Origin: Wocania ichthyoenteri Th78
GTDB lineage: Bacteria > Bacteroidota > Bacteroidia > Flavobacteriales > Flavobacteriaceae
Assembly (NCBI RefSeq): GCF_000789235.1
Contig: NZ_KN525716.1
Coordinates: 1,713,674-1,777,673 of the forward strand
Reading direction: 5' to 3'
DNA: 64,000 nucleotides
In this document: piece by piece, positions 1 through 64,000 of the stretch
Layout of the letters: every line of letters starts with the position of its first letter
How positions within the stretch are numbered: the first letter of the stretch is position 1
Program-made: the position numbers and the translations under genes
The notes under the pieces: model-generated
Databases searched by the model: none
Told to the model about the DNA's origin: nothing
What the model saw: only the letters and a program-made list of their open reading frames with translations

Positions 1-96
1 CGTTAGGGATTGAACGGTATGTTTGAGCTCGCTGACCATAGGAGGCAGCGAGTAGTGAAAGCCCGCCTCCTTTTTTGGGTAACGCCCAAATGAAAA
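1..96. other. Structured intergenic element with hairpins
   Basis: A non-coding stretch with nested inverted repeats. CTCGCTG (near 29) pairs with CAGCGAG (near 47) around an 11-nt loop, and a GGG near the start can pair with GCCC just after the hairpin. A second hairpin, TTTGGG/CCCAAA around taacg, follows a T-run near 70-90 and sits just beyond the 3' end of the mgtE gene. From memory, elements beginning GTTAGGGATTG and ending GAAAGCCCG are scattered in flavobacterial genomes; that is recollection, not a search result. It may act as a transcript end or be a short interspersed repeat. Confidence 0.4.
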
Positions 97-100
97 AGAA

Positions 101-1474
101 CTAAATGCCTAATATCATTTTTGCTATCATGAAATATAGAAGAATACCTAATATATCGTTGCTTGTAGTAATAAATGGGCCTGTGGCTATAGCAGGATCA
201 ATGCCTTTTTTATTTAAAAATAATGGCACAAATGTACCTATTAAACCTGCAACTATAATTACGGCAACTAACGACACTGAGATTGCTAATGCTAAATCAA
301 TTTTTGATTCGTAAACCCACACAAAAAAGAAAAGAAAAACAGCCAAAATAAAACCATTAAGTGCCGCTAAAAGCATTTCTTTAATAAGTCTGCTATTAAC
401 ACTTCCCTTTACATCGTCATTAGCTAAACCTTGAACTATAATAGCACTGGATTGCACACCCACATTTCCTGCCATAGCTGCAATTAACGGTGTGAAAAAG
501 AATAATTTAAAAGCATCTCCTGTAAAAGATTCTTCGAAACCACCCATAATTAAAAAGGCTCCAATACCTCCAATAAGCCCTAAAAACAGCCATGGAATAC
601 GTGCTCTAGTAAGTTGTAAAATACTATCATCGGCTTCTACTCCTTGTGTAATACCTGCTGCCAATTGGTAGTCTTTATCGGCTTCTTCTCTTAATACGTC
701 TACGATGTCATCAATGGTGATTCTGCCTAAAAGAATATGGTTGTCGTCTAACACTGGAATCGCTTCCAAATCGTATTTTGCCATAATTTTAGCAACATCT
801 TCTACATCGTCATGAACATTAACATAATCTACATTAACTTTAACTAAGTCTGCTATTTTTTGGTCGCTTTTAGCAACAATTAAATCTTTTAATGATAGAC
901 GACCAATAAGCTTTTCTTCCTTATTTACTACATAAATAGAATGTACTCTTGTTACTTCTTTGGCTTGTCCACGAATTCTACGCATACAACCTGCAACAGT
1001 CCAAGTTTCGTAAACTTTAACCAGCTCTTTTGCCATAAGTCCACCGGCAGTATCTTCATCATAAGCTAAAAGTTCTTGAATCTCAGATTTATGCTCTTCA
1101 TCTTCAATTTGAGAAATAACCGCTTCCTGTCGTTCTTCTGAAAGTTCGGAAATAATATCTGCGGCATCATCGGTATCTAACTCCTCTACTTCTTCGGCAA
1201 TTTCTTTTGCTGATAGATTTTTTAAAACCTTTTCTCGATTATCTTCATCGAGCTCCATTAATATTTCTGAAGTGGTTTCAGAATCTAATAGTTTAATAAC
1301 ATACACCGCTTCTTCCAGATTTAACTCATCTAGAATTTCGGCTATATCGGCATGATGAAACTCATTAAGAAGTGTACGGAGTTCCTTATCGTTATTAACT
1401 TCAATAAGTTGCTCTACTTGCTTTACAAGCTCTTTTGTTAGTTCGAATTGTATGTTTTCTTTTTCTTCGGACAT
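101..1474 (-). CDS. mgtE: Magnesium transporter MgtE
   Basis: Inner-membrane Mg2+ channel/transporter of 457 residues, the usual family length. Residues 1 to about 130 form the acidic helical MgtE N-domain (superhelical repeats rich in Glu, Asp and Leu). About 140-265 is a pair of CBS domains (one includes IGRLSLKDLI), and about 285-457 is a five-helix membrane domain. In the family, Mg2+ bound between the N and CBS domains closes the pore, so activity is controlled by intracellular Mg2+. The gene lies 38 nt downstream of rsmA on the same strand with a short palindromic repeat between them. Nothing looks truncated. Confidence 0.95.
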   Translation of the reverse strand: MSEEKENIQFELTKELVKQVEQLIEVNNDKELRTLLNEFHHADIAEILDELNLEEAVYVIKLLDSETTSEILMELDEDNREKVLKNLSAKEIAEEVEELDTDDAADIISELSEERQEAVISQIEDEEHKSEIQELLAYDEDTAGGLMAKELVKVYETWTVAGCMRRIRGQAKEVTRVHSIYVVNKEEKLIGRLSLKDLIVAKSDQKIADLVKVNVDYVNVHDDVEDVAKIMAKYDLEAIPVLDDNHILLGRITIDDIVDVLREEADKDYQLAAGITQGVEADDSILQLTRARIPWLFLGLIGGIGAFLIMGGFEESFTGDAFKLFFFTPLIAAMAGNVGVQSSAIIVQGLANDDVKGSVNSRLIKEMLLAALNGFILAVFLFFFVWVYESKIDLALAISVSLVAVIIVAGLIGTFVPLFLNKKGIDPAIATGPFITTSNDILGILLYFMIAKMILGI

Positions 1475-1478
1475 AAGA

Positions 1479-1500
1479 CACTTCGACTGCGCTCAGTGTG
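1479..1500. repeat. Short interspersed palindrome, copy 1
   Basis: An imperfect palindrome CACTTCGACTGCGCTCAGTG followed by TG, in the 38-nt gap between rsmA and mgtE. CACT at one end pairs with AGTG at the other. Related copies lie at 7350-7373 and 14812-14833. All three are in short gaps between minus-strand housekeeping genes. Confidence 0.7.
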
Positions 1501-1512
1501 ACAATTAATGGA

Positions 1513-2310
1513 TTATAAAATATCGTTTTCAATTAATTGCGTAAGCTCGATAAAGGCTTCTACACTTAATTGTTCTGGTCGTTTGCCAAATATAACATTT
1601 GCTTTTAAATTATCGGATAAATTGAATGTTTTTAAACTGTTCCGAAGTGTTTTTCTCCGTTGTTGAAAGGCTGTTTTTACTGTTTTAAACAATAGTTTTT
1701 CGTCGCATGGTAAGGTGTAATTTTCTTTTCTAGTAAGTCTTAAAACACCTGATTCTACTTTTGGTGGTGGATTAAAGACCGAAGGTGGTACCGTAAATAA
1801 ATACTCTGCATTATAAAAAACTTGTGTTAAAACAGATAGAATACCATAAACTTTACTGCCTTCTTTTGAGCAAATACGTTGCGCTACTTCTTTTTGAAAC
1901 ATGCCTGAAAATTCTGGAATTTGATCGCGCATTTCTAAAGCTTTAAAAACGATTTGCGTTGAGATATTGTATGGGAAGTTACCAATAATAGCAAATGGTT
2001 CGCCTTTAAAAACATCGTTTAAATCGTACTTTAAAAAATCTTTTTCTATAATTCTTGGCGCAAGGTTTAAGTAGTTGGCTTGTAAATAATCTACCGATTC
2101 GGTATCAATTTCTATAACATAGGTTTCAATATCCTTTTTAAGTAAATACTTGGTTAGCACACCCATCCCTGGGCCAATTTCTAGAACTTTTTTGTAATTT
2201 TTTAGAACTAAGGTATCAGCAATTTTTTGTGCGACAGACTCATCATTTAAAAAATGTTGTCCTAAATGTTTTTTTGCTTTTACTTGATGTTGATTTGGTT
2301 TGTATGCCAC
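1513..2310 (-). CDS. rsmA: 16S rRNA adenine dimethyltransferase RsmA/KsgA
   Basis: Dimethylates the two adjacent adenosines in the 3'-terminal hairpin of 16S rRNA during late 30S assembly, using SAM. The 265-residue protein has the KsgA N-terminal motif LGQHFLND (about 17-24), the SAM-binding motif EIGPGMG (about 45-51), an acidic EID after strand 2, and the NFPYNIST motif (about 112-119) that holds the target adenine. A small helical C-terminal domain carries the QQRRKTLRN signature. It is followed by mgtE on the same strand. Confidence 0.96.
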
Positions 2311-2430
2311 AGATAAATGAATATTAAGTTACTATCAGCAAAAAGGCTTTTCGACTGTATCCTAGATAATAATCTTAGGTATATAGAAAACTGACAACAA
2401 TTATTCTTTGTTGTTTTTATATTTTAAATT

Positions 2431-2649
2431 CTAAAAAGTTAAAACATTTGCCCATTTTAAAAGAAACATAATTAGAAGCGTAATTCCGGTACTAGTGTAT
2501 ATCGTACCTTGCCAATAAAAAAGTCTAGTTCCCCATTGATTCCATAATTTTTTACCATATTCCTTTTTGAAATGACCACTAGTTAGCCTCCAAAAAAGGA
2601 AAGTAATTATTAAAAAAAGTGATATTGCTATTACCCAAATATTTTCCAT
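2431..2649 (-). CDS. Small two-helix membrane protein, unknown
   Basis: A 72-residue protein not recognised as a known family. It has a hydrophobic segment at about 4-24, a charged and aromatic stretch (SGHFKKEYGKKLWNQWGTR) and a second hydrophobic segment at about 46-66, so it is probably an inner-membrane hairpin. It sits alone between rsmA and the DUF4286 gene with gaps of about 120 and 50 nt. Its composition looks coding, but no function can be assigned. Confidence 0.6.
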   Translation of the reverse strand: MENIWVIAISLFLIITFLFWRLTSGHFKKEYGKKLWNQWGTRLFYWQGTIYTSTGITLLIMFLLKWANVLTF

Positions 2650-2700
2650 TAGTGTAATTTTTAGTCTATTACATTTTTAATAATTGTCAACAAAGCTAAG

Positions 2701-3024
2701 CTATTTAAAATTCACAGTATATTCATCTACAATTTGAAGCTCGGTTCTGAATGCGAGCATTTTATCTGCGAATTTTTTCAGTCCTTCAATTCTCATTTTT
2801 TCGGCATCTTCTCGATAATAAGCATCTAAAGCTTCGCGTGAGTACGAACGGTATTGAATAGAATAGGTTTGTCCGCCCATATCTTCTTCTACCAAAACCT
2901 TGGTTAGTGTTACCTTTTCAAATTTCCCTGTGCCTAACACTTGCGGAATGTGTTCTTTAATCCATGTGAGCCATTCTTCGTGAATGCTTTCGTCTATGTT
3001 TACAGTTACGTTGTATATAATCAT
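2701..3024 (-). CDS. DUF4286 family protein
   Basis: A 107-residue soluble protein matching the DUF4286 pattern common in Bacteroidota: N-terminal MIIYNVTVNID, a central YSIQYRSYSREALDAYY, and a C-terminal helix ending in FRTELQIVDEY. The fold is expected to be a small ferredoxin-like alpha/beta domain. The family has no established function known to me. It is followed about 50 nt later by a TPR gene and GNAT gene block on the same strand, but a shared operon is not evident. Confidence 0.8.
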   Translation of the reverse strand: MIIYNVTVNIDESIHEEWLTWIKEHIPQVLGTGKFEKVTLTKVLVEEDMGGQTYSIQYRSYSREALDAYYREDAEKMRIEGLKKFADKMLAFRTELQIVDEYTVNFK

Positions 3025-3073
3025 GTAGTGAAAATATTATGAGATTTCTGGCTATGCTAGAAATGACAAAAAT

Positions 3074-3586
3074 TTATAATGCTTTTGCAAATAACAGGAG
3101 TTCTTTGTCTTCTTCAAAGGGATTTATTCTTTTTTCGAAAACCAAACCTAGTTTTTCTAATAATTTAATTGAATTATGATTATCTGGGTTAGTAATCGCG
3201 ACTACTTTTTTAAGCTTGAATTCTGATTTGGCAAGCTTCATAATTTCAACGGATACTTCGAATCCAAATCCTTTGCCTTCATATTCTGGAAGAAAACCAA
3301 AACCTATATCAACATCATCTAATTCGTCTCTTTTTATGAGTCCTACTGTTCCAATTGTTTTATTATTTTCTGCTTTTAATAATACTTTATAAAACCCAAA
3401 ACCATTGTCTTTATAACTTTTTAAGTGACTATTTTTTATAGCTTCTTCGGCATCTTTTACAGACCTGATGTTTCTATCTCCAATGTACTTTAACCAATGT
3501 GGGGTGTTCATCAACTCTAGAAAAAAAGGAGCATCTTTTAATGTGACTTTTGATATTATTAATCTTTCTGTTTCAACTATTATCAT
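3074..3586 (-). CDS. GNAT family N-acetyltransferase (RimJ-like)
   Basis: A 170-residue acetyl-CoA-dependent N-acetyltransferase of the RimJ/RimL-like GNAT type. It starts with METERLI-like ETERLIISKVTLKD, has the acetyl-CoA-binding region around GFGFLPEYEGKGFGFE (about 95-110) and the late motif NPDNHNSIKLLEKLGL (about 134-149). The acceptor cannot be predicted; members of this group modify ribosomal proteins, amino acids or small amines. The start lies 3 nt downstream of the TPR gene's stop, so the two are probably co-transcribed. Confidence 0.85.
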   Translation of the reverse strand: MIIVETERLIISKVTLKDAPFFLELMNTPHWLKYIGDRNIRSVKDAEEAIKNSHLKSYKDNGFGFYKVLLKAENNKTIGTVGLIKRDELDDVDIGFGFLPEYEGKGFGFEVSVEIMKLAKSEFKLKKVVAITNPDNHNSIKLLEKLGLVFEKRINPFEEDKELLLFAKAL

Positions 3587-3589
3587 AAT

Positions 3590-5365
3590 TTAATTTATAG
3601 CATCGCCACGCAACGCTCTGTATTTTTTTCGTGCTTCAACAAAGTAAATACTATCCACGTGATTAAAAATAATTTGCTCGTATAAGGCTTTTGCTTTTTC
3701 GGGTTCATTCAAATACTGTTCATAAATATGGGCTAATTTATAATAGGCATCGTCCACTAAAATACCATCTCCGTAATTGGCAATTATTAATTCGTAATTG
3801 GTTTGCGCTTTTTCAAATTGCGCTTTTTCTTCAAATAACTGTGCTTGTTTAAATAAGGCTTGTGCTACTATGGGTTCGGTTTTATGATTTTCTAAAATAG
3901 TGTTTAAAACCAAAATTGCTTCATCATCTTTATTTTGAAATGCCAATAAATCGGCTTTAGAATATAGTTTTAATGCTGTTTGTAAAGAGTCTTCGTATTT
4001 ATTGTCTGTAATTAATAATTTTAAATCGAGAGCATCATTGGCTATGAGTTGCGAGGTTGAAGCTTTTAAAATTTTAAGCTGAGATTCTGCCCACTTAAAA
4101 TCGCCTTTAAAATAACTCGTTTTGGCGACTTTATAACGTGCTTCTTGAGAAAGTGTACTGTTTTTTAAGTTGCGTTGTATTTGCGTGTAATAAATTAAGG
4201 CTTTATTAAATTTTTCTTGAAGTACTAAAATATCGCCCAATTCTAGTTTAACTTCTGCTTTTTCAAATTCGGTTAATGGTAATTTTAAGGTGTTTTCTAA
4301 AAAATCAATAGCGTCATTCGTTTCATTATTATAAAATGCTAAAAAATGTGCATAAGCTACTTGTAATTTTAGGGTTTGCGGAAAGATGCCAAATTCTTTA
4401 AACAACTCTAAATATTTATTGTTTATAGCTTTATAATTATCTGACGAACTTGCTTTAGTTTCAAGCTGTAAAAGATTGTAATGTGCATACAATTGGGTTT
4501 CTAAATCTTGAGCTGTTTCAATTAAAAATTTGAAGATTTCTTCGGCAACTTTATTATGGTTTTCATTTACAGTAATATTAGCCAACTCTTCAATTCTACT
4601 CAAACTTTCTGGCTGTCTGCTAAAAATAGCCTTCTCTTGTATAAATGCTTTTTTAAAATCTTTTTGCTGAATAAATAGCCAACTCAACATTTCATTCCAA
4701 AGTAGATTGGGCTCTTGTTGCATTTTTTTTAGCAGCACTTTTTTGAATAAAATATTGTTTTCATTCGTGCTGTTTTCACTTATAAAATCATTAATAAACC
4801 GTTTAATATTATTTAAAGACACTGGGGTTTTTTCTGCAAATTCAATATAGCTAACAAACATTTTTTCAACATTTCCTTGTTCTCCATAAATTTTAGCAAG
4901 CTGAAACTTAAAATTTAATTCAGGTTTTAAAACCATGGCTTTTTCGTAAACCGTAATGGTTTCATTTAATAAGGTGTGATTTTGAAAACTTCGCGCCACA
5001 GAAAACGCATTATTAACATTTTCATCTAAACTATTTATGGCTTTTTGGTAATATAAATTTGCGTTTTCTAAATCGTTTTTAAGTTGGTAATTATAGCCTA
5101 ACTCAACCAAAAAAGCAGGGTATTTAATTCTGTTTATTAATCTTAAAAGAAACACTTCAGCTTCGTTATACTGCTCTAATTGCTGATGAGTAGTAACAAG
5201 TTGATTTATATAATTTATGTTTGAAGACGATTTTGCGTATAGTTTCTTATACTCATAAAGTGCTTTTTCAAAATCTCCTTTATTAAAATAGTCTTTTGCT
5301 ACAGCATCATCTTGTGAAAATGTATTTGTGCAAAAAAACAGACATAAGATAAAAAGAATCCTCAT
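3590..5365 (-). CDS. Secreted tetratricopeptide-repeat protein
   Basis: A 591-residue protein with a signal peptide (MRILFILCLFFCTNTFSQ) followed by TPR-type helical repeats along its length. Clear units include KDYFNKGDFEKALYEYKKLY, LGDILVLQEKFNKALIYYTQI and YKLAHIYEQYLNEPEKAKALYEQI. It is probably periplasmic or attached to the outer membrane and acts as a protein-interaction scaffold. Proteins of this layout are common in Bacteroidota and mostly uncharacterised. It lies 3 nt upstream of the GNAT gene. Confidence 0.8.
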   Translation of the reverse strand: MRILFILCLFFCTNTFSQDDAVAKDYFNKGDFEKALYEYKKLYAKSSSNINYINQLVTTHQQLEQYNEAEVFLLRLINRIKYPAFLVELGYNYQLKNDLENANLYYQKAINSLDENVNNAFSVARSFQNHTLLNETITVYEKAMVLKPELNFKFQLAKIYGEQGNVEKMFVSYIEFAEKTPVSLNNIKRFINDFISENSTNENNILFKKVLLKKMQQEPNLLWNEMLSWLFIQQKDFKKAFIQEKAIFSRQPESLSRIEELANITVNENHNKVAEEIFKFLIETAQDLETQLYAHYNLLQLETKASSSDNYKAINNKYLELFKEFGIFPQTLKLQVAYAHFLAFYNNETNDAIDFLENTLKLPLTEFEKAEVKLELGDILVLQEKFNKALIYYTQIQRNLKNSTLSQEARYKVAKTSYFKGDFKWAESQLKILKASTSQLIANDALDLKLLITDNKYEDSLQTALKLYSKADLLAFQNKDDEAILVLNTILENHKTEPIVAQALFKQAQLFEEKAQFEKAQTNYELIIANYGDGILVDDAYYKLAHIYEQYLNEPEKAKALYEQIIFNHVDSIYFVEARKKYRALRGDAIN

Positions 5366-5504
5366 CTTGTAAAGATAACAAATGTACTTATTAGAAATTG
5401 TTGAACTTATCTTAAATTTTTGATGAGATTCTGATTTTCATCGGGATTAATTCAACTAACTACCTATTGTTCTTTTAAAACCTTCATAAATTAGAATTTC
5501 ATTA

Positions 5505-5531
5505 AAAAAATGCCCGAATTTTTATTCGGGC
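5505..5531 (-). terminator. Rho-independent terminator (minus strand)
   Basis: The perfect stem GCCCGAAT/ATTCGGGC (5512-5519 with 5524-5531) has a 4-nt loop, and read on the minus strand it is followed by a run of seven T residues. It ends a transcript coming from the small gene at 5671-5796, which is the nearest upstream minus-strand gene. Confidence 0.8.
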
Positions 5532-5670
5532 ACTAACCAACCAACAATATCTTTTCTATTAACAACCGTTAATTTAAAAACAATATTACACAAGATTGGG
5601 GACAGTCTTAAAATTCTCAATACATGAGAATGACTATTTTAATAAAGAAAATTAAGTTTTTAATAAATAC

Positions 5671-5796
5671 TTATTTATTTACTACTACTGCAGTGGCATT
5701 ATTTTCAATTTTAGATATTTCGAAATCTGAAAATAAGACCTTGCCTGCAACTAAAACTAATGCAATTAAAAGCACTAAGCGTTTAATATTTTTCAT
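5671..5796 (-). CDS. Putative 41-residue membrane or secreted peptide
   Basis: A short minus-strand reading frame starting with MKNIKRLVLLIALVLVAGK, which is a basic start followed by a hydrophobic helix, then FSDFEISKIENN and a short tail. It is either a one-helix membrane peptide or a signal peptide plus a roughly 20-residue product. Support comes from the strong minus-strand terminator about 140 nt downstream and from the lack of any other gene between 5366 and 5973 that would need it. The family is not recognised. Confidence 0.5.
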   Translation of the reverse strand: MKNIKRLVLLIALVLVAGKVLFSDFEISKIENNATAVVVNK

Positions 5797-5972
5797 GGTA
5801 GGTTAAGTTTACGCGTTTGGTTGGAGCTAACTTCTAAAATATATTTTGAATTGCAAAAGAAATTGAAACAAAATCGTTGAATAGCGTTTATTTTTTGCAC
5901 TTCATCGATTTTAAAGAATTACAAAACCAATATTTGTAAGTTTTAGGCTTCTTTTTAAAATTTATAATTCAA

Positions 5973-7244
5973 CTAATCAATAATTGAAAAACCAGTATAA
6001 GATTGCAATACTTCCGGGATTACAATACCATCTTTAGTTTGATAATTTTCTAAGATGCCTGCAAGTACTCTTGGTAATGCTAAAGCACTTCCGTTTAGTG
6101 TATGTGCTAATTCGTTTTTACCATCACTATTTTTAAAACGTAATTTTAAACGATTGGCTTGAAAGGTCTCAAAATTAGAAATAGAAGATATTTCTAACCA
6201 TCTATCTTGTGCTGTAGAAAACACTTCAAAATCGTAAGTTAATGCAGATGTAAACCCTAAATCGCCACCACAAAGTCTTAAAATTCTATATGGTAATTTT
6301 AGCTCCTGCAAAATGGTCTTTACATGGTTTACCATGCCATCTAAAGCTTCGTAAGATTTTGTTGGGTGTTCTACTCTTAAAATTTCAACTTTATCAAACT
6401 GATGTAATCTGTTTAACCCTCTTACATGCGCACCGTAACTTCCTGCTTCGCGACGAAAACACGGTGTATATCCTGTAATGCTTACAGGTAATTCACTTTC
6501 ACTTAAAACCACATCTCTAAAAATATTGGTTCCAGGCACTTCGGCAGTTGGTATTAAATACAAATTATCTTCGGTAACATGATACATTTGCCCTTCTTTA
6601 TCTGGTAATTGACCTGTACCAAAGCCTGAAGCTTCGTTAACTAAATGTGGTAATTGATATTCAGTATAACCTGCTGCAGTATTTTTATCTAAAAAATAAG
6701 TTATTAAAGCGCGTTGTAATCTGGCACCTTTGCCTTTATAAACGGGAAATCCTGCACCAGTAATTTTATTACCAAGTTCAAAATCTATTATGTCGTATTT
6801 CTTGGCTAATTCCCAATGAGGTAGAGCTTCATCATGCAAAACGGGAATATTACCTTCTTTGAAAACTTCTTCGTTATCTTCATCTGTATTTCCAGAAGGA
6901 ACAATTTCGTTTGGCACATTGGGTATTTTATATAATAACTCATTTAATGCTTCAGTTTTATTATTAAGTGATTCATTAAGCTCTTTTGATTTATCTTTTA
7001 ATTCGCTCGTTTTTTCTTTTAAAGCATTGGCTTTTTGCGCTTCGCCAGATTTGTATAAGTTCCCAATTTCTTTTGATAATGCATTCGATTCAGCCAAAGT
7101 GTTATCCAATTCGGTTTGAATACGTTTTCTGTCTTCATCAAAAAGAATAACCTCATCAATCATTTTTGAAGCGTCAATATTTCTTTTTGCTAATCGTGCA
7201 ATTACCAAATCTTTGTTTTCTCTAATAAAAGGGACTTGTAACAT
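5973..7244 (-). CDS. serS: Seryl-tRNA synthetase
   Basis: Charges tRNA-Ser (and tRNA-Sec where present) with serine. The 423-residue protein has the N-terminal antiparallel coiled-coil arm (about 30-105, with repeats of K, E, L and N) that recognises the long variable arm of tRNA-Ser. The class II catalytic core follows: motif 2 around CFRREAGSYG (about 264-273) and motif 3 around LNGSALALPRVLAGILE (about 385-401). Length and order are typical. It is separated by about 150 nt from the HTTM gene, with a palindromic repeat in the gap. Confidence 0.97.
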   Translation of the reverse strand: MLQVPFIRENKDLVIARLAKRNIDASKMIDEVILFDEDRKRIQTELDNTLAESNALSKEIGNLYKSGEAQKANALKEKTSELKDKSKELNESLNNKTEALNELLYKIPNVPNEIVPSGNTDEDNEEVFKEGNIPVLHDEALPHWELAKKYDIIDFELGNKITGAGFPVYKGKGARLQRALITYFLDKNTAAGYTEYQLPHLVNEASGFGTGQLPDKEGQMYHVTEDNLYLIPTAEVPGTNIFRDVVLSESELPVSITGYTPCFRREAGSYGAHVRGLNRLHQFDKVEILRVEHPTKSYEALDGMVNHVKTILQELKLPYRILRLCGGDLGFTSALTYDFEVFSTAQDRWLEISSISNFETFQANRLKLRFKNSDGKNELAHTLNGSALALPRVLAGILENYQTKDGIVIPEVLQSYTGFSIID

Positions 7245-7349
7245 AAGTAAAAAATTTAAGCGACAAATTTAATGAATTACATATAGAGTAAAGCGATATT
7301 TTTGACCTAAAAGTATTTAGAAACTGACTTGATTATTAGGTCTTGATTA

Positions 7350-7373
7350 CACTTCGACTGCGCGCTCAGTGTG
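7350..7373. repeat. Short interspersed palindrome, copy 2
   Basis: A near-identical copy of the element at 1479, with two extra bases in the centre (CGACTGCGCGCTCAGTG in place of CGACTGCGCTCAGTG). The CACT/AGTG ends are kept. It lies between the HTTM gene and serS. Confidence 0.7.
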
Positions 7374-7392
7374 ACATCTTTATATTTGAATC

Positions 7393-8703
7393 TTATTTTG
7401 AAGGTAAAATCCAATCGTTGTGTTTAAAATAATTCCAAGACACATGAGCTAAATCAACATCTGGATTTATAAGTTGTTTATGCGGTTTCCCGTTAACACT
7501 TACTTTACAATTTACATAAACCGAAACATTTTGCCCAGCCTTTTTAAATTGCTTTTTTAAATGTTGCGAAAATTGCCAAATAGCATCTGGTTTTGTACTT
7601 ACTACTCGTTTTTGTTTTAGAGTTAAATAATCGTCTAAATTAATAATGTAGCTATTGCCTGTTTCCTTATTTTCAACTCTATAAGTTGCAGTTCCACTTT
7701 TAGCTCTAAGCATCATGCGCCACGACAACCTATGACCTTCTTCTGTCCAAAGCACACTGTCTTTTATAAAATGATGCCGTAATGGTAACCCTATTTGAAT
7801 CAAAAAATATATTAAAAATAGTGCAATTAATGGAGTTTTATATTTTGGAACAATACCTTCATCTAATTCATAAAAAACTTTCTTTTTTAAAAATAACTGT
7901 TGAATGGTTTTAGGGTTGAAAAAAAACACGGTAAAAGCCAATGCCAAATACGGAAAAATGCCTATTTGAAACACAAATGAGTTAAATAAATGAAAAAATA
8001 TAGCTGTAATAAACGCCCATTTTCTAGTTGGTTTAAACAGTAACAACGGAATGATTAAACCATCAAAAAAAATGCCTCCATAAGCCAAAACATAATGCAC
8101 CCATTTTTGTTGAAGCAACTCGCCAACTAAAATATAGTTTTGTTTGCTTTTCATAAGTATTTCCATAACATTAGCGTTTAACCAATCTGGATACAATTTT
8201 GCTACTGAAGCATAGGTGTAAACAATGAATAATTGAAGCACAAAAACGAAATTACACCACTGTGGCATAGCGTAACTTTTAAGTTTTGGGTTTAGTTTTA
8301 CATCTATTGAAGCATACCTATTTGCAGGCATAAAAACCATAATACTACTTATAAGCATTAATAAATAGTAGTGATTATTATACGATGATTTTTGCATGAA
8401 ATACGTAGCAGACCACATAATTGTAAAGGCAATAATACTTAATCTGTATTTGTAACCTAACATAATGCATAAAGAAAATATGCCCATAATTACATAATAC
8501 AAATACATACCATTACCTGGTAAGGGTTGCAACCACTCGAAACCTATAAACGAAAATGTAAATTCTGGGTCGATAAAAACACGTTTTACCCAACCCGTAT
8601 AAATAGCACCAACTGATTCTAAAAAACAAAGAATACCAAAAAAAACTCTAAAAACTATTAATGCAGAATTATCAATATGTTTAAATAACCATTTATTTAG
8701 CAT
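7393..8703 (-). CDS. HTTM-domain membrane protein (VKGC-like)
   Basis: A 436-residue integral membrane protein with several transmembrane segments in the first 290 residues. It resembles the HTTM (horizontally transferred transmembrane) domain related to vitamin K-dependent gamma-carboxylase, with features such as VFRVFFGILCFLESV, SSYNNHYYLL and YASVAKLYPDWL. A soluble C-terminal domain of about 130 residues follows. Carboxylase activity is unproven for bacterial members. Its start overlaps the end of ribF by 11 nt, so the two are likely translated together. Confidence 0.8.
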   Translation of the reverse strand: MLNKWLFKHIDNSALIVFRVFFGILCFLESVGAIYTGWVKRVFIDPEFTFSFIGFEWLQPLPGNGMYLYYVIMGIFSLCIMLGYKYRLSIIAFTIMWSATYFMQKSSYNNHYYLLMLISSIMVFMPANRYASIDVKLNPKLKSYAMPQWCNFVFVLQLFIVYTYASVAKLYPDWLNANVMEILMKSKQNYILVGELLQQKWVHYVLAYGGIFFDGLIIPLLLFKPTRKWAFITAIFFHLFNSFVFQIGIFPYLALAFTVFFFNPKTIQQLFLKKKVFYELDEGIVPKYKTPLIALFLIYFLIQIGLPLRHHFIKDSVLWTEEGHRLSWRMMLRAKSGTATYRVENKETGNSYIINLDDYLTLKQKRVVSTKPDAIWQFSQHLKKQFKKAGQNVSVYVNCKVSVNGKPHKQLINPDVDLAHVSWNYFKHNDWILPSK

Positions 8704-9646
8704 GATGTTTTGCGATGTATGCTAGTGCAGCTTCTTTATCTTTTACTAATTGATTTTTTAAGGCTTCAATTGAATCAAATTTTTTCTCATCGCGAATACG
8801 CTCATGCAAATCTATTTGAATGGTTTTGTTGTAAATATCTTTATTAAAATTAAAAAAATGAACTTCGATACTTTGGGTATTTCCATCAACAGTTGGATTT
8901 ACACCAATATTTAACATCCCAAATATTTTTACATCATTAATTATCGAACTCACTATATAAGATCCATATTTAGGTATTAATTTATAATCTTCTTCAACCT
9001 TTATATTAGCAGTAGAAAAACCTAATTGTCTGCCTAATCCTTTCCCTTTAACTATAGCTCCAGTAATCATAAAAGCATAGCCTAAAAACATATTAGCTCT
9101 AGCAATATCGCCGTCGTTTAAAGCCTTTCTTATTTTGGTAGAACTTACTGCAACATCGTTAATATCTTGAGCCGAAATTTCTTCAACTTCAAAATTATAG
9201 GTGTTTCCAAAGCGTTTTAAATCTTCAATATCGGCGTTTCGGTTTCTACCAAATCTGTGGTCGTAACCAATAATTACTTTTTTAGCATGTAATTTATCAA
9301 CCAGAATTTGCTTAACGAAATCTTCGGCTGAAAGCCTTGAAAATTCTTTAGTAAATTTTTTAATTAGCAAGTAATCTAAACCTAATGCGTCTAATATCGC
9401 GTGGCGTTCATCAATAGTATTTATTAATTTTATTGACGAATCTTTTTGCAAAACCATTCGCGGATGCGGAAAAAAAGTGAGAATTACAGATTTTAATCCT
9501 TCTAATTTCCCAGCATTAATTAATCGTTTAACAATCTTTTGATGTCCAATATGTACACCATCAAAAGTGCCAATAGTTACTACTGTTGGTTTATCTGGTA
9601 GAGTATTTAAGTTACGCTTTGTTTTCAAGCTTTTAATTTTACACAA
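8693..9646 (-). CDS. ribF: Bifunctional riboflavin kinase/FAD synthetase
   Basis: Converts riboflavin to FMN and then to FAD in the cytoplasm. In the 317-residue protein the N-terminal nucleotidyltransferase half has GTFDGVHIGHQKI (about 27-39, HxGH-type) and SSTKIRKAL (about 168-176). The C-terminal riboflavin kinase half starts near 190 and has KGKGLGRQLGFSTANI (about 200-215) and GVNPTV. The downstream HTTM gene overlaps its end by 11 nt. Confidence 0.96.
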   Translation of the reverse strand: MCKIKSLKTKRNLNTLPDKPTVVTIGTFDGVHIGHQKIVKRLINAGKLEGLKSVILTFFPHPRMVLQKDSSIKLINTIDERHAILDALGLDYLLIKKFTKEFSRLSAEDFVKQILVDKLHAKKVIIGYDHRFGRNRNADIEDLKRFGNTYNFEVEEISAQDINDVAVSSTKIRKALNDGDIARANMFLGYAFMITGAIVKGKGLGRQLGFSTANIKVEEDYKLIPKYGSYIVSSIINDVKIFGMLNIGVNPTVDGNTQSIEVHFFNFNKDIYNKTIQIDLHERIRDEKKFDSIEALKNQLVKDKEAALAYIAKHHAK

Positions 9647-9685
9647 AACTAGGTATAATGTAGTTTATAACAAACCTAAAATTCT

Positions 9686-10204
9686 CTATTGTAATATAAT
9701 AATTTGATTTATTTCGTTTATAATTTGAGGAACTTCTTCAATCTTGAAATTTAAACTAATTTTAAGATTTTCATTATCTACTTTTACTACTGATAATTTT
9801 CCTTGATTAATTTTATAATATCCTGTTTGCCCTTTACAATAACACCATCTTGCAAAAAACAATTTTTCATTTTGTAAATTAGTTGTTTCTATCTCTAAGT
9901 TTACAGGATTTAACTCCATAAAAACCTCTTCTCTATAGCCTCCATCAACATAATTAGGGTTTTCATTCTTTTTGTACTCAAACTTTAAAACTAAATAATT
10001 GCCATTTGACATTTCTGGATAACTCATCCCCAAGTTATCCGTTTTAATTTGTAGGGTTTTATTTTTATAAACTTCTAAAGAACAAACACCATTTTCTGGA
10101 CAGTTAACAATACTAACACCCTTAGTGTTTATTGGTTTTATTTTGTTTTTTGCCTTACATGAAACTAAACAAATTACCAGATATAATCCATATAAATACT
10201 TCAT
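9686..10204 (-). CDS. Predicted lipoprotein, unknown
   Basis: A small protein of about 172 residues starting with the lipoprotein signal MKYLYGLYLVICLVSC, where the final Cys is the lipidation site. A start six bases further upstream (10210) is possible, but the internal Met gives the better signal peptide. The mature part is mostly beta-strand with no recognised domain. It lies about 40 nt upstream of ribF on the same strand and is divergent from the metalloprotease gene. Confidence 0.6.
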   Translation of the reverse strand: MKYLYGLYLVICLVSCKAKNKIKPINTKGVSIVNCPENGVCSLEVYKNKTLQIKTDNLGMSYPEMSNGNYLVLKFEYKKNENPNYVDGGYREEVFMELNPVNLEIETTNLQNEKLFFARWCYCKGQTGYYKINQGKLSVVKVDNENLKISLNFKIEEVPQIINEINQIIILQ

Positions 10205-10306
10205 AAACAAATATATGTTATTTTAAAATGATAGCTTAATTTTTGTAATTTATACTTTAACGGAGTATTTTTAGCAGACTATATTAAAACTCCATCTTTA
10301 ATTATT

Positions 10307-13300
10307 ATGAAATATTTTTACATAAAAAACTATTTATACCTACTTCTGTTTTCATTTTTTTTAACAAGTCTTTCCGCTCAAAATAATAAAGCGTTTTGGA
10401 CTAAGGTAACTAATGAAGAAGCCTCAATAGGTAAAAAAGGTATTAGAAAAACAGAACCTTTAAAGTCTGTTTACTATCAATTAGACATAAATAAATTAAA
10501 AACTGCTTTAAGTAGTGCTCCAAAACGTAGTGTTAAAAATGAAGTATCAAATCTTATTATTCAAATTCCGAATAGCGAAGGTCATTTTGATAATTTTGAA
10601 GTAAAAGAATCTTCTGTTCTAGAACCTGACTATCAAGAAAAATATCCAGAGTTAAGAACTTATATAGGTCAAAACATAAAAAATCCATCATCTATAATTA
10701 GTTTTAGCGTTACTCCAAAAGGGTTTCATGGCATGGTCCTTTCTTCAAAAACTGGTACTCAATTTATAGATCCTTATACACAAAACAATACTTATATAGT
10801 TTATAACAAAGGCGATTTGCCTAGACTAAAAGAAGCCTTTAAATGTTATTTACCAGACGATGCAACTGTTGCAAGAGAAATAAGTAAAAAATCAAAATCT
10901 TTTAAAAATGCCAATGATAGTAAATTAAGAACCTTTAGATTAGCATTAGCCTCAACTATTGAATACTCCAAATATCACTGGGAGGCAGCAGGCTTAACAG
11001 ATGGAGATACTGAAGCCGCAAAAAAAGCGGCAGTATTAGCTGCCATGGTAGTAACCATGAATCGTGTTAACTCTATTTTTCAAAGAGATTTGGCAATTAA
11101 AATGACCTTAGTAGACAATAGTAGTATTATTTTTATTGATACAGATAACTTTACTAACAACGATGCAAATCAATTAATTGATGAAAGTCAAAGTGAAATT
11201 AATAGCATTATAGGAGCAGCTAATTATGACATTGGGCATACGTTTAGTACAGGCGGCGGCGGATTAGCATCATTAAATTCTCCTTGTGTTGATAATAGAA
11301 AAGCTAGTGGGATTACTGGGTCTTCTAACCCTGTTGGAGACGCTTACGATATTGACTATGTAGCCCATGAAATGGGGCATCAGTTTGGTGCGCCTCATAC
11401 ATTTAATGGAAATGCTAGCAATTGTTCAGGTGGAAATAGAACCGCATCTAATGCATATGAACCTGGGAGTGGCACTACTATAATGGCTTACGCAGGAATT
11501 TGTTCTCCTCAAAACGTGCAACTTCAAAGCGATACCTATTTTCATCAAAAAAGTATTCAAATGATTTGGGATAATATTACTACTGGTTTAAGTACTTGTG
11601 GCACTGAAACTATATTAACCAATAATGCACCTGTTGCTAATGCAGGTCCCGATTATACAATTCCTATTTCTACGGCATATAAGCTCGTAGGAAGCTCAAC
11701 AGATCCCGATGGCACTACAGGACATACTTACACGTGGGAACAATATGATCTTGGGTCATCTGGTATTCCTGAAGAAACAAATACAGCTGGACCATTGGTT
11801 CGTTCATTTGAAGGGACTACAGAGCCAATTAGAAACATTCCTAGCTTTCTAGATTATTTAATTACAAATGGGTCTACTACTTGGGAAAAATTACCATCAG
11901 TTAACAGAACGCTTAATTTTGCACTTACAGTAAGAGATAATGATGTTATGGGAACAAATGGTGGTGGACAAACGGATGTAGATTTTGTGCAAATATTTAT
12001 AAATAGTACTGACCCATTTGCAGTAATAAACCCTATTTCATGGACACAGGGTACTACACAAACTATTGAATGGGTAGTTGGTCAATCAGCTAATGTCGCT
12101 ACTATTAATTGTCAAAGTGTAGATATTAAATTATCAACTGATGGTGGAGCTACTTTCCCTACTGTTATAGCATCAAATACACCTAACGATGGGGCCTTTT
12201 CATATGTGGTTCCAGCAATTGCAGATACATCAACAGCAAGAATATTAATTGAAGCTGCTGATAACATTTTTTATGATATTAGCGATTTCGAGTTTACTAT
12301 ATCTGCCAACCCAGATTTTTTTATTGCTAATGAAACATTAGCCCCTATTTCCTGTGATGATGTAACTGCCACCTATACTTTTGATTACGTTACCGCAAAT
12401 GGTTTTTCAGAAAACACCACATTTAGTGCTTCAGGAAATCCTGGAGCCTCAACAGTTTCGTTTTCACCAACCAGTAGGACAACTTCTGGTCCTGTAACCA
12501 TGACCATCTCTAATTTAGATGCTGTATCTCAAAATAATTATACGCTAACCATAACAGGGACGCCAACTGTTTCTTCTTCTAAAAATAAAAATGTAGCTTT
12601 TCCTTTTTTTAATAGTAATTGCGTTTCAATAGCAAATATAGATTACGCTACAAGTAGTACACTAGTAGAATTTAACACCATTAGCAATGCAACAGGTAAA
12701 GGAGATGATGGCTCTAATCCGCTTATCGATGGTTATAGTGATTATACAAGTATTACTACAGATGTAAACAGAAATAGTTCGTATGATTTAACTGTAAATG
12801 TTAATACAGATGGTGGCTTTGGTACAACAACTAAAGTTTGGGTTGATTGGAATCAAAACTGTAGTTTTGATGATGTAGGCGAAGAGTATAATTTAGGTGA
12901 TGCACTTAATGTAATAGATGGAGCAACTGGTAACTCTCCGCTTTCAGTTACAATTCCACCTGATGCTATTTTAGGAAGCACTTTAATGCGAGTTTCAACT
13001 AAATTTGAAGGTGATTTTGGTGGAGAAGTTCCAACTGCTTGCGAAAATGGGTTTGACGGAGAAGTTGAAGATTACACGATTAATGTACAAGCTTCTTTAG
13101 CGGTTGAAGAATTTGGTTTTGAAAATTTTACGGTTTTCCCTAACCCAAATAAAGGCGAGTTTACCATAAAATTAAATAGCTCGTTATCTAGCAATATTAA
13201 TGTAGGAGTTTATGATTTAAGAGGAAGAGCTATTTATAAAAACAAATATAAAGATGCTGGTGATTTTAATGAAAAAATAAACTTAAACCATGTACAATCT

Positions 13301-13366
13301 GGAATGTATATTTTAACGGTAAAAGATGATAAACGAAAATCTACTAAAAAAATAATTATTGAATAA
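10307..13366 (+). CDS. Secreted reprolysin-type metalloprotease with T9SS tail
   Basis: A secreted zinc protease of 1019 residues. It has a signal peptide (about 1-24), a prodomain-like region (about 30-200), and a reprolysin-like catalytic domain (about 205-430) with the metzincin motif HEMGHQFGAPH starting at His354. Beta-sandwich domains follow: a PKD/Ig-like region after about 440, a GEVED-type domain ending FDGEVEDYTINV near 930, and a C-terminal type IX sorting domain starting FTVFPNPNKGEF. The type IX system should carry it across the outer membrane and the tail is then removed. It is monocistronic, with a terminator straight after the stop. Confidence 0.9.
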   Translation: MKYFYIKNYLYLLLFSFFLTSLSAQNNKAFWTKVTNEEASIGKKGIRKTEPLKSVYYQLDINKLKTALSSAPKRSVKNEVSNLIIQIPNSEGHFDNFEVKESSVLEPDYQEKYPELRTYIGQNIKNPSSIISFSVTPKGFHGMVLSSKTGTQFIDPYTQNNTYIVYNKGDLPRLKEAFKCYLPDDATVAREISKKSKSFKNANDSKLRTFRLALASTIEYSKYHWEAAGLTDGDTEAAKKAAVLAAMVVTMNRVNSIFQRDLAIKMTLVDNSSIIFIDTDNFTNNDANQLIDESQSEINSIIGAANYDIGHTFSTGGGGLASLNSPCVDNRKASGITGSSNPVGDAYDIDYVAHEMGHQFGAPHTFNGNASNCSGGNRTASNAYEPGSGTTIMAYAGICSPQNVQLQSDTYFHQKSIQMIWDNITTGLSTCGTETILTNNAPVANAGPDYTIPISTAYKLVGSSTDPDGTTGHTYTWEQYDLGSSGIPEETNTAGPLVRSFEGTTEPIRNIPSFLDYLITNGSTTWEKLPSVNRTLNFALTVRDNDVMGTNGGGQTDVDFVQIFINSTDPFAVINPISWTQGTTQTIEWVVGQSANVATINCQSVDIKLSTDGGATFPTVIASNTPNDGAFSYVVPAIADTSTARILIEAADNIFYDISDFEFTISANPDFFIANETLAPISCDDVTATYTFDYVTANGFSENTTFSASGNPGASTVSFSPTSRTTSGPVTMTISNLDAVSQNNYTLTITGTPTVSSSKNKNVAFPFFNSNCVSIANIDYATSSTLVEFNTISNATGKGDDGSNPLIDGYSDYTSITTDVNRNSSYDLTVNVNTDGGFGTTTKVWVDWNQNCSFDDVGEEYNLGDALNVIDGATGNSPLSVTIPPDAILGSTLMRVSTKFEGDFGGEVPTACENGFDGEVEDYTINVQASLAVEEFGFENFTVFPNPNKGEFTIKLNSSLSSNINVGVYDLRGRAIYKNKYKDAGDFNEKINLNHVQSGMYILTVKDDKRKSTKKIIIE

Positions 13367-13374
13367 ATAAAAAA

Positions 13375-13399
13375 GGGAAGATTAAATCTTCTCTTTTTT
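13375..13399. terminator. Bidirectional terminator between protease and pth
   Basis: The stem GGGAAGA/TCTTCTC with loop TTAAA is followed on the plus strand by TTTTTT and preceded by A-runs that give a T-run on the minus strand. It sits between the convergent metalloprotease and pth genes and could serve both. Confidence 0.7.
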
Positions 13400-14024
13400 A
13401 TTTTCCGTTAAAAGTATTCATAGTATTATTTATACCTGCCAATACAAAAGATTTTATTAGCTCTACAGACTTGTTTAATCGTTCTGTTAGCTTCTCATTT
13501 TCATCTTCTGTCCATTCCCCTAAAACATAATCTACTTGTCTTCCTTTACTAAAAGTATCACTTATTCCAAATCTAAAACGGTTATATTTTGTAGTGTTTA
13601 GTTTATCTTGAATATCTTTTAATCCATTATGTCCACCATCGCTTCCTTTAGTTTTTAAACGGATACTTCCAAAAGGTAAATTCAAATCGTCCGTAATAAC
13701 TAGTACATTTTCTAAAGGAATTTTTTCTTTTATTAACCAATATTGAACCGCTTTTCCGCTTAAATTCATATAAGTGTTTGGTTTTAAAAATATAAATGTT
13801 CGCCCTTTTAATTTATATGTGGTAATGTCTCCTAATTTTTGAGTCTCAAAAACCAAGTTTTCTTTATTAGCAAAATAATCTAAAACTTTAAAACCAATGT
13901 TGTGTCTAGTATTTTGATACTTTTCTCCTATATTACCTAAACCAACTATTAAATACTTCTTCATATAATCTGTATCTTTTATATGTTCTTTCTTTTTAAA
14001 TAATTTGATTAAAAATTGACACAT
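13398..14024 (-). CDS. pth: Peptidyl-tRNA hydrolase
   Basis: Releases peptides from stalled peptidyl-tRNA to recycle tRNA. The conserved core begins MKKYLIVGLGNIGEKYQNTRHNIGF at residue 21, with the catalytic His in the NTRHN motif. Other family signatures are KPNTYMNLSG and GGHNGLKDI. The reading frame can begin 20 residues earlier (14024) or at the internal Met at 13964. The extension is basic and hydrophobic. I recall similar extensions in flavobacterial homologues, but the start is unsettled. It is transcribed apart from ctc, since a strong hairpin lies between them. Confidence 0.93.
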   Translation of the reverse strand: MCQFLIKLFKKKEHIKDTDYMKKYLIVGLGNIGEKYQNTRHNIGFKVLDYFANKENLVFETQKLGDITTYKLKGRTFIFLKPNTYMNLSGKAVQYWLIKEKIPLENVLVITDDLNLPFGSIRLKTKGSDGGHNGLKDIQDKLNTTKYNRFRFGISDTFSKGRQVDYVLGEWTEDENEKLTERLNKSVELIKSFVLAGINNTMNTFNGK

Positions 14025-14044
14025 AAAAGTTTAGTTTGTGTAAA

Positions 14045-14079
14045 AATAAAAAAGCATCCTGAATAAAACAGGATGCTTT
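14045..14079 (-). terminator. Terminator downstream of ctc
   Basis: A perfect 10-bp stem AAAGCATCCT/AGGATGCTTT (14051-14060 with 14070-14079) has a 9-nt loop, with T-rich sequence on both outer sides. It lies just after the ctc stop and upstream of pth, so it ends the prs/ctc transcript on the minus strand. Confidence 0.85.
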
Positions 14080-14104
14080 TTATATTAAATTTAGAATAAA
14101 CTAT

Positions 14105-14746
14105 CTATTCTTGAGCTGTAGCCTCTTCTGCTGGTGCGTCAGTACTTGCTCCTTCTGCACCTTCTTCTACTTCTTCTTCATCTTCTTCATCAACAATAGC
14201 TACTCTAGATGTACTCACTCGACATACAACAGTATTATCGTTATGTAAAAAAGTATAATCTTCGCTTGGTAAATCGCCAACTGCTACTTTATCACCAATT
14301 TTTAAAGGTGTAATATCGATTTCTATAAAATCTGGTAGGTTTGCAGGAAGTGCTTTAATACGTAATTTTCTGTTGGTTCTTCTTAAAACACCACCGTTTT
14401 TAACTCCTCTTGAATTACCAACAAGTTGTACAGGAATATTTAAAGCAATTTCTTTATCTTCAAATAATTGATAGAAATCCACGTGTAAAATTCTGTCTGT
14501 TACAGGGTGAAATTGAATGTCTTGCATTACCGCGTTTAAAGTTTCACCGCTATCTAAATTAATCACAACTGTATGCGCATTAGGCGTGTATACAAGTTTA
14601 GAGAAAGCTAATTCTGGTGCAGAGAAATGCACTGGTTTATCTCCTCCGTATAATACGCAAGGAACCTGACCAGCATTACGTAAAGCTTTCGTTGCTTTTT
14701 TGCCTACGCTTTCTCTTTGAGATCCGTTGATTGTAATTGATTTCAT
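14105..14746 (-). CDS. ctc: 50S ribosomal protein L25/general stress protein Ctc
   Basis: Binds 5S rRNA in the large ribosomal subunit. The 213-residue protein has the L25 beta-barrel N-domain ([24 protein letters not shown]) and the longer C-terminal domain found in CTC/TL5-type proteins ([12 protein letters not shown]). It ends in a very acidic tail of about 35 residues ([14 protein letters not shown]), as is usual in Bacteroidota. It lies about 100 nt downstream of prs, and this pairing is common in bacteria. Confidence 0.95.
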
Positions 14747-14811
14747 TTGTTTATTTATATAATTTAATTAATATTCTTTTTTAGGTTCAACTACAAATTT
14801 ATGGTAGTTGA

Positions 14812-14833
14812 GCATTTCGACTTCGCTCAATGC
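14812..14833. repeat. Short interspersed palindrome, copy 3
   Basis: GCATTTCGACTTCGCTCAATGC, between prs and ctc. The ends differ from copies 1 and 2, but the pairing is kept: GCATT pairs with AATGC here, where CACT pairs with AGTG there. This compensating change points to a selected hairpin. Confidence 0.65.
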
Positions 14834-14848
14834 AAGCCTAAGCCAAAA

Positions 14849-15790
14849 CTACATTACAAATTGAGAACTAATTGATTTGTTATGATGTACTTTATGCATA
14901 ACATTTGCGAATAATTCTGCACAACTCAAAACTCTTACTTTATTACTTTTTTGTGTTAAAGGAATTGAATCTGTTACTATTAATTCTTCTAATTTTGAGT
15001 TATCTAATTTTTTATAGGCATCACCAGACAAAATAGGATGTGTACAAATGGCTCTTACACTTAATGCGCCTCTTTCCATCATTAAATCTGCTGCTTTTGT
15101 TAATGTCCCTGCTGTATCAACCATATCATCAACCAAAACCACATTTTTACCTTCTACATTACCAATCAATTCCATATGAGAAATCACATTAGCTTTTGCC
15201 CGCTGCTTATAACATATTACCACATCGCTTTCTAAAGCTTTAGAATAAGCATAAGCTCTTTTGGAGCCGCCCATATCTGGCGAAGCAATAGTTAAATTTG
15301 GCAGGTTTAAGTTTTTTAAATAAGGCAAGAAAATAGTAGAAGCAAATAAATGATCTACAGGTTTTTCAAAAAAGCCTTGAATTTGATCTGCATGCAAATC
15401 CATAGTAATAATACGAGTCGCACCTGCTGCTTCTAACATTTTTGCTACTAATTTTGCAGCAATAGGGACTCTAGGTTTATCTTTTCTGTCTTGTCTTGCC
15501 CAACCAAAATATGGCATTACTGCTGTAATATGTCTTGCAGATGCACGTTTTGCAGCATCAATCATTAGCAATAGTTCCATTAAATTTTCAGAACTAGGAT
15601 TTGTAGATCCTATAATAAAAATTCGTGTTCCTCTTATTGACTCCTCATAAGATGGCTGAAACTCACCATCGCTATATGTTGAAGTAATTACATTTCCTAA
15701 ACTTGCCCCATATGCAGTTGCAATATTTTTAGCAAGTTCTGTACTTTGTGTACAAGAAAAAATTTTAGCTTCTGTTATAACGTTTGGCAT
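14849..15790 (-). CDS. prs: Ribose-phosphate pyrophosphokinase
   Basis: Makes PRPP from ribose 5-phosphate and ATP for nucleotide, His and Trp synthesis. The 313-residue protein is of typical length. Visible motifs are the flexible-loop region YFGWARQDRKDKPR (about 94-107), DLHADQIQGFF (about 129-139) and the PRPP-binding loop VVLVDDMVDTAGTLTKAA (about 216-233). ctc follows on the same strand. Confidence 0.97.
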   Translation of the reverse strand: MPNVITEAKIFSCTQSTELAKNIATAYGASLGNVITSTYSDGEFQPSYEESIRGTRIFIIGSTNPSSENLMELLLMIDAAKRASARHITAVMPYFGWARQDRKDKPRVPIAAKLVAKMLEAAGATRIITMDLHADQIQGFFEKPVDHLFASTIFLPYLKNLNLPNLTIASPDMGGSKRAYAYSKALESDVVICYKQRAKANVISHMELIGNVEGKNVVLVDDMVDTAGTLTKAADLMMERGALSVRAICTHPILSGDAYKKLDNSKLEELIVTDSIPLTQKSNKVRVLSCAELFANVMHKVHHNKSISSQFVM

Positions 15791-15936
15791 GGATAACTAG
15801 TTGTTTTATAGCGCAAAACAGCACCTTATTTTTATCGAGGTGCAAATTTATACATTTATTTTAACCTAAAAAGTATATTGACTAGTATTTTTATGCTTAA
15901 TATCGAAAAAAACTATATTTTTGCTGTCCAAAATAA

Positions 15937-16018
15937 GCTCAAGTGGCGGAATTGGTAGACGCGCTGGATTCAAAATCCAGTGACTTCGGTCGTGTGGGTT
16001 CGATTCCCACCTTGAGTA
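15937..16018 (+). tRNA. tRNA-Leu (CAA anticodon)
   Basis: A full cloverleaf can be folded. The acceptor GCTCAAG pairs with CTTGAGT (a G-U first pair); the D-arm contains GGTAGAC; and the anticodon stem CTGGA/TCCAG holds loop TTCAAAA with anticodon CAA. A class II variable arm (TGACTTCGGTCG) and the T-arm GTGGGTTCGATTCCCAC follow. CCA is not encoded. A TATTTTTG box at 15916-15923, 13 nt before the gene, fits the flavobacterial -7 element. The 3' half is a classic integration target, and a tyrosine integrase begins 260 nt downstream. Confidence 0.95.
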
Positions 16019-16039
16019 CTTTTTATGTATCAAATGAAT

Positions 16040-16084
16040 GCAAAAAACCTGTAAATATATGATTTACAGGTTTTTGCGTTTTTT
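16040..16084 (+). terminator. Terminator downstream of tRNA-Leu
   Basis: A long stem GCAAAAAACCTGTAAAT/ATTTACAGGTTTTTGC has a 4-6-nt loop followed by GTTTTTTAC. It lies about 20 nt beyond the tRNA. Confidence 0.8.
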
Positions 16085-16278
16085 ACGATATTAAATAAAA
16101 CCATTTAATACTATATAAAAAGGGACTTATTCGGTGTCACTTCAAAAATAAAAAAATGGGTCACCAGATTAACACAAATAGCTACATATAATATTGATTT
16201 TCAATGTGTTAAAAAATTTTATGTTTATATATTTTTTTGTAATTTCAAACCAAATTTTTAACAAAAACGGTATAAAAG

Positions 16279-17553
16279 GTGTCCCATTCGCTCAAACTTT
16301 TAATATATATTAAAAAAAGCAAATTAGATAATTTGGGAAAAGCACCCATTTATGCAAGAATTACCATAGACCAACAAAGGGCTGAATTGAGTATGTGTCG
16401 CAAAATCGAACCAAGTCAGTGGAGTAATGACACGGGTTTAGCGAAGGGAAGCTCGAAAGAAATTCAAGAATTAAATAGGTTTATTGCTTCAATTAAAAGT
16501 AAAATTTTTATATGTCAGCAACGATTAATTGAAAAAGGAGAAGTGATATCTGCAATCAAACTTCGTGATAATTACTTAGGAAAAGACAAAGAAAGTAAAA
16601 TGCTATTAGAGACTTTTCAAGAGCATAATGACCAAATTGAAAAACTAATTGGAATAGATTTCGCTCCAAACACATTAATCCGCTACAAGACAACTAAGAA
16701 TCATATTCAAAAATATATTTTTAAACAATATAAGGTAAAAGACATCCCTCTTATAAAAGTAGATATTCTATTTATTAATAATCTTGAATATTATTTAAAG
16801 ACAATACAAAAATGTAGTCATAATACTTCCTATAAATACGTATCAAATTTGAAAAAAATTATACGTATCGCATATACAAATGGCTGGATTAAAACATATC
16901 CTTTTTTGCATTACAAATCTCGATTTAAAATTGTGGATCGTGAATTTCTTACAGAAAAAGAAATTCAATCAATTATTGATAAGGATTTTAAAATTGAAAG
17001 ACTTAATCAGGTTAAGGATATTTTCATTTTTAGCTGCTTTACTGGACTAGCTTATTCAGACGTAAAAAGTCTATCAAAAAGCGATATTGTGATAGGTATA
17101 GATGGTGAGCGCTGGATTAAAATAAAAAGAACAAAGACAAAGACTCAAAGTAATATACCAATACTTCCACAGGCTGAAACTATAATTCGTAAATATTCCA
17201 ATAATCCAGACATGTTGAATTTAGACAGGATTTTTCCTGTAGCAAGCAATCAAAAAACGAATGCTTATTTAAAAGAAATTGCTAACATATGTAAAATTAG
17301 TAAGAATCTTACTTTTCACTTAGCACGTCATACCTTTGCTACCACAATAACATTGACAAATGGCGTATCGATAGAATCAGTAAGTAAAATGCTTGGTCAC
17401 AAATCTTTGAGAACTACTCAACACTATGCCAAAATTTTAGATAAAAAAGTAAGTGAGGATATGAATACTTTAAGGGCAAAAATGAGTATTGGGAAACAAA
17501 AAGAATATAAACCCAAATGCTACTCAATGAGTTATCCTTTTAGCATAAAATAA
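16279..17553 (+). CDS. Tyrosine recombinase/integrase
   Basis: A site-specific recombinase of 424 residues, of the type that drives integration of Bacteroidota mobile elements. It starts with a GTG; the conserved opening LIYIKKSKLDNLGKAPIYARI (residues 7-27) shows there is no room for a shorter start. A SAM-like core-binding domain spans about 110-215. The catalytic domain shows TGLAYSD, HLARHTFATT (His-x-x-Arg) and LGHKSLRTTQHYAKI, whose Tyr is the nucleophile. Its place 260 nt from the tRNA-Leu suggests integration there. A related C-terminal fragment lies at 61.5 kb. Confidence 0.92.
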   Translation: MSHSLKLLIYIKKSKLDNLGKAPIYARITIDQQRAELSMCRKIEPSQWSNDTGLAKGSSKEIQELNRFIASIKSKIFICQQRLIEKGEVISAIKLRDNYLGKDKESKMLLETFQEHNDQIEKLIGIDFAPNTLIRYKTTKNHIQKYIFKQYKVKDIPLIKVDILFINNLEYYLKTIQKCSHNTSYKYVSNLKKIIRIAYTNGWIKTYPFLHYKSRFKIVDREFLTEKEIQSIIDKDFKIERLNQVKDIFIFSCFTGLAYSDVKSLSKSDIVIGIDGERWIKIKRTKTKTQSNIPILPQAETIIRKYSNNPDMLNLDRIFPVASNQKTNAYLKEIANICKISKNLTFHLARHTFATTITLTNGVSIESVSKMLGHKSLRTTQHYAKILDKKVSEDMNTLRAKMSIGKQKEYKPKCYSMSYPFSIK

Positions 17554-17664
17554 CAACTGTTTAATATATTTCTAACTTAAAAATTTTAATTTCTTCACAT
17601 ATCTGCGTTTCCAAGTCCCAACTTTTTCCAGAATACTTTATTTGCATTGTTAATAACCTTAAAT

Positions 17665-17687
17665 ACACCTCAAAGTGGGTGTTTTTT
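17665..17687 (+). terminator. Weak terminator after the integrase
   Basis: A short stem ACACC/GGTGT with an 8-nt loop is followed by TTTTTT, about 110 nt after the integrase stop. The rest of the 17554-17921 gap is very AT-rich and shows no reading frame I would call. Confidence 0.4.
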
Positions 17688-17876
17688 AAACATTAAGATT
17701 GATGCCATTTGTAACTATTTAACTTCAAAAATTAATTCAGAATAAAAAACTAATAAAATTTATTTATTTTTAGTTTAATTTACTGTATGTCAATTATTTG
17801 TGAATAACTTATATGTTTTTTTAATCCTTATAGCACCTCCATTTTATACTTTTATTTCCATAATCCCATAAGGGAA

Positions 17877-17894
17877 AACAAAAGCGCTTTTGTT
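17877..17894. promoter_or_regulatory. Perfect 18-bp palindrome before the excisionase-like gene
   Basis: AACAAAAGCGCTTTTGTT is a perfect dyad ending 27 nt before the ATG of the HTH gene. It is preceded immediately by another small inverted repeat (TCCC-ATAA-GGGA, 17865-17876). Its position suits an operator for the element's own control, possibly bound by the small HTH protein. The role is inferred. Confidence 0.45.
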
Positions 17895-17921
17895 CATTTT
17901 AGTAATCTAAAAACAATAGAA

Positions 17922-18206
17922 ATGGACAATTTATTGATTCTTGAACGATTGGATCGTTTAGAAAAACTATTAGTAGGTCATAAAGAAGTACTAACCTTTG
18001 ACGAAGCCTGCGACTATACAGGTATATCCAGAAGCTACCTCTATAAACTGACGGCTTCAGGGAAAATTCCACATTCCAAACCCAACGGTAAAATGCTCTT
18101 TTTTGAGAAAAAAAAGCTAGTAGAATGGCTACTTCAAAATAAGCGCAAATCCAAACAAGATATTGAATCCGAAGTTTTGGCCAATACGTCGTGCAATAGA
18201 CCATAG
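17922..18206 (+). CDS. Excisionase-like helix-turn-helix protein
   Basis: A 94-residue DNA-binding protein of the HTH_17/MerR-like excisionase type. An N-terminal leucine-rich helix (about 3-20) is followed by the winged-helix core LTFDEACDYTGISRSYLYKLTASGKIPHS (about 25-53), then KKLVEWLL near 68. In Bacteroidota mobile elements such proteins sit next to integrase and replication genes and direct excision or regulate the module. It comes just before the replication genes. Confidence 0.8.
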   Translation: MDNLLILERLDRLEKLLVGHKEVLTFDEACDYTGISRSYLYKLTASGKIPHSKPNGKMLFFEKKKLVEWLLQNKRKSKQDIESEVLANTSCNRP

Positions 18207-18269
18207 GTTATATAATCCGCCATCCTTTTTAATCACACCTTAACTAAGTTGGGTGTTAAAACAATTCTT

Positions 18270-19478
18270 ATGAAAAAAACACCATATATCCGTGTGGGAA
18301 CCTCCTATTACAAATTAGTGAAAGCGCCAACTATTGCAGGCCACTTTAATGAAGTCTTGGTGCATTGGAATATGGAAACCATTAAACAAGACCACGGCAA
18401 AGACTATTTAAGTAAAATCCCGAAATACGATGGGTTTACCTGTATTCCAAGTCATGTGAATTTCAAACAAGAATATCTTGGGTTTTACAATATTTATTCA
18501 CCCTTGGGTAAGTTACCTTCAGAGGGAGATATCTCAAAATCCTTAAAATTCGGAAAACACATTTTCGGAAAACATTTCGAGTTGGGTTTGGATTATTTAC
18601 AGCTGCTGTATCTAAAACCCATTCAAGTGTTACCCATTTTGTGCCTAGTTTCTAAAGAACGCTCTACAGGAAAAAGTACATTTCTTAAGTGGCTCAAGGA
18701 AATATTTGACAACAACATGACCTATTTGACCAACGACAGTTTTAGCAGCCAGTTCAATGCCGATTGGGCAAACAAGCTTCTAATCTGTATAGACGAAGTG
18801 CTTTTTAATAAAGAAGAGCTTACCGAACGTATCAAATACTTAAGCACCACCAATATCAATAAGTTAGAGGCTAAGGGCAAAGACAAACGCGAGGTTGAAT
18901 TCTTTGGAAAGTTTATTCTTTGCAGCAATAATGAAGAAAACTTTATAAAAATAGATGCCAATGAAACCCGGTTTTGGGTTATAAAAGTGCCCGTGCTGGA
19001 AAAAGAGGACACTCATTTTTTGGAGAATCTCATTAAAGAAATTCCTGCATTTATGCATTTTTTGGCAAATAGGAAATTGAACTCCAAACATTTGACTCGA
19101 ATGTGGTTTTCTGCACAACAAATAAAAACTAAGGCTTTAACAAGGTTGGTGCAAAACAATCGCAATCGGGTTGAAAAGGAACTGGCAAGCATTTTATTGG
19201 GCGTGATTGAAAAGTTTGATTTGGAAGCTGTGGATTTATGTCCAATGGACGCTTTATTGGCGCTCAATAAAACCCGAGTAAAAACAGACTTAACTCAGCT
19301 GCGAAAATTACTGAAAACGGATTGGAAATTAACCAACCAGGAGAACTCAAACAAATACCAAAAATTTGTGATTTGGTCGGACGGAGATATGACCTTGGTA
19401 GATGCGAAAGGACGATATTTTACCATAGAAAAGGATTTCTTGACCAAAAATTTTGATGATACGATGACAGAATCGTAG
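18270..19478 (+). CDS. Replication helicase/primase-like ATPase (VirE/DUF5906 type)
   Basis: A protein of about 402 residues with an SF3/primase-associated ATPase core: Walker A at SKERSTGKSTFLKWL (GxxxxGKS, near residue 130) and acidic Walker B LLICIDEVLF (near 170). FILCSNNEENFI and RFWVIKVP, typical of the phage/plasmid primase-helicase group, follow. An upstream TTG start at 18249 is possible, but MKKTPYI at 18270 is better. It probably unwinds or initiates at the adjacent iteron array after excision or transfer. Confidence 0.75.
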   Translation: MKKTPYIRVGTSYYKLVKAPTIAGHFNEVLVHWNMETIKQDHGKDYLSKIPKYDGFTCIPSHVNFKQEYLGFYNIYSPLGKLPSEGDISKSLKFGKHIFGKHFELGLDYLQLLYLKPIQVLPILCLVSKERSTGKSTFLKWLKEIFDNNMTYLTNDSFSSQFNADWANKLLICIDEVLFNKEELTERIKYLSTTNINKLEAKGKDKREVEFFGKFILCSNNEENFIKIDANETRFWVIKVPVLEKEDTHFLENLIKEIPAFMHFLANRKLNSKHLTRMWFSAQQIKTKALTRLVQNNRNRVEKELASILLGVIEKFDLEAVDLCPMDALLALNKTRVKTDLTQLRKLLKTDWKLTNQENSNKYQKFVIWSDGDMTLVDAKGRYFTIEKDFLTKNFDDTMTES

Positions 19479-19505
19479 AACCCTATTGTTTATAAGGGCT
19501 AAAGC

Positions 19506-19648
19506 TGTCATCAAACTGTCATCATTCTGTCATCAAAAAAATAATGATGACAGATTTAAGCTGAAAAAACGCTAGAATGATGACGTGATGACAAAATGAT
19601 GACAAGTTAAATTCAGTGGCACAAAGACTTTAGAAGGGGTTGTCATCA
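19506..19648. repeat. Iteron-like array (TGTCATCA in both orientations)
   Basis: Eight copies of TGTCATCA or its complement lie in 143 bp. Three forward copies start at 19506, 19517 and 19528, exactly 11 bp apart. Inverted copies start at 19545, 19578 (one mismatch), 19586 and 19597 (the last two again 11 bp apart), and one more forward copy starts at 19641. The array fills the gap between the ATPase and primase genes. This is the usual look of a replication origin or autoregulatory site; the role is inferred. Confidence 0.7.
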
Positions 19649-19682
19649 TATCATCAAAAATTTACAAAACACACATTGGCTT

Positions 19683-20549
19683 ATGAAAAGAAAAATAAAT
19701 TGTGAAACAACCCGTAATTTTTCAGTGGAAAAAGCACTGAAAAAATTAGGGCACTTTCCCCAAAAGGCAACGGAAAAAGAAGCATGGTTTCTAAGTCCTT
19801 TCAGGTCAGAAACACAAGCCTCTTTTAAAGTCTCTAAAACTAAAAACCGGTGGTACGATCATGGCGCGGGTATTGGCGGAAATGTCATTGATTTGGTATG
19901 TCAGATTTTGAAATGTTCCATCAAAGAAGCTTTATCGTTTTTAAATAATAATTCTTTGTTTTTTTCTTTTCAACAGCAGCAAATTTTTAGCAAAACAGAA
20001 ACAGAGATTAGCATTATTAAAGTTCAAGACATCACCCATCCAGCATTGATTCAATATCTAAATTCTAGACGTATTTCGCTTTCAATAGCAAAAATATATT
20101 GTAAAGAAATTTGGTATACCTGCAAAGACAAACAATTTTTTGCCATTGGATTAAAGAATAACAAAAGCGGTTGGGAGTTGCGGAATAAGCTTTTTAAAAA
20201 TAGCAGCAGTCCAAAACATTATACGTATTTCCAAAACGACAAAAAGCAATTAATCATTTTGGAAGGCATGTTTGATTTATTGTCGTTCGCCATTAGAAAT
20301 AAAACCCTTTTAGAAACCTCAGATATTCTAGTTTTAAACTCTATCGCTTTTATAAAAAATATTGAAAAACTGATTCCTAAATATGAAGCAGTAAACCTCT
20401 ATTTGGATAATGACGAAGCTGGAAAAAGTGCTGTAAATTATTTGATTGAAAACCATAAAAACGTTATCGACCAAAGTGATAATTATAAACATCATAAAGA
20501 TTTAAACGCCCTATTATGTTATGAAAAAAGAAAAGGAATTAGATTTTAA
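19683..20549 (+). CDS. CHC2/Toprim primase-like protein
   Basis: A 288-residue primase-like protein. The N-terminal region resembles a CHC2-type fold of DnaG-like mobile-element primases (FLSPFRSETQASFKVSKTKNRWYDHGAGIGGNVIDLV, about 36-73). The C-terminal half is a Toprim domain with EGMFDLLSFA (about 194-203) and the acidic motif LYLDNDEAGKSA (about 238-249). It probably makes primers for element replication or for the strand received in conjugation. The mobC-like gene overlaps its end by 29 nt. Confidence 0.82.
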   Translation: MKRKINCETTRNFSVEKALKKLGHFPQKATEKEAWFLSPFRSETQASFKVSKTKNRWYDHGAGIGGNVIDLVCQILKCSIKEALSFLNNNSLFFSFQQQQIFSKTETEISIIKVQDITHPALIQYLNSRRISLSIAKIYCKEIWYTCKDKQFFAIGLKNNKSGWELRNKLFKNSSSPKHYTYFQNDKKQLIILEGMFDLLSFAIRNKTLLETSDILVLNSIAFIKNIEKLIPKYEAVNLYLDNDEAGKSAVNYLIENHKNVIDQSDNYKHHKDLNALLCYEKRKGIRF

Positions 20550-21036
20550 ACCATCAGATGAACCGAAGCAGTCTTTAAAGATTCCTGCCGATGTACTTCA
20601 TAATTCGGATAGCATAGCATTGGATTTGGAAATGAATGCTTCTGAAACTAAAATGGTTGTTAGTAGGAATTCAAGATGTGTGTCTGTGGACACATTCTTG
20701 TTTGCTCCCCTTGGTCGCAAAGAAAAACAAGTGTTTAAGGGGAAAGGTGAGTTCGTTAAGTTTCGATGTTCTGTTTATGAAAAGAAGCTTTTAAAAGTAA
20801 AAGCACAAAGCTGCGGATTGACTTTGAGTGAATATATCAGACGAACCGTATTTGAACAAACCATCACAGAACGTTTTTCTGAAGAACATATTGAGATTTA
20901 TAAAATGCTGATTAAATACCACAACAATTTTAAGTCTATTGGTAATATGTATAGAAAACGAAACCCTAAACTTACCAAGGAAGTTTATGATTTAGCAAAC
21001 GAAATAAAAACACATCTTAAAAAGTTTCAAAAATGA
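20521..21036 (+). CDS. MobC-like mobilization accessory protein
   Basis: A 171-residue relaxosome accessory protein. The first roughly 75 residues are low-complexity and charged. From about 80 it has a ribbon-helix-helix-like mobilization domain: KFRCSVYEKKLLKVKAQSCGLTLSEYIRRTVF, then a helical tail with IKYHNNFKSIGN. Such proteins bind oriT and help the relaxase nick it. The gene overlaps the primase by 29 nt and the relaxase by an ATGA overlap at 21033-21036, showing translational coupling. Confidence 0.8.
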   Translation: MKKEKELDFKPSDEPKQSLKIPADVLHNSDSIALDLEMNASETKMVVSRNSRCVSVDTFLFAPLGRKEKQVFKGKGEFVKFRCSVYEKKLLKVKAQSCGLTLSEYIRRTVFEQTITERFSEEHIEIYKMLIKYHNNFKSIGNMYRKRNPKLTKEVYDLANEIKTHLKKFQK

Positions 21037-21890
21037 TCGGTAAAGGGAAAAGTATATCACATACCAAAGCATCGATGTCTTACGGATGGAATCAGGAAAA
21101 GGATGCAGAAATTGTGCTAAAGGAATTTCTACATGGAGATTCCCCAGTTGAAATCACACAAGAGTTTAAAATGCTCCAGGATCAAAACTACCATTGTAAA
21201 AAGAATACCCTGTCTTTTGTTATTAGCCCAACAATTGAGGATGGCAAAAGCCTAAACAAAAAGGAATTGGAAGCCATCACAAGACAATTTATAAAAGAGA
21301 TGCAATTAAAAGACCGACAAGCTATAGCCTTTGTACATCAGGACAAAGACCACAAACACATTCACTTATATGTGAATCGCATAGATTTTAAGGGCGTAGC
21401 CTATAATGATAGCTTTATTGGCAAACGTAGTCAACAAGCAGCAGAAAAAGTAGCAAAACAGATGGGGCTCACTACAGTTAGGCAAGTACAATTTGAAAAG
21501 GAATTTAACTTACGGGAAATACGAACAGAAATTAAACGGCGTCATGATTTAACCATGAAGCAGTTTAAGCCAAAATCCTTTGATGCTTATATCAAAGATA
21601 TGCAGGTAAATGGAGTAAAAGTAATCCCAACAATAAACAACCAAAATAAGTTACAAGGCTTTCGGTTTGAATTTGATGGACATAATTTAAAAGGGAGTGA
21701 AGTACATCGCAACATGTCACTTGGGAATATTGGAAAACAAATGTCAGGAATAAATGGAGCAAGTATATTGAAAGGAAACAAAGCAAGTATTAATCTAGCG
21801 GAGAAAGTAGTCGACTTGACACCAAACTTAGCCTTGAAAATAACGAAGTTCATTATTAAAAAAGCAATCGATAAGGGTGTCGGTTATTAA
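21033..21890 (+). CDS. MobA-type relaxase
   Basis: A 285-residue relaxase/mobilization nuclease. The metal-binding three-His motif is visible at HQDKDHKHIHLYVNRID (about 108-124). The N-terminal HTKASMSYG could supply the nucleophilic Tyr. It should nick oriT and pilot the single strand to a recipient, using transfer machinery from another element since none is encoded here. No extra helicase or primase domain follows, so this is a short MobP/B-type relaxase. Confidence 0.87.
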   Translation: MIGKGKSISHTKASMSYGWNQEKDAEIVLKEFLHGDSPVEITQEFKMLQDQNYHCKKNTLSFVISPTIEDGKSLNKKELEAITRQFIKEMQLKDRQAIAFVHQDKDHKHIHLYVNRIDFKGVAYNDSFIGKRSQQAAEKVAKQMGLTTVRQVQFEKEFNLREIRTEIKRRHDLTMKQFKPKSFDAYIKDMQVNGVKVIPTINNQNKLQGFRFEFDGHNLKGSEVHRNMSLGNIGKQMSGINGASILKGNKASINLAEKVVDLTPNLALKITKFIIKKAIDKGVGY

Positions 21891-21903
21891 ATACTCAAGC
21901 ATC

Positions 21904-22221
21904 ATGACAAAACTAGAAGAATTAACAGCACTATTAGTCAATGAAATCAATGATTTTAAAATCGAGGTGGAAAAACTGGAGAACATCAAAAATCAAATAA
22001 ACAACACAAAAATTAAAATGGATTTGATCGAGTATAAAAGTATCATTGAAGCACATCAAAAAGATATGTCATTACATTTAGAATCAATAAATCGTTTTGA
22101 AAGGCGTTTTGAAAATCAAATAAAACAGGCTAAAATCTATCCTGTTTGGGCGGTTGTTGTGTTTATTGTCAGTATTTTGTTTGGGGTGATTTCCGTCGTA
22201 TATGTTTTACTTGATAAATAG
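21904..22221 (+). CDS. Coiled-coil protein with C-terminal membrane anchor
   Basis: About 105 residues. The first 75 are an alpha-helical, charged coiled coil, and residues about 83-103 form a single transmembrane segment (VWAVVVFIVSILFGVISVVYVLL). A GTG start at 21877 inside the relaxase frame is possible, but ATG at 21904 gives the compact form. Similar small genes follow relaxases in Bacteroidota mobilizable elements (recollection), which suggests a mobilization role, but function is unknown. Confidence 0.65.
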   Translation: MTKLEELTALLVNEINDFKIEVEKLENIKNQINNTKIKMDLIEYKSIIEAHQKDMSLHLESINRFERRFENQIKQAKIYPVWAVVVFIVSILFGVISVVYVLLDK

Positions 22222-22339
22222 TGAAACCTTATAATATTTTAGACATTTCTGAAAACCGAAATAATATTAGCTTCGACTTACTATATTAGACTGGACATTA
22301 TGTTGCGAGATTTAGAGTTAGATAAATTAACTTTGAATC

Positions 22340-22776
22340 ATAAGAAATCACAGTTTGTTCCTTAAGCAAAAGGCAGTAGAATTAAGCTTTGCAAGAGGCA
22401 ATGTAAAACAAGTATGTGAAGAATTAGATGTTCCCTATTCTGCATTACATCGTTGACGAAAAGAATCAAATACATACGGAAAGAATAATTTTCCAGGTTG
22501 AGGGAAGCCAAAATTGACAGATAAGCAAAAAGAAATAGCAGAATTAAAAAAGTAATTAAAGGATGTTTCTTTAGAGAATGAGATATTAAAAAAGGTGGTG
22601 AGCATCTTCTCCAAGAGCGATAAGTAAAATTTAGGCTTATAAAACACCATAAGTTCAAGTTTACAGTCGAGAAGATTTGTGAAGTTTTAAAAGTCAGCAC
22701 AAGTGGTGGCTATTACAATTGGATAAAGGCTAAGGTTTCAAAACTTTGGTTATATAACCAGAAACCGTCAGGTTAA
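22340..22776 (+). pseudogene. Decayed IS3-family transposase (orfA plus 5' part of orfB)
   Basis: Translating through stops gives a clear OrfA: QKAVELSFARGNVKQVCEE, a helix-turn-helix ending YSALHR, then a coiled coil ending EILKKVVSIFSKSDK. Three in-frame stops break it: TGA at 22454 and 22499 where Trp is expected, and TAA at 22553 where Gln is expected. A second frame then gives the start of OrfB (KHHKFKFTVEKICEVLKVSTSGGYYNWIKAK), which ends near 22776 without the DDE domain. The element is dead and truncated. No terminal inverted repeats were found. Confidence 0.8.
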
Positions 22777-22802
22777 GTAGTGGCTAGTACGGTTAATTCC
22801 AT

Positions 22803-22838
22803 AAAAAAACCAGCACCTCCATTGTCCAAGATGCTGGT
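22803..22838 (-). terminator. Rho-independent terminator after the epimerase relic
   Basis: The stem ACCAGCA/TGCTGGT (22809-22815 with 22832-22838) is followed on the minus strand by a T-run (22803-22808). It sits 28 nt beyond the stop of the aldose epimerase remnant and is a relic of that gene's transcript end. Confidence 0.75.
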
Positions 22839-22865
22839 TAAAAACTAAAACAACTAACTCAAATA

Positions 22866-23403
22866 CTAATTTTTAGATTCGTTTACAGTACTAAACTTAT
22901 ATACACATGTTGATATATATATATCATTTGGTTTTAAAATAGTACTTGGAAAATCGCTCTGATTTGGAGAGTTTGGAAAATGCTGACTTTCAAGACAGAA
23001 CGCACTACGAAATATATAAGGTTTGTTACTTTTCCCAATAATCTTTCCATTTAAAAAATTCCCTCCATAAAATTGCAATCCAGGTTCATTAGTAAACACT
23101 TCCAAAACTCTTCCGCTATTTGGCTCAACAGCTTTGGCGGCAAACACTAATCCATCTTCTCTTTTTGGGAAATCATTCAAAACAAAATTATGATCATACC
23201 CTTTTCCATAAGACAATTGTTCATTTGGTAAATCAATATGTTTATTTATTGGTTTACCATTTCTAAAATCAAAAGGTGTAGTATCAACTTTACGTGTTTC
23301 TCCAGTTGGAATTAAGGTTGAGTTTTTTAATATTTCTTTTTTGCTTCTAGTTATACAAGAAATTAAAAAATATCAAAACTGTATATGTTATTTTTTTAAC
23401 CAT
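22866..23403 (-). pseudogene. Aldose 1-epimerase lipoprotein, internally deleted and frameshifted
   Basis: The C-terminal third of a GalM-type mutarotase is clear: STLIPTGETRKVDTTPFDF, YGKGYDHNFVLN, LEVFTNEPGLQFYGGNFL and FCLESQHFPNSPNQSDFPST. Upstream, an ATG at 23403 opens a lipoprotein-like signal (MVKKITYTVLI). A one-base slip in an A-run near 23365-23370 separates it from the continuing frame, which reads YFLISCITRSKKE straight into the C-terminal part. About 180 central residues, including the N-terminal beta-sandwich half, are missing. An intact version would interconvert sugar anomers in the periplasm. Confidence 0.82.
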
Positions 23404-23466
23404 TATTCCTTTTTTAAAGTAACTATATTAACTTTTTCAAAAAGAACTTAATTATTGTTATAACAT

Positions 23467-26181
23467 TTATTTTTTAATAATTTTAAATATTCTTGACCTA
23501 TTATTAATATAAACAGTTACTAGGTATAAACCCGAGTTCACATTATTTAAATTTGCAGTTGCGCTTTTATCATTCACTAATTTGTGGAAAACTTTTTTAC
23601 CTAATAAATCGACAACTGATATACTATCAATAGTATTTACTTTAGATGTAATATTTAAATAATTTTTAGTAGGGTTTGGAAATAATATAACTGTATCCAA
23701 ATCAATGGCATTTTCGCTAATAGATAATGGACTTACTTGTCTACTTTTAAACAATGAAAGAAACCCTTGGGCAGTTACAGTATTAATGGTATTGTCTGGA
23801 GCTATTTCTTTCACAAAACACCATGAGTCTTGATTTAATTCAGTATTATTGGGCAATAAACCAACACCTCTCCTTCCCATCGATGTAACAGTAATATCAA
23901 AAGAATTATCGCTAACTTCTATTAGACCTCTACCTTGAGCTGTTTGACTAGTCCCTTCATGGCCATAAAGAGAAATATTGTTAGAATTCTTGATAAAAAG
24001 CCACACAGGAACAAGATTAGGGTCGTTATCTTTAATTACATTCATCATGTGCTCTGGAATACTTCCCATTTCGGATTTTATCCCATAAACATTTACATTG
24101 GATGCATTTATAATTTCCCACAAAGCTCCACTAACCGGCATATCATGTTGGCAATGATAAGGATAAAAACTAAGTTTTTGGGAAGTTCCATCAATCAACA
24201 TTTTTCTACTTTCTGGATGTGAAACTAGATTTCCATTGGTATCTGTATAAGAATTATTGGCGGTAGAATTGTTACAGTTTCCTGCGTTAACTTGACATGG
24301 CGGATATGATCCTGCCTGCGTTATACCATACCATTTACCTCCTCCATTGTTAGAAATAACATGGACTTTCCTATCTCCAAAAGGGCCATACGTATTTTGT
24401 GTAAAAACATCTTTGTAAATTGAATTCTCTCCAGACTGCCAGTCAATACTATACACATGATTTTCAAACTCGGGAACTATACCGTTGTAATTACCAGTAC
24501 TAGATACTGGTGGGATAATAATCTTAAAGTCTGCAATCACTGGAGTTGCATCTGTATAGTTTTGTGATTTTATAACGGCACTATTTTGTGACGGATTAGA
24601 CCAACCACTAGCATCTAAAACCGAATTATATCTTGACACCCCAAATAATCTCGTATTCTTTTTAAGAGTAATAGTTCCATCAATTTTATAATACCCTAAG
24701 CGCTCAATACCTCCAGAATCATAAAGTTCCCCAGCCGGTAAAAAAACAACTCCGTTATCTCCTGCTGAGTCTATAGCATTTTGAATATTCTCCGTGTCAT
24801 TTACATCATCGTTAGGGTTTGCTCCATAATCAGCAACAGATACGACATTAGCTCCTTCTGGGTTTAGCAACCCAATAGCATATAAATGTTTTGAAATTAA
24901 ATCTGAAGGAGGTTCTTCTTCATTTGAAACAATAACATTCTCGTCGGGAGTATATAAATAGTTAGCAATATCCATTGTAGAATCATAAGGGTTATTTGCA
25001 TAAAAAAGATTATTAGTATTTTGCCCTTGTAATAACTGCCCCTTTTCGCCAAACAATCCAGCCGTAAATGAGTATTCATTTATTAATGACCATGTTGAAG
25101 GGTTAGAAACTTTTAATTCGCCTAATGATGCTGGGGTGTCTATATGAGTAGTATACGCATGTACTTTTGTACTTCCTTTAACATAAATATTCTTTAGATA
25201 TATAGAACGGTCAGTATTCTCAATAATAGCATCTGTACTAACTCCAGAAATATCTATTTTTCCATCAATTAAAAAAATATGAGAACCTGAATCATGACTA
25301 GAATTAGAATATGCAAGTTTTCCACCATTTATATGAGAGATAACACCTCCATCACTACTACTTATATCAAAACCTACAACACCAAAAGGCACATAATTAG
25401 TCACCGCAATTGGAGATATTGTTTGATCTCTTAATTTTAAACCAACCACTAATGTTGAGCCGCCTCTACTACTTCTTAAATAAATCCCATGGCTACCACC
25501 TATGACTTCTACATTATAGGTATAACCACCTGAACCATTTAAATTGTAGAACCCCGCAAAACTATCGTTTGCTAGTATGGTTACCTCCTGGGCAGAACAG
25601 CCTTCTGCCCCTTGTTGGTCAATGCCAACAGCACCAGGATTATTAGTTCCCAAATCGATAGTAAGGTTGTGAATAGAAGTGTTCCACGATCTACTATCAT
25701 CTCTACTGTTTGGGTCGGAATTTTTTCTTCTAAATAATTTGAAAACAGAGAAAGGATCATTTACATTAACTGTATTCGCAGCTGATAAATTATCTTGAAG
25801 TTTAATAACAGGTTTTTCATTGCCACAATAAGACCCCACAAGTTTATGCCCATAGCGGGTCATGTTATTATTTTCATTATTAAAATTATTTCCACCAATG
25901 TATAAATCTTGCTCTATAATTAATGTACTTGATACTAAATAAGTACCAGGGTGAAAATAAACTGCTTTTCGACTACTGTTTGAGGCAATAATTGCCGCTT
26001 GTATAGCAACAGTGTCATCTGTAAAACCATCTCCAACAGCTCCATGTGCTCTTACTGTCTCATAACCCATGTCATTTAATTGTTCATCTGTTTTCAAATT
26101 ACAATTACTAGATCCTAACTGCGCATTAACGGAAAAACAAAAGAGAATAAAAAAAAGTAATACTAATTTAATTTTTTTCAT
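23467..26181 (-). CDS. Secreted tandem beta-helix protein (pectate-lyase-3/GH55-like) with T9SS tail
   Basis: A 904-residue protein with a signal peptide ending VNAQ (about 1-20) and two pectate-lyase-superfamily (Pfam Pectate_lyase_3-like) openings. The first is VRAHGAVGDGFTDDTVAIQAAI (about 43-64); the second is VADYGANPNDDVNDTENIQNAID (about 447-469). Each leads into a right-handed beta-helix, a layout seen in GH55-like enzymes. A type IX sorting domain follows (VILFPNPTKNYLNI, about 834-847). The carbohydrate it cuts cannot be read from sequence. It is divergent from the sulfatase gene and has its own copy of the PUL promoter module. Confidence 0.82.
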   Translation of the reverse strand: MKKIKLVLLFFILFCFSVNAQLGSSNCNLKTDEQLNDMGYETVRAHGAVGDGFTDDTVAIQAAIIASNSSRKAVYFHPGTYLVSSTLIIEQDLYIGGNNFNNENNNMTRYGHKLVGSYCGNEKPVIKLQDNLSAANTVNVNDPFSVFKLFRRKNSDPNSRDDSRSWNTSIHNLTIDLGTNNPGAVGIDQQGAEGCSAQEVTILANDSFAGFYNLNGSGGYTYNVEVIGGSHGIYLRSSRGGSTLVVGLKLRDQTISPIAVTNYVPFGVVGFDISSSDGGVISHINGGKLAYSNSSHDSGSHIFLIDGKIDISGVSTDAIIENTDRSIYLKNIYVKGSTKVHAYTTHIDTPASLGELKVSNPSTWSLINEYSFTAGLFGEKGQLLQGQNTNNLFYANNPYDSTMDIANYLYTPDENVIVSNEEEPPSDLISKHLYAIGLLNPEGANVVSVADYGANPNDDVNDTENIQNAIDSAGDNGVVFLPAGELYDSGGIERLGYYKIDGTITLKKNTRLFGVSRYNSVLDASGWSNPSQNSAVIKSQNYTDATPVIADFKIIIPPVSSTGNYNGIVPEFENHVYSIDWQSGENSIYKDVFTQNTYGPFGDRKVHVISNNGGGKWYGITQAGSYPPCQVNAGNCNNSTANNSYTDTNGNLVSHPESRKMLIDGTSQKLSFYPYHCQHDMPVSGALWEIINASNVNVYGIKSEMGSIPEHMMNVIKDNDPNLVPVWLFIKNSNNISLYGHEGTSQTAQGRGLIEVSDNSFDITVTSMGRRGVGLLPNNTELNQDSWCFVKEIAPDNTINTVTAQGFLSLFKSRQVSPLSISENAIDLDTVILFPNPTKNYLNITSKVNTIDSISVVDLLGKKVFHKLVNDKSATANLNNVNSGLYLVTVYINNRSRIFKIIKK

Positions 26182-26350
26182 GATAATAAAGAATAAGTTA
26201 AATATTCATTTTAAATAGTTTAGTTGAAAACCTAAATTCATATATTAAAATAATTAATGATTTAGCTTATTTTTATACTGCACTTATGGTCACTTAAAGT
26301 TTAAAGGGCTATAGCCTTTCATTTTCTCTGTTAAACAACTAAAACGGAAA

Positions 26351-26395
26351 CAAGATTATCAAATAAAAAACAAGTTTGTATCCTGTACTGTGCTG
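26351..26395 (-). promoter_or_regulatory. PUL promoter module 1, for the beta-helix gene
   Basis: On the minus strand, CAGCACAGTACAGGATA (26395-26379) is followed after exactly 20 nt by TAATCTTG (26358-26351), close to the flavobacterial -7 box TANNTTTG. It points at the beta-helix gene starting at 26181, with a predicted leader of about 165 nt. It forms an inverted pair with module 2, centres 32 bp apart. Confidence 0.75.
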
Positions 26396-26410
26396 TAGAA
26401 AATTTAAAAT

Positions 26411-26455
26411 CAGCATAGCACAGGATACTACTCTATTATATGTTTATTATAATTG
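26411..26455 (+). promoter_or_regulatory. PUL promoter module 2, for the sulfatase-GH2 operon
   Basis: CAGCATAGCACAGGATA (26411-26427) is followed after 20 nt by TATAATTG (26448-26455). It points at the sulfatase gene starting at 26558, with a leader of about 100 nt. The stretch after the 17-mer shares TATATGTTTATTAT with module 4. Confidence 0.75.
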
Positions 26456-26557
26456 CCAAGACAAAAGATTGCAAATCAATTCATGGCATTTACAGAAAAA
26501 AAAATTTAATGCGGTTTAGTACACAAACAATTTTTTAATCTCCATAAAAAACATAAA

Positions 26558-27970
26558 ATGAAATTAATTTTACAAACATTTTTAATAGGGTTAGGGTTCT
26601 TAACATTGATAGTGTTTTTTTATAAACCGAGCAATTCAGATGATTCTAACCGTTTAATAAATAATATTTATAAGAAACCAAACATCGTTATAATATTTTT
26701 AGATGATGCTGGTTGGGCAGATTTTGAACCCTTCGATAAATCCATAAGCTATACACCAAATATGAGCCTATTGGCAAAAGAGGCTAGAACATACAATAAT
26801 TTTTATGTTCCACAAGCAGTCTGTTCTGCATCTAGAGCAGCATTATTGACTGGTTGTTATCCTGGTCATACAAAAATCTTTGGAGCTTTAAAGCCTAAAG
26901 AAAAAGGGCTTGACACTAAGTTCCCAACCTTTGGTGAGATTTTTAAATCAAAAGGTTATAAAACAGCAATGTTTGGTAAATGGCATCTTGGAGATACTGA
27001 AGAAACTAGACCATGGAATCGTGGTTTCGATGAGACCGCAGGATTGCTTTACTCCCATGACATGTGGAAGCATCATCCTGATGATCCAAAAACTTGGGGA
27101 AAGTATCCATTACAATTTTGGGAAAATAGTAACATACTTATTGAAAACATGGAGAAAGAAGATCAAAAAAGTCTAACAAAAAGATATACTGACTATGCTG
27201 TTGATTTTATTAAACGCAACAAGAATGAACCTTTCTTACTATATATACCGCACAATATGCCTCATGTCCCGCTTTTTGTTGGCAAAGATTTTGAAGGAAA
27301 GTCTGGTGTAGGTATGTATGGAGATATTATCATGGAATTAGACTGGTCTATCGGACAAATAAATCAAGCTTTAAAAGATAATGGAATTGATGAAAACACA
27401 ATTTTCATAGTAACTTCTGACAATGGCCCATGGCTTTCTTATGGCAACCATAGCGGCAGAACCCCCTTTAGAGAAGGCAAAACCACATCATTTGATGGAG
27501 GTATAAAGTCAGGTTTAATAATAAAATACCCCCAAATGATAAAAGGAGGCGATTTTTCAAACTCAACTTTCTTTTCCATAGATATCTTACCTACCATAAG
27601 CGAACTTGCAGGTATATCCCTTGATAACAATTCAATAGATGGTAAAAGTATGGTAGGTTTATTAAGTGGAAAATCGAATTTTGAAAACCCACATCAGTAT
27701 TATGCTATAAGCAATCTAACAAATTTGGAAGCTGTAATAAGTGGAGATGGCAAGTGGAAACTACATACTAATCATCCATATAGGAACTTGATAAAAAAGG
27801 GAAACGATGGCGAAACTGGTGTTTACAAAGAAAAAGAATTGGAAATATCGCTTTTTGATTTAAAGAATGATCCTTTTGAAAGATTTAATGTTAAAGATAA
27901 ATATCCTGAAATATATAATAAACTTATGGATAACTACAAGGAACATTATGAGAAATTCTACTACAAATAA
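26558..27970 (+). CDS. Family S1 sulfatase (CSASR active site)
   Basis: A type I sulfatase of 470 residues that removes sulfate esters from a carbohydrate. An N-terminal hydrophobic segment (about 1-22) serves for export. The metal-binding start is IVIIFLDDAGWADF, the active-site motif is CSASR at Cys89 with following LLTG, and the later metal site is VTSDNGP (about 288-294). Cys89 must become formylglycine. Alanine replaces proline at the third motif position, as in some S1 subfamilies. It is first in an operon with the GH2 enzyme 70 nt downstream and is headed by PUL promoter module 2. Confidence 0.92.
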   Translation: MKLILQTFLIGLGFLTLIVFFYKPSNSDDSNRLINNIYKKPNIVIIFLDDAGWADFEPFDKSISYTPNMSLLAKEARTYNNFYVPQAVCSASRAALLTGCYPGHTKIFGALKPKEKGLDTKFPTFGEIFKSKGYKTAMFGKWHLGDTEETRPWNRGFDETAGLLYSHDMWKHHPDDPKTWGKYPLQFWENSNILIENMEKEDQKSLTKRYTDYAVDFIKRNKNEPFLLYIPHNMPHVPLFVGKDFEGKSGVGMYGDIIMELDWSIGQINQALKDNGIDENTIFIVTSDNGPWLSYGNHSGRTPFREGKTTSFDGGIKSGLIIKYPQMIKGGDFSNSTFFSIDILPTISELAGISLDNNSIDGKSMVGLLSGKSNFENPHQYYAISNLTNLEAVISGDGKWKLHTNHPYRNLIKKGNDGETGVYKEKELEISLFDLKNDPFERFNVKDKYPEIYNKLMDNYKEHYEKFYYK

Positions 27971-28039
27971 ATTTAAAAAGTATTGTTTTTTTGCAAAATA
28001 TCTAAAATAATTCCATCCATATTTTAGCATAAACTTAAA

Positions 28040-30484
28040 ATGAAAAAAAATTACATTTTATACCTAGCAACAATTATTCTAAGTATCAATACTATTGTAT
28101 TTGGGCAAACAAGAAAAGTTAGAACGGTAAAGGAATTGGATGAAAATTGGAAATTCCAAAAAGGAGATTTTGAAAAGGCTCATCAAATTAATTTTGATGA
28201 TTCAAAATGGGAAACCGTTACAGTACCGCACGATTGGGCAATTTATGGGCCTTTTGATAAGGAAATAGACATCCAAAGAGTTGCCATAGAGCAAAATGGG
28301 GAAACAGTCCCAACAGAAAAAACGGGTAGAACGGGTGCTTTGCCACACATTGGTACAGCTTGGTACAGAAATAAATTTAGTATCCCTGAATTCACAAAAG
28401 ATAAAAAAGTTATTCTGCTTTTTGAAGGCGCTATGAGCGAACCACAAGTTTATCTTAATGGTGAAAAAGTGGGCGAATGGGCTTATGGTTATAGTTATTT
28501 TTATTTTGATGTGACAGATTTTGTAAACGCCGATGAAAACACATTAGCCGTAAAATTACATAATGAACCCTATGCATCACGTTGGTATCCTGGTGCGGGA
28601 TTATATAGAAAGGTATCAGTAATAGTTAAAAACAAAGAAAGTATCAACCAATGGGGAACATTTATCACAACACCTTTTATAAGCAAAGATTTAGCAAAAG
28701 TCAATATCAAGACAAAAATAACAGGAGAAAATACTTCGCTTATAACCACCATTTTTGATGCTGAAGGGAACAAAATCAACTCAAATACATCAACAACTAA
28801 GTTTGTTAACGAATTCGACCAAAACATAAAGGTTGACAATCCAAAATTATGGAGTCCAGAATCCCCTTATTTATACAAGGCTGTTTCAAAATTATTCGTA
28901 GGAGATGAGTTGAAAGATGAAGTCACTACACGTTTTGGAATAAGGGATATAAAATATGATGCAGAAAACGGGTTTAGTCTAAATGGAAAAGTAACAAAAT
29001 TTAAAGGCGTTTGTTTGCATCACGATTTAGGTCCACTGGGAACAGCAGTTAATAAGGCAGCATTAAAACGACAACTAATCATTTTAAAAGATATGGGTGC
29101 CAATGCGGTACGTAGCGCGCACAATATGCCATCGCTAGAGCAGTTAGAACTTTGTGATGAAATGGGGCTTTTATTTTTAGCAGAAAGCTTTGACGAATGG
29201 AAAAAACCAAAAGTAAAAAATGGCTATAATCGTTTTTTTGATGACTATGCAGAAAAAGACATTGTGAATTTGGTTCATGCTACAAGAAACCACCCAAGTA
29301 TTGTTATGTGGAGCGCTGGGAACGAAGTACCTGATCAATGGGGTGATGAAGGCGTAAAACGTGCCAAATGGATACAAGAAATTTTCCATCGGGAAGACCC
29401 AACGCGTCCAGTAACAGTTGGTATGGATCAAGTTGAGGCGGTTATGGAATCTGGCTTTGGAGCTTTGTTGGACGTTCCTGGGCTAAACTACAGAGTGCAT
29501 TTATATGAAGATGCTTTTAAAAAATTCCCACAAGGATTTCTTTTGGGCTCAGAAACAGCTTCAACTGTTAGTTCAAGAGGTGTTTATAAATTTCCAGTAG
29601 AAAAAGCGTCCATGAAAACGTATGATGATTTTCAATCATCCTCTTACGATTTAGAGTATTGCAGTTGGTCAAATTTACCAGATGATGATTTTGTGTTGCA
29701 AGATGATAAGCCTTGGGTAATTGGAGAGTTTGTTTGGACAGGTTTTGATTATTTAGGAGAGCCTACGCCTTATGATGAGATGTGGCCTTCACGTAGTTCG
29801 TATTTTGGAATTTCCGACTTAGCAGGATTGCCAAAAGACCGTTTTTATTTATACAGAAGCAGATGGAATACAGAAGATGAAACGCTTCATATTTTGCCTC
29901 ATTGGAATTGGGAAGGTCGTGAGGGCGAAACAACCCCTATTTTTGTGTACACCAATTATGATTCTGCTGAACTTTTCATTAATGGCAAAAGTATGGGAGT
30001 TCAAAAAAAGAACAATTCAACGCCACAAAACAGATACCGCCTCATGTGGATGGATGTAAAATACGAACCAGGAACCGTAAAAGTTGTAGCGTTTGATAAA
30101 GATGGAAAACCTGTCGCACAAAAAGAAATTAAAACAGCAGGAAAACCTTATAAAATAGTGTTGAACCCCGATAGAAAAACTATTAAAGCAGATGGAAAAG
30201 ATTTGTCTTATGTTGAGGTTTCCATGGTTGATAAAAATGGCATTCCCTGTCCGACTGCGACCAATCAATTAAATTTTAAAGTATCTGGTAAAGGAAAATA
30301 CAGAGCGGCTTGTAATGGTGACGCCACGTCTTTAGAACTATTTCATTTACCCACCATGAAACTCTTTAGCGGGAAATTGGTAGTATTGGTACAATCTACA
30401 AAAGAAGTAGGAGAAATGGAACTCATAGTTTCAGGAAAAAGTCTTAAGCCTGCTTCAATAAAATTTAAAACAAAATTCAAATAG
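28040..30484 (+). CDS. GH2 glycoside hydrolase (beta-galactosidase/glucuronidase type)
   Basis: An exported 814-residue retaining beta-glycosidase. It has a signal peptide ending TIVFGQ (1-23), a jelly-roll sugar-binding domain (about 30-200), an Ig-like domain (about 205-310) and a TIM barrel (about 315-600). The likely acid/base is Glu429 in WSAGNEVPD, and the likely nucleophile is Glu505 in LLGSETAS. C-terminal Ig-like domains complete the chain. Sugar specificity (galactose, glucuronic acid or other) cannot be read reliably. It follows the sulfatase by 70 nt and shares its promoter module. Confidence 0.9.
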   Translation: MKKNYILYLATIILSINTIVFGQTRKVRTVKELDENWKFQKGDFEKAHQINFDDSKWETVTVPHDWAIYGPFDKEIDIQRVAIEQNGETVPTEKTGRTGALPHIGTAWYRNKFSIPEFTKDKKVILLFEGAMSEPQVYLNGEKVGEWAYGYSYFYFDVTDFVNADENTLAVKLHNEPYASRWYPGAGLYRKVSVIVKNKESINQWGTFITTPFISKDLAKVNIKTKITGENTSLITTIFDAEGNKINSNTSTTKFVNEFDQNIKVDNPKLWSPESPYLYKAVSKLFVGDELKDEVTTRFGIRDIKYDAENGFSLNGKVTKFKGVCLHHDLGPLGTAVNKAALKRQLIILKDMGANAVRSAHNMPSLEQLELCDEMGLLFLAESFDEWKKPKVKNGYNRFFDDYAEKDIVNLVHATRNHPSIVMWSAGNEVPDQWGDEGVKRAKWIQEIFHREDPTRPVTVGMDQVEAVMESGFGALLDVPGLNYRVHLYEDAFKKFPQGFLLGSETASTVSSRGVYKFPVEKASMKTYDDFQSSSYDLEYCSWSNLPDDDFVLQDDKPWVIGEFVWTGFDYLGEPTPYDEMWPSRSSYFGISDLAGLPKDRFYLYRSRWNTEDETLHILPHWNWEGREGETTPIFVYTNYDSAELFINGKSMGVQKKNNSTPQNRYRLMWMDVKYEPGTVKVVAFDKDGKPVAQKEIKTAGKPYKIVLNPDRKTIKADGKDLSYVEVSMVDKNGIPCPTATNQLNFKVSGKGKYRAACNGDATSLELFHLPTMKLFSGKLVVLVQSTKEVGEMELIVSGKSLKPASIKFKTKFK

Positions 30485-30671
30485 TTAATGATAATTTCGA
30501 TAAAATTTTTTATAATAATTCAAAATCCATAAAAGAGCTATCATCTATGTTTACATACCTTACTTCAACAAAAAGCTTCTCAACTCGACTTAAATAAATT
30601 ATTTATAGTTTCAAAACCAGCCCATTAAAAAGGTACTAATAATGTAAATGTAATTGTTAATTAGAATCTTA

Positions 30672-30716
30672 CAGCACAGTACAGGATACTTCATCTCCAA
30701 CTATTCTTTAATATTG
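30672..30716 (+). promoter_or_regulatory. PUL promoter module 3, for susC-susD
   Basis: CAGCACAGTACAGGATA (30672-30688) is followed after 20 nt by TAATATTG (30709-30716). It points at the SusC gene at 30850, with a leader of about 130 nt. The rest of the 30485-30849 gap holds no reading frame I would call. Confidence 0.78.
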
Positions 30717-30849
30717 TTTTGTAAATAATCTATCAATATAGTCGATACGGCTTAAGTATAATTATAAATCGACGTAAATGGCAGATTTTTTATTATTATC
30801 GTAATACTGCGATATTTTATCAACTAACTTAAAACAAAAACTTAAAATT

Positions 30850-33800
30850 ATGAATGAAATTGTCTACCCTAATCCAATTAAGGATAAACACACTTTCCCT
30901 TTAGGCTCTCTACTAGTTGTAAGAATACTTCTAGTACTTATTGGATTCGGTTTGGGTTCGGTCTATGCAAGTCCAAAAATTAATATAGAACCAGTAGAAT
31001 TAGTACAACAAGGATTTGCTGTTTCTGGAAATATATCCGATAGCAATGGACAACCATTACCAGGAGCTAGTATTATTGAAAAGGGGACCTCAAATGGAGT
31101 GACTACTGATTTTGATGGTAATTTTACTATTACAGTTTCAAGCAATAACGCAACATTAGTTATATCTTATATAGGATACGCAACAAAAGAGATTCCAGTA
31201 AACAATCAAGCAAAATTATCTATTCTACTTCAAGAGGATACTTCAAAACTAGACGAGGTAGTGGTTATTGGATATGGTACTTCTCGCAAAAGTGATTTAA
31301 CAGGTGCTGTAGCTTCTGTAAATGTTGATGATGTAGAAAAAATACCTACATCATCGATTACTCAAAATTTAGCTGGTAGAGTATCTGGCGTTAATGTGAC
31401 ATCAAATTCTGGTGCACCTGGTGCAGGTGTAACAATAAGAATTAGAGGAACTAATTCATTACAAGGTAATAATGACCCTTTATTTGTTATTGATGGTATT
31501 CCAGTAGAATCATCACCAGAGCAAAACGGTGATTTTTCAGCTGATGCCTTATCAGGTATCAATCCAGAAGACATTGAGTCTATGGAAATACTAAAAGACG
31601 CTTCTGCTGTAGCTATATATGGTTCTCGAGGTGCTAATGGTGTAGTACTAATAACCACAAAATCTGGGAAATCTGGGAAAACCAAAGTAAAAATCAACCA
31701 GTATTACGGTATACAAAGAGAAATGAGGCAATACGATGTACTTAGCCCTGGTGAGTTTGCAAGATTTAGAAATATTGCCATACTAAACGCTAATAATAGC
31801 CAGAATGGATTTGTCCCATATTCTCCAGAAGAAATTGCTGATTTTGATGCAGGTATAGCTGGAACTAATTGGAGAGATGAAATTATTAGAGAAGCTGAAA
31901 TAAGAGATACTCAGCTTAACGTCTCTGGCGGAAGTGAAAACCTTACCTATTTTTTCTCTTTAGGAAATTTTAAGCAAGATGGTCTTATTAGAGGTTCTGG
32001 TTTTAACCGCTATTCAACTAAACTATCAATAGATGGCAACATTAGTGAGAAATTAAGATTTGGAACTGATTTCACCTTTAGCCAGTCAGAATATGAAGGT
32101 GCTTTTGGTAATAGTAGTATTAATAGTTATAGTGGAGGTTATATAGATGCTTATTCACCACCACCTACATTCCCTGTTAAAGATGAAAATGGTGACTATA
32201 TCTCAGAAAATCCTTTTTCTACTTTTCCTTTTCCTAATCCTGTCGAAAATGCTTTAGAAATTGTAAGAGATCAAACTAATCTAAATTTTTTGGGAAATGT
32301 TTTTTTAGAATATGATCTTACAAATTCCTTAAAAATCAAACAAATAGTTGGTGTTAATTACACTTCTAATAATGTAAGGCAATATCTACCAAGTTTTTCT
32401 CAACGAAGTCAATTTAAAGGTGAAGCCCGTCAAGCTCATTCTCTAAATAGAAACATACTCAGTACAACAACTCTAAGTTTTGATAAAAAGGTTGATAAAC
32501 ACAGATTTAATGGAGTACTTGGATATGAGATTCAAACTAGAGAAAACCAAAATTTTAACGGAACTTCAAGAGACTTCGCTAACGATGAGACTGGATACTA
32601 CAGCTTAGAAAGTGGAAAAGAGCTTTTTTCTCTGAACTCTGCATACATTGATCAAGGATTGCAATCTTATTTAGGACGTTTCAATTACAATTATCACAAT
32701 CGTTATTTTTTAACACTTACAGGCAGATATGATGGCTCATCAAAATTTCAAGGTAATAACAAATACAGTTTTTTCCCTTCTGCAGCCTTAGCATGGAGAA
32801 TTTCCAACGAAAAGTTTCTTAAAAATTCAAAGACCATTAACAATTTAAAACTTCGTGGTAGTTATGGACAAACAGGAAGTCAAGCTATTGATCCCTACCG
32901 TACTTTAGCGGTAATTCAAGCAAATACTTTTGGGACTGTAGATGGTAACGGCACCACACTATCTTATAGTCCTAGTAGAATACCAAGTTCTAATTTAAAA
33001 TGGGAGACAACTGAGCAATTTGATGCTGGTATTGATATTGGCTTATTATCAGGTAAAATAAATTTAACAATAGACTATTTTTACAAAACAACCACAGACT
33101 TATTACTCGATTTCCCATTACCAATTACATCTGGATTTAGTAGCGTATTAAAAAATTCTGGTTCAATAAGAAACAAAGGGTTAGAATTCTCATTAAATAC
33201 TATTAACTTTAACAAAGAGGACTTTTCATGGGATACAAATTTTAATATAAGTTTTATCGACAATGAAATTTTAGATTTAGGAGGCAGGCCTTTTTTAATT
33301 AGAGCTCCAGAAGTTCCAAGAGCTTTTGGAACCAATTCATTTAATGTTGGTATTACAAGAGTTGGTCAACCACTTGGGGACTTCTTTGTTTTAGAAAACG
33401 ATGGTATCATTATGAATCAGGATGAACTTGATGCTGCTGCACAATATGGAACTATTGATATAGGTACTAAAAGATATGTGGACCAAAATGAAGATGGTAT
33501 GATTAATGCAGAAGACCGTATAGTAGCAGGAAACGCTCAACCCGATTTTACAGGTGGTTTAGTTAATAATTTAAAATACAAACAGTTCGACTTAAGTTTC
33601 TTTTGGGAATTTACTTACGGAGGGGATGTATTGAATGTAACCCGTTACTATTTAGAAAGGCCCACAGCGGCTACTAATGTAACAAGATCATATTATAACA
33701 ATTTTTTTGGAAGCCCTAATCCAAATTCTTCCAATACATACTGGAAGCCAGACACAGGAAGCTCCCAACTTTCAATAGATGATAGTTATATAGAAGACGG

Positions 33801-34044
33801 ATCTTATGCCAGATTAAAAAATATAACCTTAGGGTATTCCTTACCAAAAGATTTGCTAAAAAAAATAAATATGTCCAGATTGAGAATATACGTCAATGCA
33901 AATAACCTTTGGACAATAACTAATTATACAGGACTAGACCCAAATACAAATGTTTTTGGAGGTAATGAATATGGAGTTGGCATAGATTACAGTGCTTATC
34001 CAACCCCCACTACAATGACATTAGGTGTAAATTTAGAATTTTAA
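30850..34044 (+). CDS. SusC-like TonB-dependent glycan transporter
   Basis: An outer-membrane importer of 1064 residues. After an N-terminal export segment (about 22-42) comes a carboxypeptidase-regulatory-like domain (VSGNISDSNGQPLPGASIIEKGTS, about 56-79). A TonB-box-like SKLDEVVVIGYG (about 130-141) and the plug domain with VIRIRGTNS-like TIRIRGTNSLQGNNDPLFVIDG follow, then a 22-strand barrel to the C-terminal aromatic-rich end. It pairs with the SusD protein 10 nt downstream to capture and import oligosaccharides with energy from TonB. Confidence 0.96.
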   Translation: MNEIVYPNPIKDKHTFPLGSLLVVRILLVLIGFGLGSVYASPKINIEPVELVQQGFAVSGNISDSNGQPLPGASIIEKGTSNGVTTDFDGNFTITVSSNNATLVISYIGYATKEIPVNNQAKLSILLQEDTSKLDEVVVIGYGTSRKSDLTGAVASVNVDDVEKIPTSSITQNLAGRVSGVNVTSNSGAPGAGVTIRIRGTNSLQGNNDPLFVIDGIPVESSPEQNGDFSADALSGINPEDIESMEILKDASAVAIYGSRGANGVVLITTKSGKSGKTKVKINQYYGIQREMRQYDVLSPGEFARFRNIAILNANNSQNGFVPYSPEEIADFDAGIAGTNWRDEIIREAEIRDTQLNVSGGSENLTYFFSLGNFKQDGLIRGSGFNRYSTKLSIDGNISEKLRFGTDFTFSQSEYEGAFGNSSINSYSGGYIDAYSPPPTFPVKDENGDYISENPFSTFPFPNPVENALEIVRDQTNLNFLGNVFLEYDLTNSLKIKQIVGVNYTSNNVRQYLPSFSQRSQFKGEARQAHSLNRNILSTTTLSFDKKVDKHRFNGVLGYEIQTRENQNFNGTSRDFANDETGYYSLESGKELFSLNSAYIDQGLQSYLGRFNYNYHNRYFLTLTGRYDGSSKFQGNNKYSFFPSAALAWRISNEKFLKNSKTINNLKLRGSYGQTGSQAIDPYRTLAVIQANTFGTVDGNGTTLSYSPSRIPSSNLKWETTEQFDAGIDIGLLSGKINLTIDYFYKTTTDLLLDFPLPITSGFSSVLKNSGSIRNKGLEFSLNTINFNKEDFSWDTNFNISFIDNEILDLGGRPFLIRAPEVPRAFGTNSFNVGITRVGQPLGDFFVLENDGIIMNQDELDAAAQYGTIDIGTKRYVDQNEDGMINAEDRIVAGNAQPDFTGGLVNNLKYKQFDLSFFWEFTYGGDVLNVTRYYLERPTAATNVTRSYYNNFFGSPNPNSSNTYWKPDTGSSQLSIDDSYIEDGSYARLKNITLGYSLPKDLLKKINMSRLRIYVNANNLWTITNYTGLDPNTNVFGGNEYGVGIDYSAYPTPTTMTLGVNLEF

Positions 34045-34054
34045 AAAATAAATT

Positions 34055-35521
34055 ATGAAAAATTATAATTATAATACTTTACCAATAAAATACGTTTTAC
34101 TTTTCCTAACTTTCATTTTTATTTCTTGTGAAGATATAGTGGAAGAAGACCCTAAAGGATTACTTAGTTCAAGTAATTTTTGGAATAATGAAGTTAATGC
34201 AATTGGTGCCATAAATGCTGTATACACAAAACCTTTAGAGATGCCTGCTGCAGTACATGGGTGGAATTTTTGGTTTGAAAGTGCGGGAGGAGACTTTGGT
34301 TGCTTAGATACCCATGGTACTGGTATGGCTAATGGTACTTGGTCTGTATCAATTAATAGGGTTTATAATATGTGGAGGGCTAGTTATGAACCTATTAGTT
34401 TAGCAAATTTTGTACTTTCCAACATAAAGACAGCTACCAACATAGACCCCAATTTACAGTTGAGAATAGAAGGAGAAGCAAGTTTTTTACGTGCTTTTCA
34501 CTATTTTAATTTAGTACGGAATTTTGGAGATGTTCCACTAATTTTAAAACAGACTGAAGGAGATGATGACTTTTTGGTAACCCGTACCCCTGTCTCTCAG
34601 GTTTATGATGCCATTATAAGTGATCTAACCCTTGCGATAGACCAATTACCTCTAAAAAGTGAGTACAGTGAAGAAGATTTAGGTAGAGCATCTAAAGGTG
34701 CTGCGCAAGCAATGTTAGCTAAAGTATACCTTACACTAGGGGATTATCAAAAAACTGTAGATCTCACTAATGAGGTTATGCTGTCAAGCGTGTATAGCCT
34801 TGAGCCCGATTTTAAGGATATTTTCACAGCTGAAAGGGATAATGGTTCAGAATGGTTGTTTTCATATGCAACCAGTGGAGAATCTGAATTCAGCACACAT
34901 CAATTGGCTCAATTTGGTTTTCCAAATAATTTAGGGAAATTTGGATTTACTAGAGCCTTTGGGAATATCTGGGTTAAACAACCCCTTTTGGATATATATG
35001 ACCAAGTGAATGATACACGATTTACTGATATGATTTGGAAGGAATACGTTGATCCTATTACTGGAGAAGTGGTAGCCTTTAGGAAAGGTACTGGGTACTA
35101 TAGTAAAAAATATGATGACATCGAGTTTTCAAAAGATATGCTTTTTACAAGAATAAACTATCCAATATTAAGATATTCTGATGTACTATTAATGTATGCT
35201 GAGGCTCTAAATGAAGTTTCACCTTTAAACGATGATGCTTTCAATAAATTAAATATGGTTAGAAACAGGGCTAATCTTGGAGATATCACCATAGCCGAAC
35301 TCGATTCACAACAAGCTTTCACTAATGAAGTTCTTGATGAAAGAAGGCGTGAATTTGTCAACGAAAACCAAAGAGTATTTGATTTGAAGAGACGTGGATT
35401 GTTCTTGGATTTTGTTCAACAACTACCATATTCACAATTTTCAGAGGAAGACGTACTTTACCCAATTCCACAAGCTGAAATTGATGCAAATCCAAATTTA
35501 ACTCAAAACCCAGGATACTAG
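34055..35521 (+). CDS. SusD-like glycan-binding lipoprotein
   Basis: A 488-residue surface lipoprotein that caps the SusC barrel and binds glycan. The lipoprotein signal ends LTFIFISC at about residue 25. TPR-like helices of the RagB/SusD family include LRIEGEASFLRAFHYFNLVRNFGDVPLI, RASKGAAQAMLAKVYLTLGDY and the C-terminal RNRANL...DERRREFVNENQRVFDLKR signature. It starts 10 nt after the SusC stop and is followed by two hairpins. Confidence 0.95.
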   Translation: MKNYNYNTLPIKYVLLFLTFIFISCEDIVEEDPKGLLSSSNFWNNEVNAIGAINAVYTKPLEMPAAVHGWNFWFESAGGDFGCLDTHGTGMANGTWSVSINRVYNMWRASYEPISLANFVLSNIKTATNIDPNLQLRIEGEASFLRAFHYFNLVRNFGDVPLILKQTEGDDDFLVTRTPVSQVYDAIISDLTLAIDQLPLKSEYSEEDLGRASKGAAQAMLAKVYLTLGDYQKTVDLTNEVMLSSVYSLEPDFKDIFTAERDNGSEWLFSYATSGESEFSTHQLAQFGFPNNLGKFGFTRAFGNIWVKQPLLDIYDQVNDTRFTDMIWKEYVDPITGEVVAFRKGTGYYSKKYDDIEFSKDMLFTRINYPILRYSDVLLMYAEALNEVSPLNDDAFNKLNMVRNRANLGDITIAELDSQQAFTNEVLDERRREFVNENQRVFDLKRRGLFLDFVQQLPYSQFSEEDVLYPIPQAEIDANPNLTQNPGY

Positions 35522-35553
35522 GGTAAAAACTCTACATGTAGTTTAGTTTATTT

Positions 35554-35598
35554 GACGAAATAATTTCGTCCTAAAGTGCCGCCTGAAAAGGCGGTACT
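35554..35598 (+). terminator. Double hairpin after susD (attenuator/terminator)
   Basis: First stem GACGAAAT/ATTTCGTC (35554-35570). Second stem AGTGCCGCCT/AGGCGGTACT with a GAAA tetraloop (35575-35598), followed by a weak T-rich stretch. Lying between susD and the GH36-like gene with no new promoter module, it probably reduces readthrough or protects the susCD transcript. Confidence 0.6.
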
Positions 35599-35683
35599 TA
35601 TTTATTAAATATAACGTACTAAATCTATTTTATTAGTAAATTGTGTCACAGCCTTATTTAATTTTTTATTAAACCCATACTAA

Positions 35684-37750
35684 ATGCGTCATTTAAATAA
35701 AATATTACTAAATATTCTCTTGCTCACATTCTACACTAATGTGAATGCAATGCAAACAACTCTTCCGATTATAGATGTTCAATTAGGAGATGCTAAAGTA
35801 ACTTCAAATGGACAAAAACTTATTGTATCAACAAATAAATTTCAAAGAGTTTGGGAATGGTCCGGTTATGGGTTTATAACATCTAGCCTAAAAAATCTTG
35901 AATCTAACAAAGAATGGTGTAAAGAACAGCATCAATTTAAAGCAGATTGGAGTTTACCTGGACTAATAGATAATAACACACCTTGTAAAATAGATGCATT
36001 AACAGCAAAAATAAGTAATGACGATGGCTACACCTCCAAGCATATTGAACTTGTAGCACAAATAACTTACGAAACAAATATTTCTATTAAATACATTATT
36101 TGGGTATATCCTGAAGCACCTGGTTTAAGAACTCAGCTAAAAATAAAGGCCTTACAAGGAATGAATAGGGATTTAGCCATTAATGAAGAACCTAGAGGTG
36201 ATTATTTACCAATCAACTGGAAAAATATAGATCGAAAAGTTGTGGGTTATTACAACCACACCCAAGAAAGAAATGCAGCTAATCTTAAAATCTTGAAAGA
36301 GGAGATAATTACTGGCACGGTCTTACAACCCGAAAACTATAACTGGGCTAGTATTTTTAGTGCTATGAATGATGAAAGTGGGGTAGTTTTCATTAAAGAG
36401 TCTCATAAATGTGTTAACCAATTTGGGCTAGATACTGGGAGCTTTGTAGTAGACTCAAAAGGCCTCACTACAACAGGTTGGGGCTTAAAGGTTACAGATT
36501 TAACAAATGAGTGGCGTTCTGCATGGGCCAATTGGTGTTTAGTTTATACTGGAAAACAAATTAACATGCAAAAACAAATAAAACGATTTGACCGCATGCG
36601 TTATCCTATAAATAAAGAGCTTGATATTTATATATTGGCCAATACATGGGGAAGCAACAACCGCATGGAAGCTTCGACTGAAGAAAATGTCTTGAAAGAA
36701 ATTGAAGTTCAGTCTGAACTTGGAATAGATGTTCAACAAATAGATGACGGTTGGCAAAACCCTAAAGATATACCAGCAATGTCAACTGTTACTTGGAAAC
36801 CAGATAAAACAAGATATCCAAACGGATGGAAAAATGTTGTCTCACTTGCCAAATCAAAAAATTTAAAATTAGGTGTTTGGTTCTCTTTAGGGAGTTTAAA
36901 CGATGAATTTTTGTCAAAATATGGGCATAATTGGGCAGCCAATCTTGAAGATCTAAAACAAGCCTATGATGATGGTAGATTTACATATTACAAGTTTGAT
37001 ATGATTAATCTACATAATTATGATGAGCTTGAGCATATAATGAAATTATCGCGTAATTTTGTAGATTATACGAATCGTACGGTTAGAATTAATTGGGACG
37101 TTACAGAAAATGAACCAAGAACAGGCTATTTTTTTGGAAGAGAATATGGCAATATTTACCTAGCAAATCGCACAACTAAACTTAACAGCGAAACAGGTTA
37201 TGTACCTTACCTCATGCTCAGAGACGCTTGGCATGTATCAAAATTTTTAAACCTTAACAAATTTCAAATATCGGTACAAAATATTGAACGAACGGATAAG
37301 AAAAGAAGTGACGCACATCTACATAATAATAAATATGTTACCGCCATAGCACTCATGGGCAGTCCACTTTTCTTTCAGGAAACACATTACTATACCCCAG
37401 AAGCCCGAAAGGAAATAAAAGCCCTCCTAGCAGTCTACAAAAAATATCGAAAAGAAATGTTTGAAGGTTATGTATTCCCTATAGGAGATGAGCCAGATGA
37501 CAGAAGTTGGACAGGTTTCCAAAATCATCTTGAAGATGGTTCTGGGTTTTTAATGATTTTTAGAGAACTTAATAATTCTCAAAATAGAAAAAAGTTAAAT
37601 CTTAATTTTTGTTATGGAAAGAAAATAGAAATTAAAAATTTAATATCTGGAGAAAAACAAATTATGACATGTGATGCTAATGGAGGGTTAGAATTTATTA
37701 TAGAAAATTCTGCCGATTTTTTATTCCTTTCATATAAAATTATAGACTAG
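35684..37750 (+). CDS. GH36-like (clan GH-D) glycoside hydrolase
   Basis: A 688-residue exported enzyme (signal peptide about 1-23) with an N-terminal beta-domain (to about 290) and a TIM barrel. The barrel has DIYILANTWGSNNR, the alpha-galactosidase-type IDDGWQ (about 351-356) and YYKFDMINLH, where Asp439 is the likely nucleophile. The acid/base region differs from classical GH36: NWDVTENEPRTGYFFGREYG (about 470-490) is the candidate. It is only distantly like alpha-galactosidases and may use another alpha-sugar. It follows susD by 160 nt on the same strand. Confidence 0.7.
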   Translation: MRHLNKILLNILLLTFYTNVNAMQTTLPIIDVQLGDAKVTSNGQKLIVSTNKFQRVWEWSGYGFITSSLKNLESNKEWCKEQHQFKADWSLPGLIDNNTPCKIDALTAKISNDDGYTSKHIELVAQITYETNISIKYIIWVYPEAPGLRTQLKIKALQGMNRDLAINEEPRGDYLPINWKNIDRKVVGYYNHTQERNAANLKILKEEIITGTVLQPENYNWASIFSAMNDESGVVFIKESHKCVNQFGLDTGSFVVDSKGLTTTGWGLKVTDLTNEWRSAWANWCLVYTGKQINMQKQIKRFDRMRYPINKELDIYILANTWGSNNRMEASTEENVLKEIEVQSELGIDVQQIDDGWQNPKDIPAMSTVTWKPDKTRYPNGWKNVVSLAKSKNLKLGVWFSLGSLNDEFLSKYGHNWAANLEDLKQAYDDGRFTYYKFDMINLHNYDELEHIMKLSRNFVDYTNRTVRINWDVTENEPRTGYFFGREYGNIYLANRTTKLNSETGYVPYLMLRDAWHVSKFLNLNKFQISVQNIERTDKKRSDAHLHNNKYVTAIALMGSPLFFQETHYYTPEARKEIKALLAVYKKYRKEMFEGYVFPIGDEPDDRSWTGFQNHLEDGSGFLMIFRELNNSQNRKKLNLNFCYGKKIEIKNLISGEKQIMTCDANGGLEFIIENSADFLFLSYKIID

Positions 37751-37796
37751 TTTAATTAACACTAAATCATTATTTAATGAGATACATGTATAAAAA

Positions 37797-39014
37797 CTAA
37801 TAATTTTCATAAGAATTATAGGAATTTTCCATTACTTCCTTTACTTTTTCTAAATATTGATACCCATATTTTCTATCAGGTAATAAATAACCACCTTCAA
37901 TCCACTCATTCCATGAAAAAATTGTAATTAGTTTTTCCTGTTGAAAATGCTCATCACAGTATTCTTTGGCCTCCTGTAAAAATGCACCAAAACTTTCTGG
38001 TGATTTGTTGTAACGAATTACATGTTCTTCTCCTTTATGAGGGAATCTTGGTGTATCGTCCCAGCCAATTGAAACATTTGGGAAAAAAGGAATTTCAATA
38101 TTATTATTCCATTGATTCCTAAAATCAATGGCTTTACTAGCCCATTTTATATAATCAAGCTCCTTTTTACCTCCCCAGTTATATTGAGTAAGGCTATTGA
38201 TTTTAAGGGCTTTTATTGTTTTCAATCTATCTTCATTTGGTGAGCCAACAGAAATTAATTGAATATGCACATCTGGATAACCTGCCTTCTTTACTTCATC
38301 CCTAAAATACTGTAACGCAGAAATAGTCTTTTCTAAACTTCCAAAACCTTCAATTAAGTTATTTATATCAAAAATGGAAAAAACCGGTTTGCCTTCCATT
38401 TTTAAATAGTTTGGCTTTTCAAAATATTTATCTATGACTCTTTTTACTATAATTTTAAAATTTTTGAAATCGACAGCTCCATCCCACAATAAACTATCAT
38501 CATCTTTGTATTTATGTACATTCCAATAATTTCTTTTAACATCATGGTTAGCCCACATAAGATAAAAATTCATTTTCTCATGATTTTTAGCTTTTAAAAA
38601 CCCATCATCCAAACTACTTTCCAAAAATGGTCCTTCATCAAACCAATACCAGTCAAAAATAAAGGTATTAATGCCATGGTCTGTGGCTGCGTCAATCCAT
38701 TTCTCCATTACTTTAGAGTCATTATCCATCTCATAACCCCATAAAGGAACTTTTGGTTGGTAGTGTCCTTCAAACCTAGCATTACCTTTTTTTATTATTT
38801 CCCATTCCCCTGTACCTTCTGGCCAAAGCATATCGCCAAAGCGTTCATCATGATGATTGGAAGGCCACACATAAGCCGCTACATTGTAATCTGTAGCCTT
38901 TTCTTTTTTCACAACATTGCCAACATCTTGCCTTCTTGCTTGTTTAGAACAGGATATTAACAAGGCAATTGTAAAGAATAACACTTGTAATTTTATATCT
39001 TTCAAATTAAACAT
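37797..39014 (-). CDS. GH99/WbsX-like lipoprotein
   Basis: A 405-residue protein with a lipoprotein signal ending ALLISC (Cys about 22). It matches the GH99-like/WbsX family: AAYVWPSNHHDERFG (about 46-60), GINTFIFDWYWFDEGPFLE, YLMWANHD and the C-terminal FSWNEWIEGGYLLPD, whose two Glu residues are candidate catalytic acids. GH99 proper comprises endo-alpha-mannosidases; the WbsX relatives in marine PULs are mostly untested. It is the last gene of the long minus-strand PUL operon, 28 nt after the sulfatase-GH78 fusion. Confidence 0.75.
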   Translation of the reverse strand: MFNLKDIKLQVLFFTIALLISCSKQARRQDVGNVVKKEKATDYNVAAYVWPSNHHDERFGDMLWPEGTGEWEIIKKGNARFEGHYQPKVPLWGYEMDNDSKVMEKWIDAATDHGINTFIFDWYWFDEGPFLESSLDDGFLKAKNHEKMNFYLMWANHDVKRNYWNVHKYKDDDSLLWDGAVDFKNFKIIVKRVIDKYFEKPNYLKMEGKPVFSIFDINNLIEGFGSLEKTISALQYFRDEVKKAGYPDVHIQLISVGSPNEDRLKTIKALKINSLTQYNWGGKKELDYIKWASKAIDFRNQWNNNIEIPFFPNVSIGWDDTPRFPHKGEEHVIRYNKSPESFGAFLQEAKEYCDEHFQQEKLITIFSWNEWIEGGYLLPDRKYGYQYLEKVKEVMENSYNSYENY

Positions 39015-39042
39015 GGTTCTATTTTATATAATTATTACTTAT

Positions 39043-41979
39043 TTAAAATGAATTGGTTATAATTTCTATTTGATGTTTACCCGCTTCCAATCTAATAGAA
39101 CTAAAAATAGTATTTACTTTTTTTCCATTGTGAATTAATTCTTCTTTGGATTTTAAGTCTATTCCAAATTCAGCTACCATATTTCCGGGAATTTCGATAT
39201 TAAAAATTTGCAATCTGGGGTTTTCGTATAAATATTCAGCTTTAATGGAGCCTTTTATTGTGGGCACTTTAATACTACTATTTTTTAGGTTTCCCATTTT
39301 TGGGTTTATATTGGCAACACCAAAACCTGGAGTTTTAGGTTGAATTCCCCAAAGGCGTCTTGAAACAATATTAGTAGGCACGATTTTTAACGTACTACTA
39401 TTAATAAGCACATCTAAAGCCCTATCTTGTTCTCTATTTTTGTATAAAGCATCTATTAAATATTGAGACTTATAAATATCATCAGCTACATTTATGTTTA
39501 CTAAATCTGATAAATATTCCTGGGGCAGAATATCAAATGCTGAAGCCAATATATAGGCGTTAAGAGACATTTCATCTTTTTTTGCGCTACTACCTTTATT
39601 ATTGGTTATTTTTTTGTTTAAGGCCATTTTTGCCTTTAAAGCAAGTACCTCAAACTCTAATTTTTCTTGTGGCTTTCCTAGAATTGAGGCAAACTCGGAC
39701 ATGATTTTCATATTTTGGTGAAAAAGAATATTAATCACATTTATATCTATGTTATTTATATCTTTTTTAACCAAATCTTCACATCTTTTTTTAAAGCCAG
39801 TATTATATAAAAATTCTGGGGTTAATTTTCCTTTTGCTAATAGACCATTTTCATCAGTAAGCCGGTATAGTGTTTTTGGCTTAATTTTGTCATAATATTT
39901 CTTTATCAATTCTGCATTTCCGGTATACGTATAATCGGCATGAAGCATAAGTGCTAAATACAATTGCGATTCTATATTTAATCCAGGATTTACAATTAAT
40001 TTTTCTATGTGCTCTCTTGCAACTGCATACTCTTTATCTGTTGCATAGTGACTTAACTGAATAGAATAGGCATATGCTCCATTAAAAAGACCAATATTAC
40101 AATCTTCATTTACATAATTTTCGCCATTAAATGCAATAGTTTTTATTGATGATTTTGACGAATTCCAAACTTTATTTAAAATAATATCTGAACTTTTAAA
40201 ATTACTAGTGTTATTGTCCCAATAGGCTTGATGAGAGAGTTGTGAGATATTCTTTTCTGCATTGCTTATGGTGAAAGACTGCATTTTGGAATAGTCTGTA
40301 AGGCGATTTTCTTGATCCCATATACGCACCTTCCAATAATATGTCGCTCCATTTTTTAAAGATTCACCTCCATGCTCCACTTCTGATGATGAACTTGACC
40401 GGATTTGGCCACTATCCCAAACATCACCAATATTGTTCATTGAATTCTCTTTAGAAGAAGATACTAATATTTGATATCCTAATTGTATTATATCGCTACA
40501 CGGAACAACCCAACCATATTCAGGTTTTGAATCAAATATCGTTACTCCATCGGTATTTCTTATACACTCTACAACCAAATCACTTGGCCCAGATGAATAA
40601 ACATCGGAATATTTTAATATAAGTTCGTTAGTTTTTTCCCTAAAAGATTTTAATTTATCAGAGTACTTCTTCTTTTTGGCTAGGTTGTTTATTTCTTTAG
40701 GATCATCTTTTAGGTAATATAGTTCTTCTACAGACTTGTTATTAACATATCTAAAATATTTCCATTCTTTAGTTCGTAATCCTTCACTAGGAGGAATGTG
40801 GTCAAACTCCCATATATGCTCTATAAGTACTGTATCGCGGTCAAAATTTTTAGTTTTGTTTGACACAATTGGCATTAAACTTTTTCCTTGCCATGTTTTA
40901 GGCTTTTTTAACCCAGCCAAATCTAAGATAGTAGCAGGCACATCAATATTTAACGCCATGATATCGCTATCTTTTTGATTTTTTTGCCGTGGATCAAAAA
41001 CTATCAAAGGCACTCTAATGGAATTATCATACAATAGCCATTTACCGGCTAATTGGCGTTCTCCCATAAAATAGCCATTATCACCCATAAGAATAATAAC
41101 AGTATTTTTATCAATCCCCTTTTTTTTGAGTTCTTCTCGTATTTTGAAAATTTCCCTGTCAATTCCAGAAATCATTCTATAATACCCTTTGATACTATGC
41201 TGATATTTTTCTTCAGTTTGGTAACGCCACTCCCATCTTAATCTATTAAAACCATTGCGCACAAACTCAGGTTGCGCCTCGAAGTATTTATCTTCTGCAA
41301 GCTCTGGTCCCGGCATATGGGTTTTTTGTAATAAAGAGTCTGACTCTCTCTGCCAAAAATATTGTTCTTTTGCAGCATCATGGGCATGAGGCGCACTAAA
41401 ACTTAACGATAAGCAAAACGGTATATCTGTTTCTGCCTTTGCAATAAAATCAATAGCTTTTTGCCCAGTATACCTGGTAAGATGTACGGTATCTTTTTGT
41501 AGGACTTTATAATAATAACCTCTTCTATCTTTAAACGAATTATTCCTATCATAAGACTCATAAGCATCAAATTGTTTATCCAAACCATCATACCTCACGC
41601 CATATTTACCATAAAAACCAGTATAATACCCATTATCCTTCAAGATTTTCGGGTAAGAATCTATCATGTAAGATTCCCTAATATTCCCTGTTTGAAAATT
41701 AAAACGATGTGTCCTTTCATGCAGTCCTGTCAAGATACTGGCTCTACTGGCTGTACATATAGGCGTTGTAACCATTGCGTTTTGAAAATAAACGCCTTCT
41801 TTAGCCAATTTGTCCATTTCAGGAGTATAAATAAGTTTATTACCTACATAGCCTAAAGCATCAAAACGCTGATCATCTGTAAGTATAAATATAATGTTGG
41901 GGTTATCCGTTTTAACTTTTTCTTGAGCCTTTAACTGGAAAACACAAAAGAGTATAAAAGCAGGTATAATAATTCTCAT
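39043..41979 (-). CDS. Sulfatase fused to a GH78-like tail with altered catalytic region
   Basis: A 978-residue exported protein (signal about 1-18). Residues about 20-450 are an S1 sulfatase with DDQRFDALGY, CTASR at Cys75 and ILMGDNGYFMGE. About 475-575 is a fibronectin-like domain of the bacterial rhamnosidase N type (GDVWDSGQIRSS, YYWKVRIWD). About 590-880 resembles the GH78 (alpha/alpha)6 barrel, with the landmark QLSHYATD ending near 648. Just before it (624-635) the acidic catalytic signature expected in GH78 is replaced by residues including Ile and Gly, so rhamnosidase activity may be lost. Confidence 0.8.
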   Translation of the reverse strand: MRIIIPAFILFCVFQLKAQEKVKTDNPNIIFILTDDQRFDALGYVGNKLIYTPEMDKLAKEGVYFQNAMVTTPICTASRASILTGLHERTHRFNFQTGNIRESYMIDSYPKILKDNGYYTGFYGKYGVRYDGLDKQFDAYESYDRNNSFKDRRGYYYKVLQKDTVHLTRYTGQKAIDFIAKAETDIPFCLSLSFSAPHAHDAAKEQYFWQRESDSLLQKTHMPGPELAEDKYFEAQPEFVRNGFNRLRWEWRYQTEEKYQHSIKGYYRMISGIDREIFKIREELKKKGIDKNTVIILMGDNGYFMGERQLAGKWLLYDNSIRVPLIVFDPRQKNQKDSDIMALNIDVPATILDLAGLKKPKTWQGKSLMPIVSNKTKNFDRDTVLIEHIWEFDHIPPSEGLRTKEWKYFRYVNNKSVEELYYLKDDPKEINNLAKKKKYSDKLKSFREKTNELILKYSDVYSSGPSDLVVECIRNTDGVTIFDSKPEYGWVVPCSDIIQLGYQILVSSSKENSMNNIGDVWDSGQIRSSSSSEVEHGGESLKNGATYYWKVRIWDQENRLTDYSKMQSFTISNAEKNISQLSHQAYWDNNTSNFKSSDIILNKVWNSSKSSIKTIAFNGENYVNEDCNIGLFNGAYAYSIQLSHYATDKEYAVAREHIEKLIVNPGLNIESQLYLALMLHADYTYTGNAELIKKYYDKIKPKTLYRLTDENGLLAKGKLTPEFLYNTGFKKRCEDLVKKDINNIDINVINILFHQNMKIMSEFASILGKPQEKLEFEVLALKAKMALNKKITNNKGSSAKKDEMSLNAYILASAFDILPQEYLSDLVNINVADDIYKSQYLIDALYKNREQDRALDVLINSSTLKIVPTNIVSRRLWGIQPKTPGFGVANINPKMGNLKNSSIKVPTIKGSIKAEYLYENPRLQIFNIEIPGNMVAEFGIDLKSKEELIHNGKKVNTIFSSIRLEAGKHQIEIITNSF

Positions 41980-42021
41980 TTATTTAAACTATTTATTTTT
42001 AACTATTATTTTGAAACAAAA

Positions 42022-43461
42022 CTAGTTCTCTCCGGGCATGGGAAATATTTCTGAAAAGGTATGGGCGTCCTTCAATAATCTTGTCATTTCGTTGGTTTGC
42101 TCCGGATATTTATCAGCCACATTGTTTTCTTCTACCAAGTCCTCTTCTAGATTATAAAGTTCTATAGTAGATTCAGGATTTTTTTCCATATTTCTGCGGA
42201 CAGCCTTCCATTTTCCTTTACGCAAAGCAACCTTATATCCACCTTTTGGAAACTCCCAATAAAGATATTCATGCTCTTTTTGTTTTTTGCCAAACAATGT
42301 AGGCAAATAGGATATTCCATCTATATTGCTGGGAGTTTTAACATTTGCTATTTCGCATACAGTAGGTAGAAAATCCCAAAAAGCACTTATAAGATCACTT
42401 TCTGTATTTATCTTAATTTTTTCTGGCCAACGAGCAATAAAAGGCACTCGTATGCCGCCTTCGTATAAATCTCTTTTACCGCCTTTTAATGGGCCGTTGC
42501 TATCAAGGAATTCCGTAGGCTCCTCTCCTTGGATAGGACCATTATCACTCGTAAAGATTACCAATGTATTTTCATCAAGCCCTTGTTCCTTTAGCTTGTT
42601 AAATATCTCCCCTATTCCCTTATCCATTCGTGTAATCATTGAGGCGTAAGCCTTGGTTTCCCGAGACCAAGTTTCTTTTTCATACGGTTCAAGGTCTGGA
42701 ACTTCCATAAGAAAACCCTCTGGGGCTTCATCATTAACGTGTGGTATGGTTATTGGCAAATAAAGAAAAAATGGGCGATCTCGATCTTTTTCCAAAAACT
42801 TCAAAGTTTCCTTGGTGAAGAGGTCATGGGAATAATCGACCTGTTCTTCGGAGTGGCTGCCCAAACCTTTATGCCAAGCGGTACTGTCTTGATAGACCAC
42901 TTTGTTGTTCAGCATTTCTTTTTTATCATTTCTAAGAAGGTATTCGGGGTAATAATTATGGGCTAAAACCTGGTCTAGATACCCATAGTAACTATCAAAT
43001 CCTTGTTTTAGAGGATTTCCAGAAGTGTTTTGGTTACCGAGCCCCCATTTACCAATTAAGGCTGTTTCGTATCCTGCTCTCTTAAGTAGTTCGGCGATTG
43101 TAATGGCATCATCACTCAACGGTACTTGTCCATAGGGCTCTACTTGAAGATTGCCTCTAACATCAGCTGTTCCCATATGCCTTCCTGTCATCAAAGCACA
43201 ACGAGAGGGTGCGCAAACTGTGTTTCCAGCATAATGTTGCGTAAAACGCATCCCCTCCTTTGCCATTTTATCCAAATTTGGGGTTAGGATATACTTTTGG
43301 CCAAAAGGGCCTATATCAGCATATCCCAAATCGTCTGCCAATATAAAAATGATATTTGGCTTTGTGTTTGTTATTGGTTTATTTTCAACATTCTTATTGC
43401 CAGCCTTTTTGCAAGCAAAAACTAAAACCACACAACTAAATAAAAGTATATTTTTTTTCAT
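42022..43461 (-). CDS. Family S1 sulfatase lipoprotein (CAPSR)
   Basis: A 479-residue type I sulfatase with a lipoprotein signal ending VFAC. The metal site FILADDLGYADIG (about 39-51), CAPSR at Cys83 with following LMTGRHMGTADVRGN, and FTSDNGPIQGEEP are all present, so it should be active after formylglycine formation. The RGN after the motif resembles sulfatases of the S1_16 type; the subfamily is a guess. It is one of four consecutive sulfatase genes with gaps of 11-42 nt in one operon. Confidence 0.92.
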   Translation of the reverse strand: MKKNILLFSCVVLVFACKKAGNKNVENKPITNTKPNIIFILADDLGYADIGPFGQKYILTPNLDKMAKEGMRFTQHYAGNTVCAPSRCALMTGRHMGTADVRGNLQVEPYGQVPLSDDAITIAELLKRAGYETALIGKWGLGNQNTSGNPLKQGFDSYYGYLDQVLAHNYYPEYLLRNDKKEMLNNKVVYQDSTAWHKGLGSHSEEQVDYSHDLFTKETLKFLEKDRDRPFFLYLPITIPHVNDEAPEGFLMEVPDLEPYEKETWSRETKAYASMITRMDKGIGEIFNKLKEQGLDENTLVIFTSDNGPIQGEEPTEFLDSNGPLKGGKRDLYEGGIRVPFIARWPEKIKINTESDLISAFWDFLPTVCEIANVKTPSNIDGISYLPTLFGKKQKEHEYLYWEFPKGGYKVALRKGKWKAVRRNMEKNPESTIELYNLEEDLVEENNVADKYPEQTNEMTRLLKDAHTFSEIFPMPGEN

Positions 43462-43488
43462 AATAAATAAACCAAATACTATTTGTCT

Positions 43489-45012
43489 CTAATTTTTGAT
43501 TTCTAAAGACTCGTTATATAGGTTCATAAATTTTTTATATCCAATTTCCTCTCCTGCAACCATTCTTTCATAATCCTCTGGTCGGTCTTTTTTTATCCAT
43601 TCAATAACCTTAGGCCCAATATAATTTACAGGTTCTAAAATATTTGACTTAGAAGTCATGGCTTGATCAAAATATTTTGTTTCATTTTGTAATTTTTTAA
43701 GCACATCTTGGTAATCAGGATTAAAAGCTAGATTATTTAACTGATAAGGGTCGTTCTTTAAATTATACAATTCTTCACTGGGTTTGGTAGGCTCAAAAAA
43801 TGGTTTTTGATTTCCATCTAGCTTAGATTCCTGGTATAGTTTACGCATTACGTGAACACTTGGTCTAAAAAACTCCAAATAAGCTTGGTGTGCATCATAA
43901 GGGACTTCAGGCATGTCATTTCTTATATATGACCACTCTTTGGATACCACTGCTCTGGATTTTTCTTCCACTTCATCCCATAAGTCTCTGGCACCATAGA
44001 TGTATTCTCTATGGAAATCTTTTGAAAACATTGGCTTTCCTGTCATGTAATCGGGTGGATTTATACCAGCAAAATCTAATATAGTTGCGGTTATATCGGT
44101 TGCACTAACCAAATCATTTCTAATTTCCCTTCCTTTAAATTTAGCTGGGTAATATACAATTAATGGAATTCGCAAACCAGGATCATACAAATATCCTTTA
44201 CCTCTAATATTACAACGCCCATTATCTCCAATAAAAATTACTATTGTGTTGTCAATCAATCCTTTTTCCTCCAATTCTTTAAAAATCATTCCTACTTCAT
44301 TGTCCATATATTCAATTTGATCAAGGTATTTAGCCCAGTCCAACTTAACTTTTGGATGATCTGCCATGTAAGGTGGCATTATTACTTCTTCAGGGTTTAT
44401 TGGGTGTTTTGACTGTTCTCTGATCTCGTCCCACCAATCCCCACGATGGGTAACTTTTAACTGAATTTGAGCAAAAAATGGTTCGTCTACTTTTTCAAAA
44501 GTATCGTACTTATCAAATAGACCAAATTGTTCTTTGCCGTCCCAGAGCCCTATGGGTTCATGCTTAAAGTTTACATCTATTTTCCGCCCTTTCATCAGTA
44601 CAGAATGATGCCCTAAAATTGTTGTGTATCCTGCATCACGCAATAATTTAGTAAATGGCTTATAATCTGGTGATAAAACAACATTTCTATTACTACGATG
44701 GTGCTGTGTATTTGTTTTAACTTGGTGGGTTCCTATCATCATAGCTGAGCGGCTAGGGGAGCAAATAGGACTCGTTACGAAAGCATTATCAAATCGAATG
44801 CCTTCCTCCGCCATTTTATTTAAAAATGGGGTTTTTACATTTGGCATTCCATAGCATTCTAGGTCCGTACTTATATCTTCGGCCATTAACCAAATAATAT
44901 TTGGTTGTTTTGGTGTATCCAAATTTACCTCAGCAATTCCTCTATCTTTTGTTGGTTTACAAGCAATTAAAATTATGCAAGTAGTTAAGATTGGTAGGAT
45001 TCTATTAAACAT
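43489..45012 (-). CDS. Family S1 sulfatase lipoprotein (CSPSR, THQ...QHHRS type)
   Basis: A 507-residue sulfatase with a lipoprotein signal ending LIAC (Cys18). The metal site is WLMAEDISTDLECYG (about 41-55), the active site CSPSR lies at Cys84, then THQVKTNTQHHRSN (about 94-107) and FIGDNGRC. The THQ-QHHRS stretch is reminiscent of the S1_8 subfamily, which includes heparan- and ulvan-type sulfatases (from memory). It lies 27 nt upstream of the CAPSR sulfatase gene and 11 nt downstream of the next sulfatase. Confidence 0.92.
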   Translation of the reverse strand: MFNRILPILTTCIILIACKPTKDRGIAEVNLDTPKQPNIIWLMAEDISTDLECYGMPNVKTPFLNKMAEEGIRFDNAFVTSPICSPSRSAMMIGTHQVKTNTQHHRSNRNVVLSPDYKPFTKLLRDAGYTTILGHHSVLMKGRKIDVNFKHEPIGLWDGKEQFGLFDKYDTFEKVDEPFFAQIQLKVTHRGDWWDEIREQSKHPINPEEVIMPPYMADHPKVKLDWAKYLDQIEYMDNEVGMIFKELEEKGLIDNTIVIFIGDNGRCNIRGKGYLYDPGLRIPLIVYYPAKFKGREIRNDLVSATDITATILDFAGINPPDYMTGKPMFSKDFHREYIYGARDLWDEVEEKSRAVVSKEWSYIRNDMPEVPYDAHQAYLEFFRPSVHVMRKLYQESKLDGNQKPFFEPTKPSEELYNLKNDPYQLNNLAFNPDYQDVLKKLQNETKYFDQAMTSKSNILEPVNYIGPKVIEWIKKDRPEDYERMVAGEEIGYKKFMNLYNESLEIKN

Positions 45013-45023
45013 ATCAAATATTA

Positions 45024-46484
45024 TTAATTTTCAAAAACACCTCCAGAAAACTGATAATGTTCATTTTTAACACTTTCTCTTTTCAATAGCATGTTTGCCT
45101 TTTCAACTATTTTTTTATTTGAACCTGAAATATCATTTTCTTCATTTATATCATTTGATAAATCATATAATTCCGTGTGAAAATTATTTCCATATCTCAC
45201 CGCTTTCCAATCACCAAATCTAATGGCCTGCCTAAACCCTTGTACCGCTTGCCCTTCTTGGATTTCCCAATATAGAAAATCATGTTCTACCTGCTCTCTA
45301 CCAAATAATTCTGGCAAAAATGAAATTCCATCAGTTTTGTTAGGTATTTCGGAATTGGTTAACTCAGCTAACGTCGGCATAACATCATAAAAAGTTGCTT
45401 GATGATTGGATATTGTGCTTTCTTTAATTTTACCTTTCCAATAAGCAATCATTGGCACCCTAACTCCTCCTTCATAAACATCACGCTTAAAACCTTTTAG
45501 TTTGCCTGAGCTGTTAAAGAATTTATAACTATGATGGTTTTCACTAGTCGGGCCATTATCGCTGGTGAATATAATTAAGGTGTTTTCTAACTCTCCACTA
45601 GTATTTAACTTATCAAAAAGTCTTTTTATTTGAGTATCCAGCATGGTTATTCTAGCTGCATGGCGTCTTTCAATTTCTGGCCATTCCTCTATCTTTTCTA
45701 TATACAAATCCGTTTTACTCAAGAAAAATTCATGTGCATGAGGCGTTCTATAAGACATATACAGGAAAAACGGTTTGTCATTATCTTTTTCATCCAGATA
45801 ATCCAAGGCAAAATCCGTTCTAAACTCGTCTAAACATTTATAATTGTTATAGTTATAAAACACGGAATCTTGATTATTGTTTACCCAATGTACTCTTTCG
45901 TCTATTTCATTTCCATTTACATCTTGTCCCCACTGTTCCTGTACTGCATAATCAAACCCTCTACCTTTTGCCCAAGTCGATTCATCTTCCGGAACCCCTA
46001 AATGCCACTTACCTATCATAGCTGTTTGATATCCGTTTGACTGAAGCATTTCTCCCAATGTTTTTTCTGTTTTTTTCAGTGGAACTCTATCCCATTTACC
46101 ATTAATATGTCCTTGATTGCCTCTAATACTTAAGTGACCTGTATGCAACCCGGTCATTAGGGACGCTCGTGAAGGCGAACATACCGAAGTACCCGCATAA
46201 AAATCGGTAAATTTCATCCCTATTGATGCAAGACTATCTAAAAAGGGAGTTTTTATGGTTTTTTGTCCATAAGATCCTAATTCTCCATACCCCATGTCAT
46301 CGGTTAGTAAAAATACAATATTAGGCCTATCTCCATTATATCTTTCTTTCGTATTACTTACCTGTTCCTGTTTGGTCAACTCATTGCATCCAACTAAATT
46401 TAATACAAATATTAAAAACCCAAACAACAGAGATATTTTATTTACTGTACTAGTTATTAGATAATTATATTTTTTTTCTTTCAT
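45024..46484 (-). CDS. Family S1 sulfatase lipoprotein (CSPSR, RGN type)
   Basis: A 486-residue sulfatase with a long N-terminal signal (lipobox LNLVGC, Cys33). It shows VFLLTDDMGYGELGSYG, CSPSR at Cys102 followed by LMTGLHTGHLSIRGN, AMIGKWHLG and FTSDNGPTSENHH. All metal and nucleophile positions look intact. It is closest in pattern to the CAPSR sulfatase two genes downstream and may be a diverged paralogue acting on another sulfate position. It lies 29 nt after the GH3 gene. Confidence 0.92.
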   Translation of the reverse strand: MKEKKYNYLITSTVNKISLLFGFLIFVLNLVGCNELTKQEQVSNTKERYNGDRPNIVFLLTDDMGYGELGSYGQKTIKTPFLDSLASIGMKFTDFYAGTSVCSPSRASLMTGLHTGHLSIRGNQGHINGKWDRVPLKKTEKTLGEMLQSNGYQTAMIGKWHLGVPEDESTWAKGRGFDYAVQEQWGQDVNGNEIDERVHWVNNNQDSVFYNYNNYKCLDEFRTDFALDYLDEKDNDKPFFLYMSYRTPHAHEFFLSKTDLYIEKIEEWPEIERRHAARITMLDTQIKRLFDKLNTSGELENTLIIFTSDNGPTSENHHSYKFFNSSGKLKGFKRDVYEGGVRVPMIAYWKGKIKESTISNHQATFYDVMPTLAELTNSEIPNKTDGISFLPELFGREQVEHDFLYWEIQEGQAVQGFRQAIRFGDWKAVRYGNNFHTELYDLSNDINEENDISGSNKKIVEKANMLLKRESVKNEHYQFSGGVFEN

Positions 46485-46513
46485 ATTTAATATATTCTTT
46501 TGGTATTTAAAAT

Positions 46514-48787
46514 CTAATATCTTGAAACCGCATTGAGCTTATCAATAAAAAAAGTAAATTCCCCGTTTTCAACTTCCCAAACCATATCTTTATTCAGTAA
46601 TGCCAAAGACTCATAGGGTATTTCAAAAAAAACTTGTTTAGATTCATTAGCATTAAGGTACGTTCTTTGAAACGCCAAAAGCGATTTTACAGGTGTTGTT
46701 ACTGAAGAAAAATTATCTCTAAAAAAAAGTAAAACGGTTTCATCAATTGGCAAATAACCATTATTTTTTACTTCAACATTTATCTTGATCAACTTATTTT
46801 TTTCTATATTTTCTGGAACAGATAAATTACTAAAAACAACATTAGAATAGTTTAGCCCATAACCAAACCCGTATAAAGCTCCTGTTTCCTCGTCATTATA
46901 TGTTCTGTAATATGAGGAAGGGCGATGGTTATAAAAAACAGGTAATTGTCCAGAACTTCGAGGAAATGAAATAGGCAACTTTCCAGAAGGATTATATTTC
47001 CCTAAAAGAATATCCGAAACTGCTGTACCACTAAATGCACCTGTCTCCCATGCCACTAAAACACCGGGAATATTCTCTTTTATCCATGGTATAGCGGTTG
47101 GTTTTCCTATGACCAAAATAACAATAACAGGCTTTCCAGAAGCATGGGCTGCCTTAACCAAGTCAAGCTGGCGGCCAAATAATGACACGTCTGCTCGATC
47201 AGAATTTTCTCCATTTGTCCTACTGTTCCAATAAGTCCTAAAAGAATTATCGCCTACTACTACTATTGATACATCAGCTTCAGATGCTTTATACTTTACT
47301 TTATCGATATCTTCGTCCGAGATACTTCTATGATCTTCACATTCATAATAGGTTACGTTTGAATTTTTAAAACCATTACGAACACCTTCAAGAATAGTTA
47401 CAACATTATCATCCGGCTGTTTTCCAGCCCAGTCGCCCAATAAGGTTTGATTATTTGCATTTGGTCCAGTAATAAAAATATTCTTATACTTTTTTGTATC
47501 AAGAGGTAAAATATTTCCTTTATTTTCTAAAAGAACCATCGATTCTAAAGCTGCCTTATAGGCAAGATCTCTGGATTCTTCATCAAATAATTTTTTTTCG
47601 TTTTCTTCATCAACTAATACCTTTTCAAATAAACCTAATTCAAATTTTGATGTCAAAATAGCTTTAACAGCTTGATCTACTCGACTTAAGTCTATAATTC
47701 CTTTTTCAACATTCTTTACCACATATTCATGAAATCCAGGACCATGCATATTCATATCTAATCCTGCATTTACCGAAAGTGAAGCAGCCTGTTCAAGATT
47801 TTCAGCTACTTTATGTAGAGTTTGAAGTCTAAATACATCTTTCCAGTCACTTACAACAAAACCATCAAAATCCCATTCATTTCTCAAAATATCTGTCAAT
47901 AGATAGTCATTTGCATGACATGGTACGCCATTAAGGTCATGATGGGCCGCCATAACAGTTTTGGCGCCTGCTTTTATGGATTTTTCATAAGGTGGTAACC
48001 AAATTTCCTTCATGGCCCTTTGGGATGCATCCATTGGTGTAAAGTTTAAACCTCGGGATGGTTGACTACCTGCTATAAAATGTTTTAAACAGGAAAGTAC
48101 GCCTTCATTTTTTAGATTTTCTTGATAACCTTCTACCATTGCCTTACCCATTTCTCCTACCAGAAGAGGGTCTTCGCCAAATGTTTCTCCTGTTCTGCCC
48201 CAACGGGCATCTTTGGCAACATCCACATTAGGCGAAAATGTCCAATGATATCCCGTCAATCTCATTTCCTTGGCAGTAGCCCGAGCTATATTTTTGACTA
48301 ATTCTTTATTAAAAGAACTAGCTAATGCTAATGGCGTAGGATAAACTGTTGCACCAGAATAGAGAGCATGCCCATGTATTGCATCTTCACCAATTAGCAA
48401 AGGTATTTTTAGCCGTGATTCAGCAGCAAGTTTTTGAAGATAATTTGCCTCATCAAGGCCTTTAACTAAAAGAAATGAGCCTATCTCTCCTTTTTTTATT
48501 TTTTCCTTAATATCGGCAATTTTCAGACCGGGATAAAATTCATTATCACTATTAACATTCTCAATATCGTCAAGTTGTGCAACACCACTAACACCTTGAA
48601 TATGTTTAAATGCTACATATTGGGTCATTTGTCCAACTTTTTCTTCCAACGTCATTCTGCTAATTAAATCATCTACACGTTGATTTATGGTTAAATCAGG
48701 GTTTAGATATGGTTGTGAGCATACAGTTTTTATTGTAATTACAATTAATAAAAATGCTATCCTTATAGAGTTCTTATTATAATTCAT
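46514..48787 (-). CDS. GH3 beta-glycosidase
   Basis: An exported retaining beta-glycosidase of about 757 residues, of the beta-glucosidase/xylosidase class. It shows the N-terminal RVDDLISRMTLEEKVGQM, ECLKHF-like LSCLKHFIAGS, the nucleophile motif GFVVSDWKDV (Asp314 from the chosen start), an (alpha/beta)6 domain and a C-terminal Fn3 domain (LFFRDNFSSVTTPVKSLLAF). The frame can open at 48820, but MNYNKNSIRIAFLLIVITIK at 48787 gives a proper signal peptide. It lies directly after the GH127-like gene. Confidence 0.92.
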   Translation of the reverse strand: MNYNKNSIRIAFLLIVITIKTVCSQPYLNPDLTINQRVDDLISRMTLEEKVGQMTQYVAFKHIQGVSGVAQLDDIENVNSDNEFYPGLKIADIKEKIKKGEIGSFLLVKGLDEANYLQKLAAESRLKIPLLIGEDAIHGHALYSGATVYPTPLALASSFNKELVKNIARATAKEMRLTGYHWTFSPNVDVAKDARWGRTGETFGEDPLLVGEMGKAMVEGYQENLKNEGVLSCLKHFIAGSQPSRGLNFTPMDASQRAMKEIWLPPYEKSIKAGAKTVMAAHHDLNGVPCHANDYLLTDILRNEWDFDGFVVSDWKDVFRLQTLHKVAENLEQAASLSVNAGLDMNMHGPGFHEYVVKNVEKGIIDLSRVDQAVKAILTSKFELGLFEKVLVDEENEKKLFDEESRDLAYKAALESMVLLENKGNILPLDTKKYKNIFITGPNANNQTLLGDWAGKQPDDNVVTILEGVRNGFKNSNVTYYECEDHRSISDEDIDKVKYKASEADVSIVVVGDNSFRTYWNSRTNGENSDRADVSLFGRQLDLVKAAHASGKPVIVILVIGKPTAIPWIKENIPGVLVAWETGAFSGTAVSDILLGKYNPSGKLPISFPRSSGQLPVFYNHRPSSYYRTYNDEETGALYGFGYGLNYSNVVFSNLSVPENIEKNKLIKINVEVKNNGYLPIDETVLLFFRDNFSSVTTPVKSLLAFQRTYLNANESKQVFFEIPYESLALLNKDMVWEVENGEFTFFIDKLNAVSRY

Positions 48788-48822
48788 TATTAAATCCAAT
48801 ACTAATTTTAAAATAACCAAAT

Positions 48823-50778
48823 TTATTTATTGGTTTGTAGCCATACCCTTTGATCGGTGGTCACTCTATTTTTAATCATTTCTTGCCAAGCTGTGGGATC
48901 GGTTGGTTTTTCATATTCCCTACCTGTTGAAGCGTAGTCACAAACCTTGAATGACTTTCCATCTTCAGTTTTTCCAGAAAATTCTAGCCAAACTTTATCG
49001 CTTTTTTTGTCATTAGGTAACAATGATAACTGAACGTCATTAGTAAAAAAAAGTGGTGTATCCAATGATTCTTTTCCTTCTAAAATACTACTGCGAGCTA
49101 ACACTACCGGACCCCACATTAGGGCTTTGTATTTTTCGTTTTTAGATATTCCAATGATTCTAGAAGAAACATCAATTATAATTTTAATATCGTCTCCATT
49201 TCTCCAGGTTTTACTTACACTAACATTGTTTTCATCATCTATAACAAAATCTTTTTCTTGACCATTTATTATAACATGAAATTCTTTAGACCATTCAGGA
49301 CGACGAAAAGACAGTTTACCTTCAAATTCCTTTTTTGTTTCCAGTTTAATGGAAACATCTCCATTTTTTGGGTACTCAGTAAATATTTCCAAGGTTATAG
49401 GTTTTCCATTTGCTAAATCAACTTCATAAGAACCTGGAATATATAGATTTACAAGAACTTCATTATTTGTTTTTGAAGGCATTACAGCAACTTGTCCTAA
49501 TTGTAGCATTCCTCGGGGCACGTTTGCAACGCAACATTGGTGATAATTGGTAAAAGCATGAAGCGGAGATACTAAATGTGGCTCATTTAAACCTAATCGC
49601 CTAACACCCCAATCTCCTTGAAGATTAAAGGAACCAATAAGTACATTGTAAGTTAAACGCTCTATTTCGTCAGCATAAGATTGGTCTCCTGTAAGTGCCA
49701 ATAACTTTGCTGACAACCGTTCCCAATAAACAACATCACAAGGTTCATTGAGTCCTGCAGGCTCGTTGGATGCACCAACAAGTTTGTCATGATAACCTAT
49801 ACCACCTGTAATAACTCTCTCGTTCTCTTGTATTGCTTTATAAATATTCTTGGAAGCTTTTAGATATTCAGGTTTATTTACAACTTGATACAAATCTACT
49901 AAACCTTCAACGCATGAAATAAATTCGTAGGCTTTGGTCCATTTGCCTTTTTCTGGGAACCATTCATGAACAGGCACTCCGGTAAGTCCTTTTTCGACTA
50001 TAGCTGGGGGATTCCCAGGCTCTGATTCCCAATTAGCAACAATATATTCAGCAAAATCAAGATATTTAACTTCACCTGTTTCTACATATAATTTTACTAA
50101 TGGCGTAAGTATCGAAGAACTAGGAAGTCCATAAAAATTACCTGTATCAACAATTTGAACTTTGTCTGGCCCAACTTCAGTCATCAATTGGTCCATCATT
50201 CCTTGTGCGGCTTTCAATATATTTGGATCTTTTAAAAGCTCATAAGCTTCTACTAGACCCCAAAGCGTATATTTTCTATTCCATACGTTCCATACATCTC
50301 CTTCAACATAAGCCGAGTTTTTATAACTTCCTATATATCCGTTTTCATCTTGAGTTGCAATAAGACGTTCTGTTTCTCTTTTTATTGTTTGCTTAATATT
50401 TTCGTCACCCGAATAACGATAAGCAGCTATTGCAGACAAAATCCATTTCCCCCAGAATTCACCTTGCCAAAGACCTCGGCCTTCGTGGAATTGGTCATCC
50501 ATTCTAATTTCAAAGGCCTTAGTCGCTTCTGCGGCAATTTCGGTTGCGGCAAAATTAGACGCTATTCTTTTATCAATGACTTTTGACAACTCATCTCCAA
50601 CCTTTCCTTTCATACTTACATTTTCAAGATTAGCATAGGAAAATTTATCTTGAACTTTTAAGATATTTGTTTCACTTTTTGAAAAGGTTGTTTTAGAGTC
50701 TTTATTATTTTCCTTACATCCAGTCAGAATAAACAGTGAAAACATTAATAAAATAAGGTTTCGTTTTAAAACATACAT
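48823..50778 (-). CDS. GH127-like (DUF1680) lipoprotein glycosidase
   Basis: A 651-residue protein with a lipoprotein signal ending LFILTGC (Cys21). It is of the DUF1680/GH127-GH146 class, which uses a zinc-bound Cys nucleophile. The four metal ligands of beta-L-arabinofuranosidases can be placed: Glu345 and Cys347 in NEPCDVVYWER, and Cys415-Cys416 in HQCCVAN, matching the family's E-x-C plus CC pattern. The sugar removed could be beta-L-arabinofuranose or another. It is the first gene of the seven-gene minus-strand PUL operon, headed by promoter module 4. Confidence 0.85.
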   Translation of the reverse strand: MYVLKRNLILLMFSLFILTGCKENNKDSKTTFSKSETNILKVQDKFSYANLENVSMKGKVGDELSKVIDKRIASNFAATEIAAEATKAFEIRMDDQFHEGRGLWQGEFWGKWILSAIAAYRYSGDENIKQTIKRETERLIATQDENGYIGSYKNSAYVEGDVWNVWNRKYTLWGLVEAYELLKDPNILKAAQGMMDQLMTEVGPDKVQIVDTGNFYGLPSSSILTPLVKLYVETGEVKYLDFAEYIVANWESEPGNPPAIVEKGLTGVPVHEWFPEKGKWTKAYEFISCVEGLVDLYQVVNKPEYLKASKNIYKAIQENERVITGGIGYHDKLVGASNEPAGLNEPCDVVYWERLSAKLLALTGDQSYADEIERLTYNVLIGSFNLQGDWGVRRLGLNEPHLVSPLHAFTNYHQCCVANVPRGMLQLGQVAVMPSKTNNEVLVNLYIPGSYEVDLANGKPITLEIFTEYPKNGDVSIKLETKKEFEGKLSFRRPEWSKEFHVIINGQEKDFVIDDENNVSVSKTWRNGDDIKIIIDVSSRIIGISKNEKYKALMWGPVVLARSSILEGKESLDTPLFFTNDVQLSLLPNDKKSDKVWLEFSGKTEDGKSFKVCDYASTGREYEKPTDPTAWQEMIKNRVTTDQRVWLQTNK

Positions 50779-50975
50779 AGTTAATTGGTTTTTATAAAAT
50801 TAGCAAAAGCTTTGTGCAATTATTTTTATCGTGTCTAATTTCTTTTTCTTTTCAAAATTATACTTAAAATGAGTGTTAATTTAATATTCTTAAAAAATAG
50901 TTGTTAACTAAAGCTTTGAGACCCATAAACCTCTAATTATTAAAAAAACAAATATTTTTATTAAAACTTAGAGAA

Positions 50976-51020
50976 CAAGAATAATAAACATATAGAGAAA
51001 AAGTATCCTGTGCTGTGCTG
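50976..51020 (-). promoter_or_regulatory. PUL promoter module 4, for the GH127-to-GH99 operon
   Basis: On the minus strand, CAGCACAGCACAGGATA (51020-51004) is followed after 20 nt by TATTCTTG (50983-50976). It points at the GH127-like gene starting at 50778, with a leader of about 190 nt. Confidence 0.76.
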
Positions 51021-51246
51021 TACAACATCAATGATTAAATTGGTTTCGTTTATGTTTAAAGAGAAGATCGATTTAATTTAAGGTTTAAGATATCCCAACC
51101 CAATAATTGTAAAATTTTAAATTATTTAATATGTTACTTAAAATGACATTTAATTAGGTTTAATGGTTCTAGATTAATTTTTGTAGCTACAGATTTCATG
51201 ATTTTATATCCTTCCAAGTATAGTAACCCGTTTTATTGGAAGTTTA

Positions 51247-51291
51247 CAGCACAGTACAGGATACATTACTTTTCTCAATTTCCTATTATTG
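51247..51291 (+). promoter_or_regulatory. PUL promoter module 5, for the small secreted protein
   Basis: CAGCACAGTACAGGATA (51247-51263) is followed after 20 nt by TATTATTG (51284-51291). It points at the gene starting at 51411, with a leader of about 115 nt. It is divergent from module 4 within a 632-bp gap that otherwise shows no reading frame. Confidence 0.77.
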
Positions 51292-51410
51292 TTTAACAAT
51301 TAACTTTATTACTAGTGATACAGCATAAGTTTAATCTATAATTGAAAGAATTCTTATAGATTTCAATAACATTGATGTATAGTATGGTTATTTAAACTAA
51401 CTAAAAAATT

Positions 51411-52196
51411 ATGAAAAAAATTTACATTTTAACCTTTACGATTTTTATTTCGACTATTTCTTTTGGGCAAGAAATGGTTACCAACGGAAGCTTTGAAACT
51501 TGGAATGCTGGTATGGCAGATAATTGGGTTATAGGTAGTCAAGGATCAGCTGCACAAATTATAGAAGAAACAAGTATAGTACACTCAGGTTCAAGCTCAA
51601 TGAAAATGGACACTGCAGGATTAGGAAATGTATTTGTTTCACAAGATTTTACTGGCATACAACCAGGGGAATCTTACACCCTTACTTTATGGTATTATGT
51701 TGAAACGGCTAAAGGTACTGGTGAGACTGTTAGAATTAATTGTGTTTGGCTTAATGGAACTACAATTGATTATACTAATGGAACACTTTTTAGAGTATAT
51801 CTTCCAGAAGATGAAGGTATTTGGCAAAAGTTTGAAGTTGAACTTACAGGGCCTGCTAATGTTGATGGTTTCCGATTTGATGTTAGAACATATAATGGCG
51901 GATCCGCTTTTTGGGATGATTTTTCTTTTGTTGATAATAACACACTTGCAACAACAAAAAAAGAAATTGAAGATTTTAGCATGCACCCAAATCCAACAGT
52001 AACAGGTTTTGTAAATATTAAAAGTAAAAGCAACGCTACTTTAACTGTTGATGTTTATGACATTTTAGGAAAACAAGTTTTAAAAAATATCGTTAAAAAT
52101 AACACATTAGATGTTTCATCTTTAAATGCTGGACTCTATATAATGAGAGTATCTCAAGACGATGCTTCAATCACAAAAAAATTAGTGATTAACTAA
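51411..52196 (+). CDS. Secreted CBM-like protein with T9SS tail
   Basis: A 261-residue protein with a signal peptide ending SFGQ (1-20) and a beta-sandwich resembling carbohydrate-binding modules of the CBM4/9 type (MVTNGSFETWNAGMADNW, HSGSSSMKMD, FDVRTYNGGSAFWDDF, about 22-180). A type IX sorting domain (DFSMHPNPTVTGFVNIKS to the C-terminus) follows. No catalytic domain is present, so it is probably a secreted or surface glycan-binding protein for the PUL substrate. It has its own promoter module, which suggests strong induction. Confidence 0.82.
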   Translation: MKKIYILTFTIFISTISFGQEMVTNGSFETWNAGMADNWVIGSQGSAAQIIEETSIVHSGSSSMKMDTAGLGNVFVSQDFTGIQPGESYTLTLWYYVETAKGTGETVRINCVWLNGTTIDYTNGTLFRVYLPEDEGIWQKFEVELTGPANVDGFRFDVRTYNGGSAFWDDFSFVDNNTLATTKKEIEDFSMHPNPTVTGFVNIKSKSNATLTVDVYDILGKQVLKNIVKNNTLDVSSLNAGLYIMRVSQDDASITKKLVIN

Positions 52197-52379
52197 TTTA
52201 AAACATATACTTTTTAGTTAGTTACATATAACTCTATAATTGCTTTTGTACCTTTGCTTTGGGATTGATTATTGGGTTTGTGAGGATATAATTATTTGCC
52301 AATACTTATTTCCCAATAGCCTCTTGTACCATCTTTTTTTTAAATATCCCTCTTCATAGCATTAATATGTTTACCAACA

Positions 52380-52650
52380 GCTATTCATTGACGCCTAAAA
52401 CTTCAGCTATTTTACCATCTTCTTTAACTACATAAGTCATTCTTAAAAAGTTTTCAGAGAAACTAAAGCTTCCTTTCCATAGTAATTAAAATACGGAATC
52501 AACTCTTTGTCTTTTGGAACAGAAAAGCCTTCAAAAAATTCCCGCTTGCTTAAACTTTCTGAAGATAATTGCCAAAAAAACAGATCTATGTGTCAAACCT
52601 TCAGGATTACTCTAGTATTCAGCTTTTAGGTTTTCTATTTCAATATTAGT
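52380..52650 (-). pseudogene. Degraded coding remnant, family unknown
   Basis: The minus strand of this otherwise empty gap (52197-52715) carries protein-like stretches in two frames. One reads QLSSESLSKREFFEGFSV and PKDKELIPYFNYYGKEALV, ending at a stop. A one-base shift continues as LRMTYVVKEDGKIAEVLGVNE and stops again. The absence of a single open frame and the stops imply a decayed gene. I cannot assign a family. Confidence 0.4.
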
Positions 52651-52715
52651 TTACTCTTCAAACAGCTTAATGCTATTACGAATAATAAAAAAATATAGCA
52701 GATAAAAACGCTAAA

Positions 52716-54122
52716 TCATGATAGATGAAAATATTTACTAAAAATTAAAAATAGAACTCCACATAACAACCATGCAGGCAGTGTTACAAACGATAGAAAT
52801 ACACCAAATTGAACGGATATAAAATAGAATATACCAAAACTTAATGCCCAAGCCAATAGAACAGATTTATTAAACCTGATGTTTGCTTGTTCAGCATAAT
52901 TTTTAATTACTCCATACTTTTTGGCAAAGAAATGTTCAAACACAATTACGGCTCCAACAGGTGCTAAAATAAATCCATAAAGGGCAACAAAATCTAATAG
53001 TTGCATTGCAAAAGCAGGAAATAACCCAGCTATAGTTGCAATTGTACCAGCAATAATAGTAACCCAAAACGTTGACGTTTTTGGCATAATAGCTTGAAAA
53101 GCTAAACCTGCTCTATAAATGGTTGGGTTAGCGGTTGTCCAACCAGCTAAAACCACAACTAAAATTCCAAAGATACCAATAGTATTATAAGCCATAGGCC
53201 CTGGTGCTACTGAGGGAGCTCCACCACTAGACACAATAGCTTGTGCTTCAGGCGATTTTAAATAAACAGCATACATTAAACATGCAGCTATCCACGCCAT
53301 GTAATGACCTACGTACATTCCTGCTGCGGTTGTCCAGCCAGAACTTGCTTTTTTAGCAAAGCGGAAAACAGATAAATCTGACATCCCAATATGCATAGCT
53401 CCGTTAGCAAACCACGACCAAATCATAACATGCCAAAATGTATATTTTATTTGTCCAGGAAATGGTTCAGAACCTTCTCCCCAAATATTCCAAAAGTCTG
53501 AAAAACTACTTACACCTAATTGATTTAATGCCACAATTCCACAAATTAAAAACCCAAGAACAATTACTGGTGACATCCAATTGGCTGCTTTCGATACCAT
53601 ATCATAACCACGGGCAGCAATTATAGATATTACAGCTCCAATGGCTAGCACAATAAGAATCCAAGTAATACCATTTGGGAGTGTATCGGTAAGTTTTGGC
53701 ATTGGCATATCAAAAGGAATACCAACAGCAGTGGCTGATACGGTTATCATAGCTCCTGCTAAAAAACAAAACAGAATACCATTTGCTAAATTGTAACCAA
53801 CAACTAACTTTTTACCACAAATTTTTTCCAATTGGTAATAAAGTGTTAATCTATTTTTAACGGCAATTTCAGCAGCTAAAAAACGCCAAGATAAAACAGC
53901 CAATAGGTTTCCTAACAGTAGCCCAATAATTAAATCGAAAGCGCTTACACCTGTTGTTAAAAATAGGGGGCCAATAACAAACTCGGTTCCTGCAGCATGT
54001 TCGCCTGCATACATACCAAGAAAACTTTTCCAGCTTTTAAGTTTTGATTCAGGAACTGGCGTTCTTTCAAATTCACCTCCTGCGATATCTTCTATTTCTT
54101 CTTCTATATTAAATTGGCTCAT
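52716..54122 (-). CDS. NCS1/CodB-type membrane transporter in the rhamnose operon
   Basis: A 468-residue inner-membrane protein with about 12 hydrophobic segments, resembling the purine-cytosine permease (NCS1/CodB-like) superfamily (FIGPLFLTTGVSAFDLIIGLLLGN, SATAVGIPFDMPMPK, GWTTANPTIYRAGLAFQAI). It is last in the rhamnose operon, 36 nt after lldD, and no other sugar importer is found here. Its cargo is more likely L-rhamnose or a product of the pathway than a nucleobase. That is inference from context. Confidence 0.8.
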   Translation of the reverse strand: MSQFNIEEEIEDIAGGEFERTPVPESKLKSWKSFLGMYAGEHAAGTEFVIGPLFLTTGVSAFDLIIGLLLGNLLAVLSWRFLAAEIAVKNRLTLYYQLEKICGKKLVVGYNLANGILFCFLAGAMITVSATAVGIPFDMPMPKLTDTLPNGITWILIVLAIGAVISIIAARGYDMVSKAANWMSPVIVLGFLICGIVALNQLGVSSFSDFWNIWGEGSEPFPGQIKYTFWHVMIWSWFANGAMHIGMSDLSVFRFAKKASSGWTTAAGMYVGHYMAWIAACLMYAVYLKSPEAQAIVSSGGAPSVAPGPMAYNTIGIFGILVVVLAGWTTANPTIYRAGLAFQAIMPKTSTFWVTIIAGTIATIAGLFPAFAMQLLDFVALYGFILAPVGAVIVFEHFFAKKYGVIKNYAEQANIRFNKSVLLAWALSFGIFYFISVQFGVFLSFVTLPAWLLCGVLFLIFSKYFHLS

Positions 54123-54158
54123 GGTTTAGTTGGTTTTTAAATTATTGTTATGGAAATC

Positions 54159-55307
54159 TTATTTGATTAAATGGTTAGTAAAATCTGTTGTTTTTTCGCA
54201 ACAAAGTTGTTCCATAACCTGTTGTAATTCTGTTTTTAATAATGAAACGGTGTGGTTTCCTCCTTTTTTTCCTAAAGCTGAAACGCCGTACATAAACGAA
54301 CGTCCCATAAAAGTGAATTTAGCCCCACTTGCCATAGCTCTAGCAACATCAGGACCAGAACGGATACCACTATCCATCATTACTTCAATTTGATCACCGT
54401 ATTTTTCAGCAATAGTTGACAAAGGTTTTATAGTTGACTGTCCAGCATCTAATTGTCTACCACCATGATTTGACACAATAATACCATCCAAGCCTAAACG
54501 TATAACCTCTTCAGCATCATATTCAGATGCAACGCCTTTTATTACCAATTTGCCTTTCCACATATCTCTTATTGGTTTTATTTTTTCTTCGTTTAATCGG
54601 CCACTAAACGTTTGATCCATGAATTTACCAAGTTGTTTTAAGTCTAACCCCTTTGGCATGTAAGGTTTTAAGGTTTCAAAATTGGGTTGTCCATATTTTA
54701 AAGTTTCAAACGCCCAATGAGGTTTACCTAAAATTTGCAGAATATTTTTTATAGACATTTTTGGAGGCATTGCCAGCCCATTTCTTATATCCCTTGGTCT
54801 AAAACCAAATGTTGGTACATCGCACAAAATAACCAAAACAGGACATTCTGCTGCGGCTGCTCGATTTATAATATCATCGCGCAATCTGTCTTCAGCTGGG
54901 TGATACAATTGAAACCAAGCTTTACCTTCGGTTAATTCGCTAGCACGTTCAATACTCATAGTAGTTACGGTGCTTAAAATAAAAGGGATGTTATGTTCAA
55001 AGGCGGCTTTTGCTAGTATTTCTGGTGAATTGGGCCACATTAAACCTTGTAACCCAACAGGTGCAATTCCAAATGGTGCATCATATTCTATACCAAATAA
55101 ACTGGTTTTAAGTGATGAGCCTTTATGGTTTCTTAAATAGTTTGGTTTTAATTGTACTTCTCTTAATTCAGATGTGTTTCTGTGTAAATTAACATCTTCA
55201 TTACAGCCACCATCCAAATACTCAAAAGCAAACTTTGGAATTTTTGTTTGTGCCTTATTTCTTAAATCATCAATCGATGGATAACGTGTGTCAAACTTTA
55301 TTGCCAT
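54159..55307 (-). CDS. lldD: FMN-dependent L-lactate dehydrogenase
   Basis: Oxidises L-lactate to pyruvate and passes electrons to the respiratory chain. The 382-residue alpha-hydroxy-acid dehydrogenase has FDTRYPSIDDLRNKAQ at the start, FMN contacts such as APVGLQGLMWP, the catalytic-base signature GIIVSNHGGRQLDAGQST (about 274-291) and MMDSGIRSGPDVARAMASGA (about 308-327). In this operon it would consume the L-lactate made by RhaEW. It is separated from the kinase by 4 nt and from the transporter by 36 nt. Confidence 0.9.
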   Translation of the reverse strand: MAIKFDTRYPSIDDLRNKAQTKIPKFAFEYLDGGCNEDVNLHRNTSELREVQLKPNYLRNHKGSSLKTSLFGIEYDAPFGIAPVGLQGLMWPNSPEILAKAAFEHNIPFILSTVTTMSIERASELTEGKAWFQLYHPAEDRLRDDIINRAAAAECPVLVILCDVPTFGFRPRDIRNGLAMPPKMSIKNILQILGKPHWAFETLKYGQPNFETLKPYMPKGLDLKQLGKFMDQTFSGRLNEEKIKPIRDMWKGKLVIKGVASEYDAEEVIRLGLDGIIVSNHGGRQLDAGQSTIKPLSTIAEKYGDQIEVMMDSGIRSGPDVARAMASGAKFTFMGRSFMYGVSALGKKGGNHTVSLLKTELQQVMEQLCCEKTTDFTNHLIK

Positions 55308-55311
55308 AATA

Positions 55312-56682
55312 TTATTTTATTATGAATGGGACATGTTTTTTTAACGAATAATTCTTTTTTAGAAACTTTGAGTTCAACTTTTTATCAGAAATACAAATTG
55401 CAGCACCTAAAGCAGACCCTAGTGAAGAATCTGTAGTTCTCAATTTCTTATCTCTAAAATAATGCGATAACAGTTTGATATAAAGATCATTATCACTAAA
55501 ACCACCATCAACATATAAGCGGTTAATGTCATCATCACCAATAACTTCTTTTATGTTTTTTATTTGTAGTAATACTAACTCAAGCATAAGTTGATGATAG
55601 GCATGTTCAAATTTATCATAAGGTATTTTTGTTTCCTCGGGCATTTCTGAATCTGTAATGCTTTCCCATTTAAACATATGTTCAAAATCTTGAAGAATCT
55701 CAAAATAGGTGTCATAATCAAACTTTACATGTCTGTGATACTCTTCAGACACCCCATAAAGTTTATCTAATTTTTTTACTTGTAATTTATACTCATTACC
55801 CAAAAATAAACGTGTTGCTTTTACGGGTTTTCCGTTTATCCTCATGTAATTTATAGAATCCTTATCTTCAGTATTTTCAGCAATTGGCCTATCAGTAAAA
55901 GGATTTAAGGCAATACTCCAAGTTCCTGTGGAAACTAAAACAAATTTTTTCTTTATGCTTCTAACATAGGGCAAAAGCGCAGATGAACTATCGTGAATAC
56001 CTACCCCAATTTTAATACGCTTACCATTATAATTCATATTAATACTTGTTTCGGTTGAAACTATGGTGGGTAAAATTTGGTGCAAATTTTCTTTATAAAC
56101 CCAAGTGTGATAATCTTTCTTTGTATAATCCCAAAGTGCCGTGTGGCAACCTATACTTGTATATTCACTTAAAGGAATACCCGTGAAAATGTAACTTAAG
56201 TATTGTGGTAAATGTAAAGAGTACTTAATTTTTTTAAATGTTTCTGGTTTGGCATGTTTTATCCAGTACAGCTGTAAACCAGAGTTTAAAAGACTTAAAT
56301 CAAAACAGCCTGTAGTTTTTAAGAAGTCTTTTCTTGGTCCATATTCTTCTACAAAGGAATCAATAACACTTTTATCAATTGGTTTTGTATAATTATATAA
56401 TGGCGTTAAAACATCGCCATTTTCATCTAAATGCACAAAACTTGCCCCGTATGACGAAAAGTTTATGGCTTGTACATTAAATTCTGAAGCTTCAAGAATA
56501 TTAGCAAAAACACTTTTTAGCCATTTTTGTAGCTCAGGCAAATTTTCGGTTGGGTAACCATCTTCGTCCTTAATTTCTTCAAAAGAAATATATTCTTTAT
56601 AAACTTCTTTGTAATCTTTATCAAAGAGGAAGAATTTTTTATTGGTTTTACCAATATCAAAAACAGCAGTTACATCTATCAT
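55312..56682 (-). CDS. rhaB: FGGY-family rhamnulokinase
   Basis: A 456-residue FGGY carbohydrate kinase predicted to phosphorylate L-rhamnulose at O1. The N-terminal phosphate loop FDIGKTNKKFFLFD (about 8-21), FVLVSTGTWSIALNP (about 245-259) and the C-terminal nucleotide-binding YVDGGFSDNDLYIKLL (about 388-403) are present. Assignment to rhamnulose rests on its place between rhaI (10 nt upstream) and lldD (4 nt downstream); FGGY specificity is hard to read from sequence. Confidence 0.85.
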   Translation of the reverse strand: MIDVTAVFDIGKTNKKFFLFDKDYKEVYKEYISFEEIKDEDGYPTENLPELQKWLKSVFANILEASEFNVQAINFSSYGASFVHLDENGDVLTPLYNYTKPIDKSVIDSFVEEYGPRKDFLKTTGCFDLSLLNSGLQLYWIKHAKPETFKKIKYSLHLPQYLSYIFTGIPLSEYTSIGCHTALWDYTKKDYHTWVYKENLHQILPTIVSTETSINMNYNGKRIKIGVGIHDSSSALLPYVRSIKKKFVLVSTGTWSIALNPFTDRPIAENTEDKDSINYMRINGKPVKATRLFLGNEYKLQVKKLDKLYGVSEEYHRHVKFDYDTYFEILQDFEHMFKWESITDSEMPEETKIPYDKFEHAYHQLMLELVLLQIKNIKEVIGDDDINRLYVDGGFSDNDLYIKLLSHYFRDKKLRTTDSSLGSALGAAICISDKKLNSKFLKKNYSLKKHVPFIIK

Positions 56683-56691
56683 AAAAAGCGA

Positions 56692-57972
56692 TTATAATCC
56701 TGTGGCTACCGTATTTTTACCACGTTCATTAATTAGTTCGTTTCTAACATTTAAAGTTCTGTAGGCATTTATGGGGTTTAGCGCTCCTCCAGCATCTAAA
56801 CGTGCTTTTTCCAGCAACGGGCGAACATCGGTTCTATACGCATCTTGTAAAATCTCTTGGCATTTCACAACATCGTTATTTTGTTGAGCATCTTTCAAAT
56901 CATCTTGATTAATCAAAAGTGCTTTTGCATAGGCTTCTTGTATAGCTTCAAGTGATTGAATTAAATCTTCTAAAGGATCTTTTACATTATGGCTAGCATC
57001 TATCATCCACGCTAAATCTGGATTTTGTGGATTGTTTTGCATACCGTAAACCAATTCATTGAAAATTAAGAATAAGGCATAAGGCTTAATGCTTCCAACG
57101 GTTAAATCGTCATCACCATATTTACTATCATTAAAATGAAAACCACCTAACTTACCCTTAAGCATTAAAATGGAAACAATTTGCTCGATATTGCTATTAG
57201 GTAAATGGTGCCCTAAATCGACCAGCGAATATGCTTTTTCTCCACATGCATTTGCCAACATAAACGATGTTCCCCAATCTTGAATTACTGTGCTATAGAA
57301 GTTTGGCTCGTAAGGTTTGTATTCAATAAGCATGCTCCAATCGTTTGGCAAACCTTTGTATATTTCTTTTAAACTGTTTTCGGTATGTTGAAGTGCGGTT
57401 TGAAAATTATTCTGCCCAGGAAAACACGAACCATCTGCCAACCAAACGGTTAAGCTTTTTGAACCTAGTTTATTCCCAATATTTATAACATCTAGATTAT
57501 GTTGAATAGCTTGTTCTCTAACAGCTTTACTTGTATTACTTAAAGAACCATATTTATAAGATTCTTTTGCGTTTTTTTGATCTTGAAATGTGTTGGAGTT
57601 AACCGCATCGAACTTTATATTTAAGCTATTGGCTAATTCTTTAATAGCGTTGTAATCATCAGGAACATCCCAAGGAATATGAAGCGAAACAGCACCAGCT
57701 GTTTGTGTTAAACTATGAAGGATTCCAATATCTTGAATTTTTTGTTCTAAGTTTGAAGGCTCTCCGTAGAATGAAAAACGCCCAAAACGTGTTCCCCCAG
57801 CACCTAATGCCCAACTTGGTATGGCTACTTGAAAATCTTTTAACTTAGAAATGATATTATTTACGTCAACTCCTTTACTTGTTAGCACATCTGAAAGAAA
57901 ATCAAAATGGCTTTGATGCGCTTTAAGGTGCGTACTGTTTATATCTTGAATTTGACCGTTATCTATTTTCAT
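56692..57972 (-). CDS. rhaI: L-rhamnose isomerase (RhaI type)
   Basis: Converts L-rhamnose to L-rhamnulose. The 426-residue protein is of the RhaI class (Pseudomonas stutzeri-like, distinct from E. coli RhaA): a xylose-isomerase-like TIM barrel with WALGAGGTRFGRF, SLHIPWDVP, LIEYKPYEPNFYSTVIQDWG, LVDLGHHLPNSNIEQ, GGFHFNDSKYGDDDL and WMIDASHNVKDP, which hold the metal-binding Glu, Asp and His residues. It lies 82 nt after rhaEW. Confidence 0.9.
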   Translation of the reverse strand: MKIDNGQIQDINSTHLKAHQSHFDFLSDVLTSKGVDVNNIISKLKDFQVAIPSWALGAGGTRFGRFSFYGEPSNLEQKIQDIGILHSLTQTAGAVSLHIPWDVPDDYNAIKELANSLNIKFDAVNSNTFQDQKNAKESYKYGSLSNTSKAVREQAIQHNLDVINIGNKLGSKSLTVWLADGSCFPGQNNFQTALQHTENSLKEIYKGLPNDWSMLIEYKPYEPNFYSTVIQDWGTSFMLANACGEKAYSLVDLGHHLPNSNIEQIVSILMLKGKLGGFHFNDSKYGDDDLTVGSIKPYALFLIFNELVYGMQNNPQNPDLAWMIDASHNVKDPLEDLIQSLEAIQEAYAKALLINQDDLKDAQQNNDVVKCQEILQDAYRTDVRPLLEKARLDAGGALNPINAYRTLNVRNELINERGKNTVATGL

Positions 57973-58054
57973 ATATTACTTTTTATAAAAAAACTCCCAT
58001 ATATACTTTAATATGCTATGGAAGTTTTTAACTAAACAAACTAACTCAATAATT

Positions 58055-60160
58055 TTATCTTACAAATGCATTGGCCATACCACCATCTACATTTATAATG
58101 TTTCCAGTTGTTTTATCTAAAATGGCAACTAAAGAGAATACACCATTAGCAATATCTTCTGGATATATGATTTCGTTTAATAAATTTCTTTTTGCATAAT
58201 GTGCCGGTAGTTCTTCAACTGATATACCATAGGCTTTCGCACGACCTTCAGCCCAATCACCTTCCCAAATTTTACTGCCTACTATAACCCCATCAGGATT
58301 CACTACATTTACTCGTATTTTATCCGAAGCCAATTCTACAGCCAATAAACGGGACATATGTTGTTGGGCAGCCTTAGCTGTACCATAGCCTACATTATTT
58401 GGTCCGGAAACCAATCCGTTTTTACTGGCAATACTTATAAAGTTACCACCTAAATTTTGCTTACGCATGATTTCAACACCTGCTTTAGCCAATTCAAACT
58501 GACCTTTGACCAATACATTTTGTAAAATGTCCCAATCTTTTTCGGTAGTTTCTTCAATAGGTTTTGAAATTGCCAAACCAGCACTGTGAACAATGATGTC
58601 TATCCCCCCAAATTCAACACATGCTTTTTTATAAGCATTTATAATAGATTTGTTGCTAGTAACATCACAAACAGCATAGGTTGAAACATCACGTTTGTAT
58701 GTTGCATTGGCTTCTTTTAAACTATCTTCATTAATATCTGTTAACACAACGTTGGCTCCTTCAGCTGCTAATTTATCGGCAATTGCTTTACCAATTCCAC
58801 CACCACCACCAGTAACCAAAGCTACTTTACGTGATAATGGTTGCTCTTTTGGCATACGTTGTAATTTAGCTTCCTCCAATAACCAATATTCAATGTCAAA
58901 CGCTTCTTGCCTTGGCAAAGATGTATATTCAGTAATGGCTTCTGCACCACGCATGACGTTAATTGCATTGATGTAAAACTCACTTGCCACACGTGTTGTT
59001 TGTTTGTTTTTTGCAAAACTGAACATGCCAACTCCAGGGTAAATAATGATTACGGGGTTTGGATCACGCATTGCAGGACTATTATCTCTTTTACAAGTAT
59101 TATAGTAGTCTGCATATTCTTTTCTGTATTGTTCGAAAGCAGGTTCTAATTTAGCAAGTACAGCATCGGCATCTGATAAATCTTCTTTAGGATCTAATGT
59201 TAATACTAAAGGCTGAATTTTTGTACGTAAGAAGTGGTCTGGACAAGACGTTCCCATTGGCGCTAAACGTTCTAAATCATTACTGTTGATGTATTCCATC
59301 ACCACATCTCTATCGTCAAAATGTCCAATCATTCTATTTTCAGAAGAGCATAAACCCCTTAATAAGGGCATTAATTGTGCTGCTTTTTCTAAACGTTCTT
59401 CTTTTGGAAGACTTTTTACTTTTTGTCCACCAAAAACTTCACCTTGTTCTTTTATTTTCTTTTCAATGTATTCAGAAGCCATTTCAATAACTTCTAAACT
59501 ATTCATGTAACATTCGTAAGACGTATCTCCCCAAGTAAATAAACCGTGGCTTCCTAAAACAATACCTCTAATTCCAGGGTTATCGTTCAAACATTTTTCA
59601 AGTTGAAGTCCTAAATCAAAACCTGGACGTTGCCAAGGCACCCATCCCATACTATCACCCCAAATTTCTTTGGTTACCTTTTCACTATCTTTTGCCGCAG
59701 CAACGGCAATAAGTGCATCTGGATGCAAATGATCAATATGTGCAAATGGTAATAACCCGTGAAGTGGCGTATCAATTGAAGGTGCTTTACTATCTAAATC
59801 ATAAATACAATGGTTGAAAAGACCGACCATTCTATCTTCATCATCTAAACCTCCATAAACATTTTTCAAATCACGTAATCTGCCAGTATATAAACCGGCA
59901 ATTCCCGAACGTGTTAATGTGCCAATATCTCCTCCTGAGCCTTTAACCCACATAACTTCAACATTCTCGTTTGTTAAGGGGTCTTTTTCAATGGTTTTAC
60001 AACTTGTATTACCTCCGCCGTAATTGGTTATTCTTAAATCTGCTCCTAATATATTCGAGCGGTACAAAAATAAAGCTACTTGGTCATCACCTAAATCGTT
60101 AGCTTTCTTTTCATCCCATAGATAGTCTACGTAATTAAACTTTTTTGTTAGTGTATTCAT
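58055..60160 (-). CDS. rhaEW: Rhamnulose-1-phosphate aldolase/lactaldehyde dehydrogenase fusion RhaEW
   Basis: A two-domain enzyme of about 701 residues. The N-terminal class II aldolase half splits L-rhamnulose 1-phosphate to DHAP and L-lactaldehyde, with the zinc-binding HIDHLHPDALIA (about 140-151) and GSHGLFTWG. The C-terminal half (from about 440) is a short-chain dehydrogenase, with VALVTGGGGGIGKAIADKL and the catalytic YGTAKAAQQHMSRL (Tyr-x3-Lys), that oxidises lactaldehyde to L-lactate. A start at 60169 is possible, but the Met at 60160 suits promoter module 6, which lies very close. It is first in the operon. Confidence 0.9.
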   Translation of the reverse strand: MNTLTKKFNYVDYLWDEKKANDLGDDQVALFLYRSNILGADLRITNYGGGNTSCKTIEKDPLTNENVEVMWVKGSGGDIGTLTRSGIAGLYTGRLRDLKNVYGGLDDEDRMVGLFNHCIYDLDSKAPSIDTPLHGLLPFAHIDHLHPDALIAVAAAKDSEKVTKEIWGDSMGWVPWQRPGFDLGLQLEKCLNDNPGIRGIVLGSHGLFTWGDTSYECYMNSLEVIEMASEYIEKKIKEQGEVFGGQKVKSLPKEERLEKAAQLMPLLRGLCSSENRMIGHFDDRDVVMEYINSNDLERLAPMGTSCPDHFLRTKIQPLVLTLDPKEDLSDADAVLAKLEPAFEQYRKEYADYYNTCKRDNSPAMRDPNPVIIIYPGVGMFSFAKNKQTTRVASEFYINAINVMRGAEAITEYTSLPRQEAFDIEYWLLEEAKLQRMPKEQPLSRKVALVTGGGGGIGKAIADKLAAEGANVVLTDINEDSLKEANATYKRDVSTYAVCDVTSNKSIINAYKKACVEFGGIDIIVHSAGLAISKPIEETTEKDWDILQNVLVKGQFELAKAGVEIMRKQNLGGNFISIASKNGLVSGPNNVGYGTAKAAQQHMSRLLAVELASDKIRVNVVNPDGVIVGSKIWEGDWAEGRAKAYGISVEELPAHYAKRNLLNEIIYPEDIANGVFSLVAILDKTTGNIINVDGGMANAFVR

Positions 60161-60183
60161 TAGTGTCATTAAAATATTACATG

Positions 60184-60228
60184 CTAATGTATATTAAGAT
60201 TAGTAAGTTTCTATCCTGTACTATCCCG
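60184..60228 (-). promoter_or_regulatory. PUL promoter module 6, for the rhaEW operon
   Basis: On the minus strand, CGGGATAGTACAGGATA (60228-60212) matches the other copies at 14 of 17 positions and is followed after 20 nt by TACATTAG (60191-60184). The predicted transcript start lies about 10-20 nt before the rhaEW start codon. It is the weakest copy but ties the catabolic operon to the PUL. Confidence 0.65.
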
Positions 60229-60397
60229 CTTAATTCAAAATAAAATATGTTCTTGTAAAATACTATAAAAATTTGTATCAGCTTAAATTTTGAATCGTAA
60301 TTTTATTTCTTTTACTTTGCGAAAACAGTAGTCTATGGCGTTTTTATTATATTAAATATGTAAACGTCTTTTTTTAATTCAATAAAAAAACAGGTAT

Positions 60398-61444
60398 ATG
60401 CAAATGTTGAAATTTATTGTAATTGATGAGAATTCAAGGGTGCCTAAATACCAACAAATCGTAGATTCTATAATTCATAATATTTCAATAGGCAATTTAA
60501 CCATTGACCAAAAAATTCCATCAATAAATCTGTTGAGCGAAGAGTTTTATCTATCGAGAGATACAGTTGAAAAGGCTTATAATATACTAAAAGAACGAAA
60601 CATTATCTCTTCCATTAGGGGAAAAGGGTACTATATAACACGTACAAAATTAATATCAAAAGTCAATATTTTGTTTCTTGTCAATAAGCTCAGTTCCTAT
60701 AAAATGCGCACCTATAATTCGTTTATTGATAGTATTGGCGCCAACTCCCATACAGATTTACATATTTACCACTGCGATGAGAGTTTGTTTTTAAATTTAT
60801 TGGATAAAAACAAATCGGCTTATGACTATTATGTAATTATGCCCCATTTTAAGACTGATGATTTAAAACATGTTAGTTTTACAGATGACGTAATTAAAGC
60901 CATTAAAAAAATACCCCTAGATAAATTAGTTGTACTCGATAACATTAAACTTGATGTTGAAGGTGAAGTGGTTGAAATTTATCAAGACTTTGAAAATGAT
61001 ATTTACACTGCTTTAAAAGAAGGGCTTCCAAAAATTAAAAAATATGAAAAACTTATTCTGGTTTATCCTGATAAATCGGTTTACCCATACCCAAGGAGAA
61101 TTTTACACGGTTTTAGAAAATTTTGTGTAGAATTCAATTTAGATTTTGAAATTTTAGATAGAGTCTATGAAGACATTATCTTAAAAAAAGGAGATTTATT
61201 TATTACCATTGAAGAATCAGATTTGGTAAATTTAGTAAAGCAGATTAGGGAAGATGAATTCTTATTAGGAAAAGAAATAGGAATTATATCATACAACGAT
61301 ACCCCTTTAAAGGATTTATTGGGCATTACCGTAATTTCAACCGATTTTAAGATGATGGGAGAAACCGCTGCCAGTATGATTTTAAATAAGAAAAAAGGTA
61401 AAGTAAAGGTTGATTTCAACTTTATTGATAGGGCATCAATTTAG
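60398..61444 (+). CDS. GntR-type regulator with sugar-binding C-domain
   Basis: A 348-residue regulator. An N-terminal winged-helix GntR domain (about 10-78: VPKYQQIVDSIIHNISIGNL, LSEEFYLSRDTVEKAYNILKERNIISSIRGKGYYI) is joined to a periplasmic-binding-protein-like effector domain (about 85-340, with LFLVNKLSSYKMRTYNSFI and GIISYNDTPLKDLLGITVIS). It is divergent from rhaEW across a 230-bp gap and is the only dedicated regulator in the PUL/rhamnose region, so it is the best candidate to read rhamnose or a derivative and act at the promoter modules. Confidence 0.85.
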   Translation: MQMLKFIVIDENSRVPKYQQIVDSIIHNISIGNLTIDQKIPSINLLSEEFYLSRDTVEKAYNILKERNIISSIRGKGYYITRTKLISKVNILFLVNKLSSYKMRTYNSFIDSIGANSHTDLHIYHCDESLFLNLLDKNKSAYDYYVIMPHFKTDDLKHVSFTDDVIKAIKKIPLDKLVVLDNIKLDVEGEVVEIYQDFENDIYTALKEGLPKIKKYEKLILVYPDKSVYPYPRRILHGFRKFCVEFNLDFEILDRVYEDIILKKGDLFITIEESDLVNLVKQIREDEFLLGKEIGIISYNDTPLKDLLGITVISTDFKMMGETAASMILNKKKGKVKVDFNFIDRASI

Positions 61445-61464
61445 CCAGTTCTTTAAAATATTTA

Positions 61465-61659
61465 GTGAAGAGATTTCAGTATCATTTTTTGGTAGTATTA
61501 GGATTTTTAGGGCATAAATCTTTAAAAACAACACAGCATTATACCAAAATTTTAGACAAAAAAGTAAGTGATGATATGCAAGCATTGAAAAATAAATTTA
61601 AACTCAAAGAAGAAAAAAATAATACCGTTGTTAAATTATACCTTTTCTATTATTCTTAA
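61465..61659 (+). pseudogene. C-terminal fragment of a tyrosine integrase
   Basis: Only the last part of a recombinase remains: LGFLGHKSLKTTQHYTKILDKKVSDDMQALKNKF. It carries the catalytic Tyr region and matches the C-terminus of the integrase at 16279-17553 closely but not exactly. The N-terminal and core domains are missing, and the first residues of this frame are unrelated. It begins 20 nt after the GntR gene. Confidence 0.8.
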
Positions 61660-61666
61660 ATTATTC

Positions 61667-62116
61667 CTAGAGATTAATATTTGTATACTTTATTCTAATT
61701 GTGGCATTGTATATACATGTAGGTTCTACATCCTGTCGTTGCAGGTTTTCGATAATCTGGACTTCCAGAACATTGGAATCCGTATATGCTTTTACGATAC
61801 ACGGAATGGTATTTTTATCCGCCAATTTACTGGCACGGTACCGACGTTCACCCATAACGATGATAAAGTTCTTTCTGGTTTTTCGAACTGTGATGGGCTG
61901 TAAAATGCCATGTTATTGAATGCTTTTGGAAAGTAATTGTAAAGACTCCTCCTTAAAGGTTTTTCTGGGCTGATTGGGATCAGGGCTGATCTTGCCAATA
62001 GGAATCTCTTGAATTTGTAGGCTCACACTTTCGTTGTTCAATTTGGTCTTCACCGGATTTTTGGAATTCCTTCTGGTCTTTCCATTAACAGGTTTCTTTG
62101 TTGCTCTTGTTGTCAT
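61667..62116 (-). pseudogene. Truncated parB-like gene with an in-frame stop
   Basis: From 62116 the minus strand reads a basic start (MTTRATKKPVNGKTRRNSK), then the ParB signature IPIGKISPDPNQPRKTFKEESLQLLSKSIQ. An in-frame TAA at 61913-61915 probably replaced CAA. The same frame then continues as HGILQPITVRKT, GERRYRASKLA and IIENLQRQDVEP. After QRQDVEP the ParB sequence stops, so the helix-turn-helix part and C-terminus are gone. Intact relatives are ParB/Spo0J-like proteins of plasmids and conjugative elements. Confidence 0.82.
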
Positions 62117-62353
62117 GATTTAAAATTTTTAGTTAAACAATATGTAAGCAGAACCCAAACGGAAGACAAAATTTTGTCTCAAATTTTCAAGTGAAAAATT
62201 GGGAGAAACCTTTGAGGGGGTGCCGATTTTTTATGCAGATAAATTTGAAAGCAAATATTTTGCGAGTTTATCTTTGTGGAGTATTGTATGAGTATATTAT
62301 TTTATTCTTTAGTAAAAAATAACTTGATTGAATATGTTTTATATATAGTTAGA

Positions 62354-62368
62354 GGGGTAAATTACCCC
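62354..62368. promoter_or_regulatory. Inverted repeat before abiEi
   Basis: GGGGTAAATTACCCC is a perfect dyad ending 11 nt before the abiEi ATG, followed closely by another half-site (TTTTACCC, 62369-62376). AbiEi antitoxins of type IV systems repress their own operon by binding inverted repeats in the promoter, so this is the expected place for such an operator. The rest of 62117-62353 shows no gene. Confidence 0.55.
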
Positions 62369-62379
62369 TTTTACCCAAT

Positions 62380-63210
62380 ATGAAAGATAAAGTTATTACA
62401 GAAAATACCGCGGAATTTTTAAGATATCTTATTGATAATAAGAAAGCTTTTTTTACTGTAAGGGATGCTAAAAATTTCATGCCCTCTTTTGCAAAGGATT
62501 ATATTCAGGAGCTTTTGCAAAATTTGATCGACAGGGAATTAGCCTTACGCATCAAAAGGGGGTTATACGTCATGTTACCATATGACACCGTACTTGAAGA
62601 GTTCTCTCCAAATAGACATTTAACAGCATCTGAATTAGTAGGCAAAAGAAGCTATTATATTGGCTATTATACAGCACTACAATTGCATGATTTAACAACA
62701 CAGCCAGCACTTGTTGAACAAGTTGTGGTAAATAAACAAATGACACCTACTGAACAATCGATACATGGCGTTAAATTCCAATTTATATATCATAACAAGA
62801 AACATTTTTTTGGAATCAAAAAAACTTGGGTGGAGTATATAAATCAATCCTATGTCATCAAATATAGTGACCTAGAAAAGACCATAATAGATTGCCTATT
62901 CAAACCGGATTATGCCGGTGGTATTGTTGAGATTGGAAAAGCGATTTACCGTGTAGGGTATAAAATGGATTATACTAAACTTCTTAATTATATAAATCAA
63001 ATGCAAAGTCAATCTGTAATAAAGCGACTTGGGTTTTTATTGGAGCTTTATAGAATTGAAACGCCTATAATTGATCAATTGCAGGCCCTTAAGACAGCCA
63101 GTATTACGGTTTTGGACCCAATACACCCAAAACAGGGAAGAATCCAGAACCGCTGGAGCATTCAAGTGAATATAGATTTAGACACCATGTTACAAGCACC
63201 CGTTAGTTAA
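62380..63210 (+). CDS. AbiEi-like antitoxin/transcriptional regulator
   Basis: A 276-residue protein of the AbiEi class: an N-terminal winged helix (about 10-60: FLRYLIDNKKAFFTVRDAKNFMP, LIDRELALRIKRGLYVM) followed by the AbiEi-type C-domain (ASELVGKRSYYIGYYTALQLHDL, YVIKYSDLEKTIIDCLFKPDYAGG). In type IV toxin-antitoxin systems it represses the operon and counters the AbiEii nucleotidyltransferase without binding it. Its stop overlaps the next ATG (TAATG at 63208-63212). Confidence 0.85.
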   Translation: MKDKVITENTAEFLRYLIDNKKAFFTVRDAKNFMPSFAKDYIQELLQNLIDRELALRIKRGLYVMLPYDTVLEEFSPNRHLTASELVGKRSYYIGYYTALQLHDLTTQPALVEQVVVNKQMTPTEQSIHGVKFQFIYHNKKHFFGIKKTWVEYINQSYVIKYSDLEKTIIDCLFKPDYAGGIVEIGKAIYRVGYKMDYTKLLNYINQMQSQSVIKRLGFLLELYRIETPIIDQLQALKTASITVLDPIHPKQGRIQNRWSIQVNIDLDTMLQAPVS

Positions 63211-64000
63211 TGATTGCAAGAGGAGAAATAGATAAAATCGCAGCCAAAAATAAAGTAGGTGCTGTTGAAATAGAAAAAGACTATGTGATAACATGGGTAC
63301 TTTATGGGATTTCAAAACAACAAGCTCTAAAAAGCATACTTGCCTTTAAGGGCGGCACTGTATTAAAGAAGGTATATTTTAAAGATTACCGATTTTCCGA
63401 AGATTTGGATTTCACTCTACTGGATGAAGATATAAGCAATGATGGCATTCTTGAATTGTTTGAAGCTAGTTTGCAAATTGCGACAGAGGAATCAGGGCTT
63501 CAACTTGAAATTGATTACGAAAAAGAGAAATTGCATGAAGAATCTGGAAGTCTAAAGTTCTTTATCAATTATGTAGCTCCTTTACAAGGGGCTATGGGTA
63601 GTAGACATCTTAAAGTGGATGTTACACGAGGGGAAATTCTAGAATTTGAATTGGAAGAGCGTTCAGTTTTTGCCGATTATTCAGATTTTGAGGAAGAATT
63701 CTCAATACTATGTTACTCTTTATCAGAAGTTGTTATTAAAAAAATGACTACATTAATGGGTCGAACCATTCCTCGTGACGTATATGATTTATGGTATCTT
63801 CTTGAAATTCATGGTATGGATATCACGCATCACAACTTTGAATTTGAACGAAAGGCCACTAACAAAGGACGGGATCCAAAAGATTTTCAAGCTGTATTTG
63901 AAAAAAAGGAATCCACTTTTAGGCGAGACTGGAATAAAAGTCTTGCAAATCAGATTCACGACCTTCCAGATTTCAATGAGGTTGTGCGTGAACTAAACAA
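63210..64000 (+). CDS. AbiEii-like nucleotidyltransferase toxin (3' end beyond window)
   Basis: An open frame starting MIARGEIDKIAAKNKVGAVEIEKD continues to the window end, giving about 263 residues. It shows the AbiEii/DUF1814 signature FKGGTVLKKVYFKDYRFSEDLDFTLL (about 49-74: GG-T, then D-x-D) and the later YSLSEVVIKKMTTLMGRTIPRDVYDLWYLLE. Known AbiEii-type toxins transfer nucleotides (several to tRNA ends) and block growth or abort phage infection. It is translationally coupled to abiEi by TAATG. Only the C-terminus is missing. Confidence 0.87.
   Translation, partial: MIARGEIDKIAAKNKVGAVEIEKDYVITWVLYGISKQQALKSILAFKGGTVLKKVYFKDYRFSEDLDFTLLDEDISNDGILELFEASLQIATEESGLQLEIDYEKEKLHEESGSLKFFINYVAPLQGAMGSRHLKVDVTRGEILEFELEERSVFADYSDFEEEFSILCYSLSEVVIKKMTTLMGRTIPRDVYDLWYLLEIHGMDITHHNFEFERKATNKGRDPKDFQAVFEKKESTFRRDWNKSLANQIHDLPDFNEVVRELN

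Follow-up and report, generated by a model that had tools for sequence, protein, structure and literature searches.

Six promoters that share one DNA tag

The window, a 64,000-nucleotide stretch of the genome of the marine bacterium Wocania ichthyoenteri Th78, contains a PUL, a rhamnose operon and, divergent from rhaEW, the gene of a candidate regulator. Six promoters in the window carry one common DNA tag at a constant distance to the predicted transcription start. The predicted operators, -7 boxes and target units are as follows:

26378-26395, minus strand: operator 1, CAGCACAG-TA-CAGGATAC, directed at the beta-helix gene
26351-26358, minus strand: -7 box TAATCTTG of the operator 1 promoter
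23467-26181, minus strand: operator 1 target, secreted beta-helix protein (Pect-lyase_RHGA_epim, T9SS tail)
26411-26428, plus strand: operator 2, CAGCATAG-CA-CAGGATAC, directed at sulfatase-GH2
26448-26455, plus strand: -7 box TATAATTG of the operator 2 promoter
26558-30484, plus strand: operator 2 target, sulfatase (26558-27970) and GH2 (28040-30484)
30672-30689, plus strand: operator 3, CAGCACAG-TA-CAGGATAC, directed at susCD
30709-30716, plus strand: -7 box TAATATTG of the operator 3 promoter
30850-37750, plus strand: operator 3 target, SusC-like, SusD-like and melibiase-like proteins
51003-51020, minus strand: operator 4, CAGCACAG-CA-CAGGATAC, directed at the gene run from GH127 to a GH99-like gene
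50976-50983, minus strand: -7 box TATTCTTG of the operator 4 promoter
37797-50778, minus strand: operator 4 target, seven co-directed genes (GH127, GH3, three sulfatases, a sulfatase-GH78 fusion at 39043-41979, WbsX/GH99-like)
51247-51264, plus strand: operator 5, CAGCACAG-TA-CAGGATAC, directed at the CBM gene
51284-51291, plus strand: -7 box TATTATTG of the operator 5 promoter
51411-52196, plus strand: operator 5 target, CBM_4_9 protein with T9SS tail
60211-60228, minus strand: operator 6, CGGGATAG-TA-CAGGATAG, directed at rhaEW
60184-60191, minus strand: -7 box TACATTAG of the operator 6 promoter
52716-60169, minus strand: operator 6 target, rhamnose operon of co-directed genes (rhaEW, L-rhamnose isomerase-like, FGGY kinase, FMN-dependent L-lactate dehydrogenase-like, NCS1-like)
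60398-61444, plus strand: candidate regulator, GntR winged helix and LacI/periplasmic-binding-protein-like domain, divergent from rhaEW

An initial annotation of this DNA had described the tag as six oriented copies of a 17-mer, each pointing at one transcription unit and each separated by exactly 20 nt from an 8-mer. We recovered all six copies at the same coordinates and strands (26395-26379(-), 26411-26427(+), 30672-30688(+), 51020-51004(-), 51247-51263(+) and 60228-60212(-)), with 0, 2, 0, 1, 0 and 3 mismatches and exact 20-nt gaps to the 8-mers in 6/6. Each is directed at a single gene start, and 198, 131, 162, 226, 148 and 43 nt, respectively, separate the 17-mer end from the start codon. 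The conserved site is 18 bp, one base longer than the 17-mer, with a last base that is mostly G or C; the rhaEW copy, CGGGATAG-TA-CAGGATAG with box TACATTAG, is the divergent one among the six. Six copies are far above chance: 100 shuffled windows gave on average 0.06 matches and at most 1.

The motif is also specific within the 3.95-Mb genome. At up to three mismatches the 17-mer has nine matches, namely the six of the window and three more, and a reversed-pattern control has two. Two of the three additional matches lack TA at N20, while the third, G000:C1:2607859-2607875 (-), has TATATTTA at N20, but it scores only 9.2 with the matrix and lies within a 297-aa ORF. The composite AGNACAGGATA-N20-TANNNTNG, whose whole-genome scan the initial annotation had proposed as a check, matches perfectly at six positions, every one inside the window, with 0 further matches at one mismatch and 26 at two; its reversed pattern matches 23 times in the genome at up to two mismatches.

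Operator architecture and distance to the -7 box

The 17-mer resolves into two 8-bp half-sites repeated directly at a 10-bp step, CAGkAyAG-TA-CAGGATAG, with a direct-repeat correlation of 0.83 at lag 10. This repeat structure is absent from the initial annotation. A palindromic operator with a GTACNGTAC core was rejected, as the inverted correlation reached at best 0.59 against the 0.83 of the direct repeat; the 18-bp site thus departs from the palindrome usual in the GntR family. A triple repeat of period 5 was likewise rejected as the unit of function: although there is a genuine correlation at lag 5 (0.71), the arrays that share their distance to the box advance in 10-bp steps. These arrays of three to four half-sites extend upstream, and 6/6 terminate 19 nt before the box. 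Because they all end equidistant from it, we took the half-site, as a matter of judgement, to be 8 bp every 10 bp.

The proximal half-site is separated from TAnnTTTG by 19 nt. With spacing scored without a box requirement, at least four of the five box letters were found at N20 in 101 of 120 sites (next best spacing, 15). A site matrix placed the best box at N20 in 203/288 sites, counts that are not independent since the matrix was seeded from the consensus of the initial annotation and the genomes are related; sites and rhaEW upstream regions were filtered for distinct sequences before counting. TA at N20 is missing in 75/288 matrix hits. Of these, 43 are rhaT promoters, in which the box would sit one base further; the remainder comprises some register-shifted array half-sites and some unexplained hits.

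Bacteroidota sigma-A promoters have a -33 element containing TTG, and class-II activator sites are centred near -41.5. Here, the -7 box TAnnTTTG is present and the -33 TTG is nearly absent: TTG occurs at the -33 distance in 3/213 promoters versus 20/213 in an equal window further upstream, a difference that arises partly by construction. The operator instead occupies this position, in line with the initial annotation's placement of the 17-mer where a -33 element would be, and its predicted extent is about -49 to -32. With the -12 to -5 location that the accessible part of PMC9723704 gives for the F. psychrophilum -7 box, the site centre would fall at about -40.5, the start position being assumed. 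The spacing between site and box is fixed as at class-II sites, with the 43 rhaT promoters as the exception.

The same regulator and operator could also act negatively, with a protein bound at -33 blocking RNA polymerase until rhamnose releases it. We consider such repression unlikely, although several points speak for it. Known GntR regulators are mostly repressors, those of sugar genes often so, which also counts against activation; an operator overlapping -33 would repress; PDB records call AraR a repressor; and the title of a 2020 reference names a GntR alginate repressor of Zobellia. The fixed distance would then follow if the GATA end of the operator doubled as a weak -33 element. However, repressor sites need no invariant spacing, yet the best box stands at N20 in most sites (203/288), multi-half-site arrays are anchored 19 nt from the box (6/6) and TTG is nearly missing at the -33 distance (3/213), all of which speaks against repression.

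The site follows the GntR ortholog

For comparison, we sampled 397 genomes of the family, 79 of which have an ortholog of the 60398-61444 GntR protein. The composite occurs in 71/79 genomes with and 7/318 without this ortholog, the only regulator covered by the comparison. Within rhaEW-bearing genomes, the ratio is 71/78 with the regulator versus 3/16 without (p about 1e-8). Eight ortholog genomes lack the composite at one mismatch. Seven possess rhaEW together with a site whose score lies between 15 and 28; rhaEW is absent from the remaining one, G295, which is 76% complete. The seven ortholog-less genomes with the composite have one or two matches apiece.

Upstream of rhaEW, the site is present in 78/80 distinct regions of regulator-bearing genomes, with TA at N20 in 77/78, versus 2/16 in genomes without a 52%-identical regulator. 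This count covers 77/79 ortholog genomes (G005, with rhaEW at a contig edge, and G295 are out) and rhaEW copies with at least 80 nt of upstream DNA in the locus. Both site-less regions (G152, G341) are only apparent failures: rhaT precedes rhaEW there and carries the site upstream. Motif-free k-mer counting in the 80 regions returned ACAGGATA/TACAGGAT as top 8-mers, in 52 and 51 of 80, against a shuffle maximum of 16. GH78/GH106 rhamnosidases, SusC and sulfatases are among the further targets in relatives. Pfam was run on 45 of the 58 cluster representatives of downstream genes, and by blastp the other 13 are RhaEW, SusC, GntR or window genes; locus counts are not independent, as loci partly overlap and some genomes were fetched twice. 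One match upstream of an HTCS gene (L070, G030) was regarded as chance; G030 has neither rhaEW nor a regulator match.

Comparison of genomes shows the site, its spacing, its target genes and its dependence on the regulator's presence, and at this level the motif module is a real regulon. The initial annotation's central proposal, a shared module that joins the PUL to rhamnose catabolism, is backed by genome specificity, co-occurrence, rhaEW/rhaT conservation and rhamnose-related targets. Its further statement that the module is direct evidence for a rhamnose-yielding PUL substrate is too strong: co-regulation is indirect evidence for such a substrate, with which the sulfatase-GH78 fusion in the PUL agrees.

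These data bear on two further explanations. The constant spacing to the -7 box recalls a two-part promoter, and the tag might be a repeat without regulatory function or an extended alternative-sigma promoter. This is scarcely credible, given that the -7 box is the housekeeping TAnnTTTG and that an 18-bp, high-information direct repeat, mainly at rhamnose-related genes, tracks one regulator. Alternatively, another regulator elsewhere in the genome, e.g., an AraC-type or hybrid two-component protein, could read the site, with the GntR gene as a linked bystander. AraC-type regulators commonly bind direct repeats, and RhaR of Bacteroides thetaiotaomicron is AraC-type according to the accessible part of PMC3878776. 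Nevertheless, the motif follows the GntR ortholog even within rhaEW-bearing genomes, half-site sequences vary by GntR clade while the 10-bp architecture stays constant (see below), and Bacteroides HTCS repeats are about 21 bp apart in the literature portions available, not 10, so that we rate this explanation as very improbable. The neighbouring, sugar-sensor-like GntR protein is most likely the reader of the tag.

The candidate regulator and related clades

The 60398-61444 protein has a GntR winged helix (PF00392, E 2.6e-11, 43.4 bits versus a cut-off of 27), and the AraR DNA-binding domain is its closest PDB sequence match. Flavobacterium johnsoniae strain CI04, a tractable relative, has a regulator 78% identical to it. 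Peripla_BP_3 scores 23.5 bits, under its 26.5 cut-off. In an AlphaFold2 model (pLDDT 81), for which Lac repressor chains are the best PDB match (E 1.9e-11), the C-terminal part is predicted to be a LacI/periplasmic-binding-protein-like sensor rather than the aminotransferase-like sensor of MocR-type proteins; the NCBIfam PdxR match covers residues 17-90 only (48.5 bits versus a cut-off of 320). Pfam at E 1e-3 found GntR, besides an HTH_41 below threshold, but none of the AraC, DeoR and LacI helix-turn-helix domains. Of the window proteins, 30 between 14849 and 63210 were scanned and none has an AraC domain, and the repeat distance of 10 bp does not fit an HTCS/SusR regulon.

Half-sites of two other clades were compared, one of which, the galactose clade C, is a sister clade. 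In clade B, CAGAACrs-like pairs of identical geometry occur in 4/11 loci scanned; the other 7/11 have no B-type pair among the matches listed, bar one weak, box-less match. Clade C adjoins gal genes, and 14/15 of its upstream regions have CTAGTAGG pairs, exclusively at lag 10, at variable distance to the box and some on the opposite strand. This variable placement means that a direct repeat near -33 is by itself no proof of activation. The helix after SRDT differs from clade to clade. Clade B is not monophyletic in the midpoint-rooted tree, and we therefore base no claim on its position. Among 26 control loci chosen around distant GntR proteins, four have sites; this set mixes rhamnose clade B with galactose clade C and is thus not a clean negative. 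From k-mer counting upstream of galK and galT, nothing was used.

Proposed mechanism

On balance, we consider it probable that the 17-mer is the operator of the GntR-type rhamnose regulator 60398-61444, activating from a class-II-like position. The operator would consist of two 8-bp half-sites in head-to-tail order, spaced by one helical turn. Its proximal half-site would replace the -33 element, with exactly 19 nt between it and the housekeeping sigma -7 box downstream. The regulator may sense L-rhamnose or a catabolic intermediate, and its dimer on the class-II-like site would activate the rhaEW operon and five PUL promoters in this genome. Breakdown of a sulfated, rhamnose-containing glycan would thereby be switched on together with use of the rhamnose released from it. 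Regarding 60398-61444, we infer direct binding, activation, the effector and the recruitment mechanics. Counting against the operator reading, GntR sites are typically palindromes (PMC4494728, in the part available).

Whether this extends to a subfamily is, in our estimate, evenly balanced: Bacteroidota GntR-DBD/LacI-sensor regulators may act on half-sites arranged head to tail every 10 bp (CAGGATAG for rhamnose, CTAGTAGG for galactose and, within part of clade B, CAGAACrs), with the rhamnose clade as a -33-replacing class-II activator whose sites can be extended upstream half-site by half-site.

Significance and comparison with known systems

Enzyme families are the usual basis for guessing the substrate of a PUL. 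With a promoter tag for operons that feed rhamnose catabolism, rhamnose-yielding PULs could be listed in roughly one fifth of the sampled genomes (79/397), and reading promoters makes the question of ulvan or other rhamnose glycans testable. The motif also points to the 468-aa NCS1-like protein (52716-54122) as a candidate rhamnose transporter, predicts an unusual, head-to-tail and -7-box-anchored operator in a family with mostly palindromic sites, and suggests a compact, probably rhamnose-inducible promoter for Bacteroidota. If true, a regulator-to-half-site code would render PUL substrates predictable genome by genome.

In the portion of the literature searched, we found no GntR rhamnose regulon. 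AraR-type GntR regulators such as B. subtilis AraR share the domain order and the sugar-operon neighbourhood. The AraR operator, however, is a palindrome, in contrast to the direct repeat of 10-bp period described here, which keeps a fixed, class-II-like position. GntR winged helices on direct repeats are described, in the accessible part of PMC4494728, for FarR, NagQ, NanR and the MocR-type GabR/TauR/PdxR; these belong to the FadR/HutC or MocR subfamilies, and that part gives no 10-bp pairs at invariant promoter spacing for them. RhaR/RhaS regulons likewise control rha genes, but through non-GntR regulators (AraC, DeoR, LacI types). In the main text of PMC3870299, as far as available, DeoR-type rhamnose motifs are direct repeats of 10-11 bp periodicity, and 'GntR' and 'Flavobacteri' have 0 occurrences. 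FucR (BT1272) and ManR (BT2103) of Bacteroides thetaiotaomicron, compared by their description in the available sections of PMC3878776, are also GntR-family regulators of monosaccharide operons in Bacteroidota, and ManR couples a monosaccharide pathway to a SusC/SusD operon; they differ in the sugars, and the workflow described there sought palindromic motifs for the GntR class. Finally, XylR-type activators, which combine an AraC DNA-binding domain with a LacI-like sensor, resemble the proposed regulator as sugar-responsive activators with direct-repeat sites, and in a Vibrio one of them links the use of polysaccharide to that of monosaccharide (PMC12125979, accessible part); the regulator proposed here has a GntR rather than an AraC DNA-binding domain.

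One promoter module at six units of the host genome

The initial annotation had proposed that six oriented copies of a 17-mer, each separated by 20 nt (N20) from a -7 box (TAnnTTTG), form one switch shared by a PUL and the rhamnose pathway. A rescan reproduced all six copies with their strands, mismatches and 20-nt spacings, against a mean of 0.06 copies expected from shuffled windows. Across the 3.95-Mb genome, the composite of 17-mer core, N20 and box has six perfect matches, all inside the window, and no match with one mismatch; at two mismatches there are 26 matches, and reversing the pattern while allowing up to two mismatches yields 23. The 17-mer alone gave three more matches genome-wide, each with three mismatches: two have no TA at N20, and the third, followed by TATATTTA at N20, reaches a matrix score of only 9.2 and lies within a 297-aa ORF. 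Numerous matches at unrelated genes, which would have spoken against the proposal, are thus not found in a scan of this genome. Five of the six site-bearing units belong to the PUL, the sixth being the rhaEW unit, and the candidate regulator gene is transcribed divergently from rhaEW:

PUL unit: secreted beta-helix protein, pectate-lyase-like by profile scan
PUL unit: sulfatase-GH2 pair
PUL unit: SusC-SusD with a melibiase-like enzyme
PUL unit: seven genes, GH127 through to a GH99-like protein, including a sulfatase-GH78 (rhamnosidase) fusion
PUL unit: CBM protein
60398-61444 (+): regulator, GntR winged helix and LacI-like domain

The motif follows the regulator across the family

In 397 genomes of the family, regulator orthologs (at least about 52% identity) occur in 79 and the composite (at most one mismatch) in 78, with five matches in the reversed control. 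Ortholog and motif coincide in 71 genomes, while 8 have the ortholog only, 7 the motif only (1-2 composite sites each) and 311 neither (Fisher p about 1e-60, kinship ignored); 211 of the 219 composite sites fall in ortholog-bearing genomes. RhaEW is found in 94 genomes, including 78 of the 79 with an ortholog, the sole exception being G295, a genome of 76% completeness. Where rhaEW is present, the motif occurs in 71/78 genomes with the ortholog versus 3/16 without, which speaks in favour of a motif that belongs to the regulator rather than to rhamnose genes as such.

Clade A-like regulators (clades are described below) are also present beyond this family, in further families belonging to the same class and order, at 67% (genome G585, C11:360-1391, locus L385) and 60% identity (genome G040, C1:1281283-1282305, locus L387), a distribution compatible with horizontal transfer. 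In five loci (L131, L134, L140, L144 and L146, from G095, G157, G188, G069 and G178), two clade A GntR genes lie side by side, which we read as duplicated regulators.

Target promoters

The 77 genomes with an ortholog that entered this comparison provide 80 distinct regions upstream of rhaEW; a site scoring at least 14 against the matrix is present in 78, with TA exactly at N20 in 77 of these and a median of 55 nt to the start codon. In the two site-less regions, rhaT precedes rhaEW and the site is found upstream of rhaT. A motif-free count of 8-mers in the same 80 regions is headed by ACAGGATA (52) and TACAGGAT (51), versus a shuffle maximum of 16. Only 2/16 rhaEW upstreams from genomes without the ortholog carry the site, and both of these have a GntR gene (40-44% identity) no more than about 130 nt away from rhaEW.

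Among the genes downstream of sites are rhaEW (103, main cluster), rhaT (43) and a GDSL esterase-like family (20); further targets are SusC-like proteins, GH106 and GH78 rhamnosidases, sulfatases, GH39 and an MFS sugar transporter, and several have no informative family. Overall, this predicted target set is what one would expect from a rhamnose regulon. Three more genes preceded by a site, given by locus, suggest that the regulon may extend to gluconeogenesis and uronate use:

L266:191-1198: fructose-1,6-bisphosphatase
L181:10494-11894: glucuronate isomerase
L261:3988-4725: LdhH-like subunit, with a weak resemblance to L-lactate dehydrogenase LdhH, under the cut-off

Site anatomy and proposed mechanism

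In 120 sites gathered without any -7 box requirement, 101 agree with the box in at least four of five letters at N20, compared with 15 at the next best spacing. For the letter matrix of 213 boxed sites, the self-correlation is 0.83 at lag 10 and 0.71 at lag 5, whereas its correlation with the reverse complement reaches 0.59 at best. We read the site as CAGkAyAG-TA-CAGGATAG, a head-to-tail pair of half-sites one turn apart, with TA as the gap in 146/213. The loci analysed contain six arrays with three or four half-sites, each of which has its last half-site ending 19 nt ahead of a -7 box and its additional half-sites upstream. Of 288 matrix matches, two fall inside ORFs of at least 300 aa (the reversed-sequence control gave 4 matches) and 75 lack TA at N20. 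Of these, 43 are rhaT promoters, mostly from Flavobacterium, with a TA box starting one base further; the remainder are partly array half-sites in another register and partly unexplained.

The F. psychrophilum sigma-A box TAnnTTTG is placed at -12 to -5 (PMC9723704). In that numbering, the conserved 18-mer spans -49 to -32 (centre -40.5) and occupies the place of the -33 element; TTG stands at the -33 distance in 3/213 promoters versus 20/213 in an equal window further upstream, a deficit partly forced by the motif. Class-II activator sites are centred at -41.5, and the position of the 18-mer would, by analogy, be close to this.

Genome comparison reveals the site, its spacing, its targets and its dependence on the presence of the regulator. 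In the mechanism we propose, the GntR protein would bind the site, would sense rhamnose or a product of it (the modelled sensor fold is LacI-like) and, once bound, would activate transcription. Repression by the same regulator would place the protein at the same promoters, and the looser spacing of the related clade C pairs (see below) means that architecture alone does not decide between the two. The near-invariant spacing to the -7 box, the anchoring of arrays by their promoter-side end and the absence of a -33 element nevertheless put activation well ahead.

Half-sites change with the regulator

In a midpoint-rooted tree of 130 GntR proteins, clade A comprises 101 proteins at or above 52% and two others, and clade C (15) is separate; clade B (10) is not monophyletic under this rooting. 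In the clade B set, rhaEW is present in nine loci. Of 11 clade B-related loci scanned, four contain a CAGAACrs-like pair whose half-sites are 2 nt apart and which is followed by TA at a distance of 19 nt; the other seven have no such pair with this geometry. In clade C, galK and galT adjoin the regulator in 15/15 loci, some of which also contain a sodium symporter or aldose epimerase. A CTAGTAGG pair lies upstream of the regulator gene in 14/15 regions, always at lag 10, where 0.005 are expected per set, the half-site word having been picked from the same sequences. The host genome has its own member of this group of 15 loci:

C1:1190890-1191876 (L211:6885-7877): clade C regulator with galK/galT neighbour; the CTAGTAGG-type 10-bp direct repeat precedes the regulator gene in 14 of these 15 loci

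After a common SRDT, the helix that we take to be the DNA-recognition helix reads VEKAY in clade A, IVrAY in B and VLmAF in C; helix 54-66 of the structure model fits this placement. That the site sequence shifts with the neighbouring regulator while the architecture is kept is the strongest indirect evidence that the GntR proteins are the readers of the neighbouring sites.

The rhaEW unit and the PUL substrate

RhaEW is identified by TIGR02632 (947 bits, cut-off 568) and NF006191 (1364 bits, cut-off 1240). Its unit also encodes an isomerase related to L-rhamnose isomerases but under the family cut-offs, a kinase of the FGGY family that stays under the rhamnulokinase cut-off, a flavoprotein resembling L-lactate dehydrogenase and a transporter-like protein of 468 aa. 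In rhaEW loci longer than 9 kb, which overlap in part, 52 encode only the latter, 46 only RhaT, 62 neither and none both; since the two never occur together, the 468-aa protein is a candidate L-rhamnose transporter. Five PUL promoters with the rhamnose operator, together with the sulfatase-GH78 fusion and a total of five sulfatase domains, would fit a sulfated rhamnose-containing glycan, e.g., a sulfated rhamnan or ulvan. The profiles used, which are not CAZy-specific, detected no lyase family in the scanned PUL proteins other than the pectate-lyase-like beta-helix protein. Further features of the region are:

52716-54122: 468-aa transporter-like protein, no Pfam match, weak NCS1 match
16279-22221: integrase, DUF5906/VapE-like, Toprim/CHC2 primase-like, NikA-like, MobA-type relaxase and DUF6730 proteins; adjoins the PUL and looks like a mobilisable integrated element
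22866-23216: aldose 1-epimerase C-terminal piece alone (profile positions 214-299 of 299), lying between mobile element and PUL and possibly a remnant
62380-63210: protein with an AbiEi antitoxin C-terminal domain, encoded downstream of the regulator gene

Comparison with known regulators

Direct repeats are an unusual architecture for GntR regulators, not an unheard-of one, since FarR, NagQ, NanR and MocR types described in PMC4494728 bind them. The rhamnose regulators presented in the main text of PMC3870299 belong to families other than GntR, and neither "GntR" nor "Flavobacteri" appears there. We found no description of a GntR rhamnose regulon in the literature searched, which consisted mainly of open papers, with most subscription papers and RegPrecise outside it. 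Bacteroides RhaR, as given in PMC3878776, is AraC-type, whereas the candidate rhamnose regulator here is a GntR protein. It is already known from accounts of ManR that a PUL can share its regulator with the pathway for the corresponding monosaccharide, as would hold for the present case.
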